Source: Aliirhizobium wenxiniae
Lineage (GTDB): Bacteria; Pseudomonadota; Alphaproteobacteria; Rhizobiales; Rhizobiaceae
Assembly (NCBI RefSeq): GCF_014201355.1
Contig: NZ_JACHEG010000006.1
Coordinates: 111,905 to 175,904 of the forward strand
DNA length: 64,000 nt
Direction of reading: 5' to 3'
Made by a program: the position numbers and the translations under genes. Below the pieces are notes generated by a model. That model was not told the DNA's origin. It was given only the letters and a program-made list of their open reading frames with translations, and made no database searches. Positions within the stretch are counted from its first letter, which is position 1. Each line of letters opens with the position of its first letter. Of the stretch, positions 1 through 64,000 are shown in pieces.

Positions 1-69
1 GGCTTGCGCATACTGTTATGCCGGCAGGCGGTAAGGTTATGCCAATCCATGCCTCGGACCTTCTCTATG

Positions 70-331
70 CGAGCGGTTATTCGGTAAAGGCCCGCTCGCT
101 CGTTCATCACGACTGATTTCCATGTAGGGGTTATTTCTCTGCGCGCAATCAAGACATCCACCGCCTCATGGACGACCGGCATGAATTTCCGCCATTCGAG
201 CGGGCGTTGTGATCCATCGCAAGACTGCGCGCCACTTCGCTCGGACATGTTGTGCGAACGGGCCGGCCTGCGACCAACTTCAAAATCGTCGTTTCAGTAT
301 TCTCGATCATAGCGTGGCATCGTGGTCTCAA
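70..331 (-). pseudogene. Frameshifted DUF3253 family protein (second copy)
   Basis: This stretch is a diverged duplicate of the intact DUF3253 gene at 543-812. The first part reads through the shared motif TTCPSEVARSLA. One base is then missing near position 207 relative to the intact copy, after which the homologous reading (LEWRKFMPVVHEAVDVLIARR, read in a shifted frame up to about RITARIEK) continues. The protein is therefore broken about halfway. DUF3253 proteins are small winged-helix-like proteins of unknown role. The end of the remnant near the window edge is not sharply defined. Calling it a duplicate is direct; loss of function is inference. Confidence 0.6.
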
Positions 332-542
332 GCACTGCGATATTAAACAGATATAGCGCTTGCGGCTGAAAGATGCACCAACCTCCTAACTTAGAATAGG
401 TGGGGAAGGCCTGCGTAAGTCCGCGTAACAGCGGTTCAGATGTCATCAAGACCTCAGGACGACATCAATATCTTCAGCCTCCGAGGCCGACCCGGGCCTA
501 TTGACGGTGCCATGCAGGAGGCGACCAGAAGGCGGTAGCGAA

Positions 543-812
543 CTAATCCTTCGACTTAGCCATTTTTCCGACCGCACTTATTCGGTAGGGGCCTTCTCGC
601 TTTTTCATCACAACGGATTTCCATGTCAGCATGATCTCTCGCTGCGCAACGAGAATATCCACTGATTCATGCACAATTGGCATGTATTCTCGCCACTCAA
701 GCGGCGAGTTTTGGTCGTTCGCAAGGCTGCGTGCGACTTCGCTCGGGCACGTCGTGCCATTTGGTCTATTTACGACGAAGCTTAAAATCGTTGATATCGC
801 TTGCTCGCTCAT
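543..812 (-). CDS. DUF3253 family small protein
   Basis: An 89-residue protein with the DUF3253 layout: an N-terminal helix, the motif TTCPSEVARSLA, a WREYMP segment and a C-terminal strand ending in GPYRISAVGK. The fold is predicted to be winged-helix-like and the family has no established function. The start is the ATG opening MSEQAIS; the Shine-Dalgarno sequence is weak. A broken copy lies immediately downstream in the same orientation, so the locus is a tandem duplication in which only this member is intact. Confidence 0.7.
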   Translation of the reverse strand: MSEQAISTILSFVVNRPNGTTCPSEVARSLANDQNSPLEWREYMPIVHESVDILVAQREIMLTWKSVVMKKREGPYRISAVGKMAKSKD

Positions 813-1008
813 AGCTCAGCTTCACTATCTGGGAACGGCCTCAGCTTGATTGCGACGTGGACTCTGCTAAGTACCCGCCGTCCGCCGCGACGAAACCACG
901 ATTGTTGCGACTGAGGTCTTTAAGGACTTATCGGTGATAGTTGAAGCAAACTAAGCCGGGCGAGCGCCCGGCATTGATGAAGGGCTTCCTTTCTATCGAA
1001 TCGACTGA

Positions 1009-1044
1009 AAATGGCTGGTCCGCTTGCGGCGGGACCAGCCATTT
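1009..1044 (-). terminator. Hairpin downstream of the DUF892 gene
   Basis: A perfect 13-bp inverted repeat (arms AAATGGCTGGTCC and its complement, 10-nt loop) lies 16 bases past the stop of the minus-strand DUF892 gene and is followed on that strand by TTTT. It fits an intrinsic terminator. A second compact GC palindrome (GCCGGGCG-AG-CGCCCGGC) sits at 955-972. Confidence 0.6.
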
Positions 1045-1059
1045 GGTCAAGCAACGTGA

Positions 1060-1737
1060 TTATTCGTCGTCGTATTCGGCTGCGGCAGCGTTAACCGAAT
1101 CCTCAGCGAGTTCCGTAAGATTGGCGTCGGCAGCTTTTTCCTGCGCGAGTATGTCATCGATGAGTTGCTTGGCTTCATCCATACCAAGAGCGTCGGCAAA
1201 AGCACGCATCGAACCGTAACGTGTGATTTCATAGTGTTCGATCGCCTGGCAGCTGAAGATGATCGCGGCGTCCGCAGCGACGCTTGAGCCAAAATCCTCA
1301 AGCAGGCTTTCGCTTTCTTCGAGGATGCCGTCGATGGCGTCGCACTTTTCAGCTTTGGCGCGTTTACCGAGAAGCTCGAAAATCGCTTCAAGTTTTTCGA
1401 TCTGGCTGGCGGTTTCTTCACGATGCGAGGTTAGAGCCTCGACAAGCTCAGGTTGGTCGGCTGCCTTGATCATCTTTGGCAAAGACTTATAGATTTTCTT
1501 CTCGGCATAGTAGATATCGCCGAGGGCATGCTCGAACAAGTCAGAGAGGCTCTTGTCGTCCTTTGTGGAGGCCCGTGTCGCTCTGCGAGCGGCGGACTTG
1601 GTCGCCACCGCTTGGGCACGCTTCTTGCGCGTATCGCTGTTTGCAGAGGTGCTCTTCGTTCCAGAGGCGCGCGCGATTTTCGCAGCGGCGGTCTTCGAAG
1701 CTTTGTCGGTCTTGGCAGACTTTTCGGCAGTAGCCAT
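1060..1737 (-). CDS. DUF892 (YciE/YciF-like) ferritin-fold protein with basic N-terminal tail
   Basis: 225 residues. Residues 1-60 are a Lys/Ala/Ser-rich tail; residues 61-215 form the DUF892 ferritin-like four-helix bundle, with likely metal-site segments DIYYAEKKIY, HREETASQIEKLE and IEHYEITRYG. Family members are stress-induced and thought to bind iron or related metals, but their reaction is not settled. The basic tail resembles histone H1-like tails and could contact DNA, which is inference. The start is supported by GGGAGAG upstream. An EcfG-type promoter lies at 1779-1803. Two shorter paralogues occur at 34261 and 35435. Confidence 0.85.
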   Translation of the reverse strand: MATAEKSAKTDKASKTAAAKIARASGTKSTSANSDTRKKRAQAVATKSAARRATRASTKDDKSLSDLFEHALGDIYYAEKKIYKSLPKMIKAADQPELVEALTSHREETASQIEKLEAIFELLGKRAKAEKCDAIDGILEESESLLEDFGSSVAADAAIIFSCQAIEHYEITRYGSMRAFADALGMDEAKQLIDDILAQEKAADANLTELAEDSVNAAAAEYDDE

Positions 1738-1778
1738 CGTGATCTCTCCCTTGTGATGCCATCAACTACGCGGGTCAG

Positions 1779-1803
1779 AACGAGAGCGCTTAGCCAAGGT
1801 TCC
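1779..1803 (-). promoter_or_regulatory. EcfG/RpoE2-type promoter of the DUF892 gene
   Basis: On the minus strand: GGAAC, a 17-nt spacer, GTT. The -10 side ends about 42 nt upstream of the DUF892 start codon. Exact match to the general-stress sigma consensus. Confidence 0.75.
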
Positions 1804-2123
1804 CAACAATAATCAGCGGGGTACCGTTACGCCACCGTGGCCATCTCGCTCCGTTTGAGAATAAGGATCGGTCAGGTCGGCGGAAGGAACATCTTACCGT
1901 CCACGCGAGCGATGGTAGCTCCCCTCCCACTATTTCAAAATGACATCAACGATACTCGAACTGCAGCTCCGTAGCAGTTGCAGCGGTCGTTTCGAGCAAA
2001 CTCATCCGCGCCCTGCCACGATGCTTGAGATGGGATCCGCGAGATCAGAACTGCGGAACCATTCCCAATCTGAAATGTCCTCTCGCTGCATTCGAAGAGG
2101 ATGCAGGATTTGGGAGTAAGACT
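1804..2123. other. Gene-free stretch with a near-consensus stress promoter
   Basis: No convincing coding sequence. At 2055-2079 the plus strand carries GGAAC-17 nt-GTC, one base off the EcfG consensus, positioned to transcribe the decayed secreted-protein gene that follows. Confidence 0.4.
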
Positions 2124-2440
2124 ATGAAAAAGACTGCTTTTGGCGTTGCCGCCGCCTTTCTTTCCGCAAACGCAGCGTTCGGGTAGACTGAAGCCCTAAG
2201 ACCTCACAGACGACACCTGCAGTGGCGACATCGGGCGAGCAGAATCCCGGCGCGCCTGTCGCTGGCAAGAACAGCTTCACTGAAGCTCTGGCGAAAACTC
2301 GCATCGAGGAAGCCGGTTACACCGACGCATCGGGTCTCAAGCGCGATGATCAGGGTGTCGGGCGCGCGATGGGCAGCAAGGATGGAAAGCACGCCAACGT
2401 CCCCCTCGACTTCCAGGGTAACATCACGACGGCTCAGTAA
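2124..2440 (+). pseudogene. Decayed small exported protein gene
   Basis: The ATG at 2124 opens a clear signal peptide (MKKTAFGVAAAFLSANAAFG) that runs into an in-frame TAG. The conserved mature part continues in another frame (2222-2440) with PVAGKNSFTEALAKTRIE and VPLDFQGNITTAQ. This pattern, export signal then a PVAG-NSFTE-type domain ending in a QG-N-T motif, is familiar from small rhizobial periplasmic proteins of unknown function. A stop plus a frame change separate the halves, so the gene looks inactivated unless the reads are wrong. Confidence 0.6.
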
Positions 2441-2478
2441 GCCAGCTTCTAAACAAACAAGAGTACGAGGAATCACCC

Positions 2479-2616
2479 GTGCGCACGATTACAGGTCTCT
2501 ACGACCCCTACGAATATGCCCGTGAGGCCGTGAATCCTCTTGATGATGCAGGCGTACCGTCTGATCACATCAGCATCATCTCGAACAAGGACGGCAAGGA
2601 AGATAGCCATATTTGA
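2479..2616 (+). pseudogene. N-terminal fragment of a YflT/general-stress-17M-like protein
   Basis: A 45-residue GTG-started reading frame beginning MRTITGLYDPYEYAREAVN and containing AGVPSDHISIISN. This is the usual beginning of 'general stress protein 17M-like' proteins, which are normally far longer with a glycine-zipper region. Here it stops after DSHI and is followed at once by a terminator, so it is a truncated remnant or a much shortened gene. Confidence 0.5.
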
Positions 2617-2641
2617 AGGCCACTCACCAGAGTGGCCTTTT
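2616..2641 (+). terminator. Intrinsic terminator
   Basis: Perfect 10-bp stem (AAGGCCACTC / GAGTGGCCTT) with a 4-nt loop, ending in T's. It overlaps the stop codon of the short fragment gene. Confidence 0.8.
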
Positions 2642-2851
2642 CGCATCTGAGCCCCCTGAGAATTTACTAGCTTGGCCAACTAAGGAACGCCACTCGTTTC
2701 CTTTCGAGACCTGATCTTGGCCGCGACATCTATCAGCGAAGGTGATCGACGCCTCCGCCCTTTGTAACGGTGCCCTTAACGGAGCATCCTCCGTGAAATC
2801 CTAGCTACCCTCTATCGTCAGCGTACGGTTTTAGACGCTCTGATTGTTTTG

Positions 2852-2876
2852 GGAACTTTGGATGCCAGTTCCGGTT
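2852..2876 (+). promoter_or_regulatory. EcfG/RpoE2-type promoter of Mn catalase 1
   Basis: GGAAC, 17-nt spacer, GTT, ending 31 nt upstream of the catalase start codon. Confidence 0.8.
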
Positions 2877-2907
2877 GGGCCAACGTCTCCAATCGAAAGG
2901 AACCCTC

Positions 2908-3834
2908 ATGTTCATGAGAGTAGACCAGCTCCAAGCGGAGTTGCCCGCGCCAAAAGCTGCGGATCCCAATGCTGCAGCCGCCCTTCAAGAGCTCCTTGGG
3001 GGGAAATACGGCGAGATGTCGACTCTGGGCAATTACATGTTTCAGTCCTTCAACTTCCGATCAAAATCGAAGCTGAAGCCTTTCTATAGCCTCGTCGCCA
3101 GCATCACTGCCGAAGAGCTTGGCCATGTCGAACTTGTGAGCAATGGTGTCGCCATGCTCAACAATGGCCCTGACATTCCCGACTCTGATGAAGGCGACGG
3201 CGGTGATATTTCCGGAGCCCCGTTCAAGGATATGGCCGACATTCGGCTCGCTGCGAGTTTTCTGTCTGGGGGCGGCGGAGCAATGCCGATCAACAGCAAC
3301 GGCCAGTCGTGGAATAACGACTTCATCACGACGACCGGAAACGTAGTCCTCGACTTGCTGCACAACTTCCATCTAGAATGCGGCGCCCGGCTGCACAAGT
3401 TGCGCGTATATGAAACGGTGACAGATCCAACAGGTCGTGAAGTTTGCGGCTATCTTCTCGTCCGGGGTTCCGTGCATGCACATGCCTATGCCCTCGCACT
3501 GGAGAAGATCACCGGCGTCGATGTGAAAAAGTTCTTGCCCACTCCGAACATACCGCTGGGTAACATACCGGAGTGCCAGAAGTACCTGGACGAGGGATCA
3601 CATCGCCGCCTTTATACGTGGAGCCCGAACGACTACAAAGAAATCGCCGGCATCTGGAGCAATGACGAGGTTGCGCTTCCAGGAGATCCTCCGGGTGAGC
3701 TTGAGGTTGTCGACGGTATGCCCGAAGGCGGGAAGATGCAGCAGCTCGTTGGCGTGCCTTCGGCCTTCACCCCGGATTACGCACCGGAAGAGATGTTCGA
3801 GATTGCTGAAAAGCTCTACAAAAAATCTCGCTGA
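2908..3834 (+). CDS. Manganese (non-heme) catalase
   Basis: 308 residues. Decomposes hydrogen peroxide at a dinuclear manganese site inside a ferritin-like bundle. Visible ligand segments include AEELGHVELV, HLECGARLHKLRVYE and SVHAHAYALALEKITG, and the length fits the family. The start is the ATG preceded by AAAGGAA; an ATG-less upstream extension was rejected because it runs through the promoter. It is one of two Mn catalases here (the other is at 30348) and both carry EcfG-type promoters, pointing to general-stress induction rather than OxyR control. Mn catalases do not need heme, which fits iron-poor or oxidative conditions (inference). Confidence 0.92.
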   Translation: MFMRVDQLQAELPAPKAADPNAAAALQELLGGKYGEMSTLGNYMFQSFNFRSKSKLKPFYSLVASITAEELGHVELVSNGVAMLNNGPDIPDSDEGDGGDISGAPFKDMADIRLAASFLSGGGGAMPINSNGQSWNNDFITTTGNVVLDLLHNFHLECGARLHKLRVYETVTDPTGREVCGYLLVRGSVHAHAYALALEKITGVDVKKFLPTPNIPLGNIPECQKYLDEGSHRRLYTWSPNDYKEIAGIWSNDEVALPGDPPGELEVVDGMPEGGKMQQLVGVPSAFTPDYAPEEMFEIAEKLYKKSR

Positions 3835-3855
3835 AAGAACGCTATCGAGATTGTG

Positions 3856-3878
3856 CGAGGCCCCGCAGTGGGGCCTCG
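3856..3878 (+). terminator. Hairpin after Mn catalase 1
   Basis: Perfect 9-bp stem (CGAGGCCCC / GGGGCCTCG, 5-nt loop) 22 bases past the catalase stop. No T-run follows, so termination efficiency is uncertain. Confidence 0.55.
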
Positions 3879-3907
3879 AACGCCTCTGTCTGTTACCGTA
3901 CAGATCG

Positions 3908-3932
3908 GGAACACACAGGTTGGTAAACCGTT
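3908..3932 (+). promoter_or_regulatory. EcfG/RpoE2-type promoter of the FAD-dependent oxidoreductase
   Basis: GGAAC, 17-nt spacer, GTT, 40 nt upstream of the ATG at 3973. It follows the catalase hairpin, so the two genes have separate promoters. Confidence 0.75.
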
Positions 3933-3972
3933 TAGGAGACAAGCAGCGCGTTCTGGGCTGCAGGAGCTCCCA

Positions 3973-5664
3973 ATGCGTAAACGCGTCGCTATCGTCGGGG
4001 CAGGCCCGACAGGTTTGTATGCCCTTCAGGAACTGATCACCTCCAAACACCCACTAGAGATAATCGTATTCGAAGCCGAGGACATCGCCGGTAAGGGAAC
4101 GCCTTATCAGCGGGGTATTAATGACCCTGCAATGCTTTCAAACATCCCGAGCATTGAGATACCCGAGCTGCCTATGACCTTGGTCGAGTGGCTTGGTGCG
4201 CAGCCAAAAAAATATCTCTCGCAGTTCGAGAGCGGACTCAACCAAATCTCCGAACGAGCCTTTTATCCTCGCGTGGTCCTGGGGGACTATTTTCGAGCCC
4301 AGTTCGAGATGATATTAAAACGTGGCTTGGGCGCAAACCACGAGATAGAGATCCGGGAGAGCGCCGCCGTTGTGGATATCGTGCCTTCGGATGCACGATT
4401 TGGCATTCGGCTCTCCAGCGACACGGGCCTTGAGCTCTTCGACTACGTGATTGTCGCGACCGGCCACAGCTTTCAGACGGCGCCGGAAACCTCGCAAGGA
4501 TTTTTCGAGGCACCATGGCCCGCAACCGCGTTGCGAACGGTTCCGTGCGGCGAGGTCGGCGTCCTTGGAACGTCGCTCAGCGCGATTGATGCCGTCGTGA
4601 CCGTTGCCGCATCGTTTGGGATGTTCACGCGCCGAGCCGATGGACGCCTCGGCTATGTGATCGACCAAGCCCATGAAAGCTTTCAGGCGACGATGATGTC
4701 ACGCAAGGGGCTTTTGCCGGAAGCCGACTTTTACTTCCCAATCCCTTATGAGCAGCCCAGAATATGCACAGCGCAAGCGGTAGCCAGCCGCCTTGCGCTC
4801 GGCAGCAGCGGTTTGCTCGATGACGTCTTCGACCTCTTTCGCGCCGAGTTGGCACTAGCGGACCCAGACTACGCCAGGCTCATCCGCCTCGACACACTCA
4901 CGGTCGATACCTTTGCAGATGCCTATTACGGCGTCCGCGACCAGCATGATCCTTTCGAATGGGCGGCAATCAATCTGGCGGAAGCGAAGCGAAACTATGC
5001 GAAGAAACACACGGTTGCTTGGCGTTATGCGATTCTTATTACCCACGAAATCATAGAGAGTGCCGTCGGTTCGCTCACGGCGGATGACCTCGCGCGATTC
5101 AACAGAACCTTCAAAAGTATCTTCGCCGATGACTATGCAACCGTCCCGCACCTCTCGATTGAGCGCCTTCTCGCGCTCCATCAGGCGGACAGATTGCGGA
5201 TTGTCGCACTCGGCGATAATTCGGCGATCTCGTCTGAAGGCCTTGAACGTGGCGCCGCGGTGAAGAGCGATAAGATTATATTGCGCTTTGACACGTTTAT
5301 CGATGCAACCGGCCAGAAAACGCAGTCCGTTGAAGATCTGCCCTTTCCATCACTTAAGGAGCGGGGTTTTGTCTCAGATGCTCTTACGATAACGCGAAAA
5401 GGCAACTATCGACGCACGGGTGGAGTGGATGTCGACGATCATTGTCGCCCTCTCCTTGCCGGGGTTAAGCCGGTCCGACGGCTTTATCTACCTGCTATAT
5501 CATACCTCCTTCACAAACGCCCATTTGTACAAGGGATAACCAGTGCCGCTGAACTCGGCCAGATGGTAGCGAGGTCGATCAAAGAAGATATTATGCGGCC
5601 GGTTCGTAGCCGGAGAGCGCGCCCCCCCCGGCGCCGGCCCGATGTATCGGCGACTGCGGCATGA
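3973..5664 (+). CDS. FAD/NAD(P)-binding oxidoreductase (NAD_binding_9 type)
   Basis: 563 residues. The N-terminus carries a dinucleotide-binding fold (RVAIVGAGPTGLYALQELI), then a GKGTPYQ segment and a second nucleotide-binding pattern near residue 180 (VIVATGHSF). This arrangement matches the 'FAD-NAD(P)-binding' proteins related to hydroxyacylglutathione/ornithine-monooxygenase-like flavoproteins. The substrate is unknown. The start is chosen at the ATG behind AGGAG; a longer frame from 3853 would overlap the terminator and promoter. The C-terminus is Arg/Pro-rich. Its promoter places it in the general stress regulon beside a catalase, suggesting a redox role (inference). Confidence 0.8.
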   Translation: MRKRVAIVGAGPTGLYALQELITSKHPLEIIVFEAEDIAGKGTPYQRGINDPAMLSNIPSIEIPELPMTLVEWLGAQPKKYLSQFESGLNQISERAFYPRVVLGDYFRAQFEMILKRGLGANHEIEIRESAAVVDIVPSDARFGIRLSSDTGLELFDYVIVATGHSFQTAPETSQGFFEAPWPATALRTVPCGEVGVLGTSLSAIDAVVTVAASFGMFTRRADGRLGYVIDQAHESFQATMMSRKGLLPEADFYFPIPYEQPRICTAQAVASRLALGSSGLLDDVFDLFRAELALADPDYARLIRLDTLTVDTFADAYYGVRDQHDPFEWAAINLAEAKRNYAKKHTVAWRYAILITHEIIESAVGSLTADDLARFNRTFKSIFADDYATVPHLSIERLLALHQADRLRIVALGDNSAISSEGLERGAAVKSDKIILRFDTFIDATGQKTQSVEDLPFPSLKERGFVSDALTITRKGNYRRTGGVDVDDHCRPLLAGVKPVRRLYLPAISYLLHKRPFVQGITSAAELGQMVARSIKEDIMRPVRSRRARPPRRRPDVSATAA

Positions 5665-5692
5665 TAGCTACCGCCCGTTTGAGCTCAAGCGT

Positions 5693-5854
5693 CTAGCATA
5701 GTTGCCTATTCAGCCGCATGACGGATTTCAGGCGCATGCCTTCGAGGACATTGCCGTACTCGTCGGTAATCTCAAACGGTTGCCCATTGAAGCCCTGCAG
5801 CGAGACACCAAGGTATTGGCGTCTCTCGCTGCAGGGCTTCGACGATTCCGCCAT
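5693..5854 (-). CDS. Small hypothetical protein (53 aa)
   Basis: An ATG-started frame (MAESSKPCSERRQYLGVSLQ...) with an even, protein-like composition: a GFNGQPFEITDEYGNVLEG stretch, then a basic end MRLKSVMRLNRQLC. No family recognised and no strong Shine-Dalgarno. A long inverted repeat lies inside it, so the open frame could alternatively be incidental to a structured DNA or RNA element. Confidence 0.35.
   Translation of the reverse strand: MAESSKPCSERRQYLGVSLQGFNGQPFEITDEYGNVLEGMRLKSVMRLNRQLC
5789..5840. repeat. 17-bp perfect inverted repeat
   Basis: Arms 5789-5805 (GAAGCCCTGCAGCGAGA) and 5824-5840 are exact complements with an 18-nt spacer. The spacer also holds partly complementary AAGG/TTGG bases. 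There is no T-run on either side, so it is not a typical terminator. Confidence 0.7.
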
Positions 5855-6244
5855 TATGCGCGCGATGCGAATAGCTGCGACAACGCCTCCATGATCGCAC
5901 GGTGGAAGCTACCCAGAGTGTTGGTCAGTGCCTTAATCTCAAATGGGCTGTTTTTGTTGATATGTTGTCCCTAACTTCGAAGAGACCGGACACAACGTTT
6001 CGAAAGCCCCTTAGACCTGCCGCAGACTGCCATCAACGCAGAGTTCAGCACCAGCGAAGTAGCTCGCTCGCGCCGGCTTATCCGGAGAGTTACAATACAA
6101 TAAGACCTCTACCCGCATCCGGTTTGTCGGGAGCGACCAAGAACTATATATTGCCGCCAATTCCGCGCGATTAGGTGCATGAGATGCAACGAAACCTTAA
6201 TTGCATGCAGTTTAGTGTCTCCTCTCAATGGAGACCCCTCGATC
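5855..6244. other. Intergenic stretch without recognised features
   Basis: Several short overlapping frames with no recognisable motifs, and no EcfG-type promoter. It must contain the promoter of the EAL gene, which I could not identify. Confidence 0.3.
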
Positions 6245-7012
6245 ATGCCTCTCAAATGCAACGGTTGCCGTGATGGCGCAGATTTTGAACTGCCGTTCTC
6301 AATGGCGTTCCAGCCGATCGTCGACATCCGGAGCGGTGATGTTTTCGCCCATGAGGCACTTGTGCGCGGACCAAATGGCGAGGGTGCAGGCTCTGTGCTT
6401 GCTCAAGTCAGCGATACTAATCGTTACGCGTTCGATCAACAATGCCGTGTGAAAGCAATTCAGCTTGCATCCGAACTCTACGACCGCGGGACGGATGTAA
6501 GGCTGTCGATCAATTTTATGCCGAACGCCGTTTACGAGCCCCGTGCCTGTATCCGGTTGACACTCGCGACCGCAATGAAAACAGGGTTTCCGGTTGACCG
6601 CATCATCTTCGAGTTCACCGAAGACGAGCGGCTCGACGCTACACACGTTTTGAACATCCTCCGAACCTATCGAGACATGGGCTTCCAGACCGCAATTGAC
6701 GATTTCGGGGCGGGCCATTCGGGACTCGGGCTTCTGACACATTTTCAGCCCGACATCGTAAAACTGGATATGGACCTGATCCGAGCAATCGATACTGACC
6801 GGGTCCGCCGGACGATCGTCAAGCACACGCTTGCCATGCTCGACGACCTTGCCATCACGCCAATCTGCGAGGGTGTTGAGACCGTGGACGAGCTGGCCGC
6901 ATTGCATGATCTTGGCGTCGTTCTCGTGCAGGGTTACGTACTGGCAAAACCAAGTTTTGAGAAGCTAACCGTCCCGGTTGTAGCAGAAGCTCTTCATACG
7001 CGGGCGGCTTGA
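6245..7012 (+). CDS. EAL-domain cyclic-di-GMP phosphodiesterase
   Basis: About 255 residues, almost entirely one EAL domain, which hydrolyses cyclic di-GMP to pGpG. Catalytic signatures are all present: HEALVRG (EAL), LSINFMPNA, FEFTEDE, AIDDFGAGHSGLGLL, IVKLDMDL, ICEGVET and VQGYVL. The protein is therefore probably active and soluble, with no fused sensor or GGDEF domain. A CNGC pair precedes the domain. I prefer the ATG at 6245, behind GGAG, over the upstream ATG at 6179. It stands alone between unrelated genes; regulation is not evident. Confidence 0.88.
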   Translation: MPLKCNGCRDGADFELPFSMAFQPIVDIRSGDVFAHEALVRGPNGEGAGSVLAQVSDTNRYAFDQQCRVKAIQLASELYDRGTDVRLSINFMPNAVYEPRACIRLTLATAMKTGFPVDRIIFEFTEDERLDATHVLNILRTYRDMGFQTAIDDFGAGHSGLGLLTHFQPDIVKLDMDLIRAIDTDRVRRTIVKHTLAMLDDLAITPICEGVETVDELAALHDLGVVLVQGYVLAKPSFEKLTVPVVAEALHTRAA

Positions 7013-7035
7013 CCGTATTTGCAGCTGACTTAATC

Positions 7036-10000
7036 CTACTCGCCTAACCCCTGCGCTGCTGAGACAATTTTTTCAAAGAAACACAGTTGCTCTTTGCCGG
7101 TTTTGCCTTCGGTTTCGAATATCCATCGATCCTCTCGCTGGACTGCTCCGGCGTTCTTCGTCCATGCCGCAACAACCCTCGATGGGACCTTCGCCGTCAG
7201 CGTCATCGCCGACGCTTTTGGCCCGGCCTCGAGCTTGGCAATACCCAGCCACCCCGCGACAAGTTGCAGGCGGCTCGTTCGCAACAGCAGTAAGACGTCC
7301 TCGGGCGGCTCCCCAAACCTATCCTCAAACTCATCACTTAGTTCGTCGATTTCATTCAGTGAGGAGGCTTGCAGTAGCTTGGCGTATAGATTGAGCCTGG
7401 TGCCCGGATCCGTCACATAGTCCAGCGGTATTGTGCCTGCAACGTCGAGGTTGAGGATCGCGCGTTGCTGTTTGACGGAGGCTTTTTTGCGCAAGGTCGC
7501 GACCGCTTCTGATAGCAGTTTCTGATACAGTCCAGTGCCGATAACCTTCATATGCCCGGCTTGATCCTCCCCCGCGATGTCACCCGCACCCCGAAGCTCG
7601 AGATCTCGAAGGCTGATTGCTAGACCAGCGCCCAGGCGGTCGTTCTCTACGAGCGATAGGAGCCGCAAGTGCGTCTCCTCAGCCAGCTCAGTGCCCTCTT
7701 CGGTTAAAAGGGTTGCCATACCTTGAGCAGCGCCGCGCCCGACACGTCCGCGCAACTGATGAAGTTGTGCCAGCCCGAAGCGGCCCGCGTGCCATACGAA
7801 GATCGTGTTTGCGCGGGGGACGTCGAGTCCGTTCTCGATTAGATTGGTGGCAAGCAAAACATCGCCGTCGCCGTCGGCGAATCCCACGATCGCTTCGTCG
7901 ATAGCCGCTGCTGGCATTTTGCCGTGTGCAATCTTGATCGATAGTTCCGGAACGGTTCTCTCAAGCACCGTCGATACGTCGTTTATGTCCTCGATGCGTG
8001 GAACTACGATAAAACTCTGTCCTCCACGGCGGTATTCACGCATAAGGCCTGTTCGCACAGACGTTGCGTCAAATTCCATCAGTGATGTCCGGACTGGTCG
8101 GCGTTTGGATGGCGGTGTTGTCAGAAGGCTGACCTCCTGAACCCCGATCATTGCCGATTGCAGTGTCCGCGGGATCGGTGTCGCCGACATTGAGAGCGTA
8201 TGAAGAGATGGTGCCAGAGCACCCATCGTCCGCTTTTCCTTCAACCCGAACCGGTGTTCCTCGTCAATGATCAACAGGGCGAGATTCGCAAAGCCGACAT
8301 TTTTCGCAAGGATTGCCTGTGTCGCTACGACGACGCCGATTTCACCCTCCGACAGCGCGGCCTTGACCTGTTTTGCTTCGTTTGGCTTGAGAAGACGAGA
8401 TAACAATCCGACCTGAATGCCAGTCTGCGCAAAACGTCTTTGAAAGGTGTCGTAGTGTTGACGGGCCAGCACGGTGGTCGGAGCGACGACGGCCACCTGG
8501 CCGCCAGAAAGCGCAACCGCAGCCGCGGCACGCAACGCGATTTCGGTCTTGCCGAAGCCTACATCTCCGCAGATAAGGCGGTTCATCACCTTCCCAGATT
8601 CGAGATCGGACAAGACCGCTTTGATAGCTTCAACCTGATCACGCGTTTCGGCGAAAGGGAAGCGCCGGGTGAAGGCTGAATATTCCTTCCTTGGGGGGAT
8701 GAACTTCTTTGCTGGTAAAGCCTGCCTCTGCTTTGCGATAGTCAAAAGATGACGCGCGGTGGATCGAATGTCTGCTGCGATCTTTCCGCTCTTTTTCTTC
8801 CAGGCTTCGGTGTGGAGACGGTCAAGGGTTACTGCCTCGGGTTCGGCGCTGTAGCGCCAAATTTTTCCGAAATCCTCCATCGGGACCAGCACGGAGTCGC
8901 CATCTCGATATTCCAGGCGGGCGGCATCGCGACCAACATCCCCGACTACGACAGTTTCCAAATCTTTGAGGATCCCGACGCCATGCTCCTCATGAACGAC
9001 AACGTCGCCTATCCGAAGCTCTGGCTCTGCTAGAAGTGTCGCTTGCTCGCCGAGATTGGTTACCGTTTCAGCGACTGCGATCATAGCGATGTTCAGTGCC
9101 GCATCGACAAACCCATGATCGAGATCGACGGGTAGTTTGAGAAACGCTCCGGGATCGGCTTGCTCTACTGCCCGCCAGGTATCGACCGAACGATGCGCTA
9201 TCCCGGTGGCTTTTTCCACTCGTCGGCAGAGCCCATCCGAGCCTTTTCCTGTGCCACAGACGACAACCGTTAGTCCTTGCCGTAATTGATGCTGCGCCAG
9301 CTTGGCCAATTCGGCACGTGGGACGGCGTCGCATGGTCCCCCCTGCAGCTCACCATGTTCGTCGAGATCCAGTCCGAGGGATGAAACGTGGCCAGCGTGC
9401 TGTTCCCATTCGGTGCCGTCTAGGTAGAGGGAACGAGACTTGTTCTGTCGGTCGCGGATATCGTTTTGGGACTGGCAAGCGTCTTCGACTATCTCGAGAT
9501 AGCGCTCGACCCGCCGGGCGCCGCCTGGGGCGAGAAGCACGGTCGCATCCCCGATCGCCGCAAACAGTGTAGGCATGTCGTGATAGAGGCGCAGCAGCTG
9601 TCTCTCCATGGTTTCCGGCTTCGGCGCAATTTCCTCCGTATCTGCTTCCGATAGAACGGCTTCGGACGCGGGACCAAGGATCACCCTTTCCAGATAGCTC
9701 TCCGTCCGTTGAGTGATACGATCAAAACCCCGCAACTCCCGAACAATGTCGTCCTTCGAAATTACGATACGCATTGGTCCGGGTGCACCAGCCGGGTAGA
9801 TGTCTATCACCCCATCCCGGACAGCCAATTCGCCGGGATCATCTGCAATGCCTTCTTCGACATAGCCTGTGCGTTGGATGAAGTCAGAAAATGCGTCGCG
9901 ATCGAAATCCTCGCCAACCACCAGTTCGAGGTTACTATCCGCAATGACGTCAGCCGGAGGAATGCGTTGGAGTGCTGCGTCGAGCGACGTCAGCATCAGC

Positions 10001-10416
10001 TTCGGTGCATCGCTGGGCGTGTTCCAGATCCGCAGTGCGTCCATTCGCCGACCCATACAGTGGCGCGATGGCGGCACCCTATCGTAGGGCAGGCAATCCC
10101 ATGGCGGCAAAACCACCAGCTGGACCTCGGGGAAAAGGGCAATGAACACTTCCGCTATATCGCTGGCGGATTCTTCGCTGAGCGCCAAATAGCAGATCGA
10201 TCGGCCCGATCCCTTTAATATTGCAGAGAGCCTGACAGCCACGAGACCGGGCGGCGGCTTGAAGCCGAGTTGGTGTGTCGATGGGTCGCGAAACGGGGAG
10301 GGGGCGTGGTCGGGATACTCGGGATTGCGCACGGGAACCTGCTGATGTCTCGCCGGCCCACTGCCGGTCTGCAAGAACCAGATTTCCGCCAACTTGTTCC
10401 CTATTTCGAGGCACAC
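7036..10416 (-). CDS. mfd: Transcription-repair coupling factor-like translocase (Mfd paralogue)
   Basis: 1126 residues with the full Mfd layout: N-terminal UvrB-like region (PPWDCLPYDR), an RNA-polymerase-interacting CarD-like domain (GDVVVHEEHGVGILKD), a RecG-like motor with Walker A (GDVGFGKTE), DEEH box (LLIIDEEHRFG), SATPIPRTL, and LRGRVGRG, then a C-terminal TRCF domain. Mfd displaces stalled RNA polymerase and recruits UvrA. Rhizobia normally have a conserved chromosomal mfd; the accessory setting suggests this is a second, diverged copy (inference). The first residues are low-complexity and the GTG start is uncertain; the true start may lie up to 50 codons downstream. Confidence 0.88.
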   Translation of the reverse strand: MCLEIGNKLAEIWFLQTGSGPARHQQVPVRNPEYPDHAPSPFRDPSTHQLGFKPPPGLVAVRLSAILKGSGRSICYLALSEESASDIAEVFIALFPEVQLVVLPPWDCLPYDRVPPSRHCMGRRMDALRIWNTPSDAPKLMLTSLDAALQRIPPADVIADSNLELVVGEDFDRDAFSDFIQRTGYVEEGIADDPGELAVRDGVIDIYPAGAPGPMRIVISKDDIVRELRGFDRITQRTESYLERVILGPASEAVLSEADTEEIAPKPETMERQLLRLYHDMPTLFAAIGDATVLLAPGGARRVERYLEIVEDACQSQNDIRDRQNKSRSLYLDGTEWEQHAGHVSSLGLDLDEHGELQGGPCDAVPRAELAKLAQHQLRQGLTVVVCGTGKGSDGLCRRVEKATGIAHRSVDTWRAVEQADPGAFLKLPVDLDHGFVDAALNIAMIAVAETVTNLGEQATLLAEPELRIGDVVVHEEHGVGILKDLETVVVGDVGRDAARLEYRDGDSVLVPMEDFGKIWRYSAEPEAVTLDRLHTEAWKKKSGKIAADIRSTARHLLTIAKQRQALPAKKFIPPRKEYSAFTRRFPFAETRDQVEAIKAVLSDLESGKVMNRLICGDVGFGKTEIALRAAAAVALSGGQVAVVAPTTVLARQHYDTFQRRFAQTGIQVGLLSRLLKPNEAKQVKAALSEGEIGVVVATQAILAKNVGFANLALLIIDEEHRFGLKEKRTMGALAPSLHTLSMSATPIPRTLQSAMIGVQEVSLLTTPPSKRRPVRTSLMEFDATSVRTGLMREYRRGGQSFIVVPRIEDINDVSTVLERTVPELSIKIAHGKMPAAAIDEAIVGFADGDGDVLLATNLIENGLDVPRANTIFVWHAGRFGLAQLHQLRGRVGRGAAQGMATLLTEEGTELAEETHLRLLSLVENDRLGAGLAISLRDLELRGAGDIAGEDQAGHMKVIGTGLYQKLLSEAVATLRKKASVKQQRAILNLDVAGTIPLDYVTDPGTRLNLYAKLLQASSLNEIDELSDEFEDRFGEPPEDVLLLLRTSRLQLVAGWLGIAKLEAGPKASAMTLTAKVPSRVVAAWTKNAGAVQREDRWIFETEGKTGKEQLCFFEKIVSAAQGLGE

Positions 10417-10787
10417 GGCACATGCATCACTCCGGAGAGAGCCGCCCCGGAGTCGTCAGGCATCTCCGAATTCCGTCCACAAGCGGCGCTGCCCACTCAG
10501 GCTTTCACGACCCAAGCAAGGGGCGGCGTGCGTTAAGCCGGCGAAGCTTGCACACAGCCTGAATACGTTCACACCGGTATTTCTCCGGCTCTACAGCTTG
10601 CTCTATCGCGATCCTTCAGTCGACTTCGAAGATCATGATCTGGCGATCTGCCCGCGAGTTGACGCAAAGTCAGTCTTGCTGAGGTTCGAACAGTCGTTGA
10701 GCACTTGAAGCGTCTGGGCAACGGGACAAGGTTATGTCCCACCTCGGCAACACCTTTTGAAAACGGTAAAAACAACCTGGGCCCAAG
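10417..10787. other. Divergent intergenic region upstream of the Mfd gene
   Basis: Overlapping short frames only. No recognisable promoter for the minus-strand Mfd gene; the stress promoter at 10788 faces the other way. Confidence 0.3.
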
Positions 10788-10812
10788 GGAACTCCAAGGC
10801 GCTGCCTCGGTT
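10788..10812 (+). promoter_or_regulatory. EcfG/RpoE2-type promoter upstream of the malQ remnant
   Basis: GGAAC, 17-nt spacer, GTT. The next Shine-Dalgarno-plus-ATG is at 10854. Confidence 0.7.
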
Positions 10813-10853
10813 TGTTGCTGTCAGATCCGTGCCCACCCAGTTGGAGGATTTTC

Positions 10854-10940
10854 ATGACCGAGAACATGTGCGTTCGACAAAGCGGACGTTTGCGTCGCGG
10901 CCGCTTTGGCATTATGCGCGAAGCGTCTGCGGTATGCTGA
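10854..10940 (+). CDS. Very short ORF (28 aa) behind a stress promoter
   Basis: Starts MTENMCVRQSGRLRRGRFG, with GGAGG well placed upstream and an EcfG-type promoter 42 nt before it. Arg-rich. It may be a genuine tiny peptide, a leader, or the beginning of a gene lost when the downstream malQ was deleted. Confidence 0.3.
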   Translation: MTENMCVRQSGRLRRGRFGIMREASAVC

Positions 10941-11079
10941 TGAAGAGCCTCACCGGAGAGGACCGAACCGATCGTCGCCGCGGCACGGGCACGGGCACGG
11001 ATGAATTCGAGCCTGAAAGACCATCACCGGCCGGCCGGGAGGTTCCGGTCGCAGGCAGCGGTCGAGATGCGATCCTTGC

Positions 11080-11620
11080 GGCTCTCAATGCATGCCAACA
11101 AGGCCCAGCGGTCGCCGACTTTATCGGCCTCAACCCGTTGCATGCGCGATTGACCGCCGCACCGGAGCGCTGCAGCCCGTACGAGCCGTCGAATAGGCGG
11201 TTCCTAAACCCGCTGTACATCGCGGTCGACCAAGTTGCAGGCTTCGTCGGTCAACGGCAACGTAAGGCACGCAGGGGCGAAAAGCAAAAAATGCTCGCCG
11301 CTTTCAAGGCGGCGGGGCTTTTGACGGCTTCCTCAAAAACGGAATCGGATGGAAAAGGCCTGCCAGCCGCCGTGCATCGCCTTATAGCCCGGACGCCGTC
11401 CATGCTCATGGCGGTTAGGCTTGCGGATCTAACGGATGAAAAACGGCCGACCAACGTTCCGAGCACGAAAGACAGTTACCCCAACTGGAAACCGAAACTC
11501 TCTGCGACGATTGCGGAGTTGAATGCTGTGTTTGGTCTTACGACCATCATCTCTGCGGTGACCGACGAGCGCGCCGTTCGCCGAGACCTCGTAAATCGGA
11601 GTGAGCGCCATGAGCGGTAG
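11080..11620 (+). pseudogene. Internally deleted 4-alpha-glucanotransferase (malQ) remnant
   Basis: Two separate MalQ segments are fused in one open frame. The first (ADFIGLNPLHARLTAAPERC, then the SPYEPSNRRFLNPLYIAVDQV segment) belongs to the front of the catalytic barrel. The second (KMLAAFKAAGLL, ARTPSMLMAVRLADLTDEKR, then SYPNWKPKLS) is the C-terminus. The several hundred residues between, with the catalytic Asp/Glu/Asp, are missing, so it cannot be an active amylomaltase. The open frame extends upstream to 10757 without recognisable homology. Its stop overlaps the YdeP-like gene start. Confidence 0.75.
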
Positions 11621-14006
11621 CCCATCCGAGTCTAGAGTTCGAACCTATACCGGTCCCGCAGGTGGATGGGGCTCGGCCAAGTCAGTCACCGAAATTCTGG
11701 TTCGCGAACAACTTCCGGTCCGAGGCGCCAACCTCCTGCGCCACCAGAACAAGCCGGAAGGTTATATGTGTGTGAGTTGCGCCTGGGCGAAGCCAGCAAA
11801 GACCCATCCACTGGAGTTCTGCGAGAACGGCGCGAAGGCAACGGCCTGGGAAGTCACCAGCCGCCGTGCCGACCGGTCATTTTTTGACGCCCATACATTG
11901 ACCGAGCTGGAAAGCTGGCGCGACCACGATCTCGAAGAGCAGGGTCGCCTGACCCATCCGATGAAATGGGATGCGGCCACCGACAAATACGTTCCCGTCC
12001 CATGGGAACAAGCATTTGTTGAGGTCGGTCAGGAGTTGCGGGCGCTGGCACCCGAGCAGGTCGACCTTTACACGTCCGGACGCGCGTCGCTCGAAACCAG
12101 CTACATGTACCAGCTGTTCGCCCGGATGTATGGCAGCAACAACCTGCCCGATAGTTCAAATATGTGTCACGAGAGTTCGTCGGTGGCTCTGCCCGAAAGC
12201 ATTGGTGCGTCAGTTGGGACGGCGATCCTGTCGGATTTTGAGAACACGGACTGCATTTTCTACATCGCCCAGAATGTCGGCACGTCGTCGCCCCGGATGC
12301 TGCATGACCTTCAGGACGCTGTCGACCGGGGAGCTAAGATCGTCACCTTCAACATGCTGCGTGAGCGGGGACTCGAGCGCTTCGTCAATCCACAGTCTCC
12401 GACCCAGATGTTAACCGGGAGCGAGACGACGATTTCCTCTGACTATTATCAGGTCAGGAACGGCGGCGACATCGCAGCCCTATTCGGCGTCTGCAAGGCT
12501 CTGATCGAAGCCGACGATGCGCTGAAAGCATCCAGTGTGTCGCAGGTTGCGGGCGAGGACGACAAGCCAGCCGATCCCGGGAACGCGGCAATGGTGGCTT
12601 TTGCCGCCTCAATGGCAGCCGCGGACAAAAAGCATGTTCTCGATCATGATTTCATCAAGGAGCATACGACCGGCTTCGAAGAGTTTGCAATTACGGCTCG
12701 CAGACATCCGTGGGCCGAGCTCGAGAGCATTTCCGGACTGACCCGGGGCCAAATGACCGAAGCGGCCGCGACCTACGCGAAGTCGAACGCTGTGCTGACA
12801 ATTTACGGGATGGGGCTCACCCAACATCTGATGGGCGTTCAGAACGTTCATATGGTGGTGAACCTTGCTCTGCTGCGCGGCAATATAGGCAAACCCGGGG
12901 CTAACATCTGCGCCGTCCGCGGCCACTCGAATGTCCAGGGTCAACGAACGGTCGGCATCACGGAAAAACCGGGCCTAGCGCCGCTCGACAAGCTGGCTGA
13001 GCTCTACGGGTTCGAACCGCCGCGCTGGACGGGCCGCTCGACCGTCGAAACCTGCGAGGCGATCATCGACGGCTCGAGCCGCGCCTTCGTGAGCCTCGGC
13101 GGCAATTTCCTGAAGGCCATCCCGGAAACCGAAGCAGTGGAAGCGGCATGGCGGAAACTTCGCCTGACGGTACAGATCGCCACTAAACTCAACCGCAGCC
13201 ACGTCCTGCATGGCGAGGTCGCATATCTCTTGCCCTGTCTTGGTCGCATCGAGGTCGATCAGCAGGCGAGCGGTCCCCAGTCAGTATCAATGGAAAGCTC
13301 GATCGCTTACTTCCACGGGTCGCGCGGGAAAACAAAGCCCGCCAGCCCCGAACTCCTGTCCGAGCCGGCGATCGTAGCAGGTATCGCCAAGGCGACACTC
13401 GGTGAAACCCGTGTGCCCTGGGATCAATGGGTTGGCGACTACGGAACCGTTAGGGATGCGATCGAGGCCACCTATCCGGAGACCTTTAGGGACTTCAACA
13501 AACGGCTGTTTCAGCCGGGCGGCTTCCCGCGTCCCCTGCCTGCGCGGGAGCGCAAATGGGTGACAAGTAGCGGCAAAGCCAATTTCATCACGCCGGACAG
13601 GCTGTTTCCTCATCTTTCGACATCCGGCAGAACCGAGGTGCTGCATTTGGCGACGCTGCGCTCGAACGATCAGTTCAACACGACGATCTATGGCTATAGC
13701 GACCGGTTCCGCGGTGTGGACGGGACGCGTAAAGTGGTGTTCATGAACCGGGAAGACATTGCCGCGATGGGGTTGACCAACGGCGTAAGCGTCGATCTCA
13801 CCACGGCGATCGAGGAGGAGACGGCACGCAAGGTTATCGGCTTCCGGGTTGTCGAATACAATATTCCGAAAGGCTCATGCGGGGCCTATTTCCCCGAGAC
13901 GAACCCGCTGTTTCCTCTGGAGCATCACGACGCTAAATCGAAAACGCCATCCTACAAGCTCCTTCCCATTCTGATTACACCGTCGTCCGAACTGCCTCAC
14001 GACTAA
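11610..14006 (+). CDS. FdhF/YdeP-family molybdopterin oxidoreductase
   Basis: 798 residues. The protein resembles the alpha subunit of formate-dehydrogenase-like enzymes of the YdeP branch: an N-terminal CVSC pair (YMCVSCAWAKP), a molybdopterin-binding core (LYTSGRASLETSYMYQ, SNMCHESS, GNIGKPGANICAVRGHSNVQG) and a C-terminal molydopterin-dinucleotide-binding domain (LRSNDQFNTTIYGY). The substrate of this branch is unsettled; E. coli YdeP is linked to acid resistance. ATG 11610 sits behind GGAG; GTG 11601 is an alternative. It directly precedes the cytochrome/caa3 cluster, suggesting electron delivery to those cytochromes (inference). Confidence 0.88.
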   Translation: MSGSPSESRVRTYTGPAGGWGSAKSVTEILVREQLPVRGANLLRHQNKPEGYMCVSCAWAKPAKTHPLEFCENGAKATAWEVTSRRADRSFFDAHTLTELESWRDHDLEEQGRLTHPMKWDAATDKYVPVPWEQAFVEVGQELRALAPEQVDLYTSGRASLETSYMYQLFARMYGSNNLPDSSNMCHESSSVALPESIGASVGTAILSDFENTDCIFYIAQNVGTSSPRMLHDLQDAVDRGAKIVTFNMLRERGLERFVNPQSPTQMLTGSETTISSDYYQVRNGGDIAALFGVCKALIEADDALKASSVSQVAGEDDKPADPGNAAMVAFAASMAAADKKHVLDHDFIKEHTTGFEEFAITARRHPWAELESISGLTRGQMTEAAATYAKSNAVLTIYGMGLTQHLMGVQNVHMVVNLALLRGNIGKPGANICAVRGHSNVQGQRTVGITEKPGLAPLDKLAELYGFEPPRWTGRSTVETCEAIIDGSSRAFVSLGGNFLKAIPETEAVEAAWRKLRLTVQIATKLNRSHVLHGEVAYLLPCLGRIEVDQQASGPQSVSMESSIAYFHGSRGKTKPASPELLSEPAIVAGIAKATLGETRVPWDQWVGDYGTVRDAIEATYPETFRDFNKRLFQPGGFPRPLPARERKWVTSSGKANFITPDRLFPHLSTSGRTEVLHLATLRSNDQFNTTIYGYSDRFRGVDGTRKVVFMNREDIAAMGLTNGVSVDLTTAIEEETARKVIGFRVVEYNIPKGSCGAYFPETNPLFPLEHHDAKSKTPSYKLLPILITPSSELPHD

Positions 14007-14030
14007 ACCGACTGGCCAAGGATTGTGATG

Positions 14031-14804
14031 ATGTCGCCGGATACACGCAAAAGCTGGTCGAGTTTGGTGTTCTGGTCTTTGACCATCGCAGCAGGTGTTG
14101 CCGTTGCAGCGGCGGTATCTGCACGGATGTCGAAGACAGGTCAGAGGCTCCATCGCGACATGCTCGTTCGTGGCCCGGAAATGAAATTGGAGCAGACCGC
14201 GATTTCTGGTCCCGAGGCTAAGACGCGTCACTGGCTTGGCCTCCTGACCGCTATGGTGTCGTGTCTGGGTGTGGCTGCTGTGCTCGGCTATACTGGGGAA
14301 CCTCTGCGGTTGCGCCAGGATCCTGCCGTCATCTCGGAGCTGGAGCACATCCGACTGATGCCGAACGGGGTCAGCGGCGCGCCCCCGAACGTCTATTTCG
14401 CGCTCAACCAACCCTATGAAAACGCGTCTTACAACCTTGCCCAGGGCAAACGCCTGTATTCCTGGTTCGGATGCGCCACGTGCCATGGCGACGGTCAAGG
14501 CGGGAAGGGTCCCTCGTTTCTCGATGGGTGGTGGCTTTACGGACCGGAGATGGTGTCGATCGTCGCCTCCATCCGCGACGGGAGACCGCACGGCATGCCG
14601 CCTTTCAGGAACAAGATACCGATCGAGCAGATCTGGCAGCTGGCCGGATATGTCCAATCGATCGGAGCCTATCAGGCCAAGGTTGCAGCTCCTGGCCGCA
14701 ACGATGCCAGGCAAACGCGCCCGGCTGAAAATCGCGCACCAGCAGTGATCCTATTCGAGCCAGTCCCGACCCGTGTTCATCCCGACCAGGGACCGAGCCC
14801 ATGA
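14031..14804 (+). CDS. Membrane-anchored c-type cytochrome
   Basis: About 257 residues with an N-terminal hydrophobic segment (residues about 10-30), a second near residues 70-88, and one heme-c site CATCH near residue 150, followed by a Met-containing segment (HGMPPF) that can supply the sixth ligand. The predicted heme domain faces the periplasm. It overlaps the next gene by ATGA, so translation is likely coupled to oxidase subunit II, and it probably donates electrons to the caa3 oxidase. Three in-phase starts exist (14025, 14028, 14031); AAGGA spacing favours the last. Confidence 0.82.
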   Translation: MSPDTRKSWSSLVFWSLTIAAGVAVAAAVSARMSKTGQRLHRDMLVRGPEMKLEQTAISGPEAKTRHWLGLLTAMVSCLGVAAVLGYTGEPLRLRQDPAVISELEHIRLMPNGVSGAPPNVYFALNQPYENASYNLAQGKRLYSWFGCATCHGDGQGGKGPSFLDGWWLYGPEMVSIVASIRDGRPHGMPPFRNKIPIEQIWQLAGYVQSIGAYQAKVAAPGRNDARQTRPAENRAPAVILFEPVPTRVHPDQGPSP

Positions 14805-15793
14805 AAGTGGTCAAGCTCCTGTTGTATCTTGTCTTGTCGGGCGTTGCTGGATGCAGCGGTTTGCAATCGGCGCTCGACGTGCACGGCATGCCCGCAACCC
14901 ACCTCAAGCACTTGATGACAGCGTTCTTTTGGATCTGCGCGATTGTCTGGCTGCTAGTCATCGTTACACTGATTTACGCGCTGGTGAGGTCACACACCGC
15001 GGACGCATCAACCCAATTGGACGGCCCCAGGACGAGGATCGCCGTCTCCGGTGCGGTTGCGGCGACCTCCGTTATCATCACCGGACTGACGATCGCAAGT
15101 TTTTACACGACTCGCTCCATCGACACGAGAATGGGCGACGCTATCACGATCGCGGTCAAGGGCGAGCAATGGTGGTGGCGCGTTCGTTACCCAAACCCGG
15201 ATTGGGTGCTGGAGTTCGAGACCGCAAACGAGATTCATATTCCCGTCGGGCGGGACGTACGCCTGCAACTGGAAAGCGCCAACGTCATCCATTCCTTCTG
15301 GGTCCCAAGTCTGGCTGGAAAACAAGACCTCGTTCCCGGGCGCAGCAACACTCTTCTTATTCGCGCCGAGCGGCCGGGGGTATATCGCGGCCAGTGCGCC
15401 GAATTTTGCGGCTTGCAGCACAGCCATATGGGAATATTGGTCGTAGCGGAGGATGAGGCCTCTTTTTCGCGGTGGCTCGCGTCGCAGCGGGTCGTCCGGT
15501 CGCGCACCATGGATGATGAGGCGGCAGCTGGCGAAAGAGTTTTCCTGGCCAAGCCTTGTGCCGCCTGCCACACTGTTCGCGGCACGTTCGCCACGGGAAT
15601 AAGTGGCCCCGACCTGACCCATGTCGGGAGCCGCCGGACGATCGGTGCCGGACTTCTTGAGACGACCCGAGGCTCGCTTGCAGCCTGGATCGCCGACCCT
15701 CAAACGCTGAAGCCCGGCAACAACATGCCGATGGTGCCACTTACGAGCGACGAATTGCGCCAAGTATCCCGTTACATGGACGTTCTCAGATGA
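14801..15793 (+). CDS. ctaC: Cytochrome c oxidase subunit II, caa3 type (fused heme c)
   Basis: 330 residues. A lipoprotein-like signal (SGVAGC), two transmembrane helices, then the cupredoxin domain with the CuA site: VIHSFWVPS and CAEFCGLQHSHM supply the two Cys, the His residues and the Met. A C-terminal cytochrome c domain carries CAACH with a Met ligand (NMPMVPL), which defines the caa3 subtype. It takes electrons from cytochrome c and passes them via CuA to subunit I. ATGA overlaps link it to the genes on both sides. Confidence 0.93.
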   Translation: MKVVKLLLYLVLSGVAGCSGLQSALDVHGMPATHLKHLMTAFFWICAIVWLLVIVTLIYALVRSHTADASTQLDGPRTRIAVSGAVAATSVIITGLTIASFYTTRSIDTRMGDAITIAVKGEQWWWRVRYPNPDWVLEFETANEIHIPVGRDVRLQLESANVIHSFWVPSLAGKQDLVPGRSNTLLIRAERPGVYRGQCAEFCGLQHSHMGILVVAEDEASFSRWLASQRVVRSRTMDDEAAAGERVFLAKPCAACHTVRGTFATGISGPDLTHVGSRRTIGAGLLETTRGSLAAWIADPQTLKPGNNMPMVPLTSDELRQVSRYMDVLR

Positions 15794-17703
15794 CGGTTGG
15801 CTCACCAGAGAGGGATACCAGGGACAGCCGCCTCACAGACAGTGAGCTTCAGCGACAACTGGCCGTGACATGGGGTTCGGCGGGCGGTTTGTGGAACGCC
15901 CTGTCGAATGTCGATCACAAGGTCATTGGTCGGCGCTACATCGTCACGGCTTTCGTGTTCCTGGCGCTGGGTGGCGTCCTGTCACTCGCTATGCGGCTGC
16001 AACTCTCCCAGCCGGAAGCACGCTTTATCGGCCCCGATCGCTACAACCAGATTTTTACCATGCATGGGACGAACATGATGTTCCTGTTCGCCGTGCCGGT
16101 GATGGAGGCGATGGCAGTCTATCTCGTGCCGCTGATGGTCGGCACCCGCAATATCGCCTTTCCGCGGCTGAACGCCTTTTCCTACTGGATGTTTCTGGCA
16201 GGGGGGATTTTGCTCTGGGTCGCCTTTGCGATAGACACCGGTCCTGATGTCGGATGGTTTGCCTATGTGCCGCTGGCCGGTCCGCAATATGGAACGGGAA
16301 AACGAGCCGACATCTGGGCGCAGATGATCACCTTTACCGAAATCTCCGCCCTTGCGGTTTCGCTCGAGCTGGTCGTCACCATCTTAAAGCAGCGCGCTCC
16401 CGGCATGGCGCTCAATCGCATCCCGCTGTTCGTCTGGTCGATCCTGGTTACATCATTCCTCGTCATCCTCGCCATGCCGGCCATCATGATCGCCAGCACG
16501 TCGTTGATCCTCGACCGGCTGGTCGGTACACATTTCTTCAATCCCGCCGAGGGCGGTGACGTGTTGTTGTGGCAACATCTTTTCTGGTTCTTCGGCCACC
16601 CGGAGGTCTACATCATTTTCCTGCCGGCGGTTGGGATGGTCTCGACAATTATCGCCACTTTCACGCAACGGCCGGTCTTTGGATATTTGGCGATGGTCAT
16701 GGCGCTGATCACTACCGGTGTTCTGGCGTTCGGGCTTTGGGTGCATCACATGTTCGTTGCCGGCCTGCCGCGGCTGGGCGCAAGTTTCTTTACAGCATCG
16801 AGCATGGCGATAGCACTTCCCGCCGGCTTGCAGATCTTCTGCTGGTTGGCCACGATCTGGTGGGGCCGGCCGATTTTCAGGACACCTTTCCTATTTGTCC
16901 TCGGGTTCATCTTTACGTTCGTGATCGGCGGAATGACCGGAGTCATGGTGGCCTCGGTTCCATTCGATACCCAGGTTCACGACACCTATTTCGTTGTCGC
17001 CCACTTCCACTATGTCCTGGTCGGTGGCGCGCTGTTTCCCTTGCTCGGCGCAATCTATTACTGGTTCCCGAAATTCACCGGTCGGATGATGAGCGAGCGG
17101 CTGGGGAAGTGGGTGTTCGGCCTGATTGTCCTCGGCTTCAACCTAACCTTCTTCCCGATGCATATCCTTGGCCTCCAAGGCATGCCGCGAAGGATCTATA
17201 CGTATCAACCCGAGATGCCCTGGGGCGGGTTGAACATGTTCATCAGCCTAAGCGCCTTGATCTTGACCACCGGTTTCCTGCTGTTTTTTATCGATGTCAT
17301 TCGAAGCGCTCGTCACGGCAAGTCCGCCGGAGCCAATCCCTGGCGGGCATCGACGCTAGAATGGGCGACGCCGTCACCTCCGCCCTGCTACAATTTCCAG
17401 CGCATTCCAGTGGTTGGCGACAGCACGCCCGTCTGGACTGACTGCGAAGTCCTGACCGTTGCAAGCGGTTTGCGGGTCGATCGACGGGAATTGTTGATTA
17501 CAGGGGTTGTCGATGCTTCGCCGGAGGCCCGCGAGTCTTCACCGGATCACTCGGTCTGGCCGTTCTGGACGGCAATTGCCACTGCCCTCGTGCTGATCTG
17601 GTCAATCTTCACACCCTGGGCGGTCGTTTGGGGGGCGGTCCCCGTCGCCACAGCCTTGACCGGCTGGTTCTGGCCCAAAGGCAAACCGGAGGACGAATCG
17701 TGA
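15790..17703 (+). CDS. ctaD: Cytochrome c oxidase subunit I
   Basis: 637 residues, the catalytic heme-copper subunit in the inner membrane. Core motifs are clear: TMHGTNMM (heme a ligand), FFGHPEVYI (CuB His and cross-linked Tyr region), WVHHMFVAG (CuB His pair) and DTYFVVAHFHYVLVGG (heme ligands). About twelve helices are evident. The C-terminus extends beyond the core with a WATPSPPPCYNF segment, a soluble stretch and two further hydrophobic helices, typical of the alphaproteobacterial caa3-like branch with fused helices from subunit III. ATGA overlap with ctaC; the stop overlaps the GTG of subunit III. Confidence 0.95.
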   Translation: MTVGSPERDTRDSRLTDSELQRQLAVTWGSAGGLWNALSNVDHKVIGRRYIVTAFVFLALGGVLSLAMRLQLSQPEARFIGPDRYNQIFTMHGTNMMFLFAVPVMEAMAVYLVPLMVGTRNIAFPRLNAFSYWMFLAGGILLWVAFAIDTGPDVGWFAYVPLAGPQYGTGKRADIWAQMITFTEISALAVSLELVVTILKQRAPGMALNRIPLFVWSILVTSFLVILAMPAIMIASTSLILDRLVGTHFFNPAEGGDVLLWQHLFWFFGHPEVYIIFLPAVGMVSTIIATFTQRPVFGYLAMVMALITTGVLAFGLWVHHMFVAGLPRLGASFFTASSMAIALPAGLQIFCWLATIWWGRPIFRTPFLFVLGFIFTFVIGGMTGVMVASVPFDTQVHDTYFVVAHFHYVLVGGALFPLLGAIYYWFPKFTGRMMSERLGKWVFGLIVLGFNLTFFPMHILGLQGMPRRIYTYQPEMPWGGLNMFISLSALILTTGFLLFFIDVIRSARHGKSAGANPWRASTLEWATPSPPPCYNFQRIPVVGDSTPVWTDCEVLTVASGLRVDRRELLITGVVDASPEARESSPDHSVWPFWTAIATALVLIWSIFTPWAVVWGAVPVATALTGWFWPKGKPEDES

Positions 17704-18302
17704 AAGAGATCGTGGTTCTGGACGTCTCTCCCCTGACGGGGCATTGCGACGGCAGTGCGAGTCCGGCGTGGTGGGGCACTCTCGCCTTCATGCTCATTGA
17801 AGGCACCGGTTTCGCACTGGCTATCGTGATTTATCTTTATCTCATGAGCCTCGCGCCGATGTGGCCAATCGGTGTCGGACCGCCCGACCTGGGTGCCGGC
17901 ACAGTCATGACGCTTCTCCTCGCGACAAGCCTTATTCCCAATCTCCTCGTCTCCCGGTGGGCCAAGCAGCGGGTCACGTTAAAGGTGCGTATTGGTCTAA
18001 TTTTCATGTCGTTCTTCGGGATTGCGCCGCTTGTGGTCAGGATCTTCGAGTTTCCGGCCATGCATATCAAGTGGGATCACAATGCCTACGGATCGGTCGT
18101 GTGGCTGCTGCTCGGTCTGCATACGACGCATATCCTGACCGATCTCGTCGAGACCCTCGTTCTCACCTGCCTGATGTTCACCCGGCATGGCGACAATCCA
18201 CGACGCTTCGGCGATGTTGGCGACAACGCGATGTACTGGAATTTCGTGGTCGCCGCTTGGATCCCGATCTACGTCTGCATCTATTGGGTTCCGCGGCTAT
18301 GA
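17700..18302 (+). CDS. ctaE: Cytochrome c oxidase subunit III
   Basis: 200 residues with about five transmembrane helices, consistent with the shorter subunit III form whose first helices are fused to subunit I. Characteristic segments are WWGTLAFMLIEGTGFALA and the HTTHILTDLVE helix; the end AMYWNFVVAAWIPIY is typical of the last helix. It stabilises the oxidase core rather than performing redox chemistry. The GTG at 17700, behind GGAGG and overlapping the ctaD stop, is preferred to an upstream in-frame codon. Confidence 0.88.
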   Translation: MKEIVVLDVSPLTGHCDGSASPAWWGTLAFMLIEGTGFALAIVIYLYLMSLAPMWPIGVGPPDLGAGTVMTLLLATSLIPNLLVSRWAKQRVTLKVRIGLIFMSFFGIAPLVVRIFEFPAMHIKWDHNAYGSVVWLLLGLHTTHILTDLVETLVLTCLMFTRHGDNPRRFGDVGDNAMYWNFVVAAWIPIYVCIYWVPRL

Positions 18303-18583
18303 AGATCGCGATAATTCAATATGGCGCTTTCCTCGTCCCATTTGGCCTCTGGGGCGTAACCACGCAGTTGGGGCAGGGGCAGCTCGTTCCCGATGTCGAT
18401 TGCGATCGCAACACCGCTTTGACCCTGTTCGCCTGCATCTTGGCAGTGATCGTTTCCCTATCTGCTGTTGGTGCCGGAGCAATGGCTTTGAGGCATCGAG
18501 GTGTCCCGCTCGGAACCCTATGCTGGTGTGGTGGCCTCTTGTTTAGTTTTGCGGTCCTCCTGAGGGAGCAGCAGCTTTGCTGA
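18299..18583 (+). CDS. Small membrane protein of the caa3 cluster
   Basis: 94 residues with three hydrophobic segments (FLVPFGLWGVT, LFACILAVIVSLSAVGAGAMA, LCWCGGLLFSFAVLL). No family recognised. It overlaps the subunit III gene by ATGA and sits directly before ctaG, so it is part of the oxidase transcript. By position it could be a subunit IV-like or assembly component. Confidence 0.7.
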   Translation: MKIAIIQYGAFLVPFGLWGVTTQLGQGQLVPDVDCDRNTALTLFACILAVIVSLSAVGAGAMALRHRGVPLGTLCWCGGLLFSFAVLLREQQLC

Positions 18584-18590
18584 TAAGCCC

Positions 18591-19472
18591 ATGCGAGAGA
18601 TGATCGTTGTCCTTATGATAGTCATGGAGATCAGCCCCGCGTCGGCCCATGGTAAAGACGCGCATTCCAGCGGCGCGACCTGGACCTTCGACCCCTGGAT
18701 TGTCGCACCTCTCGCGATCATGGCGGCTGCCTATGCATTTGGATCTGTGAAGATCCTGCGTCGAACAGCACTTGGGGACGGCGCTTTCGCCTTGCAGCTC
18801 GGATTTTTTGTCAGTGGCTGGGCAGCGCTTGCTGCGGCGCTCACATCGCCTCTACATTGGTTGGGCGAGCACCTCTTCACGTTCCATATGATCGAGCACG
18901 AAGTGGTCATGGCAGTGTCCGCCCCTCTGCTCGCCTTGTCACGTCCCGTGTCGGCCTTTGTTTGGGCGCTGCCGAGGCGTGGGCGTCACATTGCGGGCGC
19001 CGCGATGAACAGCGCAGTGATGCGGAGGATCTGGGACTGGTCGACCCGTGGGCTGAACGCCACGCTGATGCACGGGGTGGCGATCTGGGCCTGGCATCTG
19101 CCCTGGCTGTTCGATGCCTCCGTCACCGATATCAACCTTCATCGGCTGCAGCATCTTAGTTTCCTGCTTACTGCCCTGCTGTTCTGGTGGTCGATCCTTT
19201 GGCGTTGCAGCCGAGGCCTCGCCGCATGGCACCTGTTCCTGACGATGCTTCACACTGGTATCCTCGGAGCCCTGATGGCGCTTGCCCCAAGGGTTCTTTA
19301 CGTCGCCCAGACCGCGGACGCGCTGGCGTGGGGACTGACGCCTCTGCAGGACCAGCAGCTTGCCGGCATGCTGATGTGGGTGCCGACTGGCACCGTCTAT
19401 GCGGGCGCGGCGCTGATCATGCTGGCTCTTTGGATCAAAGCGTCTGGCTCACGGGATTTTAGCCATGTCTGA
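18591..19472 (+). CDS. ctaG: caa3-type cytochrome c oxidase assembly factor (CtaG/YppC type)
   Basis: 293 residues: a signal-like start ending SPASAHGKD, then about seven helices with conserved histidines (HWLGEHLFTFHMIEHEVVM, AIWAWHLPWLFD, LHRLQHLSFL). These match the caa3_CtaG membrane family, which helps assemble the copper centres of caa3 oxidases and differs from the Cox11-type CtaG. It lies eight bases after the previous stop and overlaps the next cytochrome gene by eight bases. Confidence 0.87.
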   Translation: MREMIVVLMIVMEISPASAHGKDAHSSGATWTFDPWIVAPLAIMAAAYAFGSVKILRRTALGDGAFALQLGFFVSGWAALAAALTSPLHWLGEHLFTFHMIEHEVVMAVSAPLLALSRPVSAFVWALPRRGRHIAGAAMNSAVMRRIWDWSTRGLNATLMHGVAIWAWHLPWLFDASVTDINLHRLQHLSFLLTALLFWWSILWRCSRGLAAWHLFLTMLHTGILGALMALAPRVLYVAQTADALAWGLTPLQDQQLAGMLMWVPTGTVYAGAALIMLALWIKASGSRDFSHV

Positions 19473-19884
19473 ACTGAACACTTCAAACTGGCTAACGTTA
19501 CCTTTATCGATATCTGCAGGCCTGTTAGCGGTGGTCACCGTCTTTGTGGCTGCCGGCATGTTTGTCGACCGTCAAGAGCGCAAGGGAATTGCGCAGGCTT
19601 TGACAAGCGGTGACGCCTCACGGGCATTGCCGCTCTTGCGGAAATTTGGGTGTTCCGGATGTCACACCATTCCAGGCGTGCCAGGTGCGGACGGCCAGGT
19701 GGGCGGACCCCTTTCCGGCCTTTCCGCTCGTGTCTATATTGGGGGTGTGCTCACCAGTTCGTCTGATCATCTGGTTGAGTGGATCGTTACTCCGCAACGA
19801 TTCTCCCCGAACACCGCGATGCCAGTCACGGGCATTACCGAGTCCGAGGCGAGGGACGTCGCCGCTTACCTGTACCAGCGCTGA
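19465..19884 (+). CDS. Membrane-anchored monoheme cytochrome c
   Basis: 139 residues. One N-terminal transmembrane anchor (LSISAGLLAVVTVFVAAGMFV), heme site CSGCH near residue 61 and a distal Met in NTAMPVTG. Last gene of the caa3 cluster and the fourth heme-c domain encoded by it; it converges with the diheme cytochrome gene on the other strand with only one base between stops. Confidence 0.85.
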   Translation: MSELNTSNWLTLPLSISAGLLAVVTVFVAAGMFVDRQERKGIAQALTSGDASRALPLLRKFGCSGCHTIPGVPGADGQVGGPLSGLSARVYIGGVLTSSSDHLVEWIVTPQRFSPNTAMPVTGITESEARDVAAYLYQR

Positions 19885-19885
19885 A

Positions 19886-20812
19886 TTACGGTTCGGGTGT
19901 CGGCCGCGCAGGCAGGGACTTGATGTAATCGGCAATCGCTTTGCGGTCCTCATCGGACAACATCGAGGCATTCTTGACGACATCGGCCATCGATGAGCCG
20001 ACACGTCCGTGATTGGGGGTCTCACCTGTTTCTAGCATTTTAACGATGTCGTTTTCGCTCCAGTCGCCGATCCCCTCCGGGGTGATGTTCGGAACGAAGC
20101 CCGTGCCCTGTGGATCGAAGCCGCCGGCGAACCGCGCGCTCGAGATGATGGCTCCAAGAATATTGCGGGTCGAATGACACTCGGCACAATGCGAGAGCGT
20201 CTCGACGATATACCGGCCGCGCTCGATGCCGACAGACGCAGCGCTGGGTCCCGGCTGTGTCAGCGCTCGCTTAAAGAAAAGCTGCTTCCAAAACCCAACG
20301 GATCTCCGGATCGCAAATAAAACACTTGGATGGTGCGGCGGTGCGCGGCCGGCCACCGCTGGCAAAGTCTCCAAATATGCGAACAGGTCGTTGATGTCTA
20401 CGGCTGTCATGCCGGTATAACTAGTGTATGGAAAGGCCGGATAGTAATGACGCCCGTCGGGCGATACCCCCGCAACCAGCGCGTTTGCCAAATCGGAAAC
20501 GCTCCAGCCGCCAATTCCGTCGACGGGGTCGGGAGAAATGTTCGGGGGTCGAAAGGTGCCGAAAGGCGAGGCAAGCGCCAGTCCGCCGCCAAGCCTCAGT
20601 CGATCCGGCTGGCCAGGAGTTGCGTGGCACGACGCACAATCGGCTGCGTTGAAGACATCCCGACCGCGTTCGGCACTAGCGTCTGCGATTGGGAACGGGT
20701 TGCTCGTCCCGAATTCAGGGCGAGGGGTCGTCAGGATCCACGCGCCACAAAGGCCCGTCAGTGGTACAGATATTAGTGCGGTCAGGACAATCCAAAAACG
20801 CATAGGAGACAT
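19886..20812 (-). CDS. Diheme c-type cytochrome
   Basis: 308 residues. N-terminal membrane anchor or signal (FWIVLTALISVPLTGLCGAWIL), then two cytochrome c domains with CASCH (about residue 60) and CAECH (about residue 212). This layout resembles the cytochrome subunit of periplasmic dehydrogenases (alcohol/gluconate type), but no dehydrogenase is adjacent. Its position facing the caa3 cluster suggests another electron donor to that oxidase (inference). The upstream Shine-Dalgarno is poor; the second Met (MRFW) is an alternative start. Confidence 0.85.
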   Translation of the reverse strand: MSPMRFWIVLTALISVPLTGLCGAWILTTPRPEFGTSNPFPIADASAERGRDVFNAADCASCHATPGQPDRLRLGGGLALASPFGTFRPPNISPDPVDGIGGWSVSDLANALVAGVSPDGRHYYPAFPYTSYTGMTAVDINDLFAYLETLPAVAGRAPPHHPSVLFAIRRSVGFWKQLFFKRALTQPGPSAASVGIERGRYIVETLSHCAECHSTRNILGAIISSARFAGGFDPQGTGFVPNITPEGIGDWSENDIVKMLETGETPNHGRVGSSMADVVKNASMLSDEDRKAIADYIKSLPARPTPEP

Positions 20813-20917
20813 CCGCTTCAGCCGATGCGACGGTCGGGACTATGTCCGCGACCCCACCTGTCGCCAGTCGACTCGCGCCGCGAAACTCACCCTCGTCCAT
20901 ATCGGACGGATCATTGT

Positions 20918-21082
20918 TCAGGTCGAAATCTTTCTTGGGCTTTTTCCCGGCGGGTCGCGGTGGACGGTTGCGTCTTCCGATCCGGTGATAACCGTTGGCT
21001 TGGCGCTTGCGACACCGCTTGCCTTGGAGTCCGCTTGCGATGGTGCGTATTGGCCTTTGGCGTCGTCTTCGGGGTTGACCAC
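20918..21082 (-). CDS. Small hydrophilic protein (54 aa), possibly frameshifted
   Basis: GTG start with a strong Shine-Dalgarno (AAAGGAG, 7-nt spacing): VVNPEDDAKGQYAPSQADSK..., Ser/Ala-rich, ending PRKIST. Around 20940 a different frame continues in a protein-like way (AGKKPKKDFDLNNDPSDMDE) across an A5 run, so the gene may be longer and interrupted by one indel. An EcfG-type promoter lies about 230 nt upstream on this strand. No family recognised. Confidence 0.4.
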   Translation of the reverse strand: MVNPEDDAKGQYAPSQADSKASGVASAKPTVITGSEDATVHRDPPGKSPRKIST

Positions 21083-21309
21083 TATCAATCTCCTTTATTT
21101 TTACCGGCGTCGGAGATTTTTCTCGCGACGGATCCTGATTGTTTTCGCCGACCGCGTCTCGATCCGTGTCTGGATCGTCTTTGGCCGGGAGGTGACCGCG
21201 CGGTAGTGTTTCTTCGAAGCCCTCCCATCGCGGTACTGGTCAATGGTACCCGGTGCACGGGGGCGGCGTCGTCATGCCCATGGTCAAGTCTGCCGCGTTA
21301 CGTTGGGCT

Positions 21310-21334
21310 AACCGGACGGGTAGCGGATAGTTCC
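21310..21334 (-). promoter_or_regulatory. EcfG/RpoE2-type promoter (minus strand)
   Basis: GGAAC-17 nt-GTT on the minus strand, back-to-back with the plus-strand copy at 21402. It faces the small ORF at 20918-21082 and, further on, the diheme cytochrome gene. About 230 nt separate it from the first clear start codon. Confidence 0.65.
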
Positions 21335-21401
21335 TTTCTTCCGCCCGCCGGTGCGGGATAAGGCCGTAACTCTGCATGCCCGACCATCTGTTTCCGCTGA
21401 C

Positions 21402-21426
21402 GGAACTATTCGAACTTTCTCCGGTT
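21402..21426 (+). promoter_or_regulatory. EcfG/RpoE2-type promoter of the membrane triad operon
   Basis: GGAAC-17 nt-GTT, 44 nt upstream of the first gene of the three-gene operon. Confidence 0.8.
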
Positions 21427-21470
21427 CGACTGCTGGTCGCATGACGACCAATCGTTCAAGGGAGAGATTC

Positions 21471-22088
21471 ATGACGGACATCAATCAGGGTTTTAGCTCC
21501 GGCGGTGCCGCCCCTGGTCCTGGCAAGGACGCCCCTTCCAAAGCCGATGAAAATGCAGAAAGCGCTGGTGGGAGGGTCGGCGACATCAAACAAAAATTAT
21601 CCGACGACGTTCATTCAGCCTCGCAGTTCGCGCGGCAAGGACTGTCTGACGCCTCCGATCACGCCAAGGAGGCCGTCTCGGGCCAGAAAAACGTTCTCGC
21701 CGGCAAAATGAGCGGCGTCGCCGCGGCAATCTCTAAGGTCGCGGACGAACTTGAACAAGGTGACGATCGGGATCTCGGGAAACTGGCACGCAGTATCGGT
21801 ACATCGATGAAGTCGTTTTCAGACGACATTCATGACCGCAGCCTTGGCCAAATCGCTGCAATGACTGAAGATTTCGGCCGCAAGCAGCCGCTCGCTTTTC
21901 TAGGTGTCGCAGCAATTGCTGGCCTCGCCGCTAGCCGCTTTTTGATCGCGTCATCAGCGCATGGCACAGGTAGGGCTCCGAACACTCGAACTGAGCAGAA
22001 ACCCACAGCGACCGCCTCTATTGGCATCGCCCCGTCTAGTACTGCCTCTAGCAGTCCGGTGAACAGCGAGGGTCGCACCAATGGCTAA
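21471..22088 (+). CDS. Stress-type protein with C-terminal membrane segment
   Basis: 205 residues. A long polar, coiled-coil-prone region (SASQFARQGLSDASDHAKEA, VADELEQGDDRDLGKLARSI) is followed by one transmembrane stretch (LAFLGVAAIAGLAASRFLIA) and a Ser/Thr/Pro tail. The build resembles nutrient-deprivation/DUF883-like envelope proteins. The start ATG is behind GGGAGAG; an upstream frame from 21351 spans the promoter. First gene of an overlapping three-gene operon with a holin-like and a DUF3618 protein, so a role in envelope remodelling under stress is likely (inference). Confidence 0.75.
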   Translation: MTDINQGFSSGGAAPGPGKDAPSKADENAESAGGRVGDIKQKLSDDVHSASQFARQGLSDASDHAKEAVSGQKNVLAGKMSGVAAAISKVADELEQGDDRDLGKLARSIGTSMKSFSDDIHDRSLGQIAAMTEDFGRKQPLAFLGVAAIAGLAASRFLIASSAHGTGRAPNTRTEQKPTATASIGIAPSSTASSSPVNSEGRTNG

Positions 22089-22497
22089 GTCATCTGACGA
22101 GAGATCGCTTCCCGAACTTGTGACCGGCCTTGTGGGCGATATTTCTGGGCTGTTTCGCAAGGAAATCAATCTTGCGAAAACCGAAGCCTCCGAGAAAATG
22201 ACGCTCGCCATGGTCGGTGTCGAGGCGTTTGCAGCAGGCCTCGTCCTCGCAATCTGCGCAGTCGGTGTGTTGCTTGCTGCCTTGGTGAATGGGCTTGCCG
22301 CATTTCTGGTGGCGCGCGGCATGGCAGAACGCAATGCCGACGCCCTTTCATCCGTTGTCGTCGGCGTTGTCGTTGCGTTGGTTGCGTGGGGCCTCATCTC
22401 ACGGGGACTAAATGCGATCAAGGGCGAAAAGCTCAAACTTGAACGCACCTCCGCCTCACTTCAGCAGGATGCAAAAATCGTGAAGGATAGAACCTGA
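22081..22497 (+). CDS. Phage-holin-family (Actinobacteriophage holin III) membrane protein
   Basis: 138 residues: an amphipathic start (LPELVTGLVGDISGLFRKEINLAKTE), then two transmembrane helices (AGLVLAICAVGVLLAALVNGLAAFL; SSVVVGVVVALVAWGLI). This is the usual form of the holin-superfamily proteins found beside DUF3618 genes; nothing else phage-like is nearby, so lysis is unlikely. Overlaps its neighbours by 8 and 1 bases, so the three proteins are probably made together. Confidence 0.82.
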   Translation: MAKSSDERSLPELVTGLVGDISGLFRKEINLAKTEASEKMTLAMVGVEAFAAGLVLAICAVGVLLAALVNGLAAFLVARGMAERNADALSSVVVGVVVALVAWGLISRGLNAIKGEKLKLERTSASLQQDAKIVKDRT

Positions 22498-23465
22498 TGG
22501 CCTACACTTCTGAAAACCCAAGCTCCGCGGAGATCGAGCAAGAGATTGCAGAAGACCGCCGGCGAATCGAAGACCGGCTCGACGCGATCCAACAGCGCAT
22601 GTCCCCTGGCCAGTTGGTGGATGAGGTCCTGAGCTACGCCAAGTCCAGTGGGGGAGGAGAATACGCATCCAATCTTGGCGCGGCGGTTAAGAACAATCCT
22701 ATCCCGATGGCACTGGTGGGCGTTGGACTTGCATGGTTGATGGCAGGTCCGAAGTCAGGTCCGGCATCCTATGCCAGCCAAGAGGAGGAAAAATATCCGC
22801 TTGCAATGGTCACGGGTGACCTCCGTCGGTCCGGGCCAGTTACGCTTGAGGGTGACAAACGTTACAGCCATTTCGCAGACGGTGGTGGTAGCCGGTATAA
22901 GGCGCTGACAGATGAGACAGGCCGTCGAGCCGGGCATTTCGTCGACGAAAGCGGCAAGACGTTTCGAGGCTTTACCGATGCGACCGGGCGGCAATATCAA
23001 GATCTGCGTGACGAAGCAGGCAAATTGTTTGACGAAGCGTCCGGCTGGGTTTCAAACACCTGGAGCGATCTGACGCGATCGGCGGACAAGGCAGGCGATA
23101 CACTGTCGGGGGCCGGACAGAGTGCGGCCCAAACGGGCGCACAGCTGAACGATGTGATCCTAAAACACTTCAGGGACCAGCCCCTCGTCGGCGGGGCACT
23201 GGCGTTTGCCGTGGGAGCAGCGATCGGCGCCGCACTTCCGCATACCCACGCCGAGGACGATGTAGTGGGAGAGGCGGCCGATGATGTTAAAACTCGTGTC
23301 TCCGCAGAGGCTTCCAAAACCTTGGACAAGGCTGAGCACATGGCTTCCGACGTGTATGATAAGGCAGTGTCGGTTGCCGGCGAGGTTCATGACGTCGCCC
23401 GCAATCGCATCCTTGAGGAAACGCAATCGCTGAAGGACGGCAAACATTCTCCGTCAGGAGGCTGA
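22497..23465 (+). CDS. DUF3618 family envelope protein
   Basis: 322 residues. The N-terminus (EIEQEIAEDRRRIEDRLDAI) is the DUF3618 signature. A hydrophobic stretch near residue 65 follows, then several degenerate repeats of a GxxxxxFxDxxGxxYxxL type (YKALTDETGRRAGHFVDES, FRGFTDATGRQYQDLRDEAG), a glycine-zipper-like segment (GGALAFAVGAAIGAALP) and a charged coiled-coil tail. Function unknown. The start ATG shares bases with the previous stop. Confidence 0.82.
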   Translation: MAYTSENPSSAEIEQEIAEDRRRIEDRLDAIQQRMSPGQLVDEVLSYAKSSGGGEYASNLGAAVKNNPIPMALVGVGLAWLMAGPKSGPASYASQEEEKYPLAMVTGDLRRSGPVTLEGDKRYSHFADGGGSRYKALTDETGRRAGHFVDESGKTFRGFTDATGRQYQDLRDEAGKLFDEASGWVSNTWSDLTRSADKAGDTLSGAGQSAAQTGAQLNDVILKHFRDQPLVGGALAFAVGAAIGAALPHTHAEDDVVGEAADDVKTRVSAEASKTLDKAEHMASDVYDKAVSVAGEVHDVARNRILEETQSLKDGKHSPSGG

Positions 23466-23483
23466 TATCTCGATCCGCCTCAA

Positions 23484-23512
23484 CCAGGGAGACCGTCGTT
23501 CGGCCTCCCTGG
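23484..23512 (+). terminator. Hairpin after the DUF3618 operon
   Basis: 8-bp perfect stem (CCAGGGAG / CTCCCTGG, 13-nt loop), 19 bases after the DUF3618 stop. No T-run. Confidence 0.5.
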
Positions 23513-23760
23513 CCCCTAAACGTGCATTGCGTCAGATCATGATTTTTCCGTTGGTCATAGGAGTGACAGCTCCCGTCGTGAAGTGGCGGACGTCCGAGCC
23601 AGAAGGGCATAAGCACCAAGAATTTCTGCCAGCTACCGCCCAAACTTGCCAAGACGAACAGCCTAAAGGAAGTTTATGGATATGATTTCGGGTAACCCAT
23701 ACCTTCGCTACCTGAGATCCTTGAAAATTTTGAGCGTCTTTCCGATAACCGCGCGTTGCT

Positions 23761-23931
23761 TTATGCCTCTGGGCCACTCGCTATCCTCAGTTTCCGGAGT
23801 CGCTCGCTCTTCTCCTCGCGCAAGCAGCGTTCCTCTTTTGCGGCGTCAGCCGCGACCCTATTTGTATGCTCGAAAATTTCCGCGCGTTCGCGCTCGCTCA
23901 GCTTGTTTCTAAGCCTGCTTACCGTAACCAT
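23761..23931 (-). CDS. Small charged helical protein (56 aa)
   Basis: ATG behind AAGGA; sequence MVTVSRLRNKLSERERAEIF, then HTNRVAADAAKEERCLREEK and SERLRKLRIASGPEA. Strongly alpha-helical, rich in Arg and Glu. It looks like a known type of short rhizobial hypothetical protein, but I cannot name a family. It is transcribed against the flanking operons. Confidence 0.6.
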   Translation of the reverse strand: MVTVSRLRNKLSERERAEIFEHTNRVAADAAKEERCLREEKSERLRKLRIASGPEA

Positions 23932-24352
23932 CATCCTTGAGATTTATCTCACATATGGTGGGCTTGCGGGGGCGACTTCAACGCGGTGGGTATGCTGGTC
24001 AGGCAGCGTACTGACACACTCTTTTCGTTATTTCTATGCGGCCACAGGCACTAAACCCGACGTCACCGTTTGCCTCAGGTGCATGGAACCTGTGGAAAAA
24101 AATGCATCGAGCATATTGAACTCCATCGCCATCCATTTGTTCGTGGGCGCGACGGAGGTAACCCATGATGCGGCTGTCGATTTGCTCGGTTTCCGCTTCT
24201 CTGTGCAGATCGAGCTGAAAACGACAGAAAGTTCCTCTCAATAGCCCACATCTCAGCGGTATCGGCTCGATCGTTCTTCTCACAAAGAGGCAGTTCCGGC
24301 CGGAGTGTACTAAATGGCATTGACCGCCGCCATATCATAACGAAAGGAAAAC
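23932..24352. other. Intergenic stretch without a supported gene
   Basis: Overlapping frames on both strands (for example 23999-24283 minus) lack recognisable motifs or good ribosome binding sites. Contains the unidentified promoter of the flavodoxin-like gene. Confidence 0.3.
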
Positions 24353-24967
24353 ATGATGCCCATCAAGGCCCTGGCCCTCAACAGCACACTCAAATCATCG
24401 TCCGTGTCGGAGCCCTCGTCGACCGGGCGACTGATCGACCTCATTTCTGAGGAGTTCAAGAAACACGGTGTCGAAACAGAAACGATCTGGCTCGCCGATC
24501 ACAATATCAAGCCCGGCGTGACTTCGGACGAAGGCGACGGGGATGACTGGCCGTCGATCCGAGAGAAAATCATCCAAGCAGATATTCTCCTAGTGGGGAC
24601 GCCGATCTGGCTCGGTCAGCCCTCAAGTGTTTGCAAGCGGGCCCTTGAGCGAATGGATGCGTTTCTGGAGGAGACAGACGGTGAAGGGCGCAGGGCATCT
24701 TTTGGCAAGGTCGCGGCCGTTGCCGTTGTCGGAAACGAAGATGGCGCCCATCACGTTTCCGCCGAGATCTTTCAAGCGCTTAACGATGTCGGATTCACAC
24801 TTCCTGCCAATGCCGTTGCTCACTGGATCGGGGAGGCGATGGGCTCGACAAATTTCGTTGATCTGGGGGAAACGCCTGAGGTCGTGCAGACGATGATCAA
24901 GATGCTGGCACACAACACGGTTCATCTCGCCAAGCTTTTGAAGGCTGCGAAATATCCCGGTGAATAA
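24353..24967 (+). CDS. Flavodoxin-like NAD(P)H-dependent FMN oxidoreductase
   Basis: 204 residues with a flavodoxin-like fold: ALNSTLKSSS (phosphate-binding loop), ILLVGTPIWLGQPSSVCKRALER (typical of the FMN-reductase family) and VAAVAVVGNEDGAHHVSAEI. Members reduce quinones, azo compounds or flavin with NAD(P)H; the true substrate is not deducible. Two adjacent ATGs fit AAAGGA; the second (24356) is equally good. No EcfG motif seen upstream. Confidence 0.82.
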   Translation: MMPIKALALNSTLKSSSVSEPSSTGRLIDLISEEFKKHGVETETIWLADHNIKPGVTSDEGDGDDWPSIREKIIQADILLVGTPIWLGQPSSVCKRALERMDAFLEETDGEGRRASFGKVAAVAVVGNEDGAHHVSAEIFQALNDVGFTLPANAVAHWIGEAMGSTNFVDLGETPEVVQTMIKMLAHNTVHLAKLLKAAKYPGE

Positions 24968-24987
24968 AGCTGATCCTCACCGTCGAC

Positions 24988-25012
24988 GGAACTTCTTCCG
25001 ATCGGAGCGGTT
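24988..25012 (+). promoter_or_regulatory. EcfG/RpoE2-type promoter
   Basis: GGAAC-17 nt-GTT, 108 nt upstream of the ATG at 25121. Confidence 0.7.
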
Positions 25013-25120
25013 CATCCTCGCGTCCAACGCAGCGTAACGACGCCCGTTTGCGCAGACCAACCCTATGCGCGCAATGACCGATTGGTGGGAACCACCCACT
25101 CACTATCTGCGAGGTTAGAC

Positions 25121-25480
25121 ATGACAAACATCAAGGCCAGAGGGTTCGAGAATGCCGAACAGATTTGCGAGAACCTCGCAGAGCTCGATGACGAGGCTTC
25201 GGTCTACAAACCGGCCGTCGAGGGAGAAGGGGGCGATCTTCACGAACATATCAACGCACTACGAAGACACGTCGCCGAGCTGCATCAGCGGCTTTCATTG
25301 AGCCGCGATTATACCGATGGCGTATCGATGCCCACCGAGATCAATAGTCCATGGCGGCGAGTTGCGGTGACTGTCGCTGCAACGTTCGTCCTTGGACGAG
25401 TTGTACAAAAGTTGAGAGTCGGGACGGAGGGCGCTGCCGCTGTACCGCTCATTGCAGCCCAAGTCGGTCGCCGTTTCTGA
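25121..25480 (+). CDS. Hypothetical stress protein with one hydrophobic segment
   Basis: 119 residues: polar N-terminal two-thirds including a helical region (LHEHINALRRHVAELHQRLS) and a hydrophobic stretch near the end (VAVTVAATFVLGRVVQ), so possibly membrane-anchored. Family not recognised. ATG chosen with GAGG upstream. The stress promoter indicates EcfG control; the GH15 glycosidase gene follows 150 nt later and may be cotranscribed. Confidence 0.65.
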   Translation: MTNIKARGFENAEQICENLAELDDEASVYKPAVEGEGGDLHEHINALRRHVAELHQRLSLSRDYTDGVSMPTEINSPWRRVAVTVAATFVLGRVVQKLRVGTEGAAAVPLIAAQVGRRF

Positions 25481-25630
25481 GCGTACGATCTTCCAGAGCA
25501 TGATAAGGCATTGCAATATGGCTTCCGTCAATCAGTTTGATATTCAACAACCCCGATACCTGCAACTTGAACTCACCACCGCTGAGGTAAGTAGCGTCGT
25601 CGCCGTGACCGGCGGCAACACGTTTCACTG

Positions 25631-27412
25631 ATGTTGGGAACTCTCCAACCGGAACGCTCGGGCGGTTTTTTGCCCCTAGAGCATTATGCCGCCATTGGTG
25701 AGGGCAGGTCGGTAGCGCTGGTTGGCGCCGATGGCTCCATCGACTGGTGGTGCGCGCCAGACATGGGCTCTCCTCCCCTCTTTAACCGCCTGCACGATGC
25801 TGACGGCGGACGGTTTTCCCTCACCCCCGTTGAACCTTTTGCCATTGAACGGCAATACCGGGAGGACAGCAACGTTCTTGAAACAACCTTCGTTACGGAT
25901 ACCGGTCGGGCCAGGGTGACAGAATCCATCAATAGTGGCGCAGGCGGCAGGCTGCCTTGGTGCGAGCTCGCAAGAAGGATTGAAGGCATTTCAGGCGATG
26001 TGGAATTCGAGATCGTCATTCAGCCTATCTGCGCTCGACGAGAAGTCCGTCGCGCCACCCACCCTAATGCCTCCATACGCTACATCGGGGATCTGACAAC
26101 GACATTCTGCCACCCTGTTGAGGTCCTGATCGTTGATGATGGGGACCACAAGACAGTCGCACGCTATCGGACACAAACGGGTTCGCAGATCTGCATTGCT
26201 TATCTTGTTGCCGATGAAGCGCCACTTGCTATCCCCGACTTGTCGGAGATCGACAGTCGCATTGACTTTAGCGATCAAGAGTGGCGGCGCTGGTCTCAAA
26301 AGCTGTCTTACAAGGGGCCATTCAAATCAGACTTTGTGCGTTGCGCCCTATCGCTCAAGTTCCTGCTTTACGCGAAGACTGGCGCCATTGCTGCCGCCGC
26401 AACCTCCGGGCTTCCGGAAAGGATCGGTGGCGACAAGAACTACGACTATCGATATGCTTGGATCCGCGACGCGGCGTATACAATCAAGGCTTTCCTGCGG
26501 GCCGGTGCGCTATCGGAAGCGATCGGCGCGTTTGGATGGTTGGTTCGCACCATAGATGACCATGAGCAGTTTCCTGCGGTCGTCTACACGCTTGCAGTCG
26601 GAGAAGTCCCTGACGAACAGGTCATCGATGTACCAGGCTACAAGGGATCAACACCGGTACGCACAGGCAATCGCGCAAAGACCCAGGTACAGCTCAGTTG
26701 CTATGGTGACCTGCTGGAGACGGCCTTCTTGTTTGCCGAGATGGGTCATGTGCTGGACCCGTCGACCGCACGTCTCATGGAACGATTGGCAGATCAGGTC
26801 GTCGCTCGTTGGCAGGAAAAAGATTCAGGTCTTTGGGAGCTCGAGGATCAGGAGCATTATACTTTCTCTAAAACGGGGTGCTGGCTTGCCCTCGTCCGCG
26901 CAGCGCATCTTGCCCGCCACGGTCACATAGTGGGGAATGCAAACCGGTGGGAGTATGAAAGTCGAAAAATCTGCGACTGGATCGATACCCACTGCTGGTC
27001 GGAGGAGAAAAAGGCCTACACTTTCTATGCCGGCACGGACAAACTCGATGCAGCCCTACTTCTGACCACCCGCTTCGGATTTGAACACGACGGGCGACTC
27101 AAAACGACCCGCGATGCCATCGAAAGAGAGCTCACGATCGGACCTCTGGTGTATCGCTATAGCGGCGCATCCGATGAAGAGGGCGCTTTCGTTGCCTGTT
27201 CCTGCTGGCTGGTCGAAGCCTACGCTTTTCTTGGGGACGTTGATCGGGCGGAAGAGATGCTGACGACACTCCTGAAACCGCTGGGAAACAACTTTGGCAT
27301 TCTATGCGAGCAAATCGATCCCCAAAGCGGCTCAGGACTCGGCAATCTGCCCCAAGGTCTCAGTCATCTCACCCTTCTTCATGCGATCTTCTCACTTCAG
27401 GAGAACCGATGA
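25631..27412 (+). CDS. Glycoside hydrolase family 15 protein (glucoamylase/trehalase-like)
   Basis: 593 residues. An N-terminal beta-sandwich (LEHYAAIGEGRSVALVGADG, IDWWCAPD) leads to an (alpha/alpha)6 barrel (YDYRYAWIRDAAYTIKAFLR). The probable catalytic acids lie near DSGLWELED and in the C-terminal region before GNLPQGLSHLTLLH. Bacterial members of this branch release glucose from alpha-glucosides, some from trehalose; which substrate applies cannot be told. The stop overlaps the lactonase ATG, suggesting coupled use of the glucose product, and trehalose turnover would suit a stress island (inference). Confidence 0.88.
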   Translation: MLGTLQPERSGGFLPLEHYAAIGEGRSVALVGADGSIDWWCAPDMGSPPLFNRLHDADGGRFSLTPVEPFAIERQYREDSNVLETTFVTDTGRARVTESINSGAGGRLPWCELARRIEGISGDVEFEIVIQPICARREVRRATHPNASIRYIGDLTTTFCHPVEVLIVDDGDHKTVARYRTQTGSQICIAYLVADEAPLAIPDLSEIDSRIDFSDQEWRRWSQKLSYKGPFKSDFVRCALSLKFLLYAKTGAIAAAATSGLPERIGGDKNYDYRYAWIRDAAYTIKAFLRAGALSEAIGAFGWLVRTIDDHEQFPAVVYTLAVGEVPDEQVIDVPGYKGSTPVRTGNRAKTQVQLSCYGDLLETAFLFAEMGHVLDPSTARLMERLADQVVARWQEKDSGLWELEDQEHYTFSKTGCWLALVRAAHLARHGHIVGNANRWEYESRKICDWIDTHCWSEEKKAYTFYAGTDKLDAALLLTTRFGFEHDGRLKTTRDAIERELTIGPLVYRYSGASDEEGAFVACSCWLVEAYAFLGDVDRAEEMLTTLLKPLGNNFGILCEQIDPQSGSGLGNLPQGLSHLTLLHAIFSLQENR

Positions 27413-28254
27413 AAACCGGAAACGCACTCCCACTCGACCTGAATCTGCCAGTGTCGCAGCTTGGAGAAGGGATCCATTGGGATGCGCAAACCTCATCTCT
27501 CTGGTGGGTCGATATCTCTGGCAAGAACATCCACCGATACGATGCTGAGGCAGGAAATCATCGATCCTGGTCCGTGTCGAAGGAGGTGAGCTTCGTCTTT
27601 CCCCAAACTGACGGGCAATTGTTGATTGGTTTGAGCAACGGCGTCCACGTCTTTGATCCTGAAACAGGAGAAGAGCGCCCGGTGGCGTTGCTCGACCTGC
27701 CTACCGATAACCGGCTGAACGATGGAAAGCTGGACCCCGATGGCCGGCTCTGGGTCGGGACAATCAACACGTCGGCCGAGCCAATGGAAACAGCTGCGCT
27801 GTACTTCCTGCAAGGCGATTGCTTGGTAGAGGTCGAACGCGGATACAAGAACGCGAATGGCAAGGCGTGGAGTGCAGACGGCAAGATCATGTTCCATGCC
27901 GACACCGGTCGCGATACGATCTGGGCCTACGACTATGTTGGCCCTTCAGGTACGGTGACGAACAAACGGGTCTTCGCAAAGACATTTCACGGTAGTCCGG
28001 ACGGTCTGGAGGCTGACGGTGATGGCAACCTTTATGCTGCAGTCTTCGGCGGCTCCCGTGTCGAAATTTTCTCGCAACGCGGTGATCTCGCTGGTCTTAT
28101 CGATCTACCGGTCCCCAATGTGACGAGTTGCTGCTTTGGCGGTCCGGACCGGAAGACGCTGTTCATCACGACTGCATTCGACGGAATGAGCCCTGAAGCG
28201 CGGCAAAAGGCTCCGCTTTCCGGACATGTCTTCAAGGTTCTTTTAGGTGCTTGA
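27409..28254 (+). CDS. SMP-30/gluconolactonase family protein
   Basis: 281 residues, six-bladed beta-propeller of the SMP-30/gluconolactonase/LRE family. Metal-site residues fit LGEGIHWD (Glu), NRLNDGKLDPDGRLWVGT (Asn, Asp) and a SPDGLEADGDGNLYAA segment (Asp). Family members hydrolyse sugar lactones such as gluconolactone. Start ATG behind AGGAG; overlaps the GH15 gene. A glycosidase-lactonase pair implies a path glucoside to glucose to gluconate, with oxidation elsewhere (inference). Confidence 0.88.
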   Translation: MKTGNALPLDLNLPVSQLGEGIHWDAQTSSLWWVDISGKNIHRYDAEAGNHRSWSVSKEVSFVFPQTDGQLLIGLSNGVHVFDPETGEERPVALLDLPTDNRLNDGKLDPDGRLWVGTINTSAEPMETAALYFLQGDCLVEVERGYKNANGKAWSADGKIMFHADTGRDTIWAYDYVGPSGTVTNKRVFAKTFHGSPDGLEADGDGNLYAAVFGGSRVEIFSQRGDLAGLIDLPVPNVTSCCFGGPDRKTLFITTAFDGMSPEARQKAPLSGHVFKVLLGA

Positions 28255-28472
28255 GGCCACGCCTCCAAATTTAACGACACAACCCACATTGTCAGATGGA
28301 ATGCGAGAGCGGCAGATTATGGATGTCTCAATCAGCCTTCAAGGGGGACGAGTCTCCAACTCGATGAGCATCGCTGCTTCCAAGAAGGTTTCCGGAAGGC
28401 CAAGCGTACGACTTAAGGCATCTATGCACGTATCATTGTGGCTGGATGGCGGGGACCCTTCCAACCCGGGCC

Positions 28473-28497
28473 GGAACTTTTCGTCAGTGCGCCTGTT
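28473..28497 (+). promoter_or_regulatory. EcfG/RpoE2-type promoter of the DUF4142 gene
   Basis: GGAAC-17 nt-GTT, 25 nt before the ATG at 28523. Apart from this promoter the interval 28255-28522 holds nothing recognisable. Confidence 0.8.
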
Positions 28498-28522
28498 AGT
28501 GCCAGCAATTAAGGAGACTAAA

Positions 28523-29053
28523 ATGAAAAAGATCGCACTAGCCGCCGCCGCTCTGATGACAGCCACCGCTGCTTTTGCACAGTCGGCAACCGAGTCTATA
28601 GGCGTTAATTCCGCTTTAGGCCTCGCTCCCAAGACCGAGGAGTTTGTCATGCAGGCATCCGCCAGTGATGTCTTTGAAATCGAGTCCAGCAAACTCGCCA
28701 TGCAAAAGGGCGACGAAGCCGTGAAAAAGTTTGCGACGCAGATGATTGCCGACCATGAGAAAACAACGGCAGAACTGACTGCGCTGCTTGACAGCGGAAA
28801 GGTCGAGGGGAAGGCTGAGACCACGCTTATCGACGACCATAAGGAAAACGTCGACGAGCTTGCCAAACTGGACGGCGCGGAATTCAACGAGAAATACATC
28901 GACGATCAGGTCGAGGCTCACGAGGATGCCGTCGATCTCTTCAAGCGCTATGCAGAGGAAGGCGACAACGCGGATCTCAAGGCATTCGCTGCCAAGCATC
29001 TTGCCGCCCTCGAGCATCACCACAAAATGGCTCAAGACATGGATAACGATTGA
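28523..29053 (+). CDS. DUF4142 periplasmic ferritin-like protein
   Basis: 176 residues with a clear signal peptide (MKKIALAAAALMTATAAFAQ). The mature part is the DUF4142 helical bundle with characteristic segments EFVMQASASDVFEIESSKLA, FATQMIADHEKTTAEL and HLAALEHHHKMAQ. DUF4142 proteins have a ferritin-like fold and occur in stress regulons; their activity is unproven. Start supported by AAGGAG. It has its own promoter and a strong terminator, so it is monocistronic. Confidence 0.88.
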   Translation: MKKIALAAAALMTATAAFAQSATESIGVNSALGLAPKTEEFVMQASASDVFEIESSKLAMQKGDEAVKKFATQMIADHEKTTAELTALLDSGKVEGKAETTLIDDHKENVDELAKLDGAEFNEKYIDDQVEAHEDAVDLFKRYAEEGDNADLKAFAAKHLAALEHHHKMAQDMDND

Positions 29054-29074
29054 TCCTCCCGTCGATTTCAAAGA

Positions 29075-29105
29075 AAAGGCGGCATATCTCTGCCGCCTTT
29101 TTTTT
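29075..29105 (+). terminator. Strong intrinsic terminator
   Basis: 10-bp stem (AAAGGCGGCA / TGCCGCCTTT), 6-nt loop, followed by a run of T's. Confidence 0.92.
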
Positions 29106-29274
29106 AAAGGCTTGTAGCCTCCGGCCGTTCTTGCGCGTTCCGCTTTGGATATTAACGCTCTTGCTGCGGCGTCTTGGTTGTGTCGCCGCTTTCATTAAGA
29201 GGCACGGAAACTGAGTCATGTGGGGCCAATTGGCCCTCTCCATCACCATACGTACCGTTATGAAGTAGATTTAT

Positions 29275-30138
29275 TCAAATCATGATCTCACCACCTGTGA
29301 CCGGGATAACCGCTCCAGTCATGTAGCTTCCAAGCTCTGAAGCCAGCAGGACATACGCTCCGGCCAGTTCCGCAGGCTGGCCCGCCCGTTTCAACAGGGT
29401 CTGTTCGCCGAACTTAGCTGATTTTTCCGGCGACATGGTTGAGGGAATGAGGGGAGTCCAGATCGGTCCTGGCGCTACGGCGTTCACGCGTATGCCCTTT
29501 GCGGCGAGCATCTCCGCCAAACCTGCTGTGAAATTAGAGACGGCTCCCTTTGTTGAGGCGTACGCAAGGAGCTGAGGAGACGGTTGGCGGGACTGGATGG
29601 ATGTGGTGTTAATGATAGCGCCGCCAGGTTTCATATGAGGTGCGGCGGCTTTTGAAAGGAAAAACGGTGCATAGATATTTGTCCGGAAGGTCTCATCCCA
29701 TTCAACGGCGCTGATGTCGCTGATGTCGGCATAGGTCCTTTGGAAAGCCGCGTTGTTCACGAGGACATCGAGGCCGCCAAGTTCTGCCACCGTTCGTTCC
29801 ACCAAGTCGATGCAGTGATCCTCTGATTTGATGTCGCCGGGAATCACAAGGGCTTTCCGGCCGGCATCTCCCACCCATTTGGCCGTATCGTGCGCATCTT
29901 CATCCTCGTTGAGATAGGAAATGACAACGTCAGCCCCTTCGCGGGCAAACGCGATTGCAACTGCTTTACCGATACCGGAGTCAGCGCCTGTAATGAGGGC
30001 CACCTTGCCTGCCAGCCTTCCGTTGCCTTGATAGGAATGCTCTCCGTGATCGGGCACAGGCTTCATAAGCTTTGTTTCGCCAGGGGGCTGTTGCTGCTGC
30101 TCAGGCTGCGGCGGGGAAGGGCGACGTTCTTCAGTCAT
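29275..30138 (-). CDS. Short-chain dehydrogenase/reductase (YghA-like)
   Basis: 287 residues. A Pro/Gln-rich N-terminus (about 40 residues) precedes a classical SDR domain: cofactor motif TGADSGIGKA, NNAA, an active-site Ser in TTSIQS and YASTKGA (Tyr-x-x-x-Lys). The extended N-terminus and the HSYQG-like segment match the YghA/'SDR family oxidoreductase' stress group. The substrate is unknown. ATG 30138 is behind AGGAG. After the stop the same frame stays open for 41 codons without a start (ending TTKTPQQER); significance unclear. Divergent from Mn catalase 2, each with its own stress promoter. Confidence 0.88.
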   Translation of the reverse strand: MTEERRPSPPQPEQQQQPPGETKLMKPVPDHGEHSYQGNGRLAGKVALITGADSGIGKAVAIAFAREGADVVISYLNEDEDAHDTAKWVGDAGRKALVIPGDIKSEDHCIDLVERTVAELGGLDVLVNNAAFQRTYADISDISAVEWDETFRTNIYAPFFLSKAAAPHMKPGGAIINTTSIQSRQPSPQLLAYASTKGAVSNFTAGLAEMLAAKGIRVNAVAPGPIWTPLIPSTMSPEKSAKFGEQTLLKRAGQPAELAGAYVLLASELGSYMTGAVIPVTGGEIMI

Positions 30139-30170
30139 GGCTTTCTCCTGTATTTTCACAACAGGGCGCT

Positions 30171-30195
30171 AACCAAACAAGTGCCTCACAGTTCC
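30171..30195 (-). promoter_or_regulatory. EcfG/RpoE2-type promoter of the SDR gene
   Basis: On the minus strand GGAAC-17 nt-GTT, ending 33 nt before the SDR start codon; paired divergently with 30273-30297. Confidence 0.78.
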
Positions 30196-30272
30196 AGATG
30201 GTCCCCGACTTTCGCCCGTCCGTCACGGGGCGCCATTAAGATCAGATCGGACCCATCTTCAATCTGGTTATT

Positions 30273-30297
30273 GGAACTTCCAAACCCGCTCCCTGTT
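30273..30297 (+). promoter_or_regulatory. EcfG/RpoE2-type promoter of Mn catalase 2
   Basis: GGAAC-17 nt-GTT, 50 nt upstream of the catalase ATG. Confidence 0.8.
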
Positions 30298-30347
30298 CGC
30301 TGCCCGATATCTTTCCGGGTATCGGAATTCCACACGAGGAGATAATC

Positions 30348-31211
30348 ATGTTTAGTTTCGACAAGCGTCTGCAGTATCCGGTCAAGGTCGGTTCTCCCGA
30401 CCCCATCTTCGCCAGGATGCTCCAGCAGGCGATCGGCGGCGTCGAGGGCGAGATCCGCGTTTGCATGCAGTACTTCTTCCAGGCTTGGGGCGCACGCGGC
30501 CCGACTACAAAATACCGGGACATGCTTCTCCACACAGCGACGGAAGAAATCGGCCATATCGAAATGCTGGCAACAGCCGTCGCCCTCAATCTCGACAAGG
30601 CCCCGGCCAGCCTCGCTGAAGCCGGCGCTGCAGACGGAATTGTCGGCGCAGTCATGGGGGGCGAAAACCCCCGCCACGTCGTTGAAGGCATGCTGCACCG
30701 TCACATTCTGTCTACCGGCATGGCGGCCTTTCCAGGCAATTCGGAAGGTGTGCCGTTCGACATGTCGCATATTTATGCGAGCGGCAATCTGGCAGCGGAT
30801 ATGTACTGCAACGTAGCAGCCGAAAGCACCGGCCGAGTGTTGGCAACACGTCTCTATAATGCCGCTCATGATGAGGGCATGAAGGACATGCTTCATTTCA
30901 TGATCGCCCGCGACACCATGCACCAGCAACAGTGGCTGGCGGTTATCGAAGAGCTCGGCGGACATGAGGGCGCGCTGCCCATCCCCAATAGCTTCCCCCA
31001 GGAAAAGGAAGATCAGACTCACAACTACGATTTCTTTGCCACCGCTTCGGATGGCTCCGTGCCACCTCCCGCGCGATGGAATGACGGCCCCTCGATGGAT
31101 GGTAAAGGTCAGTTCACGGTGTTCCAGAACGTCCCGATGGGTGACGAACCAGTTCTTGGACCGGCGCGACCGGATAGTGGTGCGCAGAACGAGCAGATCG
31201 GGAAAGTGTAA
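30348..31211 (+). CDS. Manganese catalase (second, KatN-like)
   Basis: 287 residues. Ferritin-like bundle with metal-ligand segments GGVEGEIRVCMQYFFQ, HTATEEIGHIEM, NVAAESTGRV and HDEGMKDMLHFMIARDTMHQ; the C-terminal tail is typical of hexameric Mn catalases. It removes hydrogen peroxide in the cytoplasm. Quite different in sequence from the enzyme at 2908, so the two are not a recent duplication. Shine-Dalgarno GAGGAG. A 420-codon open frame antisense to this gene is a shadow. Confidence 0.93.
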   Translation: MFSFDKRLQYPVKVGSPDPIFARMLQQAIGGVEGEIRVCMQYFFQAWGARGPTTKYRDMLLHTATEEIGHIEMLATAVALNLDKAPASLAEAGAADGIVGAVMGGENPRHVVEGMLHRHILSTGMAAFPGNSEGVPFDMSHIYASGNLAADMYCNVAAESTGRVLATRLYNAAHDEGMKDMLHFMIARDTMHQQQWLAVIEELGGHEGALPIPNSFPQEKEDQTHNYDFFATASDGSVPPPARWNDGPSMDGKGQFTVFQNVPMGDEPVLGPARPDSGAQNEQIGKV

Positions 31212-31274
31212 ACCGTTAGCCGGCCCGGCCGCGCTGGGCTGGCTCATTCGCTTGCAAAATCTCAAAGGTGACGG

Positions 31275-32036
31275 ATGGCAAAACTGAACCGCCGAGCAAT
31301 GGGAGCACTCGCGCTTGGCTTCAGTCTTGGAGGCTTCTTCGACGGGATACTCTTGCATCAAATCCTGCAGTGGCACCACTTGCTGAGCGGGCTTGAGCAG
31401 GCTCGCCTCGATATTAGCTTTCTCATCCTGACTGACGGCCTCTTTCACGGCCTCATGTACGTCGTAGCGATAACCGGGCTGTATCTGCTTTGGACGTCAC
31501 GCGCTCCGACAACACAAAGCGAGACCGAGCCTTTGCTCGCACGCGCTATGATAGGTTTTGGGATCTGGCATCTTGTTGACGCCGTCCTTTCGCACTGGGT
31601 TCTCGGCATCCACCGTGTCCGAATGGACGTCGAGCAGCCCTTGCTCTGGGACCTCTCCTGGTTGGCTGTCTTTGGATTGCTTTCTCTCGCGACTGGCTAT
31701 CACCTGATGAAGAGGCGCACAGGCAGCACATCGTTTCTTTGTTCTCCTGTCGCACTCGTTCTTGCCACCTTGATCGCGGGATCGATAGCAAGTTTCCCGG
31801 CGCCCCGCGGAGAGAGCGTCATCGTCTTGCTGCGTCCAGGCACGAGCGAGACCGCGATGATGGCGGGATTAGACGCCGTCGATGGGCGCCTGGTGTGGAC
31901 GGACCGGTCAAGTAAAGTATGGGCAATTGACGTGCCGGCCGATGCCGAGCTCGGTCGCCTGTATGGCTACGGTGCGTTGCTGGTTAGCAATTCGAACGCA
32001 CCTGTCGGATGCCTCAACTGGATTAGAATGAACTGA
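31275..32036 (+). CDS. DUF2243 membrane protein
   Basis: 253 residues. The DUF2243 region has about four to five helices with conserved histidines (GGFFDGILLHQILQWHH, DGLFHGLMYV, GFGIWHLVDAVLSHWVLGIH). A C-terminal extension after residue 180 is partly soluble. Members often neighbour cytochrome oxidase or copper genes; function unknown. No independent stress promoter, so it may be transcribed from the catalase promoter 63 nt before it. Confidence 0.82.
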   Translation: MAKLNRRAMGALALGFSLGGFFDGILLHQILQWHHLLSGLEQARLDISFLILTDGLFHGLMYVVAITGLYLLWTSRAPTTQSETEPLLARAMIGFGIWHLVDAVLSHWVLGIHRVRMDVEQPLLWDLSWLAVFGLLSLATGYHLMKRRTGSTSFLCSPVALVLATLIAGSIASFPAPRGESVIVLLRPGTSETAMMAGLDAVDGRLVWTDRSSKVWAIDVPADAELGRLYGYGALLVSNSNAPVGCLNWIRMN

Positions 32037-32172
32037 TCCAAACCAACGCGAGCGCTGCGGCCAGCAGCAGTACTCCTAGAAGTATAGCGGACCGCACGAT
32101 ACCGGCTTTGGCATTCTGAGCCCCGATCAAGCGAAAATACCAGTCTGGGCCTTGGTTTCCGGAATGAGACAT
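32023..32172 (-). CDS. Small single-helix membrane protein (49 aa)
   Basis: MSHSGNQGPDWYFRLIGAQN followed by one transmembrane helix (AILLGVLLLAAALALVWI). It overlaps the end of the DUF2243 gene tail-to-tail and starts four bases after the stop of the next minus-strand small gene, so the two form a short operon behind the promoter at 32387-32411. Confidence 0.55.
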   Translation of the reverse strand: MSHSGNQGPDWYFRLIGAQNAKAGIVRSAILLGVLLLAAALALVWISSF

Positions 32173-32176
32173 GGCG

Positions 32177-32359
32177 TCAGGTTTCTGTGACCGGGCCACA
32201 GACGGCGATGAAAATATAAGGAGCAAAGGCTGCAACTACGAATGCCTCCAGGAAACCGACCGCGCCACGTCCCATTACAACCTTGCGCTTCCTGTCTTGC
32301 GGCGAGTCATTCGAGGGGGTTAGACCCGTCGGCGTGTGCGTGCATTTATGTCCTGTCAC
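32177..32359 (-). CDS. Small membrane protein (60 aa)
   Basis: GTG start behind GGGAG. A polar N-terminus is followed by one hydrophobic helix (GFLEAFVVAAFAPYIFIAV). Unknown family. First gene after a minus-strand EcfG-type promoter and immediately upstream of a second tiny membrane protein. Confidence 0.5.
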   Translation of the reverse strand: MTGHKCTHTPTGLTPSNDSPQDRKRKVVMGRGAVGFLEAFVVAAFAPYIFIAVCGPVTET

Positions 32360-32386
32360 TGCGTTACTCCCTCGTTATGCCCAGCG

Positions 32387-32411
32387 AACCGACGCATGAG
32401 GGGAAAGTTCC
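32387..32411 (-). promoter_or_regulatory. EcfG/RpoE2-type promoter, minus strand of a divergent pair
   Basis: On the minus strand GGAAC-17 nt-GTT. Its -35 overlaps a perfect dyad (32395-32402 CATGAGGG, 32410-32417 complement). Faces the two small membrane protein genes. Confidence 0.72.
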
Positions 32412-32417
32412 CTCATG
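32395..32417. repeat. 8-bp dyad between divergent stress promoters
   Basis: CATGAGGG and its exact complement separated by 7 nt, placed between the two promoters and overlapping one -35. Could be an operator or a chance palindrome. Confidence 0.5.
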
Positions 32418-32422
32418 TGGAT

Positions 32423-32447
32423 GGAACTAATGACGTTTGCTCAGGTT
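32423..32447 (+). promoter_or_regulatory. EcfG/RpoE2-type promoter of the NDH-2 operon
   Basis: GGAAC-17 nt-GTT, 32 nt before the GTG of the NADH dehydrogenase gene. Confidence 0.8.
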
Positions 32448-32479
32448 AGCGCGGCTCATCAAAGATTCATGAGGGGCCA

Positions 32480-33781
32480 GTGCCAGAACGTATCCTAATA
32501 ATCGGAGGAGGCTTTGGCGGCCTTGCCTGTGCGCGAGAGCTTGGCGACACGGAGTACTCGGTCACTGTGATTGATCGTCGCAATCACAACCTTTTCCAGC
32601 CATTGTTATATCAGGTAGCAACCGCGGCACTTTCCCCCGCAGATATCGCCGAGCCCATCCGCAAGACCTTGGGTCGTTATCGCAACATCAACATGATCAT
32701 GGCCGAGGTGGTCGGGATCGATGTGCAACGGCAGCTTGTTCAGCTCGAGGGCGGCGACCGGGTTGATTATGACCGTCTGGTCATCGCCACTGGGTCGGAA
32801 TATAATTATTTCGGCAGAGATACCTGGCGCGATAACGCACCGGGCATGAAGACGATTCACGAAGCCCGCCAGATCCGGCAGCGTCTCTTATCGTCATTCG
32901 AGAAGGCGGAGAGAGCCCACAACGAACAGGAGAAGCGCAACCTTCTCACTTATGTGGTGATCGGAGGCGGGCCGACCGGCGTCGAGATGGCCGGAGCGAT
33001 ATCCGAGCTTGGTCGCTTCATGATCAACAGGGACTTCAGAAACATCCAACCCGACCAGCTCAGGGTGATCCTGATCGAGGCGGGTCCCCGGATCCTCGCC
33101 GCGTTTCCGGAAAAGCTCATCGACTACGCGCGCCACTACCTTGAGAAGATCGGTGTAGAGGTGCGCACAGGCGAGAGGGTCCTTGATGTAAGATCGGATG
33201 GCGTCACGGTTGGGAGTGAGTTCATTCGAACCGGCTGCGTCGTCTGGGGCGCGGGCGTCAAGGCGTCGCCCGCGCACCGGTGGCTCGGGCTTGATGCTGT
33301 CCCAGGCGGTCGTATTCCGGTTGATCCTCAGTTGCAGGTCGTAGGCCACCGAAACATTTTTGCCCTTGGAGACACCGCCGATTTCACGGGAACCGATGCA
33401 AAGCCGCTGCCCGGCCTGGCGCAGGTTGCCAAGCAGCAAGGGGTCTACCTTGGGCGTCTGTTGAAAAATCAAAGTGCCGACCCGGCGGCGTTTGTGTTCA
33501 GGAACCGAGGCAACACAGCGGTTATCGGACGAAACGCAGCCATTTTCGATTTCGGCAAGTGGACCTTGAAGGGAAGAGCCGCCTGGTTCCTGTGGGCCTT
33601 CGTGCACGTGTACCTGCTGATCAATTTCGAAAAGCGCATCCTCGTGAGTGTTCAATGGATATGGCGCTACCTCACCCGGCAGCGCGGCGCGCGCCTGATT
33701 GAGGAAGGCTCGATCGGGGGGGCCGATGTAACCGTGCCCTCTGTCGTTTACCCAGTGACCAGGCCAGGAGGTGTTAGATGA
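32480..33781 (+). CDS. Type II NADH dehydrogenase (NDH-2-like flavoprotein)
   Basis: 433 residues. FAD-binding fold at the N-terminus (ILIIGGGFGGLACAREL), NQ-type motif FQPLLYQVATAALSPADIA, NAD-binding fold (LTYVVIGGGPTGVEMAGAI), FAD-contacting FALGDTADF, LPGLAQVAKQQGVYLGR, and an amphipathic/hydrophobic C-terminus (AAWFLWAFVHVYLLINF) for membrane attachment. It passes electrons from NADH to quinone without proton pumping. Start is GTG behind GAGGGG. Under stress control it could keep NADH turnover going when complex I is limiting (inference). Overlaps the next gene by ATGA. Confidence 0.9.
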   Translation: MPERILIIGGGFGGLACARELGDTEYSVTVIDRRNHNLFQPLLYQVATAALSPADIAEPIRKTLGRYRNINMIMAEVVGIDVQRQLVQLEGGDRVDYDRLVIATGSEYNYFGRDTWRDNAPGMKTIHEARQIRQRLLSSFEKAERAHNEQEKRNLLTYVVIGGGPTGVEMAGAISELGRFMINRDFRNIQPDQLRVILIEAGPRILAAFPEKLIDYARHYLEKIGVEVRTGERVLDVRSDGVTVGSEFIRTGCVVWGAGVKASPAHRWLGLDAVPGGRIPVDPQLQVVGHRNIFALGDTADFTGTDAKPLPGLAQVAKQQGVYLGRLLKNQSADPAAFVFRNRGNTAVIGRNAAIFDFGKWTLKGRAAWFLWAFVHVYLLINFEKRILVSVQWIWRYLTRQRGARLIEEGSIGGADVTVPSVVYPVTRPGGVR

Positions 33782-33975
33782 TGCAGTTCGGGTTTTTTGC
33801 TCTGGTGGCAGGGGCAACGCTTTTCGCTATCGCGATTTCCGTCGCATCAAAAAAGATGATGTGGCTCGGCGTGGTTCTGTCCATCGTCGGCGTGCTCGGG
33901 GTTGGCTTCTATTTTTTCAACGGCAGCCAAGCGGGACCTGATGACCCACCCGACGTTTCCGGCTCTACCCAGTGA
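33778..33975 (+). CDS. Small two-helix membrane protein (65 aa)
   Basis: MMQFGFFALVAGATLFAIAI and a second hydrophobic stretch (MWLGVVLSIVGVLGVGFYFF), then an acidic tail. Translationally coupled to the NDH-2 gene by ATGA. Unknown family; perhaps a partner at the membrane. Confidence 0.65.
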   Translation: MMQFGFFALVAGATLFAIAISVASKKMMWLGVVLSIVGVLGVGFYFFNGSQAGPDDPPDVSGSTQ

Positions 33976-34002
33976 ATCCGATTTCTAAAGCGAGGATGCT
34001 CC

Positions 34003-34173
34003 ATGGCTCAACAGGAGAAGGCCGCAAGCGGGATGATGATGTTTGTTGCGCTCGTTATGGTCGCGGCGCTGGCCTTGGCCGCGCTCTATTTTTTCGTACT
34101 AACTCCAGGGAGTCCAAACAGCAGTACTATCCAACGGCCGCAAGAGGGGACATTGGAGCAACACACGCGATGA
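34003..34173 (+). CDS. Small single-helix membrane protein (56 aa)
   Basis: ATG behind GAGG: MAQQEKAASGMMMFVALVMV with the helix continuing AALALAALYFFVL, then a Ser/Thr-rich tail. A longer overlapping frame (33972-34268) has no such features and was rejected. Third gene of the NDH-2 operon. Confidence 0.6.
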   Translation: MAQQEKAASGMMMFVALVMVAALALAALYFFVLTPGSPNSSTIQRPQEGTLEQHTR

Positions 34174-34210
34174 TGTGCCAGCTGGAACGTTTCGCAGTGA
34201 GCACAGCGCC

Positions 34211-34235
34211 GGAACTCTGGGAGGGGAAAGCAGTT
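34211..34235 (+). promoter_or_regulatory. EcfG/RpoE2-type promoter of the second DUF892 gene
   Basis: GGAAC-17 nt-GTT, only 25 nt before the ATG at 34261, giving a very short leader. Confidence 0.75.
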
Positions 34236-34260
34236 CGCTGTTGGTTAAAAGGAGGCAATG

Positions 34261-34773
34261 ATGTCTGAAGATAAGACAAGAGATATCTTCATTACAGGTC
34301 TGAAGAACGCTCACGCGATGGAGAACCAGGCGCTCTCCATCATGAAGCCTCAGGTCAAGCGGATCGAGAACTATCCCGATGTCGCAGCGAGGCTCGAAGA
34401 GCATATCCGAGAGACGGAAGGACAAATCAGACGTCTGGATGAGATCCTGACATCCCTCGCCAAGGGAAACTCCTCGTTAAAGGATGCTGCCCTGTCATTC
34501 ACCGGCTCGATGGCAGCACTTAGCCATACCGTCGCCGGGGATGAAATCCTCAAGAACAGCATGGCCAGTTTCGCATTCGAGCACTTCGAAATTGCGGCTT
34601 ATAAATCGCTGATCACGATCGCCGAGCTCGGCGGCTTCGCAGCGTTGGTCAATCCCTTGCAGGCTAGCCTCAACGAAGAAATCGCTATGGCTGCATGGCT
34701 TGAAGAGAACCTCCGTCCAACAACGATCCGGTTCGCCAATCTCAAGGAAGCAGGCGTCTCGGCAAAGATATAA
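34261..34773 (+). CDS. DUF892 (YciE/YciF-like) ferritin-fold protein
   Basis: 170 residues; the DUF892 bundle spans nearly all of it: FITGLKNAHAMENQALSIM, HIRETEGQIRRLDEILTSLA and ASFAFEHFEIAAYKSLITIA. This member is of the more diverged 'AHAMENQA' type, unlike the YAEKKI type at 1060 and 35435. ATG 34261 fits AGGAGG better than the ATG three bases earlier. Confidence 0.85.
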   Translation: MSEDKTRDIFITGLKNAHAMENQALSIMKPQVKRIENYPDVAARLEEHIRETEGQIRRLDEILTSLAKGNSSLKDAALSFTGSMAALSHTVAGDEILKNSMASFAFEHFEIAAYKSLITIAELGGFAALVNPLQASLNEEIAMAAWLEENLRPTTIRFANLKEAGVSAKI

Positions 34774-34817
34774 ACGTCTGATCTTATTCATAAGCACGTC
34801 TTAGAAAGGGAACACAA

Positions 34818-34964
34818 ATGACTGATCCCGCGAAATCAAGCCCGGAAAGCGATGCGGCACGCTCTGACGCGAAGACTGCCGATGAGGGCCGGAAGGATCT
34901 GAAAAAGCGCGCTGAGGAAAGCCTGAAAAAGGGCAGGGGTGAGCAATTGGACGATAGAACATGA
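34818..34964 (+). CDS. Small charged protein (48 aa)
   Basis: ATG behind AAAGGGAA: MTDPAKSSPESDAARSDAKT, then a Lys/Glu-rich helix (GRKDLKKRAEESLKKGRG). Hydrophilic and probably disordered; family unknown. Overlaps the next small gene by ATGA. Confidence 0.55.
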   Translation: MTDPAKSSPESDAARSDAKTADEGRKDLKKRAEESLKKGRGEQLDDRT

Positions 34965-35119
34965 ACCCGGTGAGGGAGGGCCGGAAAGGCTTGATCACCA
35001 TTCTTGCGCTTGTTGCAGCCTTGGTTCTGATCGTTGCTGTGATTTATATGATCCGGATGCCGTCTGCGGCCCCGCCGGAAGCCCAGCCATCTCCTCATGC
35101 CATTGATCAAGGGGGTTGA
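34961..35119 (+). CDS. Small single-helix membrane protein (52 aa)
   Basis: MNPVREGRKGLITILALVAA with the helix continuing LVLIVAVIYMI, then a Pro/Ala-rich tail. Coupled to the preceding gene by ATGA; family unknown. Confidence 0.55.
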   Translation: MNPVREGRKGLITILALVAALVLIVAVIYMIRMPSAAPPEAQPSPHAIDQGG

Positions 35120-35135
35120 GGCGGTGGGATAAGGA

Positions 35136-35158
35136 ACGATGGCGGAAACCGCCATCGT
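35136..35158. terminator. Bidirectional hairpin between convergent genes
   Basis: Perfect 10-bp stem (ACGATGGCGG / CCGCCATCGT) with a 3-nt loop, between a plus-strand and a minus-strand stop codon. Confidence 0.75.
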
Positions 35159-35195
35159 CTCAAGTTCAGCTTCATATAGATCGGCGACGCTAAAT

Positions 35196-35375
35196 TTAAT
35201 ACTCTTCGTCGTCCCAGCTTGCAGCTGTGCTATCGGTGTTATTCTGTCCCTGGCCGGCATCCCACTCGGCGCTGGCCTGCGCCCATTGCTCGGCATCCTG
35301 GCCATCGGGACGCCCAGCCTCTTCCCAGAGCTGATAAGCTCGTTTTGATATCCACTCCTCGCGATCGGTTCCCAT
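35196..35375 (-). CDS. DUF2934 small protein
   Basis: 59 residues; DUF2934 core EEWISKRAYQLWEEAGRPDG followed by a WDDEE C-terminus. Family function unknown; often duplicated in rhizobia. Start ATG behind AGGAGG; the longer frame from 35438 was rejected. A closely similar copy lies at 62455. It follows the DUF892 gene on the same strand. Confidence 0.78.
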   Translation of the reverse strand: MGTDREEWISKRAYQLWEEAGRPDGQDAEQWAQASAEWDAGQGQNNTDSTAASWDDEEY

Positions 35376-35399
35376 ACCTTCCTCCTGTAAATGATTATG

Positions 35400-35428
35400 C
35401 GGCCGGCGAGCGTCGAGCTCGCCGGCCG
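35400..35428 (-). terminator. Hairpin between DUF892 and DUF2934 genes
   Basis: 11-bp GC-rich stem (CGGCCGGCGAG / CTCGCCGGCCG) with a 7-nt loop just past the DUF892 stop. No T-run, so it may attenuate or protect mRNA rather than stop transcription fully. Confidence 0.55.
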
Positions 35429-35434
35429 AGATCG

Positions 35435-35935
35435 TCACGCGCTCTTTTTGGCGCCCTTGGGATTTGCAGACGCCTCGCCAAGCTGGGTGAGAAGCTGATC
35501 AGTCTCGAGCTCCTCCTGAAGATTGGCATCGAGCAGGGGAACAATGTCCTTCAGACTAAGCTGGCCCGCCCAGCTTTTCAGGGTGCCGTAGCGGGCAATC
35601 TCGTAATGCTCGACGGCCTGGGCCGACGCGATAAGGCCAGCATCGAGGGCGACGGAGCCTTTGAATTCGTCGATGATTTCTTCGGCTTCGGCAATGATGC
35701 CCTGGATGGCTTCACAGGTCTTGCCGCGGGCTGGCTTGCCAAGGAGTTCAAAGACCTGCTGCAGGCGTTCGATTTGCCCTTCGGTCTGCTCCTTATGCTT
35801 TAGAAAGGCCGCTTTACCGTCTTCCGACTGCGACGCACGCGCCATCTTTGGCAAGGCCTTCAGAATCTGCTTTTCGGCATAGTAGATGTCCTTGAGCGTA
35901 TCGAGGAACAGGTCGTCTAAAGTCTTCTCAGACAT
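35435..35935 (-). CDS. DUF892 (YciE/YciF-like) ferritin-fold protein
   Basis: 166 residues: DTLKDIYYAEKQILKALPKM, HKEQTEGQIERLQQVFELLG and AVEHYEIARYGTL give the complete DUF892 pattern. It is the tail-less paralogue of the protein at 1060, sharing the YYAEK..LPKM and EHYEI segments. Shine-Dalgarno AAGGAG. Exact EcfG-type promoter upstream. Confidence 0.9.
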   Translation of the reverse strand: MSEKTLDDLFLDTLKDIYYAEKQILKALPKMARASQSEDGKAAFLKHKEQTEGQIERLQQVFELLGKPARGKTCEAIQGIIAEAEEIIDEFKGSVALDAGLIASAQAVEHYEIARYGTLKSWAGQLSLKDIVPLLDANLQEELETDQLLTQLGEASANPKGAKKSA

Positions 35936-35970
35936 GATAGCTCCTTTTGATACTGAAATTAGCGCTCACG

Positions 35971-35995
35971 AACTTTCGAGGAAAATGAAAGTTCC
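35971..35995 (-). promoter_or_regulatory. EcfG/RpoE2-type promoter of the third DUF892 gene
   Basis: On the minus strand GGAAC-17 nt-GTT, ending 35 nt before the ATG at 35935. Confidence 0.8.
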
Positions 35996-36003
35996 AGGCG
36001 CTT

Positions 36004-36273
36004 TCAGAAGAAATTTAGAGTCAGTATTGCCCTGCCTCGCCGGCCTATTGGCATTGGTTCAAACCCACTTATCGGGCTTCGAGAGATTCGGCTCGCCGAC
36101 ATGATCGGAAGAGTGATGGAGGTCGTTCTCGGACCATCGTCAAAGAAGCGAAGCTCTAATCCTTGAACCGCCACCCGCTCTGTCATGAGCTCTGCCACGG
36201 CGTCGAGGAAACCCTCGGCGCCATGTTCCTTTTCAAATCTGCGGCAGGCAGTTTTCCGATCTTCGACTTCCAT
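36004..36273 (-). CDS. Hypothetical protein (89 aa), doubtful
   Basis: Open frame starting MEVEDRKTACRRFEKEHGAE right after the alcohol dehydrogenase remnant. The first 50 residues look protein-like; the rest is Arg/Pro/Ser-rich and overlaps the stress promoter region of the DUF892 gene. It may itself be a remnant. Confidence 0.25.
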   Translation of the reverse strand: MEVEDRKTACRRFEKEHGAEGFLDAVAELMTERVAVQGLELRFFDDGPRTTSITLPIMSASRISRSPISGFEPMPIGRRGRAILTLNFF

Positions 36274-36282
36274 CTGTCATTC

Positions 36283-36545
36283 TCACGCTGTCAAAACAAC
36301 CTTGATGCAGTTATCTTTCTTGTCGCGGAACGTCTCGTAGAGCTCCAGTCCCTGATCAAGCGTTGCGCGATGGGTACGATGTCCGTCGGTTCGATCTCGC
36401 AATTGGCAGCCGCCATCCATCCGGTCGGAAATTATCTCCGAGGAGAAGAGCCTGCTCGTCCGTGATGCCATTCGAAATGATGATGGGCGAGACATTCCGC
36501 ATAGGGCACGCGCACGTATTCCGCTTGGCCGCCAACATAGGCGAC
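36283..36545 (-). pseudogene. Zinc-dependent alcohol dehydrogenase remnant
   Basis: Fragments of one medium-chain dehydrogenase in different frames: YVGGQAEYVRVPYAEC, then GITDEQALLLGD and TGWMAAANCEIEPTD, then directly the C-terminal end LDQGLELYETFRDKKDNCIK. The whole Rossmann domain is missing and at least two frame changes are needed, so it is dead. The order and motifs match glutathione-independent formaldehyde dehydrogenase-like enzymes. Confidence 0.65.
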
Positions 36546-36581
36546 TAAGTTCCAGTAACTGAGGATTTAAAAATCCGGGTC

Positions 36582-36606
36582 GGAACTCCGAAGTCCAGCG
36601 TCTGTT
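36582..36606 (+). promoter_or_regulatory. EcfG/RpoE2-type promoter of a response regulator
   Basis: GGAAC-17 nt-GTT, 110 nt before the TTG start at 36717. Confidence 0.7.
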
Positions 36607-36716
36607 CGCCCAAATGTCAGAATTTGATGAACCTAGTCCGCTCATTGCGATGTGAGCGGTCGCATCCTTGTCGTGGAAAGCAATCCACACTAGGCTGAAC
36701 CCGTAGCGAGGTCGAA

Positions 36717-37109
36717 TTGGACAATTCCGTTTATCTAAGCCTTTTCGCGGGCAAGCATATTTTGGTCGTCGAAGACGAGTATTTTCTCGCTGATGAGACC
36801 CGTCAAAAGCTCGAACAGCTCGGTGCCACGGTTGTCGGTCCCGCCGCAAATGTGGAAGACGCCCTTGAGCTCATCGCATCTTCAAAAATCGATGGCGCGA
36901 TCCTGGACGTGCATCTGGGAGACGAATTTGTGTTTCCCGTCGCGGAAGAACTTGAGCAGGCGGACGTGCCGTTCGTCTTTGCAACGGGCTACGATCCTGA
37001 CGTCATTCCGGCAAAATTCTCAGGCTTTGCCCTTTGCGGGAAGCCCACGGAGCTTGGAAAAATCGCGTCCGCCTTGTTCAATCCTGGCGGTGGCGTTGCG
37101 CTGAATTGA
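36717..37109 (+). CDS. Single-domain response regulator
   Basis: 130 residues, one receiver domain: acidic pair in VVEDEYF, phospho-acceptor Asp in AILDVHLGD, Thr/Ser-side ATGYD, and Lys in ALCGKPTE. No output domain. Such stand-alone receivers act with HWE-type kinases, often as phosphate sinks or relays in general stress signalling. TTG start with weak signals; an internal start is possible. Convergent with the sigma factor gene. Confidence 0.8.
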   Translation: MDNSVYLSLFAGKHILVVEDEYFLADETRQKLEQLGATVVGPAANVEDALELIASSKIDGAILDVHLGDEFVFPVAEELEQADVPFVFATGYDPDVIPAKFSGFALCGKPTELGKIASALFNPGGGVALN

Positions 37110-37116
37110 GTTCAGA

Positions 37117-37617
37117 TCAGCTGCGGTCGATCGCGGTCCAGAGCTGCAGCCTGGCGCGGTTGACTCGACTTTTCATTGTTCCAAGAGCACAGCCACACCG
37201 TTGCGCTGCGTCCTCATAGCTCAAGCATTCGATGAAAATCATCTCAATCGCTTCTCGGTGGTGGTCAGGTAGATTTGAAATCGCCCGTTCGAGTTCTTGG
37301 CCGCGAAGGCTCCATTCCTGCGTAGCAGGAACGCTCACTTGCAGGGCGGTATCGTCAGCGAGACCAACGTCTTCTCGCCGGGTCAACCCAAATTTGGTGC
37401 AAAAGGTATTGCGCATAATCGTGAACAACCAGGACCTCAGTCGGGTCCCTTGCTGAAACTTCTGCGCATTTGCGATGGCCTTTGCGTACGTTTCCTGCAC
37501 CAGGTCATCGACGTCGGTCGGTGAGGAATGAAATCGGCGCGCAAAGTTTCGAAGTGCCGGCAGATGCTCGAGAAGCTCGAATTCGGTGAAGCCAGTCTGA
37601 TTGGTCCGGTGTTGCAT
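37117..37617 (-). CDS. ECF-type RNA polymerase sigma factor (EcfG-like)
   Basis: 166 residues with sigma region 2 (LRNFARRFHSSPTDVDDLVQ, then ETYAKAIANAQKF) and region 4 (LPDHHREAIEMIFIECLSYE, then GTMKSRVNRARLQL). Both are typical of the EcfG/RpoE2 class that drives the alphaproteobacterial general stress response. An exact EcfG-type promoter lies upstream, consistent with self-activation. No NepR anti-sigma or PhyR gene is adjacent, unlike the canonical locus, so this is probably an accessory EcfG paralogue controlled in trans (inference). Confidence 0.85.
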   Translation of the reverse strand: MQHRTNQTGFTEFELLEHLPALRNFARRFHSSPTDVDDLVQETYAKAIANAQKFQQGTRLRSWLFTIMRNTFCTKFGLTRREDVGLADDTALQVSVPATQEWSLRGQELERAISNLPDHHREAIEMIFIECLSYEDAAQRCGCALGTMKSRVNRARLQLWTAIDRS

Positions 37618-37640
37618 GGCATCCTCCCATCAGTTTGCCA

Positions 37641-37665
37641 AACAGTGATTTCCCCGTATCGTTCC
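37641..37665 (-). promoter_or_regulatory. EcfG/RpoE2-type promoter of the ECF sigma gene
   Basis: On the minus strand GGAAC-17 nt-GTT, 23 nt before the sigma factor ATG; suggests autoregulation or control by a sister EcfG. Confidence 0.8.
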
Positions 37666-38050
37666 GAGAAGTCTTGCCTAGGGGAGGCTAGGTACGGTTG
37701 CGTACCGACCGACGCGCCGCGTCTCATTGGGCGGAAGCGAGCCTTAGACGGCTGACCATCTCAACGCCGGCCATCCAGCAGAAGTGCACACTCTGTACGT
37801 GTGACAGTTGGCTACTGCCGATTGGTGGCGGAGCCGCCTCGTTTCCCAAGCATGCTGAGCCGGCCGCAAAAAGTCCGGGAGGGAAGAGCATGCCTTCGGC
37901 GGTTCCAATCCTGAGCCAATGTATTTTTGGGCTTAGACGCCGACGCAAGTCGCCTTTGAGGGCGCTGTCCGATTTCCGATCGTGGTTTCCCACCTCTTGG
38001 ATAACGATCTAAAACTTCTAATATGTTTTGGATTTTTGTTGGAGCGTCGA
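37666..38050. other. Intergenic region between sigma and kinase genes
   Basis: No gene supported. Divergent spacer of about 390 bases with only shadow frames. Confidence 0.3.
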
Positions 38051-38956
38051 ATGTCGGAACAGCCGAGCCATTCAGATACTGCTGACCAGAGGCTCGCCAA
38101 TTTTGACTGGAACGCGAGTGCTCTCGGGACCATTGAGATGTGGCCTGCACGAATTCTTGGGCAAGCGGAGCTAGTTATTGGTTCCCGGCAGCCGATGTAC
38201 ATTGCCTTGAGACAGGATTTGCGCTTCATCTACAACGATGCCTACCGTTCCATCCTCGGTAATCGTCATCCCGGGGCCTTCGGCGCTCCGATGCGCGAGG
38301 TATTTTCCGACATCTGGACGGAGCTCGACGAACTTTTTGCGGATGTCCTGTCAGGAACGCCGAGAGTCGTGGAAAGTACCCGGATTTCGACGCCATGGAA
38401 GATCGGCAGGGTGTGCTGGTTGCGGAGCTCCAGCACACCCTACCGATCTTGACGATTTTCAGGAGAGGTTCAGGGACCGATTGGAGGCCTTGGCGCGTGT
38501 GCAGGGCCTGCTTTCAAGGTCGAACGCACATGATCGCGTGGATTTCGATGATCTGATCTGATCCGAGCTGAGCGCAATGCAAGCGGATACAGGGTGTAAT
38601 CATATCAGGGCCACGAGGCGTTCGCCTCCGCTCATCGACCGTCCAGACCGTCGCCATGGCTCTTCACGAACTCGCGCCAAACGCCGTAAAGTATGGGGCT
38701 TGGGGCAGGACGATGCACATCTCAGTGTGATGTGGTCGTTCGAGAGTGAAGGCATAAGAGAGAAGCCCACCCTTTACATCGACTGGCAGGAGAGCGGCGT
38801 CGAAATGTCATCCTCGGACAGCCCTCGGGGCAGCGGACAGGGCAGGCGCTCTGCCCTACCAACTAAAGGCGCGTGTGACCTATGAACTAGGGCAGGACGG
38901 AGTTCGCTGCACGATTGCGCTTCCAGTTTCGGAAACCTCGACTATGGAGACCCGAG
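38051..38956 (+). pseudogene. Broken HWE-family sensor histidine kinase
   Basis: Starts MSEQPSHSDTADQRLANFDW with a PAS-like sensor region (YIALRQDLRFIYNDAYRSIL). The kinase part is scattered over frames: VLVAELQH (phosphorylation-site His region), then after a deletion DLDDFQERFRDRLEALARVQ with GLLSR, a stop, LHELAPNAVKYGAWG (the HWE-type ATP-site N box) and finally LPYQLKARVTYELGQDGVRC. Several indels and one internal deletion destroy it. Its intact ancestor would have phosphorylated the neighbouring receivers. Confidence 0.75.
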
Positions 38957-39322
38957 ATGCGTGAAAAGTCACATAGCGGCCTAGCCATCCTCATCGTTGA
39001 GGACGATTACATGTTGGGGGATGAACCCAGTCTTGAACTTTGCGCCCAAGGTGTGGAGGTCATCGGTCCGGCTGCATTCGTCGATGACGCAGCAGGGATC
39101 ATTACCGAGAGCGAGAGGATCGACTCAGCGATCCTCGACCCAGATCTCAGCGGCGAGAAAGTGTTTCCCGCAGCCGAGCTGCTGATGGAACGCGGGATCC
39201 CGTTCGTTTTTACGACGGGCTACGATGACGATGCCAGGGCTATCCCCGCGAAATATGCCCAGAACACGCTATGCGAAAAGCCAGTGAGACTAGCGGAGGT
39301 GCGCTCTGCGATAGGGCGATGA
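38957..39322 (+). CDS. Single-domain response regulator
   Basis: 121 residues; receiver domain with acidic pair in LIVEDDYML, likely phospho-Asp in AILDPDLSG, FTTGYDDD and Lys in LCEKPV. The kinase remnant ends at its start codon, so the two were once an operon; with the kinase dead, it would need a partner encoded elsewhere. Confidence 0.78.
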   Translation: MREKSHSGLAILIVEDDYMLGDEPSLELCAQGVEVIGPAAFVDDAAGIITESERIDSAILDPDLSGEKVFPAAELLMERGIPFVFTTGYDDDARAIPAKYAQNTLCEKPVRLAEVRSAIGR

Positions 39323-39336
39323 TGCAGTGCTCTTTC

Positions 39337-39741
39337 CTACCGCTGTTCGGCTGCTGGTCCGATTTGTTTTCTGGCGGATATAGCGCTCAACGCTTCCACA
39401 AGGTCCGCCTCAGCCGTCGGCTTGGAAAGGCACGGAGCGTCAGCGAATTCCTTGGGCATCGAAGCACAATCATATCCTGTGACGAAGATGAATGGCGTGC
39501 CGCGCAGGAAAAGGAGTGCCGCGGCCGGATAAACCATTTCGCCGTGAAGATTGATGTCGAGCACAGCGGCGTCGAGTTCAAGGCTCGGCTCCGAAAGAAC
39601 CTCCATTGCTTGCTGAACGTCCGATATCGGCCCGAAAACTTTCGCCCCGGCGCTTTCGAGCATTGTCAGCATATCAGATGCGACCAGATATTCGTCTTCT
39701 ACCACGAGGTATGTGCGGCCAGACAGAGCTTCGTTTGGCAT
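39337..39741 (-). CDS. Single-domain response regulator
   Basis: 134 residues: YLVVEDEYLVA, AAVLDINLHGE (phospho-Asp), FVTGYD and CLSKPT (Lys). Start ATG behind AGGAGG; a longer frame to 40068 was rejected. At 39800 or so the minus strand has CGAAC-17 nt-GTT, one base off the stress promoter consensus. Third stand-alone receiver in 3 kb. Confidence 0.82.
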   Translation of the reverse strand: MPNEALSGRTYLVVEDEYLVASDMLTMLESAGAKVFGPISDVQQAMEVLSEPSLELDAAVLDINLHGEMVYPAAALLFLRGTPFIFVTGYDCASMPKEFADAPCLSKPTAEADLVEALSAISARKQIGPAAEQR

Positions 39742-39851
39742 GATCAAATCCTCCTTGGTCTTCGAACTTGAAAAGCTGTAAGAAGTTCGCGCTCGCGGAG
39801 TATTTGCTTTGCGCGACGTCATTATGCAACCCGAGTTCACGGCGCGCCACG

Positions 39852-40034
39852 TCATGAAGAAGCATCCAGAGATGCCTTGCCCAAATCGGTCGCCGTGACG
39901 AGGTCGGAGTCCTCGGACGCAGCGTAGATCGCGACGCTCACAATGCGACGTCTGATGGTCTCGAGCGGCGAGTATCTTGAAGCTTGCACGTAGTAGGAAT
40001 CGCCGAGGTTTGTGAACCGGGCCCGTGCATCCAT
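39852..40034 (-). CDS. Small hypothetical protein (60 aa)
   Basis: MDARARFTNLGDSYYVQASR, then YSPLETIRRRIVSVAIYAAS and an acidic end. Protein-like composition and a modest Shine-Dalgarno (GAGGA). Family not recognised. Confidence 0.45.
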   Translation of the reverse strand: MDARARFTNLGDSYYVQASRYSPLETIRRRIVSVAIYAASEDSDLVTATDLGKASLDASS

Positions 40035-40068
40035 GAGTGGCCATCCTCATCATAGGGGGCGGGAGCAC

Positions 40069-40418
40069 GTGATGATTCCCAGCCGTTAACGCCTACTTTG
40101 CATTCGCAACGACAAAATAATCATACGGGGATAGCGCCCGGAGTCTACGATCAAATGAGGTCGCTCGGCTGAGTCGCTCCGATTGCCTTCTTTCCTCCGA
40201 CGACCAAGCACGAGGCAAGCGGAAGAAATTGCCGTGCACCTTATCGTCCAGAGATCTCGACCATCACCGATTTCAGAAATTCGGGGGAGGGCACGTCAGG
40301 AGACCGCTAGCTGCAATCTTTAACTAAATTCAACTACAACTTAAACAATGGGACTAGGCAGATGCCCAATACATTGACATCCCAGTGGCTGGCAGCATGT
40401 TAATAGGTTTGGCGGAAT
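40069..40418. other. Gene-free stretch
   Basis: About 350 bases without a supported gene; AT-rich near 40318-40350. No motif recognised. Confidence 0.3.
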
Positions 40419-41123
40419 TTAGTCGCGGAAGTCGAGGCCGATGTGTCGTTCATATTCGACCTCAGGTATCCCGTAGGTCGAACCGGCGATCTCCTCGAGC
40501 TTGCGGCGGTCGCGAACGACTATCAGGCTTCTTTCGGCCTTGATTGCTTGCACACCTTCAAGACGATGTATGGCATCCGTGACGCTCGGCCTGCGAACTC
40601 CAAGCATGAGAGACAGGAAATCATGAGTCAACGGGAGCTCGTCGCCGATGCGATCCTGGCTCATCAAAACCCATCGCGCGAGGCGCTGTGTAACCTCGTA
40701 GCGGCTATCGGCTAGCGCGGTCGCAGCAATCTGGATGAGAAACACATGAGCGTATTTCAGGAGCAACTTGCGCAAGCCATGGCTGTCGTCCATTGCGGCG
40801 CGAAGACGAGACACCTCGATGCGTAAGGCCGGGCCGCCGCACTGCATGAACGCGTGATGCGGCGTGCTATCAACACCGAGCACTGCCGGGACAGCTGAAT
40901 ACCCCTCAAATCCGATGCAGCCTACCTCGGTACTCCTGGACTGCTCTAAGCCGGCGATCTCTGATGACAGCCCGCCCTCGAAGAAATGGATGTGGCTTAT
41001 CGTTTCGTAGGCGCCAAACAGAACTTGCCCTTGAGTGAGAGTGACCGGCTCGAGGTCGGGGCGAAGGATGTCTGCGTCTTCGTTTGGAAGGCACGACAGG
41101 AGCTTGTTGCGTGTCCAAGGCAT
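40419..41123 (-). CDS. Crp/Fnr family transcription regulator
   Basis: 234 residues: a cyclic-nucleotide-binding-like beta barrel (VTLTQGQVLFGAYETISHIH) and a C-terminal helix-turn-helix (HDFLSLMLGVRRPSVTDAIH). No N-terminal cysteine cluster, so it is not an FNR-type oxygen sensor; its ligand is unknown. Similar stand-alone regulators are common in rhizobia and often occur near response-regulator genes. Confidence 0.87.
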   Translation of the reverse strand: MPWTRNKLLSCLPNEDADILRPDLEPVTLTQGQVLFGAYETISHIHFFEGGLSSEIAGLEQSRSTEVGCIGFEGYSAVPAVLGVDSTPHHAFMQCGGPALRIEVSRLRAAMDDSHGLRKLLLKYAHVFLIQIAATALADSRYEVTQRLARWVLMSQDRIGDELPLTHDFLSLMLGVRRPSVTDAIHRLEGVQAIKAERSLIVVRDRRKLEEIAGSTYGIPEVEYERHIGLDFRD

Positions 41124-41263
41124 TCGTCGGGTTCCCTTCGATATCGTTCATCGCAAACTATTGCAGGTGTCTTCGATATCCAGAGTCTGCACAAAATCGC
41201 ATGCTTGATGAAACCTATTCACCTGCGGGCAAGTTTTGTGAGCGATCAAATTGGAGGTGATTG

Positions 41264-41500
41264 ATGCCGCGGTATTACTTTCACATTCGCGATCATAACG
41301 GACTGCGAGAGGATCTTGAAGGGGCGGAGTTTGCGACCGTGGAGCAGGCGCATGAAGAGGCGGTGCGGTCCGCGCGTGAATTGCTCGGCCAGCGCGTTGC
41401 CCGTGGCGACATTGTTGACGGCGACGCGTTCGAGCTGACCAGCGATGATGGTACTATTCTTGCCACTGTGAAATTTAGAGATCTCCTGCGACTGGAATAA
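41264..41500 (+). CDS. DUF6894 family small protein
   Basis: 78 residues. The start MPRYYFHIRDHNGLREDLEG and the pattern of a short alpha/beta fold with a DGTIL turn match the DUF6894 family, common in rhizobia and without known function. ATG behind GGAGG. A second member is at 61831. Confidence 0.8.
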   Translation: MPRYYFHIRDHNGLREDLEGAEFATVEQAHEEAVRSARELLGQRVARGDIVDGDAFELTSDDGTILATVKFRDLLRLE

Positions 41501-41548
41501 CCCCGAAGGAAAAAGTTGCCCAGCTTCGGGCGCGTTTGGTGCCAGCGC

Positions 41549-41704
41549 CTAAGGGCCAGACTTCCATCGCCCCGCTTGTTGGTCTGGGAGGTAGTTCAGA
41601 TGTTCCGTGACTGCCGCTGATCTAGGCTCGTCCCGTCTCTCTGGCTCGTCGTCGATCGGCATTTCCCGCCAGATCGCCTCGCGGCGCATCTGCTCAAAAA
41701 TCAT
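41549..41704 (-). CDS. Small charged protein (51 aa)
   Basis: MIFEQMRREAIWREMPIDDE then PERRDEP...NYLPDQQAGRWKSGP. Good protein-like composition but weak Shine-Dalgarno; family unknown. Confidence 0.35.
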   Translation of the reverse strand: MIFEQMRREAIWREMPIDDEPERRDEPRSAAVTEHLNYLPDQQAGRWKSGP

Positions 41705-41852
41705 CCGTCGTTTTCAATGTCGATCTTCGATCGCGCAATCGCCGAAGATGGCGGCCGCCACAAACACCGGTCGACAGGGGGCAAATCTCAGAGCCAGACA
41801 TCAGCTCTTCGTACGCTAACGTACGAGCATAAAAGGCTTATTCAAGTCGAGC

Positions 41853-41883
41853 CTTGGGAAAATCTCAGATAGGGTTTCCCAAG
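41853..41883. repeat. Hairpin-forming inverted repeat
   Basis: 9-bp perfect arms (CTTGGGAAA / TTTCCCAAG) with a 13-nt loop, 70 bases before the next gene. Confidence 0.5.
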
Positions 41884-41952
41884 CTTTGATTCGCGGGACG
41901 CCGCGGCACTTCAAGGTTTGACAGAATGATAAAGCGATCATGAGGATCGAAA

Positions 41953-42156
41953 ATGAATTTGGATGTCGAAACTATGCTTGATTGGCAACAGCGCGGGATC
42001 AACGCGCGAGTGCTTGGCCTATCTGCAGGCGACAATCCTTTGGTTCGCTATATTCATAAGGCAAGCTGCCCGAGAGAAAAAGACAGCCTGATGCAGAAAG
42101 CGGACGCCTGGTTGTTCGGCTGGAATATCGAACATGCCGCGCGCCTCGCGAGTTGA
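41953..42156 (+). CDS. Small CrpP/ribosome-modulation-factor-like protein
   Basis: 67 residues. The arrangement GINARVLGLSAGDNPLVRYI followed by KADAWLFGWNIE resembles the short CrpP/RMF-like group (G..AR..G....DNP...W..GW). In rhizobia these are hypothetical proteins; ribosome association or other roles are unproven here. Assignment is by pattern only. Confidence 0.5.
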   Translation: MNLDVETMLDWQQRGINARVLGLSAGDNPLVRYIHKASCPREKDSLMQKADAWLFGWNIEHAARLAS

Positions 42157-42329
42157 AGGCCGCGCGGTTGCTAGCGCGTGATCGATAGCTAAGCTGGTTA
42201 TGGGCATCTCCAGCCATCCTGCCTCGCGTTGCCAACCGGTCCTTCTCGCGTGACGCTCAGAACGGGTTACGAGGCGGAAGCATCAGAAGACCGTGAAGTT
42301 ATTGCAGCGCTTAAAGCCCCAATGGAGGA

Positions 42330-42676
42330 ATGCTCGTAAGTCGCCTTATCATCGCAGGCGCTGCCCTCCTCATCGCAGGCTCTGCTTTCGCATAAAATTC
42401 CACGGTGACCGGCGCTGCAGGTGGGGCTGTGACGGGCGCGGTCGTAGGTGGCCCAGTCGGCGCAGCTGTCCGCGGCGTGGTTGGCGCTATCGCTGGAACC
42501 GCGATCGATCCGCCGCCGGAGAGGGTCGTAACATATGTGCAGCAGGCCCCAGTTCCCACCGAGCGCGTCGTCGTTCAGCGGATCCCTGAAACCCGAACTA
42601 CGTCTATGCTGTCGTCAATCAGCAGCGCGTAATCCTCGAGCCTTCCTCGCGTCGGGTTGCTCAGGCCATCGACTGA
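42330..42676 (+). pseudogene. Decayed exported glycine-zipper/DUF1236-like protein gene
   Basis: ATG behind GGAGG opens a signal peptide (MLVSRLIIAGAALLIAGSAF) that hits an in-frame TAA right after the cleavage site. The rest continues in frame (TGAAGGAVTGAVVGGPVG; ERVVTYVQQAPVPTERVVVQ), then shifts frame to NPNYVYAVVNQQRVILEPSS and ends at 42676. One nonsense codon, one frameshift and probably an internal deletion. Confidence 0.65.
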
Positions 42677-43006
42677 TTTATTGTGGCCGAACTTCGTTGT
42701 CCGGCCATCTCTCATTTGGCTGACATCATGATTGCTCCACGGTGACCAAAGGTATCCGTCATGCCCGAGCAGGACGGCAAAATTTGCGCGAGTGGGGTGG
42801 TCTTTTCGGCATCGGCAACTTCTGCTCAAAGATAGGTGTCAAAACTCGGGTTGGTCCTCGCGCCCTTCATCCTTCGAACCGAACTCTCTCTACGGCCGTC
42901 GGCGAGACGGGTAGATAAGTTACCGCAGGGTGCCTGCTCATCATTAGAGTGATTACCGAGGAAACGATTCAGCCGCGTCTGCACTTTTGAAAGCAAAATC
43001 ATTGGG
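42677..43006. other. Gene-free stretch
   Basis: About 330 bases with only short shadow frames; no motif seen. Confidence 0.3.
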
Positions 43007-43504
43007 TTGTTTTCTATACGCGGACTGATCACGGGCCTCCTTCTCGCTTCCTGTCTGCTATCGGTAGCGGCTGGCGGTATGAAGCTAACATCCGAAATCG
43101 CGCAGTCGTCCGCGCCTAATGCCTTTGCCAGTCCGCATGACGAGCCTCTCTGGACATCGGGAGTAAGGCGGGTGGATCCGAACCGGCAGGCATATCAGCG
43201 CCTTCCTTGCGCCGTGTCTGCGACTACAATGGTGGCTGAGGTCAAACCGGTGGAGCGCGTGAACGTCACGCTTGGGTCATCGGAGGCTCCCAGTGCGTCC
43301 GGAGAGCGTGACAAGTCGACAAACATGATCCTTGCCGAAATGCAAGCGGCGAAGGCGCAAACTTGGTGTAGTGCGCGGTACCGCTCGTTCGATCCGGTCA
43401 GCAACACATACCAGCCATTCACGGGAGGTCGGAAGCAGTGTCCCGGGCCAGAAACGCAGTCGGCCAGCAACTCAGTCCGAAATTCTGCGATCGCCCAGTT
43501 CTGA
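43007..43504 (+). CDS. BA14K-family exported protein
   Basis: 165 residues. TTG start, signal-like N-terminus (IRGLITGLLLASCLLSVAAG), then a low-complexity region and a C-terminal BA14K motif: CSARYRSFDPVSNTYQPFTG followed by a second Cys (RKQC). BA14K proteins are small lectin-like envelope proteins in Brucella and rhizobia. The start codon is weak and could be mis-set. Confidence 0.7.
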   Translation: MFSIRGLITGLLLASCLLSVAAGGMKLTSEIAQSSAPNAFASPHDEPLWTSGVRRVDPNRQAYQRLPCAVSATTMVAEVKPVERVNVTLGSSEAPSASGERDKSTNMILAEMQAAKAQTWCSARYRSFDPVSNTYQPFTGGRKQCPGPETQSASNSVRNSAIAQF

Positions 43505-43864
43505 GTACCCGTCAACGCGTGCCTTGAGTACGGCACAGTCTGATGGTGGAAAGGCCGGCGAGCCATGATTCCAACACAACCCACTAACACAAACCGAGAT
43601 GAGCGTGGCTACGGTGCTGTCGATCCGACGGTTGAGGTGACTGCAGATATGGCGCTCAACTCGCCCGGATGCTCGCCATGTCCGAGGCGCTGAGTATCCG
43701 GTAGGCTCCATGTAACTTCAAACGTCGAATCGCCAACAGCGCGCTCAAAAGACAGTAGAAGCAATGACTGCGAACATGATGAGGAGGTCTACGGCTCGAG
43801 TTGCTTCAACAGCTTGATCTGCGCGATAGAATTCTGCAAAACGGCTATCCTCTCCGGACCCGCC
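43505..43864. other. Gene-free stretch
   Basis: About 360 bases, shadow frames only, nothing recognisable. Confidence 0.3.
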
Positions 43865-44107
43865 CTAAGCGAAATCGCCTATCATGCCTGACCGGAAGAC
43901 GATCTCAGGTTCACCTTCCTCTCCGACGACCGGATCGCCCTCTCGCTTCCATACGACTACGCCGGCGTGCCGCTCATCCAAATCTTCGGCTTCCTTGATG
44001 GCCGCCTTTTCAGTCGCCGCGGGGCGCGGTTCGAAAGCTCTAACGGGCTGGTCGCGGTCATCGAGATCGAATGCCAAGACATAGATTGAGACGAAGGTTC
44101 CGGGCAT
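43865..44107 (-). CDS. Small hypothetical protein (80 aa)
   Basis: MPGTFVSIYVLAFDLDDRDQ..., with segments EKAAIKEAEDLDERHAGVVV and GDPVVGEEGEPEIVF. Compact alpha/beta composition; a conserved-looking rhizobial hypothetical. Start chosen with GGAG upstream rather than the longer frame to 44164. Confidence 0.62.
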   Translation of the reverse strand: MPGTFVSIYVLAFDLDDRDQPVRAFEPRPAATEKAAIKEAEDLDERHAGVVVWKREGDPVVGEEGEPEIVFRSGMIGDFA

Positions 44108-44184
44108 TCTACAAGCTCCTAAACGCCGCAACGTCCTTTTGACCACTTTGTTTCGCCAGAGCATAAAGGCTCTGGCCGGATTTG

Positions 44185-44430
44185 CTATTTGTCGACTGCC
44201 AGTCTTTGCTGCCGCTTAACATCACTCATCGCGTTCTGCTGATCAAGGAGATATCGCTCCACGTCGCCCCCGCAAGCCTCCTTGATCTCCGCGACGGAGA
44301 ACCCGTCGGCTCTGGCGCTCTCTACCAAGACTTTCGCTTGGTCGCGAAAATCGGCCTTGTCGTCGTGCAGAGCCGGAGAGCGAATGATTTCCTGTATTCG
44401 ATCATCTAGCCAATCGGCGATAGCAGTCAT
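44185..44430 (-). CDS. Small helical hypothetical protein (81 aa)
   Basis: MTAIADWLDDRIQEIIRSPA... with GFSVAEIKEACGGDVERYLL. Good Shine-Dalgarno (AAAGGAA). All-helical prediction; family unknown, resembling short DUF768-like rhizobial proteins. Confidence 0.6.
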   Translation of the reverse strand: MTAIADWLDDRIQEIIRSPALHDDKADFRDQAKVLVESARADGFSVAEIKEACGGDVERYLLDQQNAMSDVKRQQRLAVDK

Positions 44431-44499
44431 GTTCTTTTCCTTTCTGACACAGGTCTAGGTCGGACTGGAGATTCAACATTGGTTTTGCTGCTGGGATGG

Positions 44500-44670
44500 T
44501 CAAGGCGCCAGACATTCATCGCAAATACCGCAGCGATCCTCGTCCATCATGGAGCGCGGACGTCGGCGACAACAACAGGCGCAAATGGCCGTTTCGCTTC
44601 CAGCGATGTGCTCCGGCGGCATGATTTCCAGGTCGGCATCCGGAAACGTGTCACTCGCTAAGTCGTCCAT
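44500..44670 (-). CDS. Small cysteine-rich, probably zinc-binding protein (56 aa)
   Basis: MDDLASDTFPDADLEIMPPE, then CACCC near residue 35 and RCGICDECLAP at the end. The two CxxC-type clusters, separated by about 15 residues with a CGICDEC knuckle, suggest a zinc ribbon. GGGAG upstream. It looks like a known type of short rhizobial protein; function unknown. Confidence 0.55.
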   Translation of the reverse strand: MDDLASDTFPDADLEIMPPEHIAGSETAICACCCRRRPRSMMDEDRCGICDECLAP

Positions 44671-44886
44671 CTCGATGCTCCCAAGTCGAGGATTGGGAAT
44701 CGAAATAGGATGAGATTTGCGACGAACAAGACGCCATCAAAATCGCTCGAAAAATTTCCCCATGAGGTCTTGAACGGCGAACCTGAGAAACCAAATCGAT
44801 CGGCGCCGACGGCCCAGTGAGGGGTCGGCTGACCGAGGAGGCGGATATACCGCTTCCTTCCATGTTGCTTTACGGAGGATATGGTT

Positions 44887-45357
44887 ATGAGAACTGAACT
44901 TGATTTTGCCCCGCTGTACCGTTCGAGCATCGGCTTCGACCGCGTGTTCAATCTGCTCAGCAATACGCAGCGCCTCAACGCAATAGATACTTGGCCTGCC
45001 TATGACATCGTCAAGACCAGCGAAGACGACTATCGTATCACGATGGCGGTGGCGGGTTTTAGCGAGGGCGATCTCGATATCACCCAGGAGCGCAACGTCT
45101 TGGTTATCAGAGGCGGCAAATCCGAAGAGCTGCAGGGCGAACATCTCCACCGCGGCATTGCCGGTCGTTCGTTCGAGCGGAGGTTCGAGCTTGCTGACCA
45201 CGTCAGGGTGGAAGGTGCCAATCTTCGCCACGGGCTGCTGACGATTAGCTTGAAGCGCGAGGTGCCGGAGGCGATGAAGCCCCGTAAGGTCGAGATCGGC
45301 CATGGATCGTCCAACAGCGAACCGCTTCGGTTGGAAACCGACCGTCAGGTCGCCTGA
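44887..45357 (+). CDS. Small heat-shock protein, Hsp20/IbpA family
   Basis: 156 residues. Alpha-crystallin domain (YDIVKTSEDDYRITMAVAGF to LTISLKREVPEAMKPRKVEI) with an N-terminal arm MRTELDFAPLYRSSIGFDRV typical of rhizobial HspA/B-like proteins, and the IEIG-type C-terminal motif region. It holds unfolding proteins for refolding by other chaperones. ATG 44887 fits GGAGG spacing; ATG 44881 is too close. No ROSE-like thermosensor was recognised in the leader, although the leader is long. Confidence 0.9.
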   Translation: MRTELDFAPLYRSSIGFDRVFNLLSNTQRLNAIDTWPAYDIVKTSEDDYRITMAVAGFSEGDLDITQERNVLVIRGGKSEELQGEHLHRGIAGRSFERRFELADHVRVEGANLRHGLLTISLKREVPEAMKPRKVEIGHGSSNSEPLRLETDRQVA

Positions 45358-45511
45358 GCAAGAACGCGGCAGTCGGCGAGGTCATTCGCTTGATAGCCCT
45401 CATATCATGAAAGGATGACGTTCGACCGAAAGGTCTCGGATCAACCACAGTACGGCCGGCCTCATCGGGGTCGGCTACCCCCTCTCATGCAGAGCACAGA
45501 AGGAGGTTCCA

Positions 45512-45808
45512 ATGTTACTCGCTCTGTTCAATAAACCGCTCTATGTGCAACGCCGGTATTTCGTACAAGAAATCACCGGGATCGATGACGTGTTCGACTT
45601 TCTGGATGAGTGGCCGCAGGAAAAGCGCAACCTGGCTTATGAGACCCTTGTCCGATACTGTCGCGAGGCGGCAAACGGTCGCTGGCCGATCGACGCGGTT
45701 CGCGAGAACTTTCGCGTGTTTCTGAAGCAGAATGGTAAACTGGCAGAACTGGAAGATGTCCCGCCGCATCTCCGGCGTCACGCTAATGCCAAGATTAGCG
45801 GAATGTAA
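45512..45808 (+). CDS. DUF982 family protein
   Basis: 98 residues with the DUF982 pattern: FNKPLYVQRRYFVQEITGID, DVFDFLDEWP, then YCREAANGRWPIDAVRENFR. A small rhizobial family without known function. Shine-Dalgarno AGGAGG. Confidence 0.8.
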   Translation: MLLALFNKPLYVQRRYFVQEITGIDDVFDFLDEWPQEKRNLAYETLVRYCREAANGRWPIDAVRENFRVFLKQNGKLAELEDVPPHLRRHANAKISGM

Positions 45809-45913
45809 ATGCTGTTTATCTCTGTGGTGCGGGAATGACACCGGCACCTTGATTATCATCGCCTAAAACACACCTATCGCGGTCAAATCCTTGTCTTCGG
45901 AGGAAAGATAGCA

Positions 45914-46551
45914 GCGCAACCTTACACCGCCGATGATCCTGAAACCCGCCTTGCGCCGTTCGACTTTGCCTTCGAAAACGCCCTGATCGGCATCGCCCTG
46001 GTGGACCTTGAGGGGCGCATCATCAGAAGCAATGCGGCGTTCGCCAAGGTGCTGTCACTTCCTACCCAGGAGGTGCTTAGAACGCATTTTAAGGATTTTA
46101 CCCATCCGGATGATATCGAGGCGGATCTGACCCTCGACAGGTGCTGCAGGGGAAGCGGGAAGGTTACACGGTCGAAAAGCCGTACTTGCGGCCGTTTGGA
46201 GAGATCGTACATGTCCTCATCCACGTGGTCGCCATACGCAACGCCGACGGCAAGGTCGTGCGGTTCATATCTCAAATTGAGGACATCACTCGCCACAAGC
46301 AGCATGAGCGGCAGCTTGCGGAGCGGGCAGCGCTACTTGAGCTGGAAATCGAAGCCGTTCGTGGAGGGTTTTGGCAGATGGACATCCTGACCGGCATGTT
46401 CGAGACGTCGGACCGGCTGACTCAGTTCATAGGTGGGCCGACCGCCGCGCGGCTGGATCTGGAGCGTTACGTCAATAGGGTCAATGTAAACGACGGCGCC
46501 CAGGCGAGCACCTTACCTGTACGCCGCGACCTCAATTCCCCCAAAGAATGA
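45914..46551 (+). pseudogene. Frameshifted PAS-domain sensor remnant
   Basis: First part: FDFAFENALIGIALVDLEGR, VLSLPTQEVLRTHFKDFTHP, a PAS domain. A frame change near 46140 (LTL / VLQGKREGYTVEKPYLRPFG) continues the PAS/PAC reading (VRFISQIEDITRHKQHERQL) and a second PAS start (EIEAVRGGFWQMD). No start codon is evident and there is no catalytic output domain, so it is a truncated and shifted remnant of a sensor kinase or cyclase. Confidence 0.6.
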
Positions 46552-46592
46552 TTGTGGCAACAGGTCGAGGCCACGTTCAGAGCGGGTTGAGC

Positions 46593-47243
46593 TCAGGTTT
46601 TCCTTCGGATCGAGTGGAATTCACGTCTCGCGAGACGGTGAAACTCCAGTAAGCCATCAAGATTCTGCTTCCCGAGAAGCTCGTTTGCTCGGGCTCCGCT
46701 TGTCGAAGGATCGAGCCATTACTCGTACGCTGCAGGATCGAGGATAGCCGGATGGCTGTCGTGCAGCCTGTTCATCAGCTCTGCCGCCGGCATCGTGACG
46801 ATCGTGCAGCTGGTGATTCCAAGCTTGTCATTATGCGCCCACAGACCGGCAAATGAGAATGGCGTGCCACCCGGCTGGTGGATCTGCCATGGGTCCTTTT
46901 TGCCGTCATCGGAATTGACGGTCCATTCGTAGAACCCGTGAGCCGGAATCAAGCATCGTTTCGACTTGAACGCGTTCCGAAAGGCTGGTGACGTCCCGAT
47001 CGTTTCGATCCGCGCATTGAACATCGCGCCTTTCGGCAGTTCTTTGACCCAGAAGGGCACCAGCCACCAGCAAGCGGTCTCCGCTTTCTGATGGCCGTCG
47101 GCATCGGTGTGAACGATCAGCACGTCTTGTGTCGGGGCTATGTTGAAGCGAGCCTGAGTGTTTCGACCGCGTTCCTCGACAGGCAGCTCGTAGAGATCGA
47201 GAAGAGCCGGCCACTCATGCTCGAACGCAAACCTTCCGCACAT
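46593..47243 (-). pseudogene. SRAP (YedK/HMCES-like) protein with premature stop
   Basis: MCGRFAFEH begins the SRAP family: Cys2 is the residue that cross-links to abasic sites in single-stranded DNA. Other active-site parts are present: FNIAPTQ, MFNARIET, IPAHGFYEW and RLHDSHPAILDP. At codon 175 an in-frame TAA interrupts the usual AAYE-x-WLDP end. The same frame reads on to 46593 (WLDPSTSGARANELLG), so this is a recent nonsense change. The shortened protein keeps every catalytic residue but loses its last helices; it may or may not fold. Confidence 0.72.
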
Positions 47244-47258
47244 CGGGTCATCCTCTCC

Positions 47259-47468
47259 TTAAAGTCGAGCGGTCTCGAGCAAGGTCGCGATTGGCGTTCG
47301 TGGATCGGCCAGTTCCACCATGGCCGAAGCTACCTCTTCAGGATTCCCGCCCGCTTTGACAGCCGCCGTTGCGACATCCGCAAACGCGCCGGCCATCGCT
47401 TCCTGACATTGCAGAAAGCGATCGGGATGCTTGTCGGTCGTAGGCGGCAATACGCGTTTCATAGCCAT
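47259..47468 (-). CDS. Small hypothetical protein (69 aa)
   Basis: MAMKRVLPPTTDKHPDRFLQ..., a helical protein with FADVATAAVKAGGNPEEVAS and LADPRTPIATLLETARL. 15 bases upstream of the SRAP gene on the same strand. Unknown family. Confidence 0.5.
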   Translation of the reverse strand: MAMKRVLPPTTDKHPDRFLQCQEAMAGAFADVATAAVKAGGNPEEVASAMVELADPRTPIATLLETARL

Positions 47469-47534
47469 GAGATGTCGTCTGCCAGTCACCAGTCAAGGCA
47501 CTGAAGAAGCAGAATTCGCGGCGCATCCTGTGGC

Positions 47535-47560
47535 GGAACTTTTCAGCCGTGACAGGGGTT
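47535..47560 (+). promoter_or_regulatory. EcfG/RpoE2-like promoter with 18-nt spacer
   Basis: GGAAC-18 nt-GTT, 23 nt before the ATG at 47584. One base longer than the common spacing here; within the published GGAAC-N18-19-TT definition. Confidence 0.55.
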
Positions 47561-47583
47561 CGGCAGGTAGAGGAGATAGGACG

Positions 47584-47763
47584 ATGACCGACCCAAAAGA
47601 CCACCCTGAACAGGATCCAGCGGAAGGATCACGTGAGACGATCGAGCGCGATTTGCAGCGGCAACACGAGAAAGCTGGCGAGGCCAAGATCGCGCCCCGC
47701 GAGGACCAGGCAAAAAACGGACAGGCCGGCGCAGAGGCGGCAGAGCCGTCGCCAGGCAGCTGA
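47584..47763 (+). CDS. Small hydrophilic protein (59 aa)
   Basis: MTDPKDHPEQDPAEGSRETI..., with a charged helix (ERDLQRQHEKAGEAK) and Ala/Glu-rich tail; probably disordered. Shine-Dalgarno GAGGAGA; stress-type promoter just upstream. Confidence 0.58.
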   Translation: MTDPKDHPEQDPAEGSRETIERDLQRQHEKAGEAKIAPREDQAKNGQAGAEAAEPSPGS

Positions 47764-47789
47764 GGACGTGCCGTGACAATCGGGAGAGA

Positions 47790-48320
47790 TCAGTTTGCGC
47801 GACGAGGACCGACCGAACAGCAGAATAATTCGTATTGCGGCGATCGCCATGGGGGTTGTTGTCGCGGCGGTGGCGGCGGGCTACCTGCTTGGCCCGGCAT
47901 CAGATCCTCGGACGACCGCATCCGTATCGGCGCCTGTACATAGCGAGCCAGAGAACCTTGCGGCACCACCCAACCCGTCGGGCGGATCAAAACCCTAAAT
48001 AGAACGCGCCATCTTTTGAACCATTCTCGATAGGACGTGGCGAGCTTCCGATTGTAATCCGGCTCGCCGTCGCTCCACCAAACGGGGCCACGTTCTCCAA
48101 GGCCAATTTTCGCGGCGTCCACGCGCTGGCGGGCAAGCTTCATTCCTTCGGCGTCGCCCTTGGCAGCCTTGACTGCCCTTCGTACATCCATCAGCTCCGA
48201 GACCAAAGCATCTCTTTTGGATTCTGCAAGCTGGGGATTGCTGAGCGTCCAAAGCCGTCCTCGCACAACCATATACCGGCCGTCCTGCGTCTGAGGGAAT
48301 GGCTTGGGTTCGTTGCTCAA
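47790..48320 (-). CDS. Rhizobial hypothetical protein with extended C-terminus
   Basis: The first 105 residues (SNEPKPFPQTQDGRYMVVRG, ELMDVRRAVKAAKGDAEGMK, GLGERGPVWWSDGEPDYNRK) look like a conserved rhizobial protein that normally ends after an REWF-type motif. Here the frame runs another 65 residues (Arg/Pro-rich) over the opposite-strand gene at 47795, suggesting the natural stop was lost. ATGA overlap with the upstream gene. Confidence 0.6.
   Translation of the reverse strand: MSNEPKPFPQTQDGRYMVVRGRLWTLSNPQLAESKRDALVSELMDVRRAVKAAKGDAEGMKLARQRVDAAKIGLGERGPVWWSDGEPDYNRKLATSYREWFKRWRVLFRVLIRPTGWVVPQGSLARYVQAPIRMRSSEDLMPGQAGSPPPPPRQQPPWRSPQYELFCCSVGPRRAN
47795..47998 (+). CDS. Small single-helix membrane protein (67 aa)
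   Basis: TTG start behind GGGAGAG. A basic N-terminus, one transmembrane helix (IAAIAMGVVVAAVAAGYLLG) and a Ser/Pro-rich external tail. Follows the small hydrophilic gene by 31 bases and may share its promoter. Opposes the read-through end of the minus-strand gene. Confidence 0.5.
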   Translation: MRDEDRPNSRIIRIAAIAMGVVVAAVAAGYLLGPASDPRTTASVSAPVHSEPENLAAPPNPSGGSKP

Positions 48321-48637
48321 ACACGATCCAGTGTATGAATGTTCTGGCCTCGCACTCCATGTGATTGTCGGGCGGCGATCACATCGCTTTCGCGCACCCA
48401 GACTTTGCCGTCTACATCATCGCCACGTCGAATGGCTGCAGCCGCAAGGTCGCGATAGAATTCGGCATAGCGGACTAGCCGTCTCAGCGATTTCTCCGGC
48501 GGAGGCGCGGTCACCCTCATCGCTTCGCAGGTGACGATGACCAGCCATACGGTCGAACCATCTGTCACGGCGATCTGCCCGTTTTCGAAATAGATAAATG
48601 GTGCGGGTTCACACAGACGGATCTCGGTTTCCTGCAT
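48317..48637 (-). CDS. Hypothetical protein (106 aa)
   Basis: MQETEIRLCEPAPFIYFENG, TVWLVIVTCEAMRVTAPP and RLVRYAEFYRDLAAAAIRRG. Mixed alpha/beta; unknown family. It follows the Ku gene by one base and overlaps the next gene by ATGA, so it belongs to the Ku transcript. Confidence 0.6.
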   Translation of the reverse strand: MQETEIRLCEPAPFIYFENGQIAVTDGSTVWLVIVTCEAMRVTAPPPEKSLRRLVRYAEFYRDLAAAAIRRGDDVDGKVWVRESDVIAARQSHGVRGQNIHTLDRV

Positions 48638-48638
48638 G

Positions 48639-49451
48639 TCAGCTTACTTTCTTCTTTTTGAGATCCGCTTCGACGCTCTTGCGCAAAGCGTCCATTATGT
48701 TCACGACATTCGAAGCTGGCGCAGCATCCGCCTTTTTGCCCTTCGCGGCCTTCTTCGGCTTGAGCTGCTTCTTCTTCTGCTCAATCAGAGCAAGGAGTGC
48801 ATCCTGGATCGGATCGCTGACCATATTAGGCGACCAGCGCGCGGTCTTCTGCTTGATCAGCTTCTGGACAAACGGAATGAGATCCTTGTCAGCCTCAGCT
48901 TCGATATCCTCAAAGTAGTTCTCTTCAGGCCGAACTTCGTCGCCAAATCGCAACGACCACAGGACGATGCCGTCATCGCGAGGTTCGAGGACCACGGCCC
49001 GCTCGCGGCGGCCGATAACAAGCTTCGAAATGCCGACGACCTTGTCGGCCTTCATCGCATCCCGGATCACAGCAAAGGCTTCGTGTCCGACAGGATCGTC
49101 TGGCATCAGGTAGTGGGGCTTTTCCAGATAGACCCACTCGATGCTGTCGGCCGGTGCGAACTTATCGATATCAATCGTTTTCACCGTGTCGAGGGCGACG
49201 GCGTCGAGATCGTCGTCGGTCAGGATGACGTAGTCGTTTTCGCCGCGAGCATAGCCCTTGGCCTCATTGTCGTCCTTCACCGGCTTGCCGGTCACAGAGT
49301 CGATATACTGCGAGACGACGCGGTTACCGGTCTCCCTGTTCAGCGTATGAAACCGGACTTTCTCCGCTTCTGACGTCGCCGGCATCATCGAGACCGGGCA
49401 GGTAACGAGCGACAGTTTCAGATAGCCTTTCCAATAGGGGCGAAGTGTCAT
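48639..49451 (-). CDS. ku: Ku protein (non-homologous end joining)
   Basis: 270 residues. Bacterial Ku core: RPYWKGYLKLSLVTCPVSMM, FHTLNRETGNRVVSQYIDSV, PHYLMPDDPVGHEAFAVIRD, then a Lys-rich C-terminal tail. Ku rings bind double-strand DNA ends and recruit LigD. It forms a tandem pair with the next gene upstream, like the Ku3/Ku4 pair of Sinorhizobium meliloti, which work as a heterodimer under stress (recalled). No ligD in the window. Confidence 0.92.
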   Translation of the reverse strand: MTLRPYWKGYLKLSLVTCPVSMMPATSEAEKVRFHTLNRETGNRVVSQYIDSVTGKPVKDDNEAKGYARGENDYVILTDDDLDAVALDTVKTIDIDKFAPADSIEWVYLEKPHYLMPDDPVGHEAFAVIRDAMKADKVVGISKLVIGRRERAVVLEPRDDGIVLWSLRFGDEVRPEENYFEDIEAEADKDLIPFVQKLIKQKTARWSPNMVSDPIQDALLALIEQKKKQLKPKKAAKGKKADAAPASNVVNIMDALRKSVEADLKKKKVS

Positions 49452-49463
49452 GATCTCGTCTCC

Positions 49464-50369
49464 TCACCCGGCCTTGCGCTGCGGGGCAGCTTTCGAAGAG
49501 GCGGTCTTTGATGCCGCCCCGCGCGCGGCGCGCTGCCGGCCAGCACCTGTGTTGGCGTTGGCGGCAGTGCGTTTCGGTTTGTCGTCTTTGGTTTTGCCGA
49601 GACCAGCGCTTTCGCGCAGTGCCGCGAGCAGGTCATTCGGCTTGGACACCTCGACCTTCTTGCGGCTCGGCAGTGCCTTGCCTTCGATCTTCGCTTTTAC
49701 CAGCTCCGCCAGCGCCGCCTCGTAACGGTCATCAAAGGCCGCGGGATCGAAATCGCCCTTCTTCGTCGAGATGATGTGCTTGGCAAGATCCAGCATTTCC
49801 CCCTGGATCTTGATCTTCGGCATCTCCTCAAACGCCTTCTTCGAAGAGCGAACCTCGTAATTGTAGTTCAGCGTGGTCGCGATGAGGCCCTTGCCATGTG
49901 GGCGAATGAGAACGGTGCGCATCCGTCGAAACAGAACCGTCCTGGCGATTGCAGCGACCTTGGACTTGCGCATGCCGTCTCTCAAGGCGGCGAACGCATC
50001 CGTGCCCATCTTGTCGGGCGTGAGGTAATACGGCTTGTCGAAGTAGACATCGTCGACATCGGAGCAGGGAATGAAGGCTTCGACCTCCAGTGTCTTGTTG
50101 CTCTCAGGCATAGTGGCCGCCACCTCATCAGGATCGATGATGATGTATTGGCCGTTTTCGATCTCGAAGCCTTTGGTCTGGGCTTCCTTCGGTACCGGCT
50201 CTTCCGTGTCGCTGTCGATGAATACTCGATTGACGCGGTTTCCGGTCGCAGTGTTGATCGTATTGAAGGTGATCCGCTCCGAGGTCGAGGCCGCTGTGTA
50301 AAGCGCCACGCCACACGACACCTCACCGAACTTGATGAAACCTTTCCATTGAGCACGCTGACCGGCCAT
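49464..50369 (-). CDS. ku: Ku protein, first of tandem pair
   Basis: 301 residues. Ku core QWKGFIKFGEVSCGVALYTA, FNTINTATGNRVNRVFIDSD, PYYLTPDKMGTDAFAALRDG, with a longer Lys/Ala/Arg-rich C-terminal extension (GKTKDDKPKRTAANANTGAG) likely to contact DNA or ligase. Only 12 bases separate it from the second Ku, so they are co-expressed, matching heteromer formation. An EcfG-type promoter with 18-nt spacer precedes it, as expected from the RpoE2-dependent Ku3/Ku4 pair of S. meliloti. Confidence 0.92.
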   Translation of the reverse strand: MAGQRAQWKGFIKFGEVSCGVALYTAASTSERITFNTINTATGNRVNRVFIDSDTEEPVPKEAQTKGFEIENGQYIIIDPDEVAATMPESNKTLEVEAFIPCSDVDDVYFDKPYYLTPDKMGTDAFAALRDGMRKSKVAAIARTVLFRRMRTVLIRPHGKGLIATTLNYNYEVRSSKKAFEEMPKIKIQGEMLDLAKHIISTKKGDFDPAAFDDRYEAALAELVKAKIEGKALPSRKKVEVSKPNDLLAALRESAGLGKTKDDKPKRTAANANTGAGRQRAARGAASKTASSKAAPQRKAG

Positions 50370-50401
50370 ATCGAACTCCTCTCACAGGACGCAACCTATG
50401 C

Positions 50402-50515
50402 GATTCAACTGCGTCATCGGCGACTCAGTTCCGATTCGAAAAATGAATCATTTTCAATGGTTTGATTCAATTTTCTCCTGCAACCATGAGATTCAAATCA
50501 AGCCTATGGATTCGA
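50402..50515. repeat. Five GATTCRA repeats between Ku and a divergent small gene
   Basis: GATTCAA or GATTCGA occurs at 50402, 50433, 50464, 50490 and 50509. The first three are spaced exactly 31 bp apart. Includes a TGAATCA/TGATTCA dyad at 50444-50469. Could be regulator sites in the divergent region. Confidence 0.45.
50407..50432 (-). promoter_or_regulatory. EcfG/RpoE2-like promoter of the Ku operon (18-nt spacer)
   Basis: On the minus strand GGAAC-18 nt-GTT, 37 nt before the Ku start codon. Confidence 0.6.
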
Positions 50516-50572
50516 TGCATCTTTTCGGGCGCGCGCGAGTTATTCGCTTATCGCAACCGAAGGAGAATTCAG

Positions 50573-50758
50573 ATGTCGAAGAGAGAGCTGATCGATACCG
50601 GGACCGACAAGCGCTACGTCCGCCGGGACGAGAAGGGCCAGTTCAAGGAGAGCGTCGATGTCGGCCGATCGCTCTCAGCCGACAAACGACAGAAGGCCAA
50701 GACGGTCGCGAAATCCGGCGAGGGCGACAAGGGCGACCATCGTCCCGCAAAACATTGA
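50573..50758 (+). CDS. Small basic rhizobial protein (61 aa)
   Basis: MSKRELIDTGTDKRYVRRDE, GQFKESVDVGRSLSADKRQK, then a Lys/Gly-rich end. Strong Shine-Dalgarno (AAGGAG). Conserved-looking, function unknown. Divergent from the Ku operon. Confidence 0.68.
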   Translation: MSKRELIDTGTDKRYVRRDEKGQFKESVDVGRSLSADKRQKAKTVAKSGEGDKGDHRPAKH

Positions 50759-50768
50759 GGGCATCACC

Positions 50769-50975
50769 ATGACCGGTATCGCCGGCGACCTTCGCCTCAA
50801 GCTCGAACAGCTCGTTGACCACTACGTAACCGCAGGCTCAGAAACGCCTGTGGTTATCGCAGCCATGGAGAAGGAGCTGGCAGATATGCGGCGCGCATAC
50901 AGCCAGGATCCGGATCCTGCCGATGCTCCGGGTGAGCTTGACGAACCAGCGAACGATTGGCCGGCGGCGACCTGA
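50769..50975 (+). CDS. Small hypothetical protein with EPANDWPAA tail (68 aa)
   Basis: MTGIAGDLRLKLEQLVDHYV..., helical, then an acidic region and the end GELDEPANDWPAAT. The same EPANDWPAA sequence ends an unrelated DUF2934-like protein at 62035. It lies 10 bases after the previous small gene and is probably cotranscribed. Confidence 0.65.
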   Translation: MTGIAGDLRLKLEQLVDHYVTAGSETPVVIAAMEKELADMRRAYSQDPDPADAPGELDEPANDWPAAT

Positions 50976-51226
50976 CCGCTTGGTGTCGATATGCGATTTG
51001 AGCATGGCTGTTCTGTTGCATTGCATATTTCGCAACACCATTGTGCCGCCACTGAGCGAGTAACTATGTTATAGAGTGGGGAAATCAATGGACACCAGTA
51101 CTCCAGCATGACCAAGCGGCATGTGCCGGCGTCCCAGCTGCTGGGTGAATACCCTGAAGCCGACCTTGCTGCGCGACGCCGTCCGCGAAGCCGTTCAGGT
51201 TCGCGCTCCTCAGGCCATACCGACCC

Positions 51227-51451
51227 ATGAGCAATGACTGGTCACCCATCGGATCTACACCCGCAATCAAGGAGTTTTCGTCGATGTATCCGATCGTTTT
51301 CGGGGTCGAGAACGCGCTGCGGTCCGTTATGGCGGATTATCTGGAAGAAACGTTCGGGCGGATGGACTGGCGGACCCTGATCCGCGATGCGCGTGCGAAT
51401 GGCCTTGATTACTGTCGAAGTCTGAATGCGAGCGACAGAAAAGGGAACTGA
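51227..51451 (+). pseudogene. Small remnant with HEPN/Swt1-like N-terminal motif
   Basis: MYPIVFGVENALRSVMADYL, EETFGRMDWRTLIRDARANG. The pattern resembles the short helical N-terminus of Swt1/HEPN-type proteins, but the frame ends after about 60 residues (from the ATG at 51284). Possibly a truncated gene; also an Arg/Ser-rich frame lies just before it (51109-51230). Confidence 0.3.
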
Positions 51452-51561
51452 CAACAATCAGAGAAGCCATGGAGACGTATAATGAGAAGCTCGGTTTAGG
51501 CTCCATTACCTGCATACCGGCGTGGGCACAGATCCATTGATCTTACGGCGGTTCGGGTAAG

Positions 51562-51780
51562 TCATTCCCATAAATGGGCATCTTCGCGCGCGTAATTTTC
51601 TGGCGTTTCCCCGTGCGCGAGATAACCGCAAGAATAGGTTGCAGCCACGCCCAGAACGCAACTCATCGGGTCGCGACCGAATGGAAACTTCTTCTCTCGG
51701 AAAGATATCTTGGGGACTTCTTCGGCGAAACGGCGCGCGAATTCTGATTGGGTCATATCGAGACATATATGCCTCGGCAC
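51562..51780 (-). CDS. Small hypothetical protein (72 aa)
   Basis: MPRHICLDMTQSEFARRFAE..., EVPKISFREKKFPFGRDPMS, then GVAATYSCGYLAHGETPENY. Protein-like; ATG at 51756 (MTQSEF) is an alternative start. Family unknown. Confidence 0.45.
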   Translation of the reverse strand: MPRHICLDMTQSEFARRFAEEVPKISFREKKFPFGRDPMSCVLGVAATYSCGYLAHGETPENYAREDAHLWE

Positions 51781-51970
51781 CCGTACAATCTAGGGTGTGG
51801 GGCAACGTCAGCGATCCGGAGAGCGGGTCCGGACTGTCGTCCGGGAGCCTAATTTGCGTGCCGGAAAGATAAACTAAACGCAATCAGAAACCTGTTGAAC
51901 GCTCCTTTACTACCGCGTTGAGAGAGAACGTCGATTTATTTTTTCTGCGTAAGAAAGTATATTTAGATTT

Positions 51971-52249
51971 ATGACAGCAAATCACAAAAATGCAGCGAGA
52001 ATTTTCGAAGCCGTTTCACATCCCGCTCGTCTCCAGGTGCTAACAGAGCTGTCTGAGCGCGATCTGATGGTGTTCGAGCTCGTTCAGCTTACTGGTCTTC
52101 AGCAATCACCATTATCTCAGCATCTTAGGCGGTTAAGAGACTTGAGGCTCGTCACCAGCCGCAAGAAGGGAAAGAACATCCAATACGCACTTACGCCAGG
52201 CATTGCGGAGAAGATCGTGTTGTTCACGCTCCGAAACTTTTCGACCTGA
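51971..52249 (+). CDS. ArsR-family winged-helix regulator
   Basis: 92 residues: AVSHPARLQVLTELSERDLM and the recognition helix QQSPLSQHLRRLRDLRLVTS. It lacks the CxC metal site, so it likely senses something other than arsenite. Downstream targets not evident. Confidence 0.82.
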   Translation: MTANHKNAARIFEAVSHPARLQVLTELSERDLMVFELVQLTGLQQSPLSQHLRRLRDLRLVTSRKKGKNIQYALTPGIAEKIVLFTLRNFST

Positions 52250-52347
52250 CGCTGAGCGTGACCACTGCATCACGCCCATCGCGGAGAAAACCGCTTTCTG
52301 ATTTGGACAAGTAACCGCAAGAGCCGGCTGCCCGTCTCGACACGGCA

Positions 52348-52650
52348 ATGGAATTGTCTCAAATCAACCACTGCTGTTGGGGGACCAATCATTTTGAAGA
52401 CAACGATCTTTATGCCGCGGCCTTCGAAGACGGTTGTTGTGCAGCGCGCGTCGGTAAGTTCGTTACCGCAAATTCGTGTCTCGATCGAGACTCAGTAGAG
52501 CTTGCAGCGTGGGTTGACGGCTTCGCATCGATAAATACGGCTGAACTCATTCCGCTGGAACGCATGGAAATTTGGCTGATGGGTTACGTGCCGCATTCGC
52601 AACCCAACGAGGCAGACATCGCCCATTTGCAACCATCGTATTCTCTATAA
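52348..52650 (+). CDS. Hypothetical protein (100 aa), doubtful
   Basis: MELSQINHCCWGTNHFEDND, then acidic and Cys-containing segments. No Shine-Dalgarno, no recognised family; lies before an IS remnant and may be truncated. Confidence 0.3.
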   Translation: MELSQINHCCWGTNHFEDNDLYAAAFEDGCCAARVGKFVTANSCLDRDSVELAAWVDGFASINTAELIPLERMEIWLMGYVPHSQPNEADIAHLQPSYSL

Positions 52651-52929
52651 CTATATTATTCTCTGTTTGCGCTGTGCAGACTTGGATGACGGATAGCTTC
52701 GGTGACGTCGACGGCAAGGCCCCGATCACCATGCCGCAGACTTGAACAGATCGTTTCTGCCTGAGAGGGGGGATCGCAAGCCCATGCAACGCAGCCAAGC
52801 GTTAACTCGTGCCTCACTCCGTAGAGCCAACTGATTTTCGGTATCTTTCAGTGATGCTTGCTGACCAGAGCCCTGAACGTGTTCTAGATTTTGGTAGACT
52901 CCGTGGTATCAACGTGACGGACGAAGCAC

Positions 52930-53600
52930 TCACGGTTCACGGACGAGCAGATCATCGGGATATAGAAAGAGCAGAAGAGCGGCATGCGGACGGCTAATGT
53001 TTGCTGCAAGCACGGGAAATCCGAGGCGACCTTCTACAAATACAAGGTGAAGTTTGGGGCCTGGAGGTGTCAGATGAACGCAAACCAAAGTCTTTGGGAG
53101 ACGAGCATACAAAGACAGAAGGCGCTGCTGGCCGAGACCATGCTGGACAATTCCGTTCTGAAAGATGTCGCTTCAAAAAAGTAGTGACGCCCGATGTGAA
53201 GCGGGACGCTGTGCCTCATATCGCAAACAAGAAGCTGGTGCGTCTAAGCGCCGTCGTTTCGGCTATCGCCGCATTGACGTCATTCTGGCTCGGCAGAGCA
53301 TCATCATGAACCTGGAAACTGCAGCGTCTCTCTCGCCAAGAGAGCTGACGGTGCGCGAACGTGGCGGACGCAAACGTGCTTTAGGACGAGAAGCCCTTCG
53401 CCCTCGCTTGGGTTTTGTCAGCGACGCCTTCACAGATGGTCGTCGCTTTCGGGGTCTGGCCGTCGTCGACTTTTCCCGCGGATGCCTGGCGCTGGTCGAG
53501 GATTCGTCGCTCTCAAGCTGGCGTTTTGCGCGGGGACTCGATGCCGTCATCGCCCAACGAGAAACGCCACGCCGACCGATCCGGCCGGCGAGCAATTAAA
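52930..53600 (+). mobile_element. Decayed IS3-family insertion sequence remnant
   Basis: Traces of orfA: SRFTDEQIIGI, a stop codon, then MRTANVCCKHGKSEATFYKY and LLAETMLDNSVLKDVASKK. Traces of orfB follow in other frames: RRRFGYRRIDVILARQSIIM, ERGGRKRALGREALRP, then GFVSDAFTDGRRFRGLAVVD. Several stops and shifts; the catalytic C-terminus is missing. The sequence matches the IS407-like branch in pattern. Confidence 0.75.
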
Positions 53601-53660
53601 AATCGTGAGAAGCAGTTCCATAAGGTATCTTATGCGATCTTTCTGTATGGATCGGGCAGA

Positions 53661-54760
53661 TTCCATTTTCAAATGCAACGAAGACAATAATGGCCATGGT
53701 TTCAGGAGGATGGAATGGCCCGCTCTTTTGTGCAGCTGAGTTTGGACGAACGCCGCATCATTTCGCGGATGTATGAGAAGAAGATCAGTCAGGCCGAGAT
53801 CGCACGTACCCTCCGCCGCGACCGGTCGACGATCTGCCGGGAGCTGCGGCGGAATTTCTGGCACGACCGCGAAGTCCCTATTGCTGAAGGATACTGGCAT
53901 GTCACAGCGCACGGAATGGCGTCTGACCGGCGGCGCAGATACCGCAAGCTTCTGCGTGATCCCAGCCTGTGTGCTGCCGTCATCGATCGCCTCAAGGACG
54001 GCTGGTCGCCGGAACAGATTTCTGGTCGATTGCGGCTTGCCAGTGGCGCAGCCGCTCGGTTGAGCCATGAGACAATCTACCAGTACGTCTATTCCCAGGA
54101 AGGTCAGGATCAGCAGCTGGGCCGGCATCTGCCTGAGCGACGCCGCAAGCGCCGATCGCGATACGCACGCAAACCCAGAAGCCTCGTCTTTCCAATGGAA
54201 TGCGCCATTCGCAACAGGCCGGAAGCGATCAATTCGCGAAGCGAGTTCGGTCACTGGGAAGCAGATCTGATGATCTTCAGGAAGGAGCACGGTGCCGCCA
54301 ACATCACGACCGTCGTCGAGCGCAAGAGCCGCTATACCCTGCTGTTTCGCAACAACGACAGGCGATCGAAGCCAATCATGAGCCAGTTGATCCGCCATCT
54401 GGCGCCCCTGCCCGCGCTGGCCCGCCAGAGCCTGACATTCGATCGAGGGCTGGAATTCGTCTCATGGCGCGAGTTGGAGCACGGCATGGGAACGGCAGCC
54501 TGGTTTTGCGATCCGCAGGCGCCTTGGCAGAAAGGGACGGTGGAGAACACCAACAAGCGCGTCCGCCGTTACCTGCCACCGGAAACGATTGTGCTTGAGG
54601 TCAGCAATCAGGAGATCCGCTCTCTATGTGACCGACTGAATGACACGCCGCGCAAGTGCTTAGGGTTTCAGACGCCGAAAGAGATGTTCGGCCGACATCT
54701 ATTGGCTCTTGAACGGCAATGCGTGTAGATTTTCGAGCAGCGTTGCATTCAAGCTGGAAC
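53661..54760 (+). mobile_element. IS30-family insertion sequence, apparently intact
   Basis: Contains one complete transposase gene. Imperfect terminal inverted repeats of about 20 bp: left TTCCATTTTCAAATGCAACG (53661-53680) and right complement CGTTGCATTCAAGCTGGAAC (54741-54760). It abuts the IS3 remnant. A target duplication could not be assigned. Confidence 0.8.
53715..54728 (+). CDS. IS30-family transposase
   Basis: 337 residues. N-terminal helix-turn-helix (ISQAEIARTLRRDRSTICRE), then the DDE domain: GHWEADLMIF (first Asp), LTFDRGLEF (second Asp), TVENTNKRVRRYLP (Glu). Full length for the family with no interruptions, so the element may still transpose. Start ATG behind CAGGAGG. Confidence 0.92.
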   Translation: MARSFVQLSLDERRIISRMYEKKISQAEIARTLRRDRSTICRELRRNFWHDREVPIAEGYWHVTAHGMASDRRRRYRKLLRDPSLCAAVIDRLKDGWSPEQISGRLRLASGAAARLSHETIYQYVYSQEGQDQQLGRHLPERRRKRRSRYARKPRSLVFPMECAIRNRPEAINSRSEFGHWEADLMIFRKEHGAANITTVVERKSRYTLLFRNNDRRSKPIMSQLIRHLAPLPALARQSLTFDRGLEFVSWRELEHGMGTAAWFCDPQAPWQKGTVENTNKRVRRYLPPETIVLEVSNQEIRSLCDRLNDTPRKCLGFQTPKEMFGRHLLALERQCV

Positions 54761-55312
54761 CAGCATCGGTACATTCTATTTCCAAGTGCGACATGCCTGT
54801 CGCTTCCAACAAAATGATTCCCTAACCCGCCTCTGGGAAATCTAGTTTGGAAATTCCAGGATAAATTTCCCCAGCGCACCCCAATGTGGCGCTCCATCCA
54901 CGACCCTCAGACTGGTTATGGATGCGTCAGTCCGATCCACGGAATGAGGAATTCAGTGGCGAGCTCAGCAGCCTGCAACACATCAAGGATGCCATGAGCG
55001 AGAAAGAAGAACGGGAAAGTAACTCCCGACCGATCTCAAACCCCAATCGCAAACAACCTTGCGATCGCGTTCGTGCAGTCGCCAGTGCCCTCGTCGATCT
55101 GGTTCCAGGATGTGATCACCAACAAGACGGACGAGCACTCCCAGACGCTCTCTGACTTCAAGTCTCAGTTCAAAATCGCAGATTCGTTCACCGTCATAGC
55201 AGACAGTGAGGCCCAGGCTTTTGAAAAGCTGTACTCAGCACACAAAGCTGGGATCAAATCCAACGGGCCCTGGTTCTCCGAGAGTATGTTTCCGCCGGAT
55301 GTCTTTCCGTAC
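54761..55312 (+). other. Stretch between two insertion sequences with a possible gene remnant
   Basis: The frame at 55073-55318 ends with a protein-like stretch (FTVIADSEAQAFEKLYSAHK, AGIKSNGPWFSESMFPPDVF) just where the IS21 element begins, so it may be the tail of a gene interrupted by that insertion. No family recognised. Confidence 0.3.
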
Positions 55313-55366
55313 TGTTGATTTCCACTGAGAGCTGACCCGGCGTTTCCACCGAGAAGTGACCCGCCT

Positions 55367-56179
55367 TTAGGTATCGTTTGTGGTGGTCGTAGTGGTCAAG
55401 GTCTTGCGTTTCTCCTTCGTTGTTTTGGGCTCATGCGCAGAGCTGTTCTTGAAGCGGAAGCTGTCATTTCCGGTTTCAAGGATGTGGCAATGATGGGTAA
55501 GCCGGTCGAGCAATGCCGTGGTCATCTTGGCATCACCGAAGACGCTGGCCCATTCGCTGAAGCTGAGGTTGGTCGTGATGATGACGCTGGTCCGCTCGTA
55601 GAGCTTGCTCAGCAGATGGAACAGCATCGCACCGCCTGACGCGCTGAACGGCAAGTACCCAAGCTCATCGAGGATGACGAGATCAGGGTGGACGAGGCGG
55701 TTGGCGATCTGGCCGGAGCGCCCTTGCCCCTTTTCCTGTTCCAGCGCGTTGACCAGCTCGACCGTCGAGAAGAACCGGACCCGCTTATGGTGGTGCTCGA
55801 TGGCTTGGACACCGATCGCCGTAGCAATGTGCGTCTTGCCCGTGCCGGGACCGCCGACCAGGACGATGTTGTTGGCGTCGTTGAGGAAGTCGCAGCCATG
55901 GAGTTGCTGCACGAGCGCCTCGTTGATCTCGCTGCTGGCGAAGTCGAAGCCGTTCAGATCACGATAGGCCGGGAAGCGTGCCGTCTTGAGTTGATATGCC
56001 GTCGATCGGACCTCTCGTTCGGCCGTTTCCGCCTTGAGAAGCTGGGACAGGATTGGAATGGCAGCCTCGAACGCCGGCGATCCCTGTTCGGTCAGATCAC
56101 CGACGGCGTGGGCCATTCCGTGCATCTTCAGTTGCCGCAGCATGATGACGATCGCGCCGCTTGCCGGGTTATGACGCAT
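55367..56179 (-). CDS. istB: IstB-like ATPase of IS21 element
   Basis: 270 residues; AAA+ ATPase helper with Walker [17 protein letters not shown] and Walker [14 protein letters not shown]. It selects target DNA and activates IstA. Complete; overlaps the istA stop by 11 bases. Confidence 0.9.
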
Positions 56180-57695
56180 GGCGAACCTCCGTCTTTCTCA
56201 AGGTATCGTATCGTTCGACATTGGCCTTGGGCTCGTTGGTGAGCGTCAGGGCCTGAGGTGCGTCGAGGGTCGGCGGCGTGAAGGTTTTTCCGTCGACGAG
56301 GCGATGCAGCAGGTTCAGGACATGCGTCTTCGTCGGCACACCAGACTTTAGCGCCATGTCGACGCCCGAGAGCACTGCCTGTTCGTCGTGCTGAAGAACG
56401 AGTGCCAGGATATCGACCATCTCGCGGTCGCCACCTGGCTTCTTGAGCAGATATTGTTGCAATGTCCGGAATGCCTCGGGAAGCTCGACGAATGGAGCAC
56501 CGTTGCGAAGAGCACCTGCCTTTCGCTGCACCACCGCCAGATAATGCCGCCAGTCGTAAATGGTCTGTCCCGGCCGGTCATGGGAACGATCGATGACGCG
56601 ACGGTGCTCGCAAACGATCTGACCTTCCGCCGCGACGACAACACGATCTGGGTAGACGCGAAGGCTTACCGGTCGATTGGCGAAGGATGCCGGAACGCTG
56701 TAGCGGTTGCGCTCCAGATGCACGAGGCAGGTAGGTGTGACCCGCTTCGTGTATTCGACAAACCCGTCGAACGGCCTGGAAACGGGCATGAGGGCTGGAG
56801 CCTCCTCAGCTCAGATGTCGGCGATAGTGCCACGCATCTGGCCATGCGGTGTCTTCGCCCAGAACTCCTTGCACCGAAGCTCAAGCCAATCATTCAGGGC
56901 TTCCAATGATGGAAAGCGAGGGATCGGTTGAAAGAAGCGATGACGGGCATCCTGAACGTTCTTCTCGACCTGTCCCTTTTCCCATCCGGACGCTGGATTG
57001 CAAAACTCGGGCTCGAACACATAATGGCTGGCCATGGCCATGAAGCGCACGTTGACGTCTCGCTCTTTGCCACGGCCGACCTTGTCGATTGCAGTCTTCA
57101 TGTTGTCGTAGATGCCGCGGCCGGGGATGCCTCCGAACACGCAGAATGCATGATTGTGGGCATCAAACAGCATCTCGTGCGTCTGCAGAAGATAGGCCCG
57201 GACGATGAAGGCCCTGGAGTAGCTCAGCTTCGTATGAGCGACTTGGAGCTTGGTGCGCTCATTGCCGATGATCGCCCAATCTTCCGACCAGTCAAACTGG
57301 AAGGCTTCACCAGGCTCGAACGCCAAGGGGACAAACGTGCCACGGCCGGTCGTCTGCAATTCCCTCTGACGATCATCCCGCCATTCCCGAGCGAATGCCG
57401 CAACCCGATTGTATGACCCCTCGTAGCCGAGGCTCACCAGATCGGCATGCAACTGCTTCATCGTTCGCTTCTGCTTGCGGCCCTTCTTGGATTCCGTCTT
57501 CAGCCAGGCAGCCAACCGATCCGCAAATGGATCAAGCTTGCTCGGCCGATCAGGGACCTTGAACTTAGGCTCCACGCCGCCGGCGCGCAGGTATTTGCGG
57601 ATGGTATTCCGGGACAGGCCGGTCCTGCGGCAAATCTCCCGGATCGAGATATGGTCTCGAAAATACCAGCGTCGGATCACGCTCAGTAATGCCAT
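56169..57695 (-). pseudogene. istA: istA transposase with in-frame stop
   Basis: N-terminal helix-turn-helix (ISIREICRRTGLSRNTIRKY), DDE region (FEPGEAFQFDWSEDWAII, NMKTAIDKVGRG, ASGWEKGQVEKNVQDARHRF) and the C-terminal part (VTPTCLVHLERNRYSVPASF) are all present in one frame but split by TGA at 56811-56813, where a Trp codon is expected (GTIAD-x-AEE). A single nonsense change thus inactivates the transposase. Confidence 0.85.
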
Positions 57696-57839
57696 GTCGA
57701 TCACTCCAGAGCCCCCGCTGAAAACACGCGAGAGACGGTTGAAACATGGGTCAATTCTCAATGGAAATATCGGGCTGCGCCGGGTCAGCTCTCAGTGGAA
57801 ATCAACACACATGCGCTCTGCTCGCGTCAGACAAAAAAG

Positions 57840-58355
57840 CTATGCACTCAGAACGGAGGCTCTTTTGGGCAGCCGCCAGTTGGGACGGGGAAAGTGGCAG
57901 GTGTAGCCGTTGGGGATGCGTTCGAGATAATCCTGATGTTCCGGTTCGGCTTCCCAGAACTCTTCAACAGGCACCACCTCGGTCACCACCTTGCCCGGCC
58001 AAATTCCGGAGGCATCGACGTCCGCAATGGTGTCAGCCGCGACCTGCTTTTGATTGTCCGATGTGTAAAAAATCGCCGAACGATAGCTTGTCCCGATATC
58101 GTTGCCCTGGCGGTTCAAGGTGCTTGGGTCGTGGATCTGAAAAAAGAACTCAAGAAGGTCGCGGAAGCTGGTCTTAGCCGGATCGAAGTTGATCTCAATC
58201 GCCTCGGCGTGGCCTTCGTGATTTCGATAGGTAGCGTTTTCAACGAAGCCTCCAGTGTACCCGACCCGGGTCGAAACGACACCAGGGAGTTTCCGGATCA
58301 GATCCTGCATTCCCCAAAAGCAGCCACCAGCTAAAACAGCGCGTTCTGTCGTCAT
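57840..58355 (-). CDS. msrA: Peptide-methionine (S)-S-oxide reductase
   Basis: 171 residues; the active-site GCFWGMQ motif and [33 protein letters not shown] are those of MsrA. It repairs S-methionine sulfoxide in oxidised proteins using thioredoxin. Shine-Dalgarno GGAG. The IS21 element ends 33 bases past its stop, sparing the gene. Confidence 0.93.
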
Positions 58356-58503
58356 GTCAAATCTCCGAGTGAAAATTCTGACGAGAATATGGGTTGTGCC
58401 GAGGCCTTCCGCCAGTGCTATGAGGTGTTGGCAACGACTTGCTCAAAATACGGAACTATCCCTCGCTGCTGGCGGTTCAGTCATCGTCAAACAGGAGACC
58501 TCA

Positions 58504-58596
58504 ATGAAACACGCAGATCATGCTCGACTGACCACCACAGAACTCGTCTCATCCGTCCTTGAACGCGCGATCCGTGTATGGAGCAGACAACAATAA
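58504..58596 (+). CDS. Very short ORF (30 aa), doubtful
   Basis: MKHADHARLTTTELVSSVLE RAIRVWSRQQ with a good Shine-Dalgarno (AGGAG). Overlaps the damaged 3' end of imuB on the other strand; might be the beginning of a gene cut off by that junction. Confidence 0.25.
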   Translation: MKHADHARLTTTELVSSVLERAIRVWSRQQ

Positions 58597-60021
58597 ACTA
58601 GGTAAGGTCGACCATGTCCACGGGGCTGGAACCAATAGCACGGCATCGACGCCGTCGCCGGAGCGAAAAACCCACAGACGCTCTCCCGTTTCATCCTCGA
58701 TAACGAAGTAGTCGCGAACCGCGACCCACTCGGAAGATCGCTCCCACCACTCGCCAAAAATCCGCTCGGGGCCGTCTGCGTTCTTGACCTTTCTGCGCTT
58801 GCCTCTCCAAGTGACGCTGACCGGGGGGTGGTCAGGCATCAGCGCAATGACGTCAGCGAGTTCCGGCCGAGCGAGCAAGCGGACTGGCCTTCGCCAACGG
58901 GCAGTCCAGGAGAACTCAACGTCTTCAGCTGTAGCCGCAATTTGACGAACACTCCGCTCAGGCACGTCGGAGGCGACCGGGGCCAAGCGGTAAACCCGCT
59001 GGCCGCGATTACCGAAAATGTCGATCAGAGGGGTGATATCTTCCTCTTCTTCTTCGACGAGAGATGAGGTCCGTTGGCTCTCTTCGAGGACTTCGGACAT
59101 GACCGCGACGAGAACGAGCTTTTCGATGCCAAAGCCAGGTTCGATTTTTTCGGTTCGGTCCTTGAACAGCTTTGTCAACCAAGCGACGTCACGAGCGGGC
59201 TTGGCGGTTCCCGCTCGAATGGATTGATTAGTGTTATCAACCTTATGGACGATCAGGTCTGTACGCCGAACGCCAAGGCCACGCCGCTCCAGTTCTTCAC
59301 AGAGCTGAATCACCAAGCGTCCAACGTATTTGTTGATGGTCTCGGCAGCACCAATGGGCTCGGAGAACGATCGGCTTACCTCGATCTGATCGGGAGTACG
59401 AATGGGTTCGATTGGTTCCGGCACTCGGCCGAACATTTGATCCAACCGTCGCCCGATTTCCGGCCCAAAGCGAAGCGCAAGCGGAGCACGCGGCGTTGCC
59501 GATAGCTCGCCGACCGTCTTGAAGCCCAAGGTCCGTAGATCACCGACGATTTTTTCCGGCAAGCGGAGCATGGAAATCGATAACCGCTCCACTGCGCGGA
59601 CCACCTGACCAGGCGGCACTATAATGACTTGGCGATCGGTGGACCGTGCGCAAGCATGAGCGGCACCCCAGGTATCAGCGACAGCGACCCGAGCGGTCAG
59701 TCCCTTTGCAAGAAAAAGGTTGACGATGCCAGTGAGCATTGATTGCTCGCCGCCGCGCAGGTGATCCGCACCCTCAGTATCCATGACGATTCCGTCAGGT
59801 AGGTCCATCGCGACAATGGGCGAATACTGCGTCAGCGCCCAGTGCGACAACCTTTCCAGGGCCAAATTATATGCGTCCAGGTCGGCATCGATCAGCATCA
59901 GACCTTGGAAAAGTGCTTGGGCTTTGGCGGCAGGCATCCCAACCCGCACTCCGGCTGCCCGAGCGGCGGCATCGGCAGCCGATACCCAACGCTTTGATCC
60001 ACTCTTCGCAATGACGGCCAT
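58549..60021 (-). CDS. imuB: ImuB-like Y-family DNA polymerase protein, probably damaged at both ends
   Basis: 490 residues: KSGSKRWVSAADAAARAAGV, GMPAAKAQALFQGL, DTEGADHLRGGEQSMLTGIV, then typical ImuB finger/C-terminal segments ending WVFRSGDGVDA. ImuB bridges ImuA, DnaE2 and the clamp in error-prone translesion synthesis and is itself catalytically dead. Upstream in frame LPNLATDWIRRADPSIPVEQ, the usual N-terminus, is preserved, but a TAG precedes it and only an internal ATG is available. The C-terminus shifts frame after GDGVDA (CYWFQPRG reads in another frame). Likely impaired. Confidence 0.75.
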   Translation of the reverse strand: MAVIAKSGSKRWVSAADAAARAAGVRVGMPAAKAQALFQGLMLIDADLDAYNLALERLSHWALTQYSPIVAMDLPDGIVMDTEGADHLRGGEQSMLTGIVNLFLAKGLTARVAVADTWGAAHACARSTDRQVIIVPPGQVVRAVERLSISMLRLPEKIVGDLRTLGFKTVGELSATPRAPLALRFGPEIGRRLDQMFGRVPEPIEPIRTPDQIEVSRSFSEPIGAAETINKYVGRLVIQLCEELERRGLGVRRTDLIVHKVDNTNQSIRAGTAKPARDVAWLTKLFKDRTEKIEPGFGIEKLVLVAVMSEVLEESQRTSSLVEEEEEDITPLIDIFGNRGQRVYRLAPVASDVPERSVRQIAATAEDVEFSWTARWRRPVRLLARPELADVIALMPDHPPVSVTWRGKRRKVKNADGPERIFGEWWERSSEWVAVRDYFVIEDETGERLWVFRSGDGVDAVLLVPAPWTWSTLPSLLLSAPYTDRAFKDG

Positions 60022-60028
60022 AGCTTGC

Positions 60029-60694
60029 TCAACCGGAATTGATGGATCGGCGCGACGTATCCAATCCGTGGCCAGATTCGGCAGCTAAATGGATACGACC
60101 CTTGTCATCACATGCTCCTACGCAATACTCCGCACACTCCCCCGCCTTCACTCTCATCAACTCTAAGAACCAGCGGGGTCTTCCCACGCCCGGCACCGGC
60201 AACGCTTCGCTACCAAGGACACTGATCCGCCAGCGGGTCGTTGACGCCGTCGGCTGACCGAAGTCATTTGCCTCTGTCTGCCTCCGCCAACGCCTCACAA
60301 CGAGACCCATAGTTCCTTTCTTCTCGGCAGCGAGCTGCAGTCGCCGGGAAGCCGTCATCGGAAGACGCACGAGTTCGGCAATAACGGCTCCAAGCCCGCC
60401 GTACGCAAGCGCTTCCTCCATGCTTGCCAAGACCTCCTCTTCCCGGTCCGATTCCACGAAGATGACCCGATTGGGATTCAATCCCGCTTGGGCTATGGCG
60501 GGAAAAAACAGGTCAGGGCGCGTTAGGCACCACACGATCTTTCCCTTCGTGCGAGCTGCAATTCCGGCTGCGAACAATGCGGCCGCTGCGCCATCAATGG
60601 TTCCACCGCCCCCGCCCGCAAATTCATGAATGGCGCCGTAAGCTAGTCCGCCGCCCGGCAGACGCGTGTCGATCTCGGGCACTCCGAAAGGCAA
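60029..60694 (-). CDS. imuA: ImuA-like protein, N-terminally truncated
   Basis: 221 residues. RecA-like ImuA region: FGVPEIDTRLPGGGLAYGAI (then HEFAGGGGG), KGKIVWCLTRPDLFFPAIAQ, and GLVVRRWRRQTEANDFGQPT. The usual 30-40 residue beginning is missing: the frame opens at a TTG next to the PAS gene. Partner of ImuB in the mutasome; with dnaE2 absent downstream the cassette looks incomplete. Confidence 0.72.
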   Translation of the reverse strand: MPFGVPEIDTRLPGGGLAYGAIHEFAGGGGGTIDGAAAALFAAGIAARTKGKIVWCLTRPDLFFPAIAQAGLNPNRVIFVESDREEEVLASMEEALAYGGLGAVIAELVRLPMTASRRLQLAAEKKGTMGLVVRRWRRQTEANDFGQPTASTTRWRISVLGSEALPVPGVGRPRWFLELMRVKAGECAEYCVGACDDKGRIHLAAESGHGLDTSRRSINSG

Positions 60695-60720
60695 AGAACA
60701 CTCTGGATAATATTTTATTT

Positions 60721-61104
60721 GTGGCCCAGGTGGTCGGTGAAGCTCCCCCTGAAGCAGACTTCTTCACATGGGATGTGCCGGAGAATATTCTTTACGCAGA
60801 CGGTGCGCTCGCCAATCTCTTCGGCTTGAACCCAGTCGTAGCGTCACAGGGTCTGCCGATTGAGTCATATTTGGACCGGGTGCACCAAGAAGATCGGCCT
60901 CAACTGGCGAAGACGATCCGCGACAGCATCGTGACAGACAGGCCGCAAAATGAGACCTATCGGGTTATGAACGCAGAGGGGCACTACGCCTTCGTCACGG
61001 GTTACGGTCGTGGCTTCCGAAACAAGGACGGAGATATCATCCGCTATGTGGGGATTGTTGTGCCTATCAACGCGCCGATGTCTCCGTCAAAGCACACCCA
61101 CTAG
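60721..61104 (+). CDS. Single PAS-domain protein
   Basis: About 127 residues. PAS core FFTWDVPENILYADGALANL and a PAC part YRVMNAEGHYAFVTGYGRGF RNKDG. No output domain; possibly a short sensor or remnant of a larger kinase. The GTG at 60721 is a guess without Shine-Dalgarno; the upstream frame runs into the reversed imuA, marking a rearrangement. Confidence 0.6.
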   Translation: MAQVVGEAPPEADFFTWDVPENILYADGALANLFGLNPVVASQGLPIESYLDRVHQEDRPQLAKTIRDSIVTDRPQNETYRVMNAEGHYAFVTGYGRGFRNKDGDIIRYVGIVVPINAPMSPSKHTH

Positions 61105-61107
61105 AGT

Positions 61108-61446
61108 TCACTGACCCGTTTCGATGAGGTTTGTTTTTGGTTTGTCTTCTGGAGCACTTCGCTCGATCGATTTCAGGCTATTCAGAATGGTGCGAACACC
61201 TGCGTGGTTCGTCGAATAATAAACATTCTGAGCATCTCGACGAGTAACCACTAATTGCTCGTTCCGAAGCCTTGCCAAATGCTGTGACAGGGCTGACTGG
61301 CTCAGTCCCACCTTTTTAGCCAGATCACCGACGCCAACTTCCTGCTCAGAGATGATTTGCATGATCTGGAGCCTCTTATGATTGGCAAGCGCCGATAGCA
61401 GTTTCGAGTGAATTTCTAGCGCGTCCTTGGAGCGCAAAACGATCAT
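61108..61446 (-). CDS. NolR-like ArsR-family regulator
   Basis: 112 residues: LLSALANHKRLQIMQIISEQ, VGDLAKKVGLSQSALSQHLA RLRN, VTRRDAQNVYYST. The helix-turn-helix and the RRDAQ-YYS end resemble rhizobial NolR, a global repressor of nodulation and other genes. Start at the ATG opening MIVLRSK; the longer frame to 61566 lacks support. Its targets here are unknown. Confidence 0.8.
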   Translation of the reverse strand: MIVLRSKDALEIHSKLLSALANHKRLQIMQIISEQEVGVGDLAKKVGLSQSALSQHLARLRNEQLVVTRRDAQNVYYSTNHAGVRTILNSLKSIERSAPEDKPKTNLIETGQ

Positions 61447-61830
61447 CCTGACATGAGAATCAACTAATGTAGAAGCAACCCATAGATCATTTATCTCTAT
61501 ATTAAAGCGGCATTTTTTAGTCACGCGCGTGACTACACTTATCCCCCGCCGGATAGGTGGCCCCACCTAACGGATAAAATCGTCGAGTGGTCTTCTCGCC
61601 AAGATGACGCACCAAGTGAATTCGCATCAGAAAAGTTCGGTGGCAGCAGCTTCCTGCAAAATCACGCCTCGCGATAAGGCGGGACCACATCGCAAGTGTA
61701 GCCGACATACAAGCCTGACCCGACCTCGGCACAACAAGGAACGCCAGTCGCGACGTTACAATCAATCGCTGTTCTTTGCCGCCGAGATAATAGCTGCCTT
61801 GTCGATCTCTTCGTACGACAATCGGGCCTC

Positions 61831-62025
61831 TCAGAGAGGCTCACTCGATTCACCCAAGATTTCGATTGAGACCATGTTCATCGGCGGACAGGGCAGTCCG
61901 TCTGCGGTGACATCCGTCAGCATACGAGCCGCCTCAATCTTTGCCTCGTCGAGCGAAGCGAAGTCGCCCTCACCCTCGGTGACGCTTCCGTCGCGCTCTA
62001 AGATTTCGAAATAGAACTTTGGCAT
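61831..62025 (-). CDS. DUF6894 family small protein
   Basis: 64 residues: MPKFYFEILERDGSVTEGEG, DEAKIEAARMLTDVTADGLP, VSIEILGESSEPL. Same family layout as the protein at 41264. Nine bases downstream of the DUF2934-like gene and likely cotranscribed. Confidence 0.75.
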   Translation of the reverse strand: MPKFYFEILERDGSVTEGEGDFASLDEAKIEAARMLTDVTADGLPCPPMNMVSIEILGESSEPL

Positions 62026-62034
62026 TAGAAAATC

Positions 62035-62298
62035 TCAGCCTCGTCCTGCATTGCTCTCGTCGCCATCACCTGCGGCGGGCCAATCGTTCGCTGGCTCCTG
62101 AACTTGTTCATTTTCAACCAGACCGGTGCTGGTTGGCGGAGACACCCCGCCGCCACGATCAGCTGACCATGTCTGAGGGCTATTACCGTGGGACGCCTCA
62201 TGCTCGGCTTCTCGCCAATGACGATCTTGTTGCCCTTCAGGTCGGCCCTCAGCTTCCCACTTGGCGTGTGCGAGCTTACGAATTTGCTCTAGATCCAT
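62035..62298 (-). CDS. DUF2934-like protein with EPANDWPAA segment
   Basis: 87 residues. N-terminal DUF2934-like IRKLAHAKWEAEGRPEGQQD (then HWREAE), a Gly/Ser-rich middle and a C-terminal EPANDWPAAGDGDE. GAGGAG upstream, and an exact EcfG-type promoter precedes it, so the pair with the DUF6894 gene is likely stress-induced. Confidence 0.75.
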   Translation of the reverse strand: MDLEQIRKLAHAKWEAEGRPEGQQDRHWREAEHEASHGNSPQTWSADRGGGVSPPTSTGLVENEQVQEPANDWPAAGDGDESNAGRG

Positions 62299-62323
62299 AG
62301 ATTACTCCTCTTCGTTACAGCCG

Positions 62324-62348
62324 AACAAATTTCGCGAAAGTCGGTTCC
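62324..62348 (-). promoter_or_regulatory. EcfG/RpoE2-type promoter of the DUF2934-DUF6894 pair
   Basis: On the minus strand GGAAC-17 nt-GTT, 25 nt before the start codon at 62298. Confidence 0.75.
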
Positions 62349-62454
62349 CGATAGTGTGAGGAGCAAGTTCGCTCCGTCCATCTGTACGGTAGCGGACATT
62401 GATGTGCGGCGGCCGCGCCCCAAATTCGAGACCTCATTCGCAGAGGAAGACTTC

Positions 62455-62631
62455 TTGGAAGATCGAGACGCTTGGGTTACCCGAAGAGCTTATGAAATAT
62501 GGGAGCATGCTGGCCGACCAGATGGTGCTGATCAAGCGCATTGGCAGCGAGCGCTTGAGGAGTGGAATGCTCAGACCCACCAAAAGCTCACCGATGCGGC
62601 AAGGTGGGATGATGAGGAGGAAGAATGGTGA
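62455..62631 (+). CDS. DUF2934 small protein
   Basis: About 58 residues: DRDAWVTRRAYEIWEHAGRP, ALEEWNAQTHQKLTDAARWD, ending WDDEEEEW. Clear homologue of the protein at 35196, including the WDDEE tail. I prefer a TTG start at 62455 behind GAGGAAG because the family begins there; the frame stays open to a GTG at 62356. Confidence 0.68.
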   Translation: MEDRDAWVTRRAYEIWEHAGRPDGADQAHWQRALEEWNAQTHQKLTDAARWDDEEEEW

Positions 62632-62638
62632 AGCAGGT

Positions 62639-63532
62639 TCACCCAGCCTCCTCAAAAATCCCAGGATCGTGCCGATCCAGTTCCTGGTCTCCAAGAAGAT
62701 ATTGAACCAGATTTTCGTTGACCCACTCTGGCTCTTCGAGATGGAGCCAGTGGGTCGCATTTCGGTGAGTGATCATGCTGCCGTTCGCGCATTGAAGCAG
62801 GCTTGCCTCCGCCAACTTGTAATCAAGGGCAGTGTCCTTGCATCCCCAGATGATAAGCGTTGGCGGCACGATCCTACCCAGTATGGTTGGTCTTCGACGG
62901 ACTAGCGCTCGGTAATAGCTCCCAGCCTTCCTGGCCGTTGCCATTCGGTCTGGTATGCGTTCAGTTCCGCAAATGTAAACGTCCCTGCCCTCGCAGTTTG
63001 GGAAAGGGCCGTTCGGAGGATCTTGAACGACATAGCCGCCAACATGCGCTCAGGCAGCAATGGGAGCTGAAAAAAATCCGATGTAGCTGCTTTTCAAGAT
63101 CTGGGTCGGGCGCTCCTTTAAAACAGTTTGGACGATGTCGAGATGAGGGGCGTTCAAAACCACGAGCCGATGAACCAACACCGGATGTCGAGCTGCGAGT
63201 GTCCACGCGATAATGCCGCCCCAGTCGAGCCCAACAAGATTGAACCGGCCCACCCGTAATGCCGCTGCCAACTCGACAACATCCGAGACTAGCTTTTCGA
63301 CCGTATAGTTCTTCCATCCGGGCAGCGCGGAACTTTGCCTATATCCGCGCAGATCTGGGGCGATCACACGGAAGCCTACCTCAGCCAGAGCGGATATCTG
63401 ATTTCGCCAAGCCCACCAGAATTCGGGAAACCCATGGAGCAACAGGATCGGCTCTCCATCAGACCGACCCGCCTCCATCACATGCAATTCAATGCCATTG
63501 ATTTCTACGATGCGTTCGGTCTGCTCATGAGG
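62639..63532 (-). pseudogene. Epoxide hydrolase-like alpha/beta hydrolase with two frameshifts
   Basis: From MPHEQTERIVEINGIELHVM the first 160 residues read normally: LLLHGFPEFWWAWRNQ, DLRGYRQSS, VGLDWGGIIAW (nucleophile Asp). A run of seven A's at 63070-63076 shifts frame; the homologous sequence continues as GFFQLPLLPERMLAAMSFKI and ...AYQTEWQRPG in another frame. A second shift near 62940 restores SYYRALVRRRP to THWLHLEEPEWVNENLVQYL (catalytic His region). Correcting two indels would give a complete enzyme, so sequencing error is possible. Confidence 0.7.
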
Positions 63533-63797
63533 CATGTCGATCCCCTGGGCTGTAATTGCAACTCCAACAGAAGGAAGGACCTCTCGTTCCACGGCAGATA
63601 GCCCGGGACGGGCGAATACTCGGCGAGTATCATTAATATCACAGGTCCCCGCCGTGGTCCCTAGGCGCGGAGCCATCCTACACTCAATCTATCAGCTGCC
63701 TCACCGCCATCGACGCTCGGTACGGTAGTGTACATGCCGTGATCGTGTGGAACTGACCAGATCGCTATTGGTTGTTCGATGCGACAAGGGGGCTCGA
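63533..63797. other. Intergenic stretch
   Basis: Upstream in-frame extension of the hydrolase lacks homology; nothing else recognised. Confidence 0.3.
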
Positions 63798-63974
63798 ATG
63801 CGCTTTGACACAGGTCTGCTCCGTACTGGAGACGGCAGAAAAGATCCGGCATTTATCATTAGCCGCCCCTCCAAGCTGGAAGAAGGCTCGGCCTCTTTGA
63901 AACCTTCTGACCATTTAGTGCAGGGAGTTGGGCGCTCTGCCCCTGTCGCACCCCAATTGTCGAATAGGAGATAG
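63798..63974 (+). CDS. Small hypothetical protein (58 aa)
   Basis: MRFDTGLLRTGDGRKDPAFI, then SRPSKLEEGSASLKPSDHLV. Weak purine-rich start signal. Its stop lies one base before the next start codon, suggesting an operon. Confidence 0.4.
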   Translation: MRFDTGLLRTGDGRKDPAFIISRPSKLEEGSASLKPSDHLVQGVGRSAPVAPQLSNRR

Positions 63975-63975
63975 C

Positions 63976-64000
63976 ATGTCGGACGAATCCCGCCCCGAAC
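63976..64000 (+). CDS. Start of a gene cut by the window end
   Basis: ATG behind AGGAG gives MSDESRPE before the window ends. Nothing more can be said. Confidence 0.4.

Follow-up and report, generated by a model that had tools for sequence, protein, structure and literature searches.

Predicted general-stress promoters and an orphan EcfG-type σ factor in a 64,000-base stretch of Aliirhizobium wenxiniae

The promoter pattern of non-canonical EcfG σ factors was, in the words of a 2021 review, "yet to be determined". In R. etli, the EcfG1 and EcfG2 regulons show limited overlap and each σ factor prefers its own promoter; ecfG2 is autoregulated, its product also reads the phyR promoter, and the consulted portion of the study reports that no motif was found for the EcfG2 regulon (Jans 2013, PMC3892343, in part). 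One motif was elsewhere stated to serve both R. etli σ factors (PMC4167512), and non-canonical EcfG was described as not autoregulated (PMC8103513), contrary to the autoregulation predicted below. In S. meliloti, RpoE2 activates rpoE5, and overexpression of RpoE5 yielded one target (PMC6180224, in part). CGTT was best for both EcfG paralogues of Sphingopyxis, where the -10 element is flexible (PMC7083833, in part), and the Methylobacterium consensus is C/GGTT, with paralogues reported to read similar promoters (PMC4814048, in part).

GGAAC-N17-GTT sites in the window and in the genome

We have searched 64,000 bases of contig C6 of Aliirhizobium wenxiniae (the window) for exact GGAAC-N17-GTT sites on both strands. 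As can be seen in Table 1, there are 20; 100 dinucleotide shuffles gave 1.91 on average (sd 1.41, maximum 6), so that the equal frequency in shuffled sequence which a preliminary description of this DNA had named as fatal to its proposal was not observed. That description listed 17 sites, all with the right coordinates and strands, and overlooked 10376−, 63566− and 63749+. The genome (6.43 Mb) holds 269 exact sites and 214 matches to the reversed pattern; the window, 1% of the genome, would contain 2.5 sites at the rate of the rest (Poisson P 3.6e-12). The comparison of densities proposed in the description gives 31 exact sites per 100 kb in the window versus 3.7 on contig C1 and 2.2 on contig C2 (63 and 35 sites in total, many of them at 1.43-1.63 Mb of C1). 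These whole-contig rates are a fairer control than a 400-kb sample of C1 and C2, which undersamples (four sites, none promoter-positioned). The stricter GGAACT-N16-GTT occurs 82 times in the genome (reversed, 54) and 14 times in the window versus 0.68 expected.

Fifteen of the 20 sites end 24-122 nt 5′ of a called start on the same strand and are referred to as promoter-positioned; all 15 are among the 17 described previously, 13 of which lie within the 20-110 nt then claimed for most. Allowing one mismatch gives nine promoter-positioned sites in the window, a density of 14 per 100 kb versus 3.2 in the control. Sites 21310− and 32387− have no called gene start within range and precede conserved tiny ORFs; in the family of the 54-aa ORF, an exact site lies 28-249 nt upstream in six of ten copies examined, the window copy included. 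Site 10376− could hardly act as a promoter if the called TRCF start is right rather than one further downstream, and no well-placed later start was found in that gene. The 18-nt-spacer version is not enriched (three versus 1.5 expected, a count reached in 20 of 100 shuffles); the two such sites put forward earlier do exist, together with a third, and represent no excess. Two-way palindromic promoters, GGAAC-N17-GTTCC, looked frequent by eye, yet none of the five sets counted had more of them than expected.

Table 1. Sites and genes of the window. Positions are those of the whole stretch; + and − denote strands; "site" is exact GGAAC-N17-GTT unless specified; L numbers denote loci fetched for comparison.
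Position (strand)	Feature	Placement	Remarks
1779..1803 (−)	site with CGTT	42 nt 5′ of DUF892 gene 1060-1737	
2852..2876 (+)	site	32 nt 5′ of Mn-catalase	
2908..3834 (+)	Mn-containing catalase		99% identical in L178
3908..3932 (+)	site with CGTT	41 nt 5′ of FAD/NAD(P)-binding protein 3973-5664	
10376..10400 (−)	site	in first codons of called TRCF (Mfd-like) gene 7036-10416	doubtful
10788..10812 (+)	site	122 nt 5′ of GH77-like gene fragment 10934-11620	
20918..21082 (−)	54-aa ORF		multi-copy small-protein family
21310..21334 (−)	site	about 227 nt 5′ of 54-aa ORF	
21402..21426 (+)	site	45 nt 5′ of 205-aa / holin-X-like / DUF3618 run 21471-23465	kept in L167
24988..25012 (+)	site	109 nt 5′ of 119-aa gene 25121-25480, then GH15 and SMP-30 genes	
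28473..28497 (+)	site	26 nt 5′ of DUF4142 gene	
28523..29053 (+)	DUF4142 gene		
29275..30138 (−)	short-chain dehydrogenase/reductase (SDR)		
30171..30195 (−)	site	33 nt 5′ of SDR gene	
30273..30297 (+)	site	51 nt 5′ of Mn-catalase	
30348..31211 (+)	Mn-containing catalase		
32177..32359 (−)	unlisted 60-aa ORF		63% identity over full length in L165
32387..32411 (−)	site	27 nt 5′ of 60-aa ORF	site at matching place in L165
32423..32447 (+)	site	33 nt 5′ of NDH-2-like gene	kept in L165
32480..33781 (+)	NDH-2-like pyridine nucleotide-disulphide oxidoreductase		
34211..34235 (+)	site	26 nt 5′ of DUF892 gene	
34261..34773 (+)	DUF892 gene		
35435..35935 (−)	DUF892 (YciE/YciF-like ferritin-like protein)		
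35971..35995 (−)	site	36 nt 5′ of DUF892 gene 35435-35935	
36582..36606 (+)	site	111 nt 5′ of response regulator gene	kept at 99-113 nt in L165-L168
36717..37109 (+)	single-domain response regulator	convergent with σ gene	PFVFATGY motif; Pfam Response_reg
37117..37617 (−)	non-canonical EcfG-type ECF σ factor, 166 aa	no nepR/phyR adjoining	Pfam domains, tree, orthologues
37641..37665 (−)	GGAAC-N16-TGTT site	24 nt 5′ of σ gene	predicted autoregulation
47535..47560 (+)	18-nt-spacer site	24 nt 5′ of 59-aa gene 47584-47763	
50407..50432 (−)	18-nt-spacer site	38 nt 5′ of ku gene 49464-50369, followed by a second ku gene (48639-49451)	
58452 (+)	18-nt-spacer site		
62324..62348 (−)	site	26 nt 5′ of DUF2934 and DUF6894 small genes	
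63566..63590 (−)	site	near split alpha/beta-hydrolase reading frame	inside an ORF called by one of the two gene calls; weak case
63749..63773 (+)	site	203 nt 5′ of 287-aa gene starting 63976	gene runs past window

The density peaks at 21,310-37,665 (12 sites, 73 per 100 kb), the part that had been singled out before as 21-38 kb. The claim of one coordinated module was too wide; the 60 kb are not a single module, since exact 17-nt-spacer sites are absent from 10.8-21.3 kb and 37.7-62.3 kb of the window, the remainder of C6 has 36 more, and clusters of sites are found on other contigs too. A cytochrome oxidase cluster occupies 10.8-21.3 kb.

In four relatives whose σ factor is 84-87% identical, orthologous genes keep sites at similar distances and with different spacers; the fixed columns of these sites are exact by construction. 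Counterparts were found in fetched loci for 35971− and 34211+ (DUF892), 30273+ and 2852+ (Mn-catalase) and 30171− (SDR), and four of the 15 promoter-positioned sites (3908+, 10788+, 24988+ and 62324−) had none there. DUF4142 genes in L178, L179 and on R. etli p42f are also preceded by sites, and a gene 76% identical to DUF892 gene 35435-35935 adjoins R. etli ecfG2 on p42f. On that plasmid, the 40 kb surrounding the published ecfG2 hold 14 sites and the other 185 kb hold 10. No exact site was found for R. etli katG, a gene reported to depend on EcfG2, which thus failed as a positive control; the ecfG2 gene has none either.

Chance or base composition could be invoked since the reversed pattern occurs seven times in the window, more than the largest forward-pattern shuffle count. 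Nevertheless, the forward excess, the placement before starts and the counterparts in relatives make this explanation extremely improbable and rule it out for the site set, though single sites such as 63566− and 10376− could still be due to chance. We conclude that the sites are very probably general-stress (EcfG-type) promoters, which are predicted, also very probably, to head Mn-catalases, DUF892 genes, tiny genes (some of which sit among the likely targets, as had been anticipated) and the EcfG-like σ gene itself.

The σ factor of the dense part

A σ factor of the class that would read such promoters had been reported in the dense part. The broad class stands; on its sequence, the protein is an orphan, non-canonical EcfG. 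It carries Sigma70_r2, Sigma70_r4_2 and PhyR_sigma2 domains (Pfam), and its best solved relative is 5uxx (104 bits; next best, 63), which we take to be an EcfG and which has the same region 2.4 as the canonical EcfG of this genome. Membership of ECF15/EcfG is indicated by the σ2 and σ4 domains, by EcfG being the closest group among ECF σ factors and, at the level of DNA letters, by GGAAC -35 sites, including that of its own gene. In the tree, the protein falls outside the canonical EcfG clade and is not sister to R. etli EcfG2, the basal forks being unresolved. No nepR or phyR adjoins the gene, and a search of C6 relaxed to E values as high as 1 gave no NepR match; the only two NepR matches of the genome are on C1, as is phyR. 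The protein agrees with the non-canonical R. etli EcfG2 subgroup in its place outside the canonical clade and in having no adjoining nepR, and it departs from canonical EcfG1, which lies beside nepR/phyR and goes with GGAAC-N16-CGTT.

Orthologues at the identity given above occur in four of 59 other genomes searched, and five orphan-type EcfG genes are present in this one. At window-like loci a site precedes the σ gene in 15 of 21 cases (window included), one of the 15 being CGTT. The response regulator gene adjoins the σ gene in L165-L168 as well; against the PhyR-family receiver model its product scores 40 bits, the model cut-off being 240. Matches to repC were found on C4, C8 (two) and C10 and none on C6, which accordingly is not a proven plasmid; C6 may be a piece of one.

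The base preceding GTT

The promoter-positioned sites of the window have C before GTT in two of 15 cases. The bias was first noticed here and in R. etli (one of 10 promoter-positioned sites on p42f), and was tested on 80 named loci already fetched and then on later-fetched loci of the genus, with neighbourhood as a proxy for which σ factor reads a site. Loci beside canonical nepR in the genus have C in 27 of 30 sites, those beside window-like orphan σ genes (window excluded) in 5 of 72; with the window added, the latter count becomes 7/87 versus a background of 30.3% (P 9e-7). All 14 genomes with both canonical and window-like loci show the same bias. When sites are grouped by the gene family that follows them, window-like loci have 3 majority-C families out of 34, whereas the canonical-clade loci of other Alphaproteobacteria have 26 out of 32 (P 1.8e-9); canonical loci of the genus comprise only five families, three of them majority-C. 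This difference between canonical and window-like loci is new here.

One can ask whether these sites form an ordinary canonical EcfG regulon, in which the NepR-controlled σ factor reads everything, non-C -10 elements are weaker promoters and the orphan adds little. The flexible -10 element of Sphingopyxis with CGTT strongest, the Methylobacterium consensus and similarly reading paralogues, the single R. etli motif and the RpoE2-activated rpoE5 with its one target, all cited above, would fit. We nevertheless regard it as improbable, since under weak selection C should stay close to its background share and in window-like islands it was observed below that, and since the C share at canonical loci is 79% and 90% in two locus sets.

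Somewhat less unlikely is relaxed specificity, whereby the orphan, still in charge of its regulon, would be indifferent to the base before GTT, and the C depletion would reflect the shared ancestry of a few promoters. Chromosomal orphan-type loci, with C near background (32/88), pooled non-canonical loci of other genera (30/93) and the reading of the phyR promoter by R. etli EcfG2 point that way, but the depletion persists when counted by downstream family (C share 0.10 over 34 families). At the chromosomal orphan type, spacers of 17 and of 18 nt occur about equally often; under the code proposed below, this type would have a third dialect. Island-like pieces of this genome on C8, C10, C15 and C16 have C in 10 of 26 sites. 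Nine "intermediate" loci (Caulobacterales and others) lack a NepR-like motif within 700 nt and still show C in 13 of 15 sites, hence an orphan EcfG alone does not imply a non-C promoter.

Between canonical σ factors and that of the window, residues differ consistently at many places within region 2.4 and beside it. Positions 77 and 78 follow the bias, with R and K in all 63 canonical rows and mostly G and L in the window-like ones; R. etli EcfG2, however, combines R-R with non-C sites, and no one residue accounts for the bias. We propose GGAAC-N16-(not C)GTT as the promoter pattern for the window-type σ factor. The earlier name, EcfG/RpoE2 promoter, holds as far as EcfG-type sites in large excess before stress genes are concerned; it may name the wrong σ factor, given the orphan non-canonical EcfG encoded here and the scarcity of the canonical CGTT -10 element among the sites.

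Proposed regulation and comparison with known systems

The readings considered overlap in part, and their probabilities do not add up to one. Judged from the DNA, the window probably holds part of a general-stress cluster read mainly by the orphan EcfG through non-C promoters. Binding, induction and insulation are what we infer here. The sites would serve as -35/-10 elements for single stress genes, short gene runs and the σ gene, with catalases, DUF892 ferritin-like proteins, oxidoreductases, the single-domain response regulator and tiny genes as targets. Upon stress, PhyR would free canonical EcfG from NepR (locus on C1); the orphan EcfG would then be switched on, amplify itself via its own GGAAC-N16-TGTT promoter and transcribe the island. 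The island promoters retain GGAAC and GTT and avoid C, so that they should be poor templates for canonical EcfG with its apparent requirement for CGTT. An insulation by one base, with canonical EcfG reading the CGTT regulon and not the islands and the orphan reading the islands and itself, is a tentative proposal to which we give slightly less than an even chance. Its extension to window-type non-canonical EcfG islands of Rhizobiaceae, with GGAAC-N16-(G/T/A)GTT and C selected against, is put forward with the same reserve. If true, this code would supply the promoter pattern that non-canonical EcfG has lacked, and a reason why genomes retain several EcfG copies; the pattern is concrete, can be tested with one-base reporter variants and would let regulons be told apart by a letter. 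The data also suggest that orphan EcfG genes collect stress genes around them, forming islands that amplify their own expression.

Sphingopyxis granuli (EcfG1/EcfG2) and Methylobacterium extorquens (EcfG1-6) resemble this genome in having several EcfG paralogues and a variable -10 element; their paralogues are reported to read similar promoters, with CGTT best for both in Sphingopyxis, and no C avoidance is reported in the consulted portions of those papers. S. meliloti RpoE5 (ECF15, pSymB) is likewise a second ECF15 σ factor on a secondary replicon, but has a putative NepR-like partner and the single target mentioned above (PMC6180224, in part). Canonical EcfG, the σ factor of the PhyR-NepR partner switch (R. 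etli EcfG1/RpoE4, S. meliloti RpoE2), shares with the window the ECF architecture, the GGAAC -35 element, the GTT core and stress targets; the window σ factor differs in its neighbourhood, its 39% identity to EcfG1 of the same genome, the mostly C-less -10 element and the region 2.4 differences. R. etli EcfG2/PF00052 is 48% identical and not a sister in the tree, and the consulted portion of its paper, which found no motif, does not describe the p42f site cluster. It is nonetheless like the window in being an orphan EcfG-like σ factor without nepR/phyR nearby and with an adjoining DUF892 gene, in a region that also has DUF4142 and Crp/Fnr genes, a match to the DUF6894 gene of the window and clustered GGAAC-N17-GTT sites, most of which have a non-C -10 element.

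Promoter sites and their distribution

All 17 exact GGAAC-N17-GTT sites (the EcfG-type promoter pattern) of the preliminary description are present in the window, and three more had been overlooked, which gives 20. This is far above the numbers in shuffled sequence (1.91 sites expected, maximum of 6 in 100 shuffles); the backwards pattern occurs seven times in the window. In the whole genome (G000, 6.43 Mb, 24 contigs, the window being positions 111905-175904 of contig C6), 269 exact sites were counted vs 214 for the backwards control. At the rate of the remaining genome, 2.5 exact sites would be expected in the window (P 3.6e-12), and 14 of the genome's 82 matches to the stricter GGAACT-N16-GTT pattern fall there. 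There are 31 sites per 100 kb in the window, 3.7 on C1 and 2.2 on C2 (the contig rates come from a tally of the genome-wide site listing); the proposed peak at 21-38 kb is borne out by a density of 73 in the 21.3-37.7 kb part. Most sites do precede start codons, 15 of 20 lying 24-122 nt upstream of a start called by a home-made gene caller. The sites are very probably stress promoters. The versions with an 18-nt spacer exist as well but show no excess (three in the window vs 1.5 expected); two ku genes are preceded by such a site.

Genes headed by sites include three DUF892 genes, two Mn-catalase genes, the genes for an SDR, an NDH-2-like oxidoreductase, DUF4142 and DUF2934 proteins, a holin-like/DUF3618 gene run and the window σ factor gene itself. 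Tiny genes had been proposed as targets, and two sites without a called gene indeed stand before conserved tiny ORFs. The 54-aa one belongs to a small-protein family that is represented on contigs C6, C8 and C16 as well as in relatives; an exact site is found 28-249 nt upstream in 6 of the 10 copies examined.

Positions of features within the window
Feature	Position	Strand	Remarks
σ factor gene	37117-37617	-	headed by a site
Single-domain response regulator	36717-37109		PFVFATGY; own promoter site
Small single-domain response regulator near σ gene	38957-39322		PFVFTTGY; under Pfam cut-off
Small single-domain response regulator near σ gene	39337-39741		PFIFVTGY; under Pfam cut-off
60-aa ORF	32177-32359		behind a site; 63% identity to counterpart in L165 (locus of a relative)
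~54-aa ORF	20918-21082	-	behind a site; member of small-protein family
TRCF (Mfd-like) protein	7036-10416	-	exact site at called 5′ end
Cytochrome oxidase cluster	11610-20803		COX1, COX2 with cytochrome c, COX3, CtaG, cytochromes c; molybdopterin oxidoreductase adjoining
ROSE-type RNA thermometer	44806-44893	+	Rfam RF00435, 48.8 bits (gathering 45); upstream of Hsp20 gene
Hsp20 gene	44887-45357
Transposase-like genes	53715-57695		HTH_38 with rve; IstB_IS21 + rve protein; between ku genes and IMS_C gene
IMS_C (Y-family polymerase-like) gene	58549-59937
Alpha/beta-hydrolase frame	62639-63592	-	seemingly split in two; perhaps a broken gene

The claim of a single module or island was not upheld. 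Exact 17-nt-spacer sites are absent at 10.8-21.3 kb and 37.7-62.3 kb, and the cytochrome oxidase cluster (G+C 0.58-0.60) is without stress-type sites. Beyond the window, C6 carries 36 sites in 266 kb, 20 or 21 of them promoter-positioned depending on the gene model, and site clusters are present on other contigs as well. EcfG-like σ genes without adjoining nepR or phyR (orphans) are also found on C1, C8 and C16, the last not close to the GGAACT-N16-GTT sites of that contig. A repC search gave no match on C6.

The window σ factor and its relatives

The window σ factor, described earlier as of the same class, is EcfG-type: it carries the two ECF domains and also matches PhyR_sigma2. It lies outside the canonical EcfG clade (σ factors typically encoded beside nepR/phyR). 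In a tree of 90 rows it groups with orphans of other types; a separate small group contains R. etli EcfG2, and the tree does not resolve the branching between the groups. Its best solved relative, 5uxx, is labelled merely “RNA polymerase sigma factor”; we take it to be EcfG in complex with NepR, and its region 2.4 is the same as that of this genome's canonical EcfG. The one good NepR match in the genome is on C1, with phyR and ecfG alongside. A second, weak match, next to the C1 orphan, is under the cut-off, and such a loose threshold also matches 8 of 14 control genomes.

An orthologue 84-87% identical was found in 4 of 59 other genomes searched. At all four loci the σ and response regulator genes adjoin, with a site ahead of each; DUF892 genes are retained in three, the fourth region ending at a contig edge. 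Of the 15 promoter-positioned sites of the window, four (those at 3908, 10788, 24988 and 62324) lack a site-bearing counterpart at the loci fetched. The related genomes in these and the following comparisons are not independent of each other.

The base preceding GTT

Genomic neighbourhood was used as a proxy for which σ factor regulates a site, with home-made gene calls. Sorted by the tree, 80 named loci comprised 42 canonical-clade, 9 intermediate and 29 non-canonical ones, of which 32, 0 and 4, respectively, have a NepR-like motif no more than 700 nt away. Directly before GTT, promoter-positioned sites carry C in 71/90 canonical, 13/15 intermediate and 30/93 non-canonical cases; the count is 2/15 in the window, 3/21 on the remaining C6, 10/26 on the C8/C10/C15/C16 pieces and 1/10 on R. 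etli p42f. Same-genus loci, fetched after the named loci had been scored, gave 5/72 (window-like orphan), 32/88 (chromosomal orphan) and 27/30 (canonical nepR).

When each downstream gene family was counted once and scored by majority base, C prevailed in 3/34 window-like families (window included), 5/14 chromosomal orphan and 3/5 canonical families of the genus, and, in other genera, in 26/32 canonical-clade and 11/48 non-canonical families, the chromosomal type left aside. The C fraction was higher at the canonical than at the window-like orphan locus in 14 of 14 genomes having both. Background intergenic GTT is preceded by C in 30.3% of cases vs 7/87 for window-like loci plus the window (P 9e-7); sites inside genes have C in 10/39. 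A site stands ahead of the σ gene itself in 15 of 21 window-like loci, once with C, and positions 6 and 8 of window-like sites are also biased to T. The non-C dialect, GGAAC-N16-(not C)GTT, is probably a real property.

At the chromosomal orphan loci (L185-L204), spacers of 18 and of 17 nt occur at similar frequency (75 vs 88 promoter-positioned sites), a near-equal use not shared by the window-like and canonical types (five and two 18-nt sites in the genus). Ten genomes carry both kinds of orphan locus; the chromosomal kind was higher in C in five of them and lower in none. It is possible that this type has a third dialect.

Comparison with known EcfG systems

The non-C pattern was not found in the titles, abstract openings or passages inspected for papers retrieved by searches of open-licence literature. 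On the simplest reading, a base other than C would bar canonical EcfG rather than be required by the orphan σ factor. Several points count against such a bar: intermediate loci use C although they are without a NepR-like motif; no exact site was found for R. etli katG and ecfG2; one motif is said to serve both R. etli σ factors (PMC4167512); a review calls non-canonical EcfG not autoregulated (PMC8103513); CGTT works best for both Sphingopyxis EcfG paralogues (PMC7083833); and S. meliloti RpoE5 has one target (PMC6180224).

We only tentatively propose that the two regulons could be insulated from each other. On R. etli p42f, 14 sites lie in the 40 kb around ecfG2 vs 10 in the other 185 kb sampled. 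According to PMC3892343, the R. etli EcfG1 motif is GGAAC-N16-CGTT, while a motif search for EcfG2 gave none; EcfG2 reads the phyR promoter too, the two regulons are partly separate, with 11 genes common to both, and in E. coli each of the two σ factors favours its own promoter.
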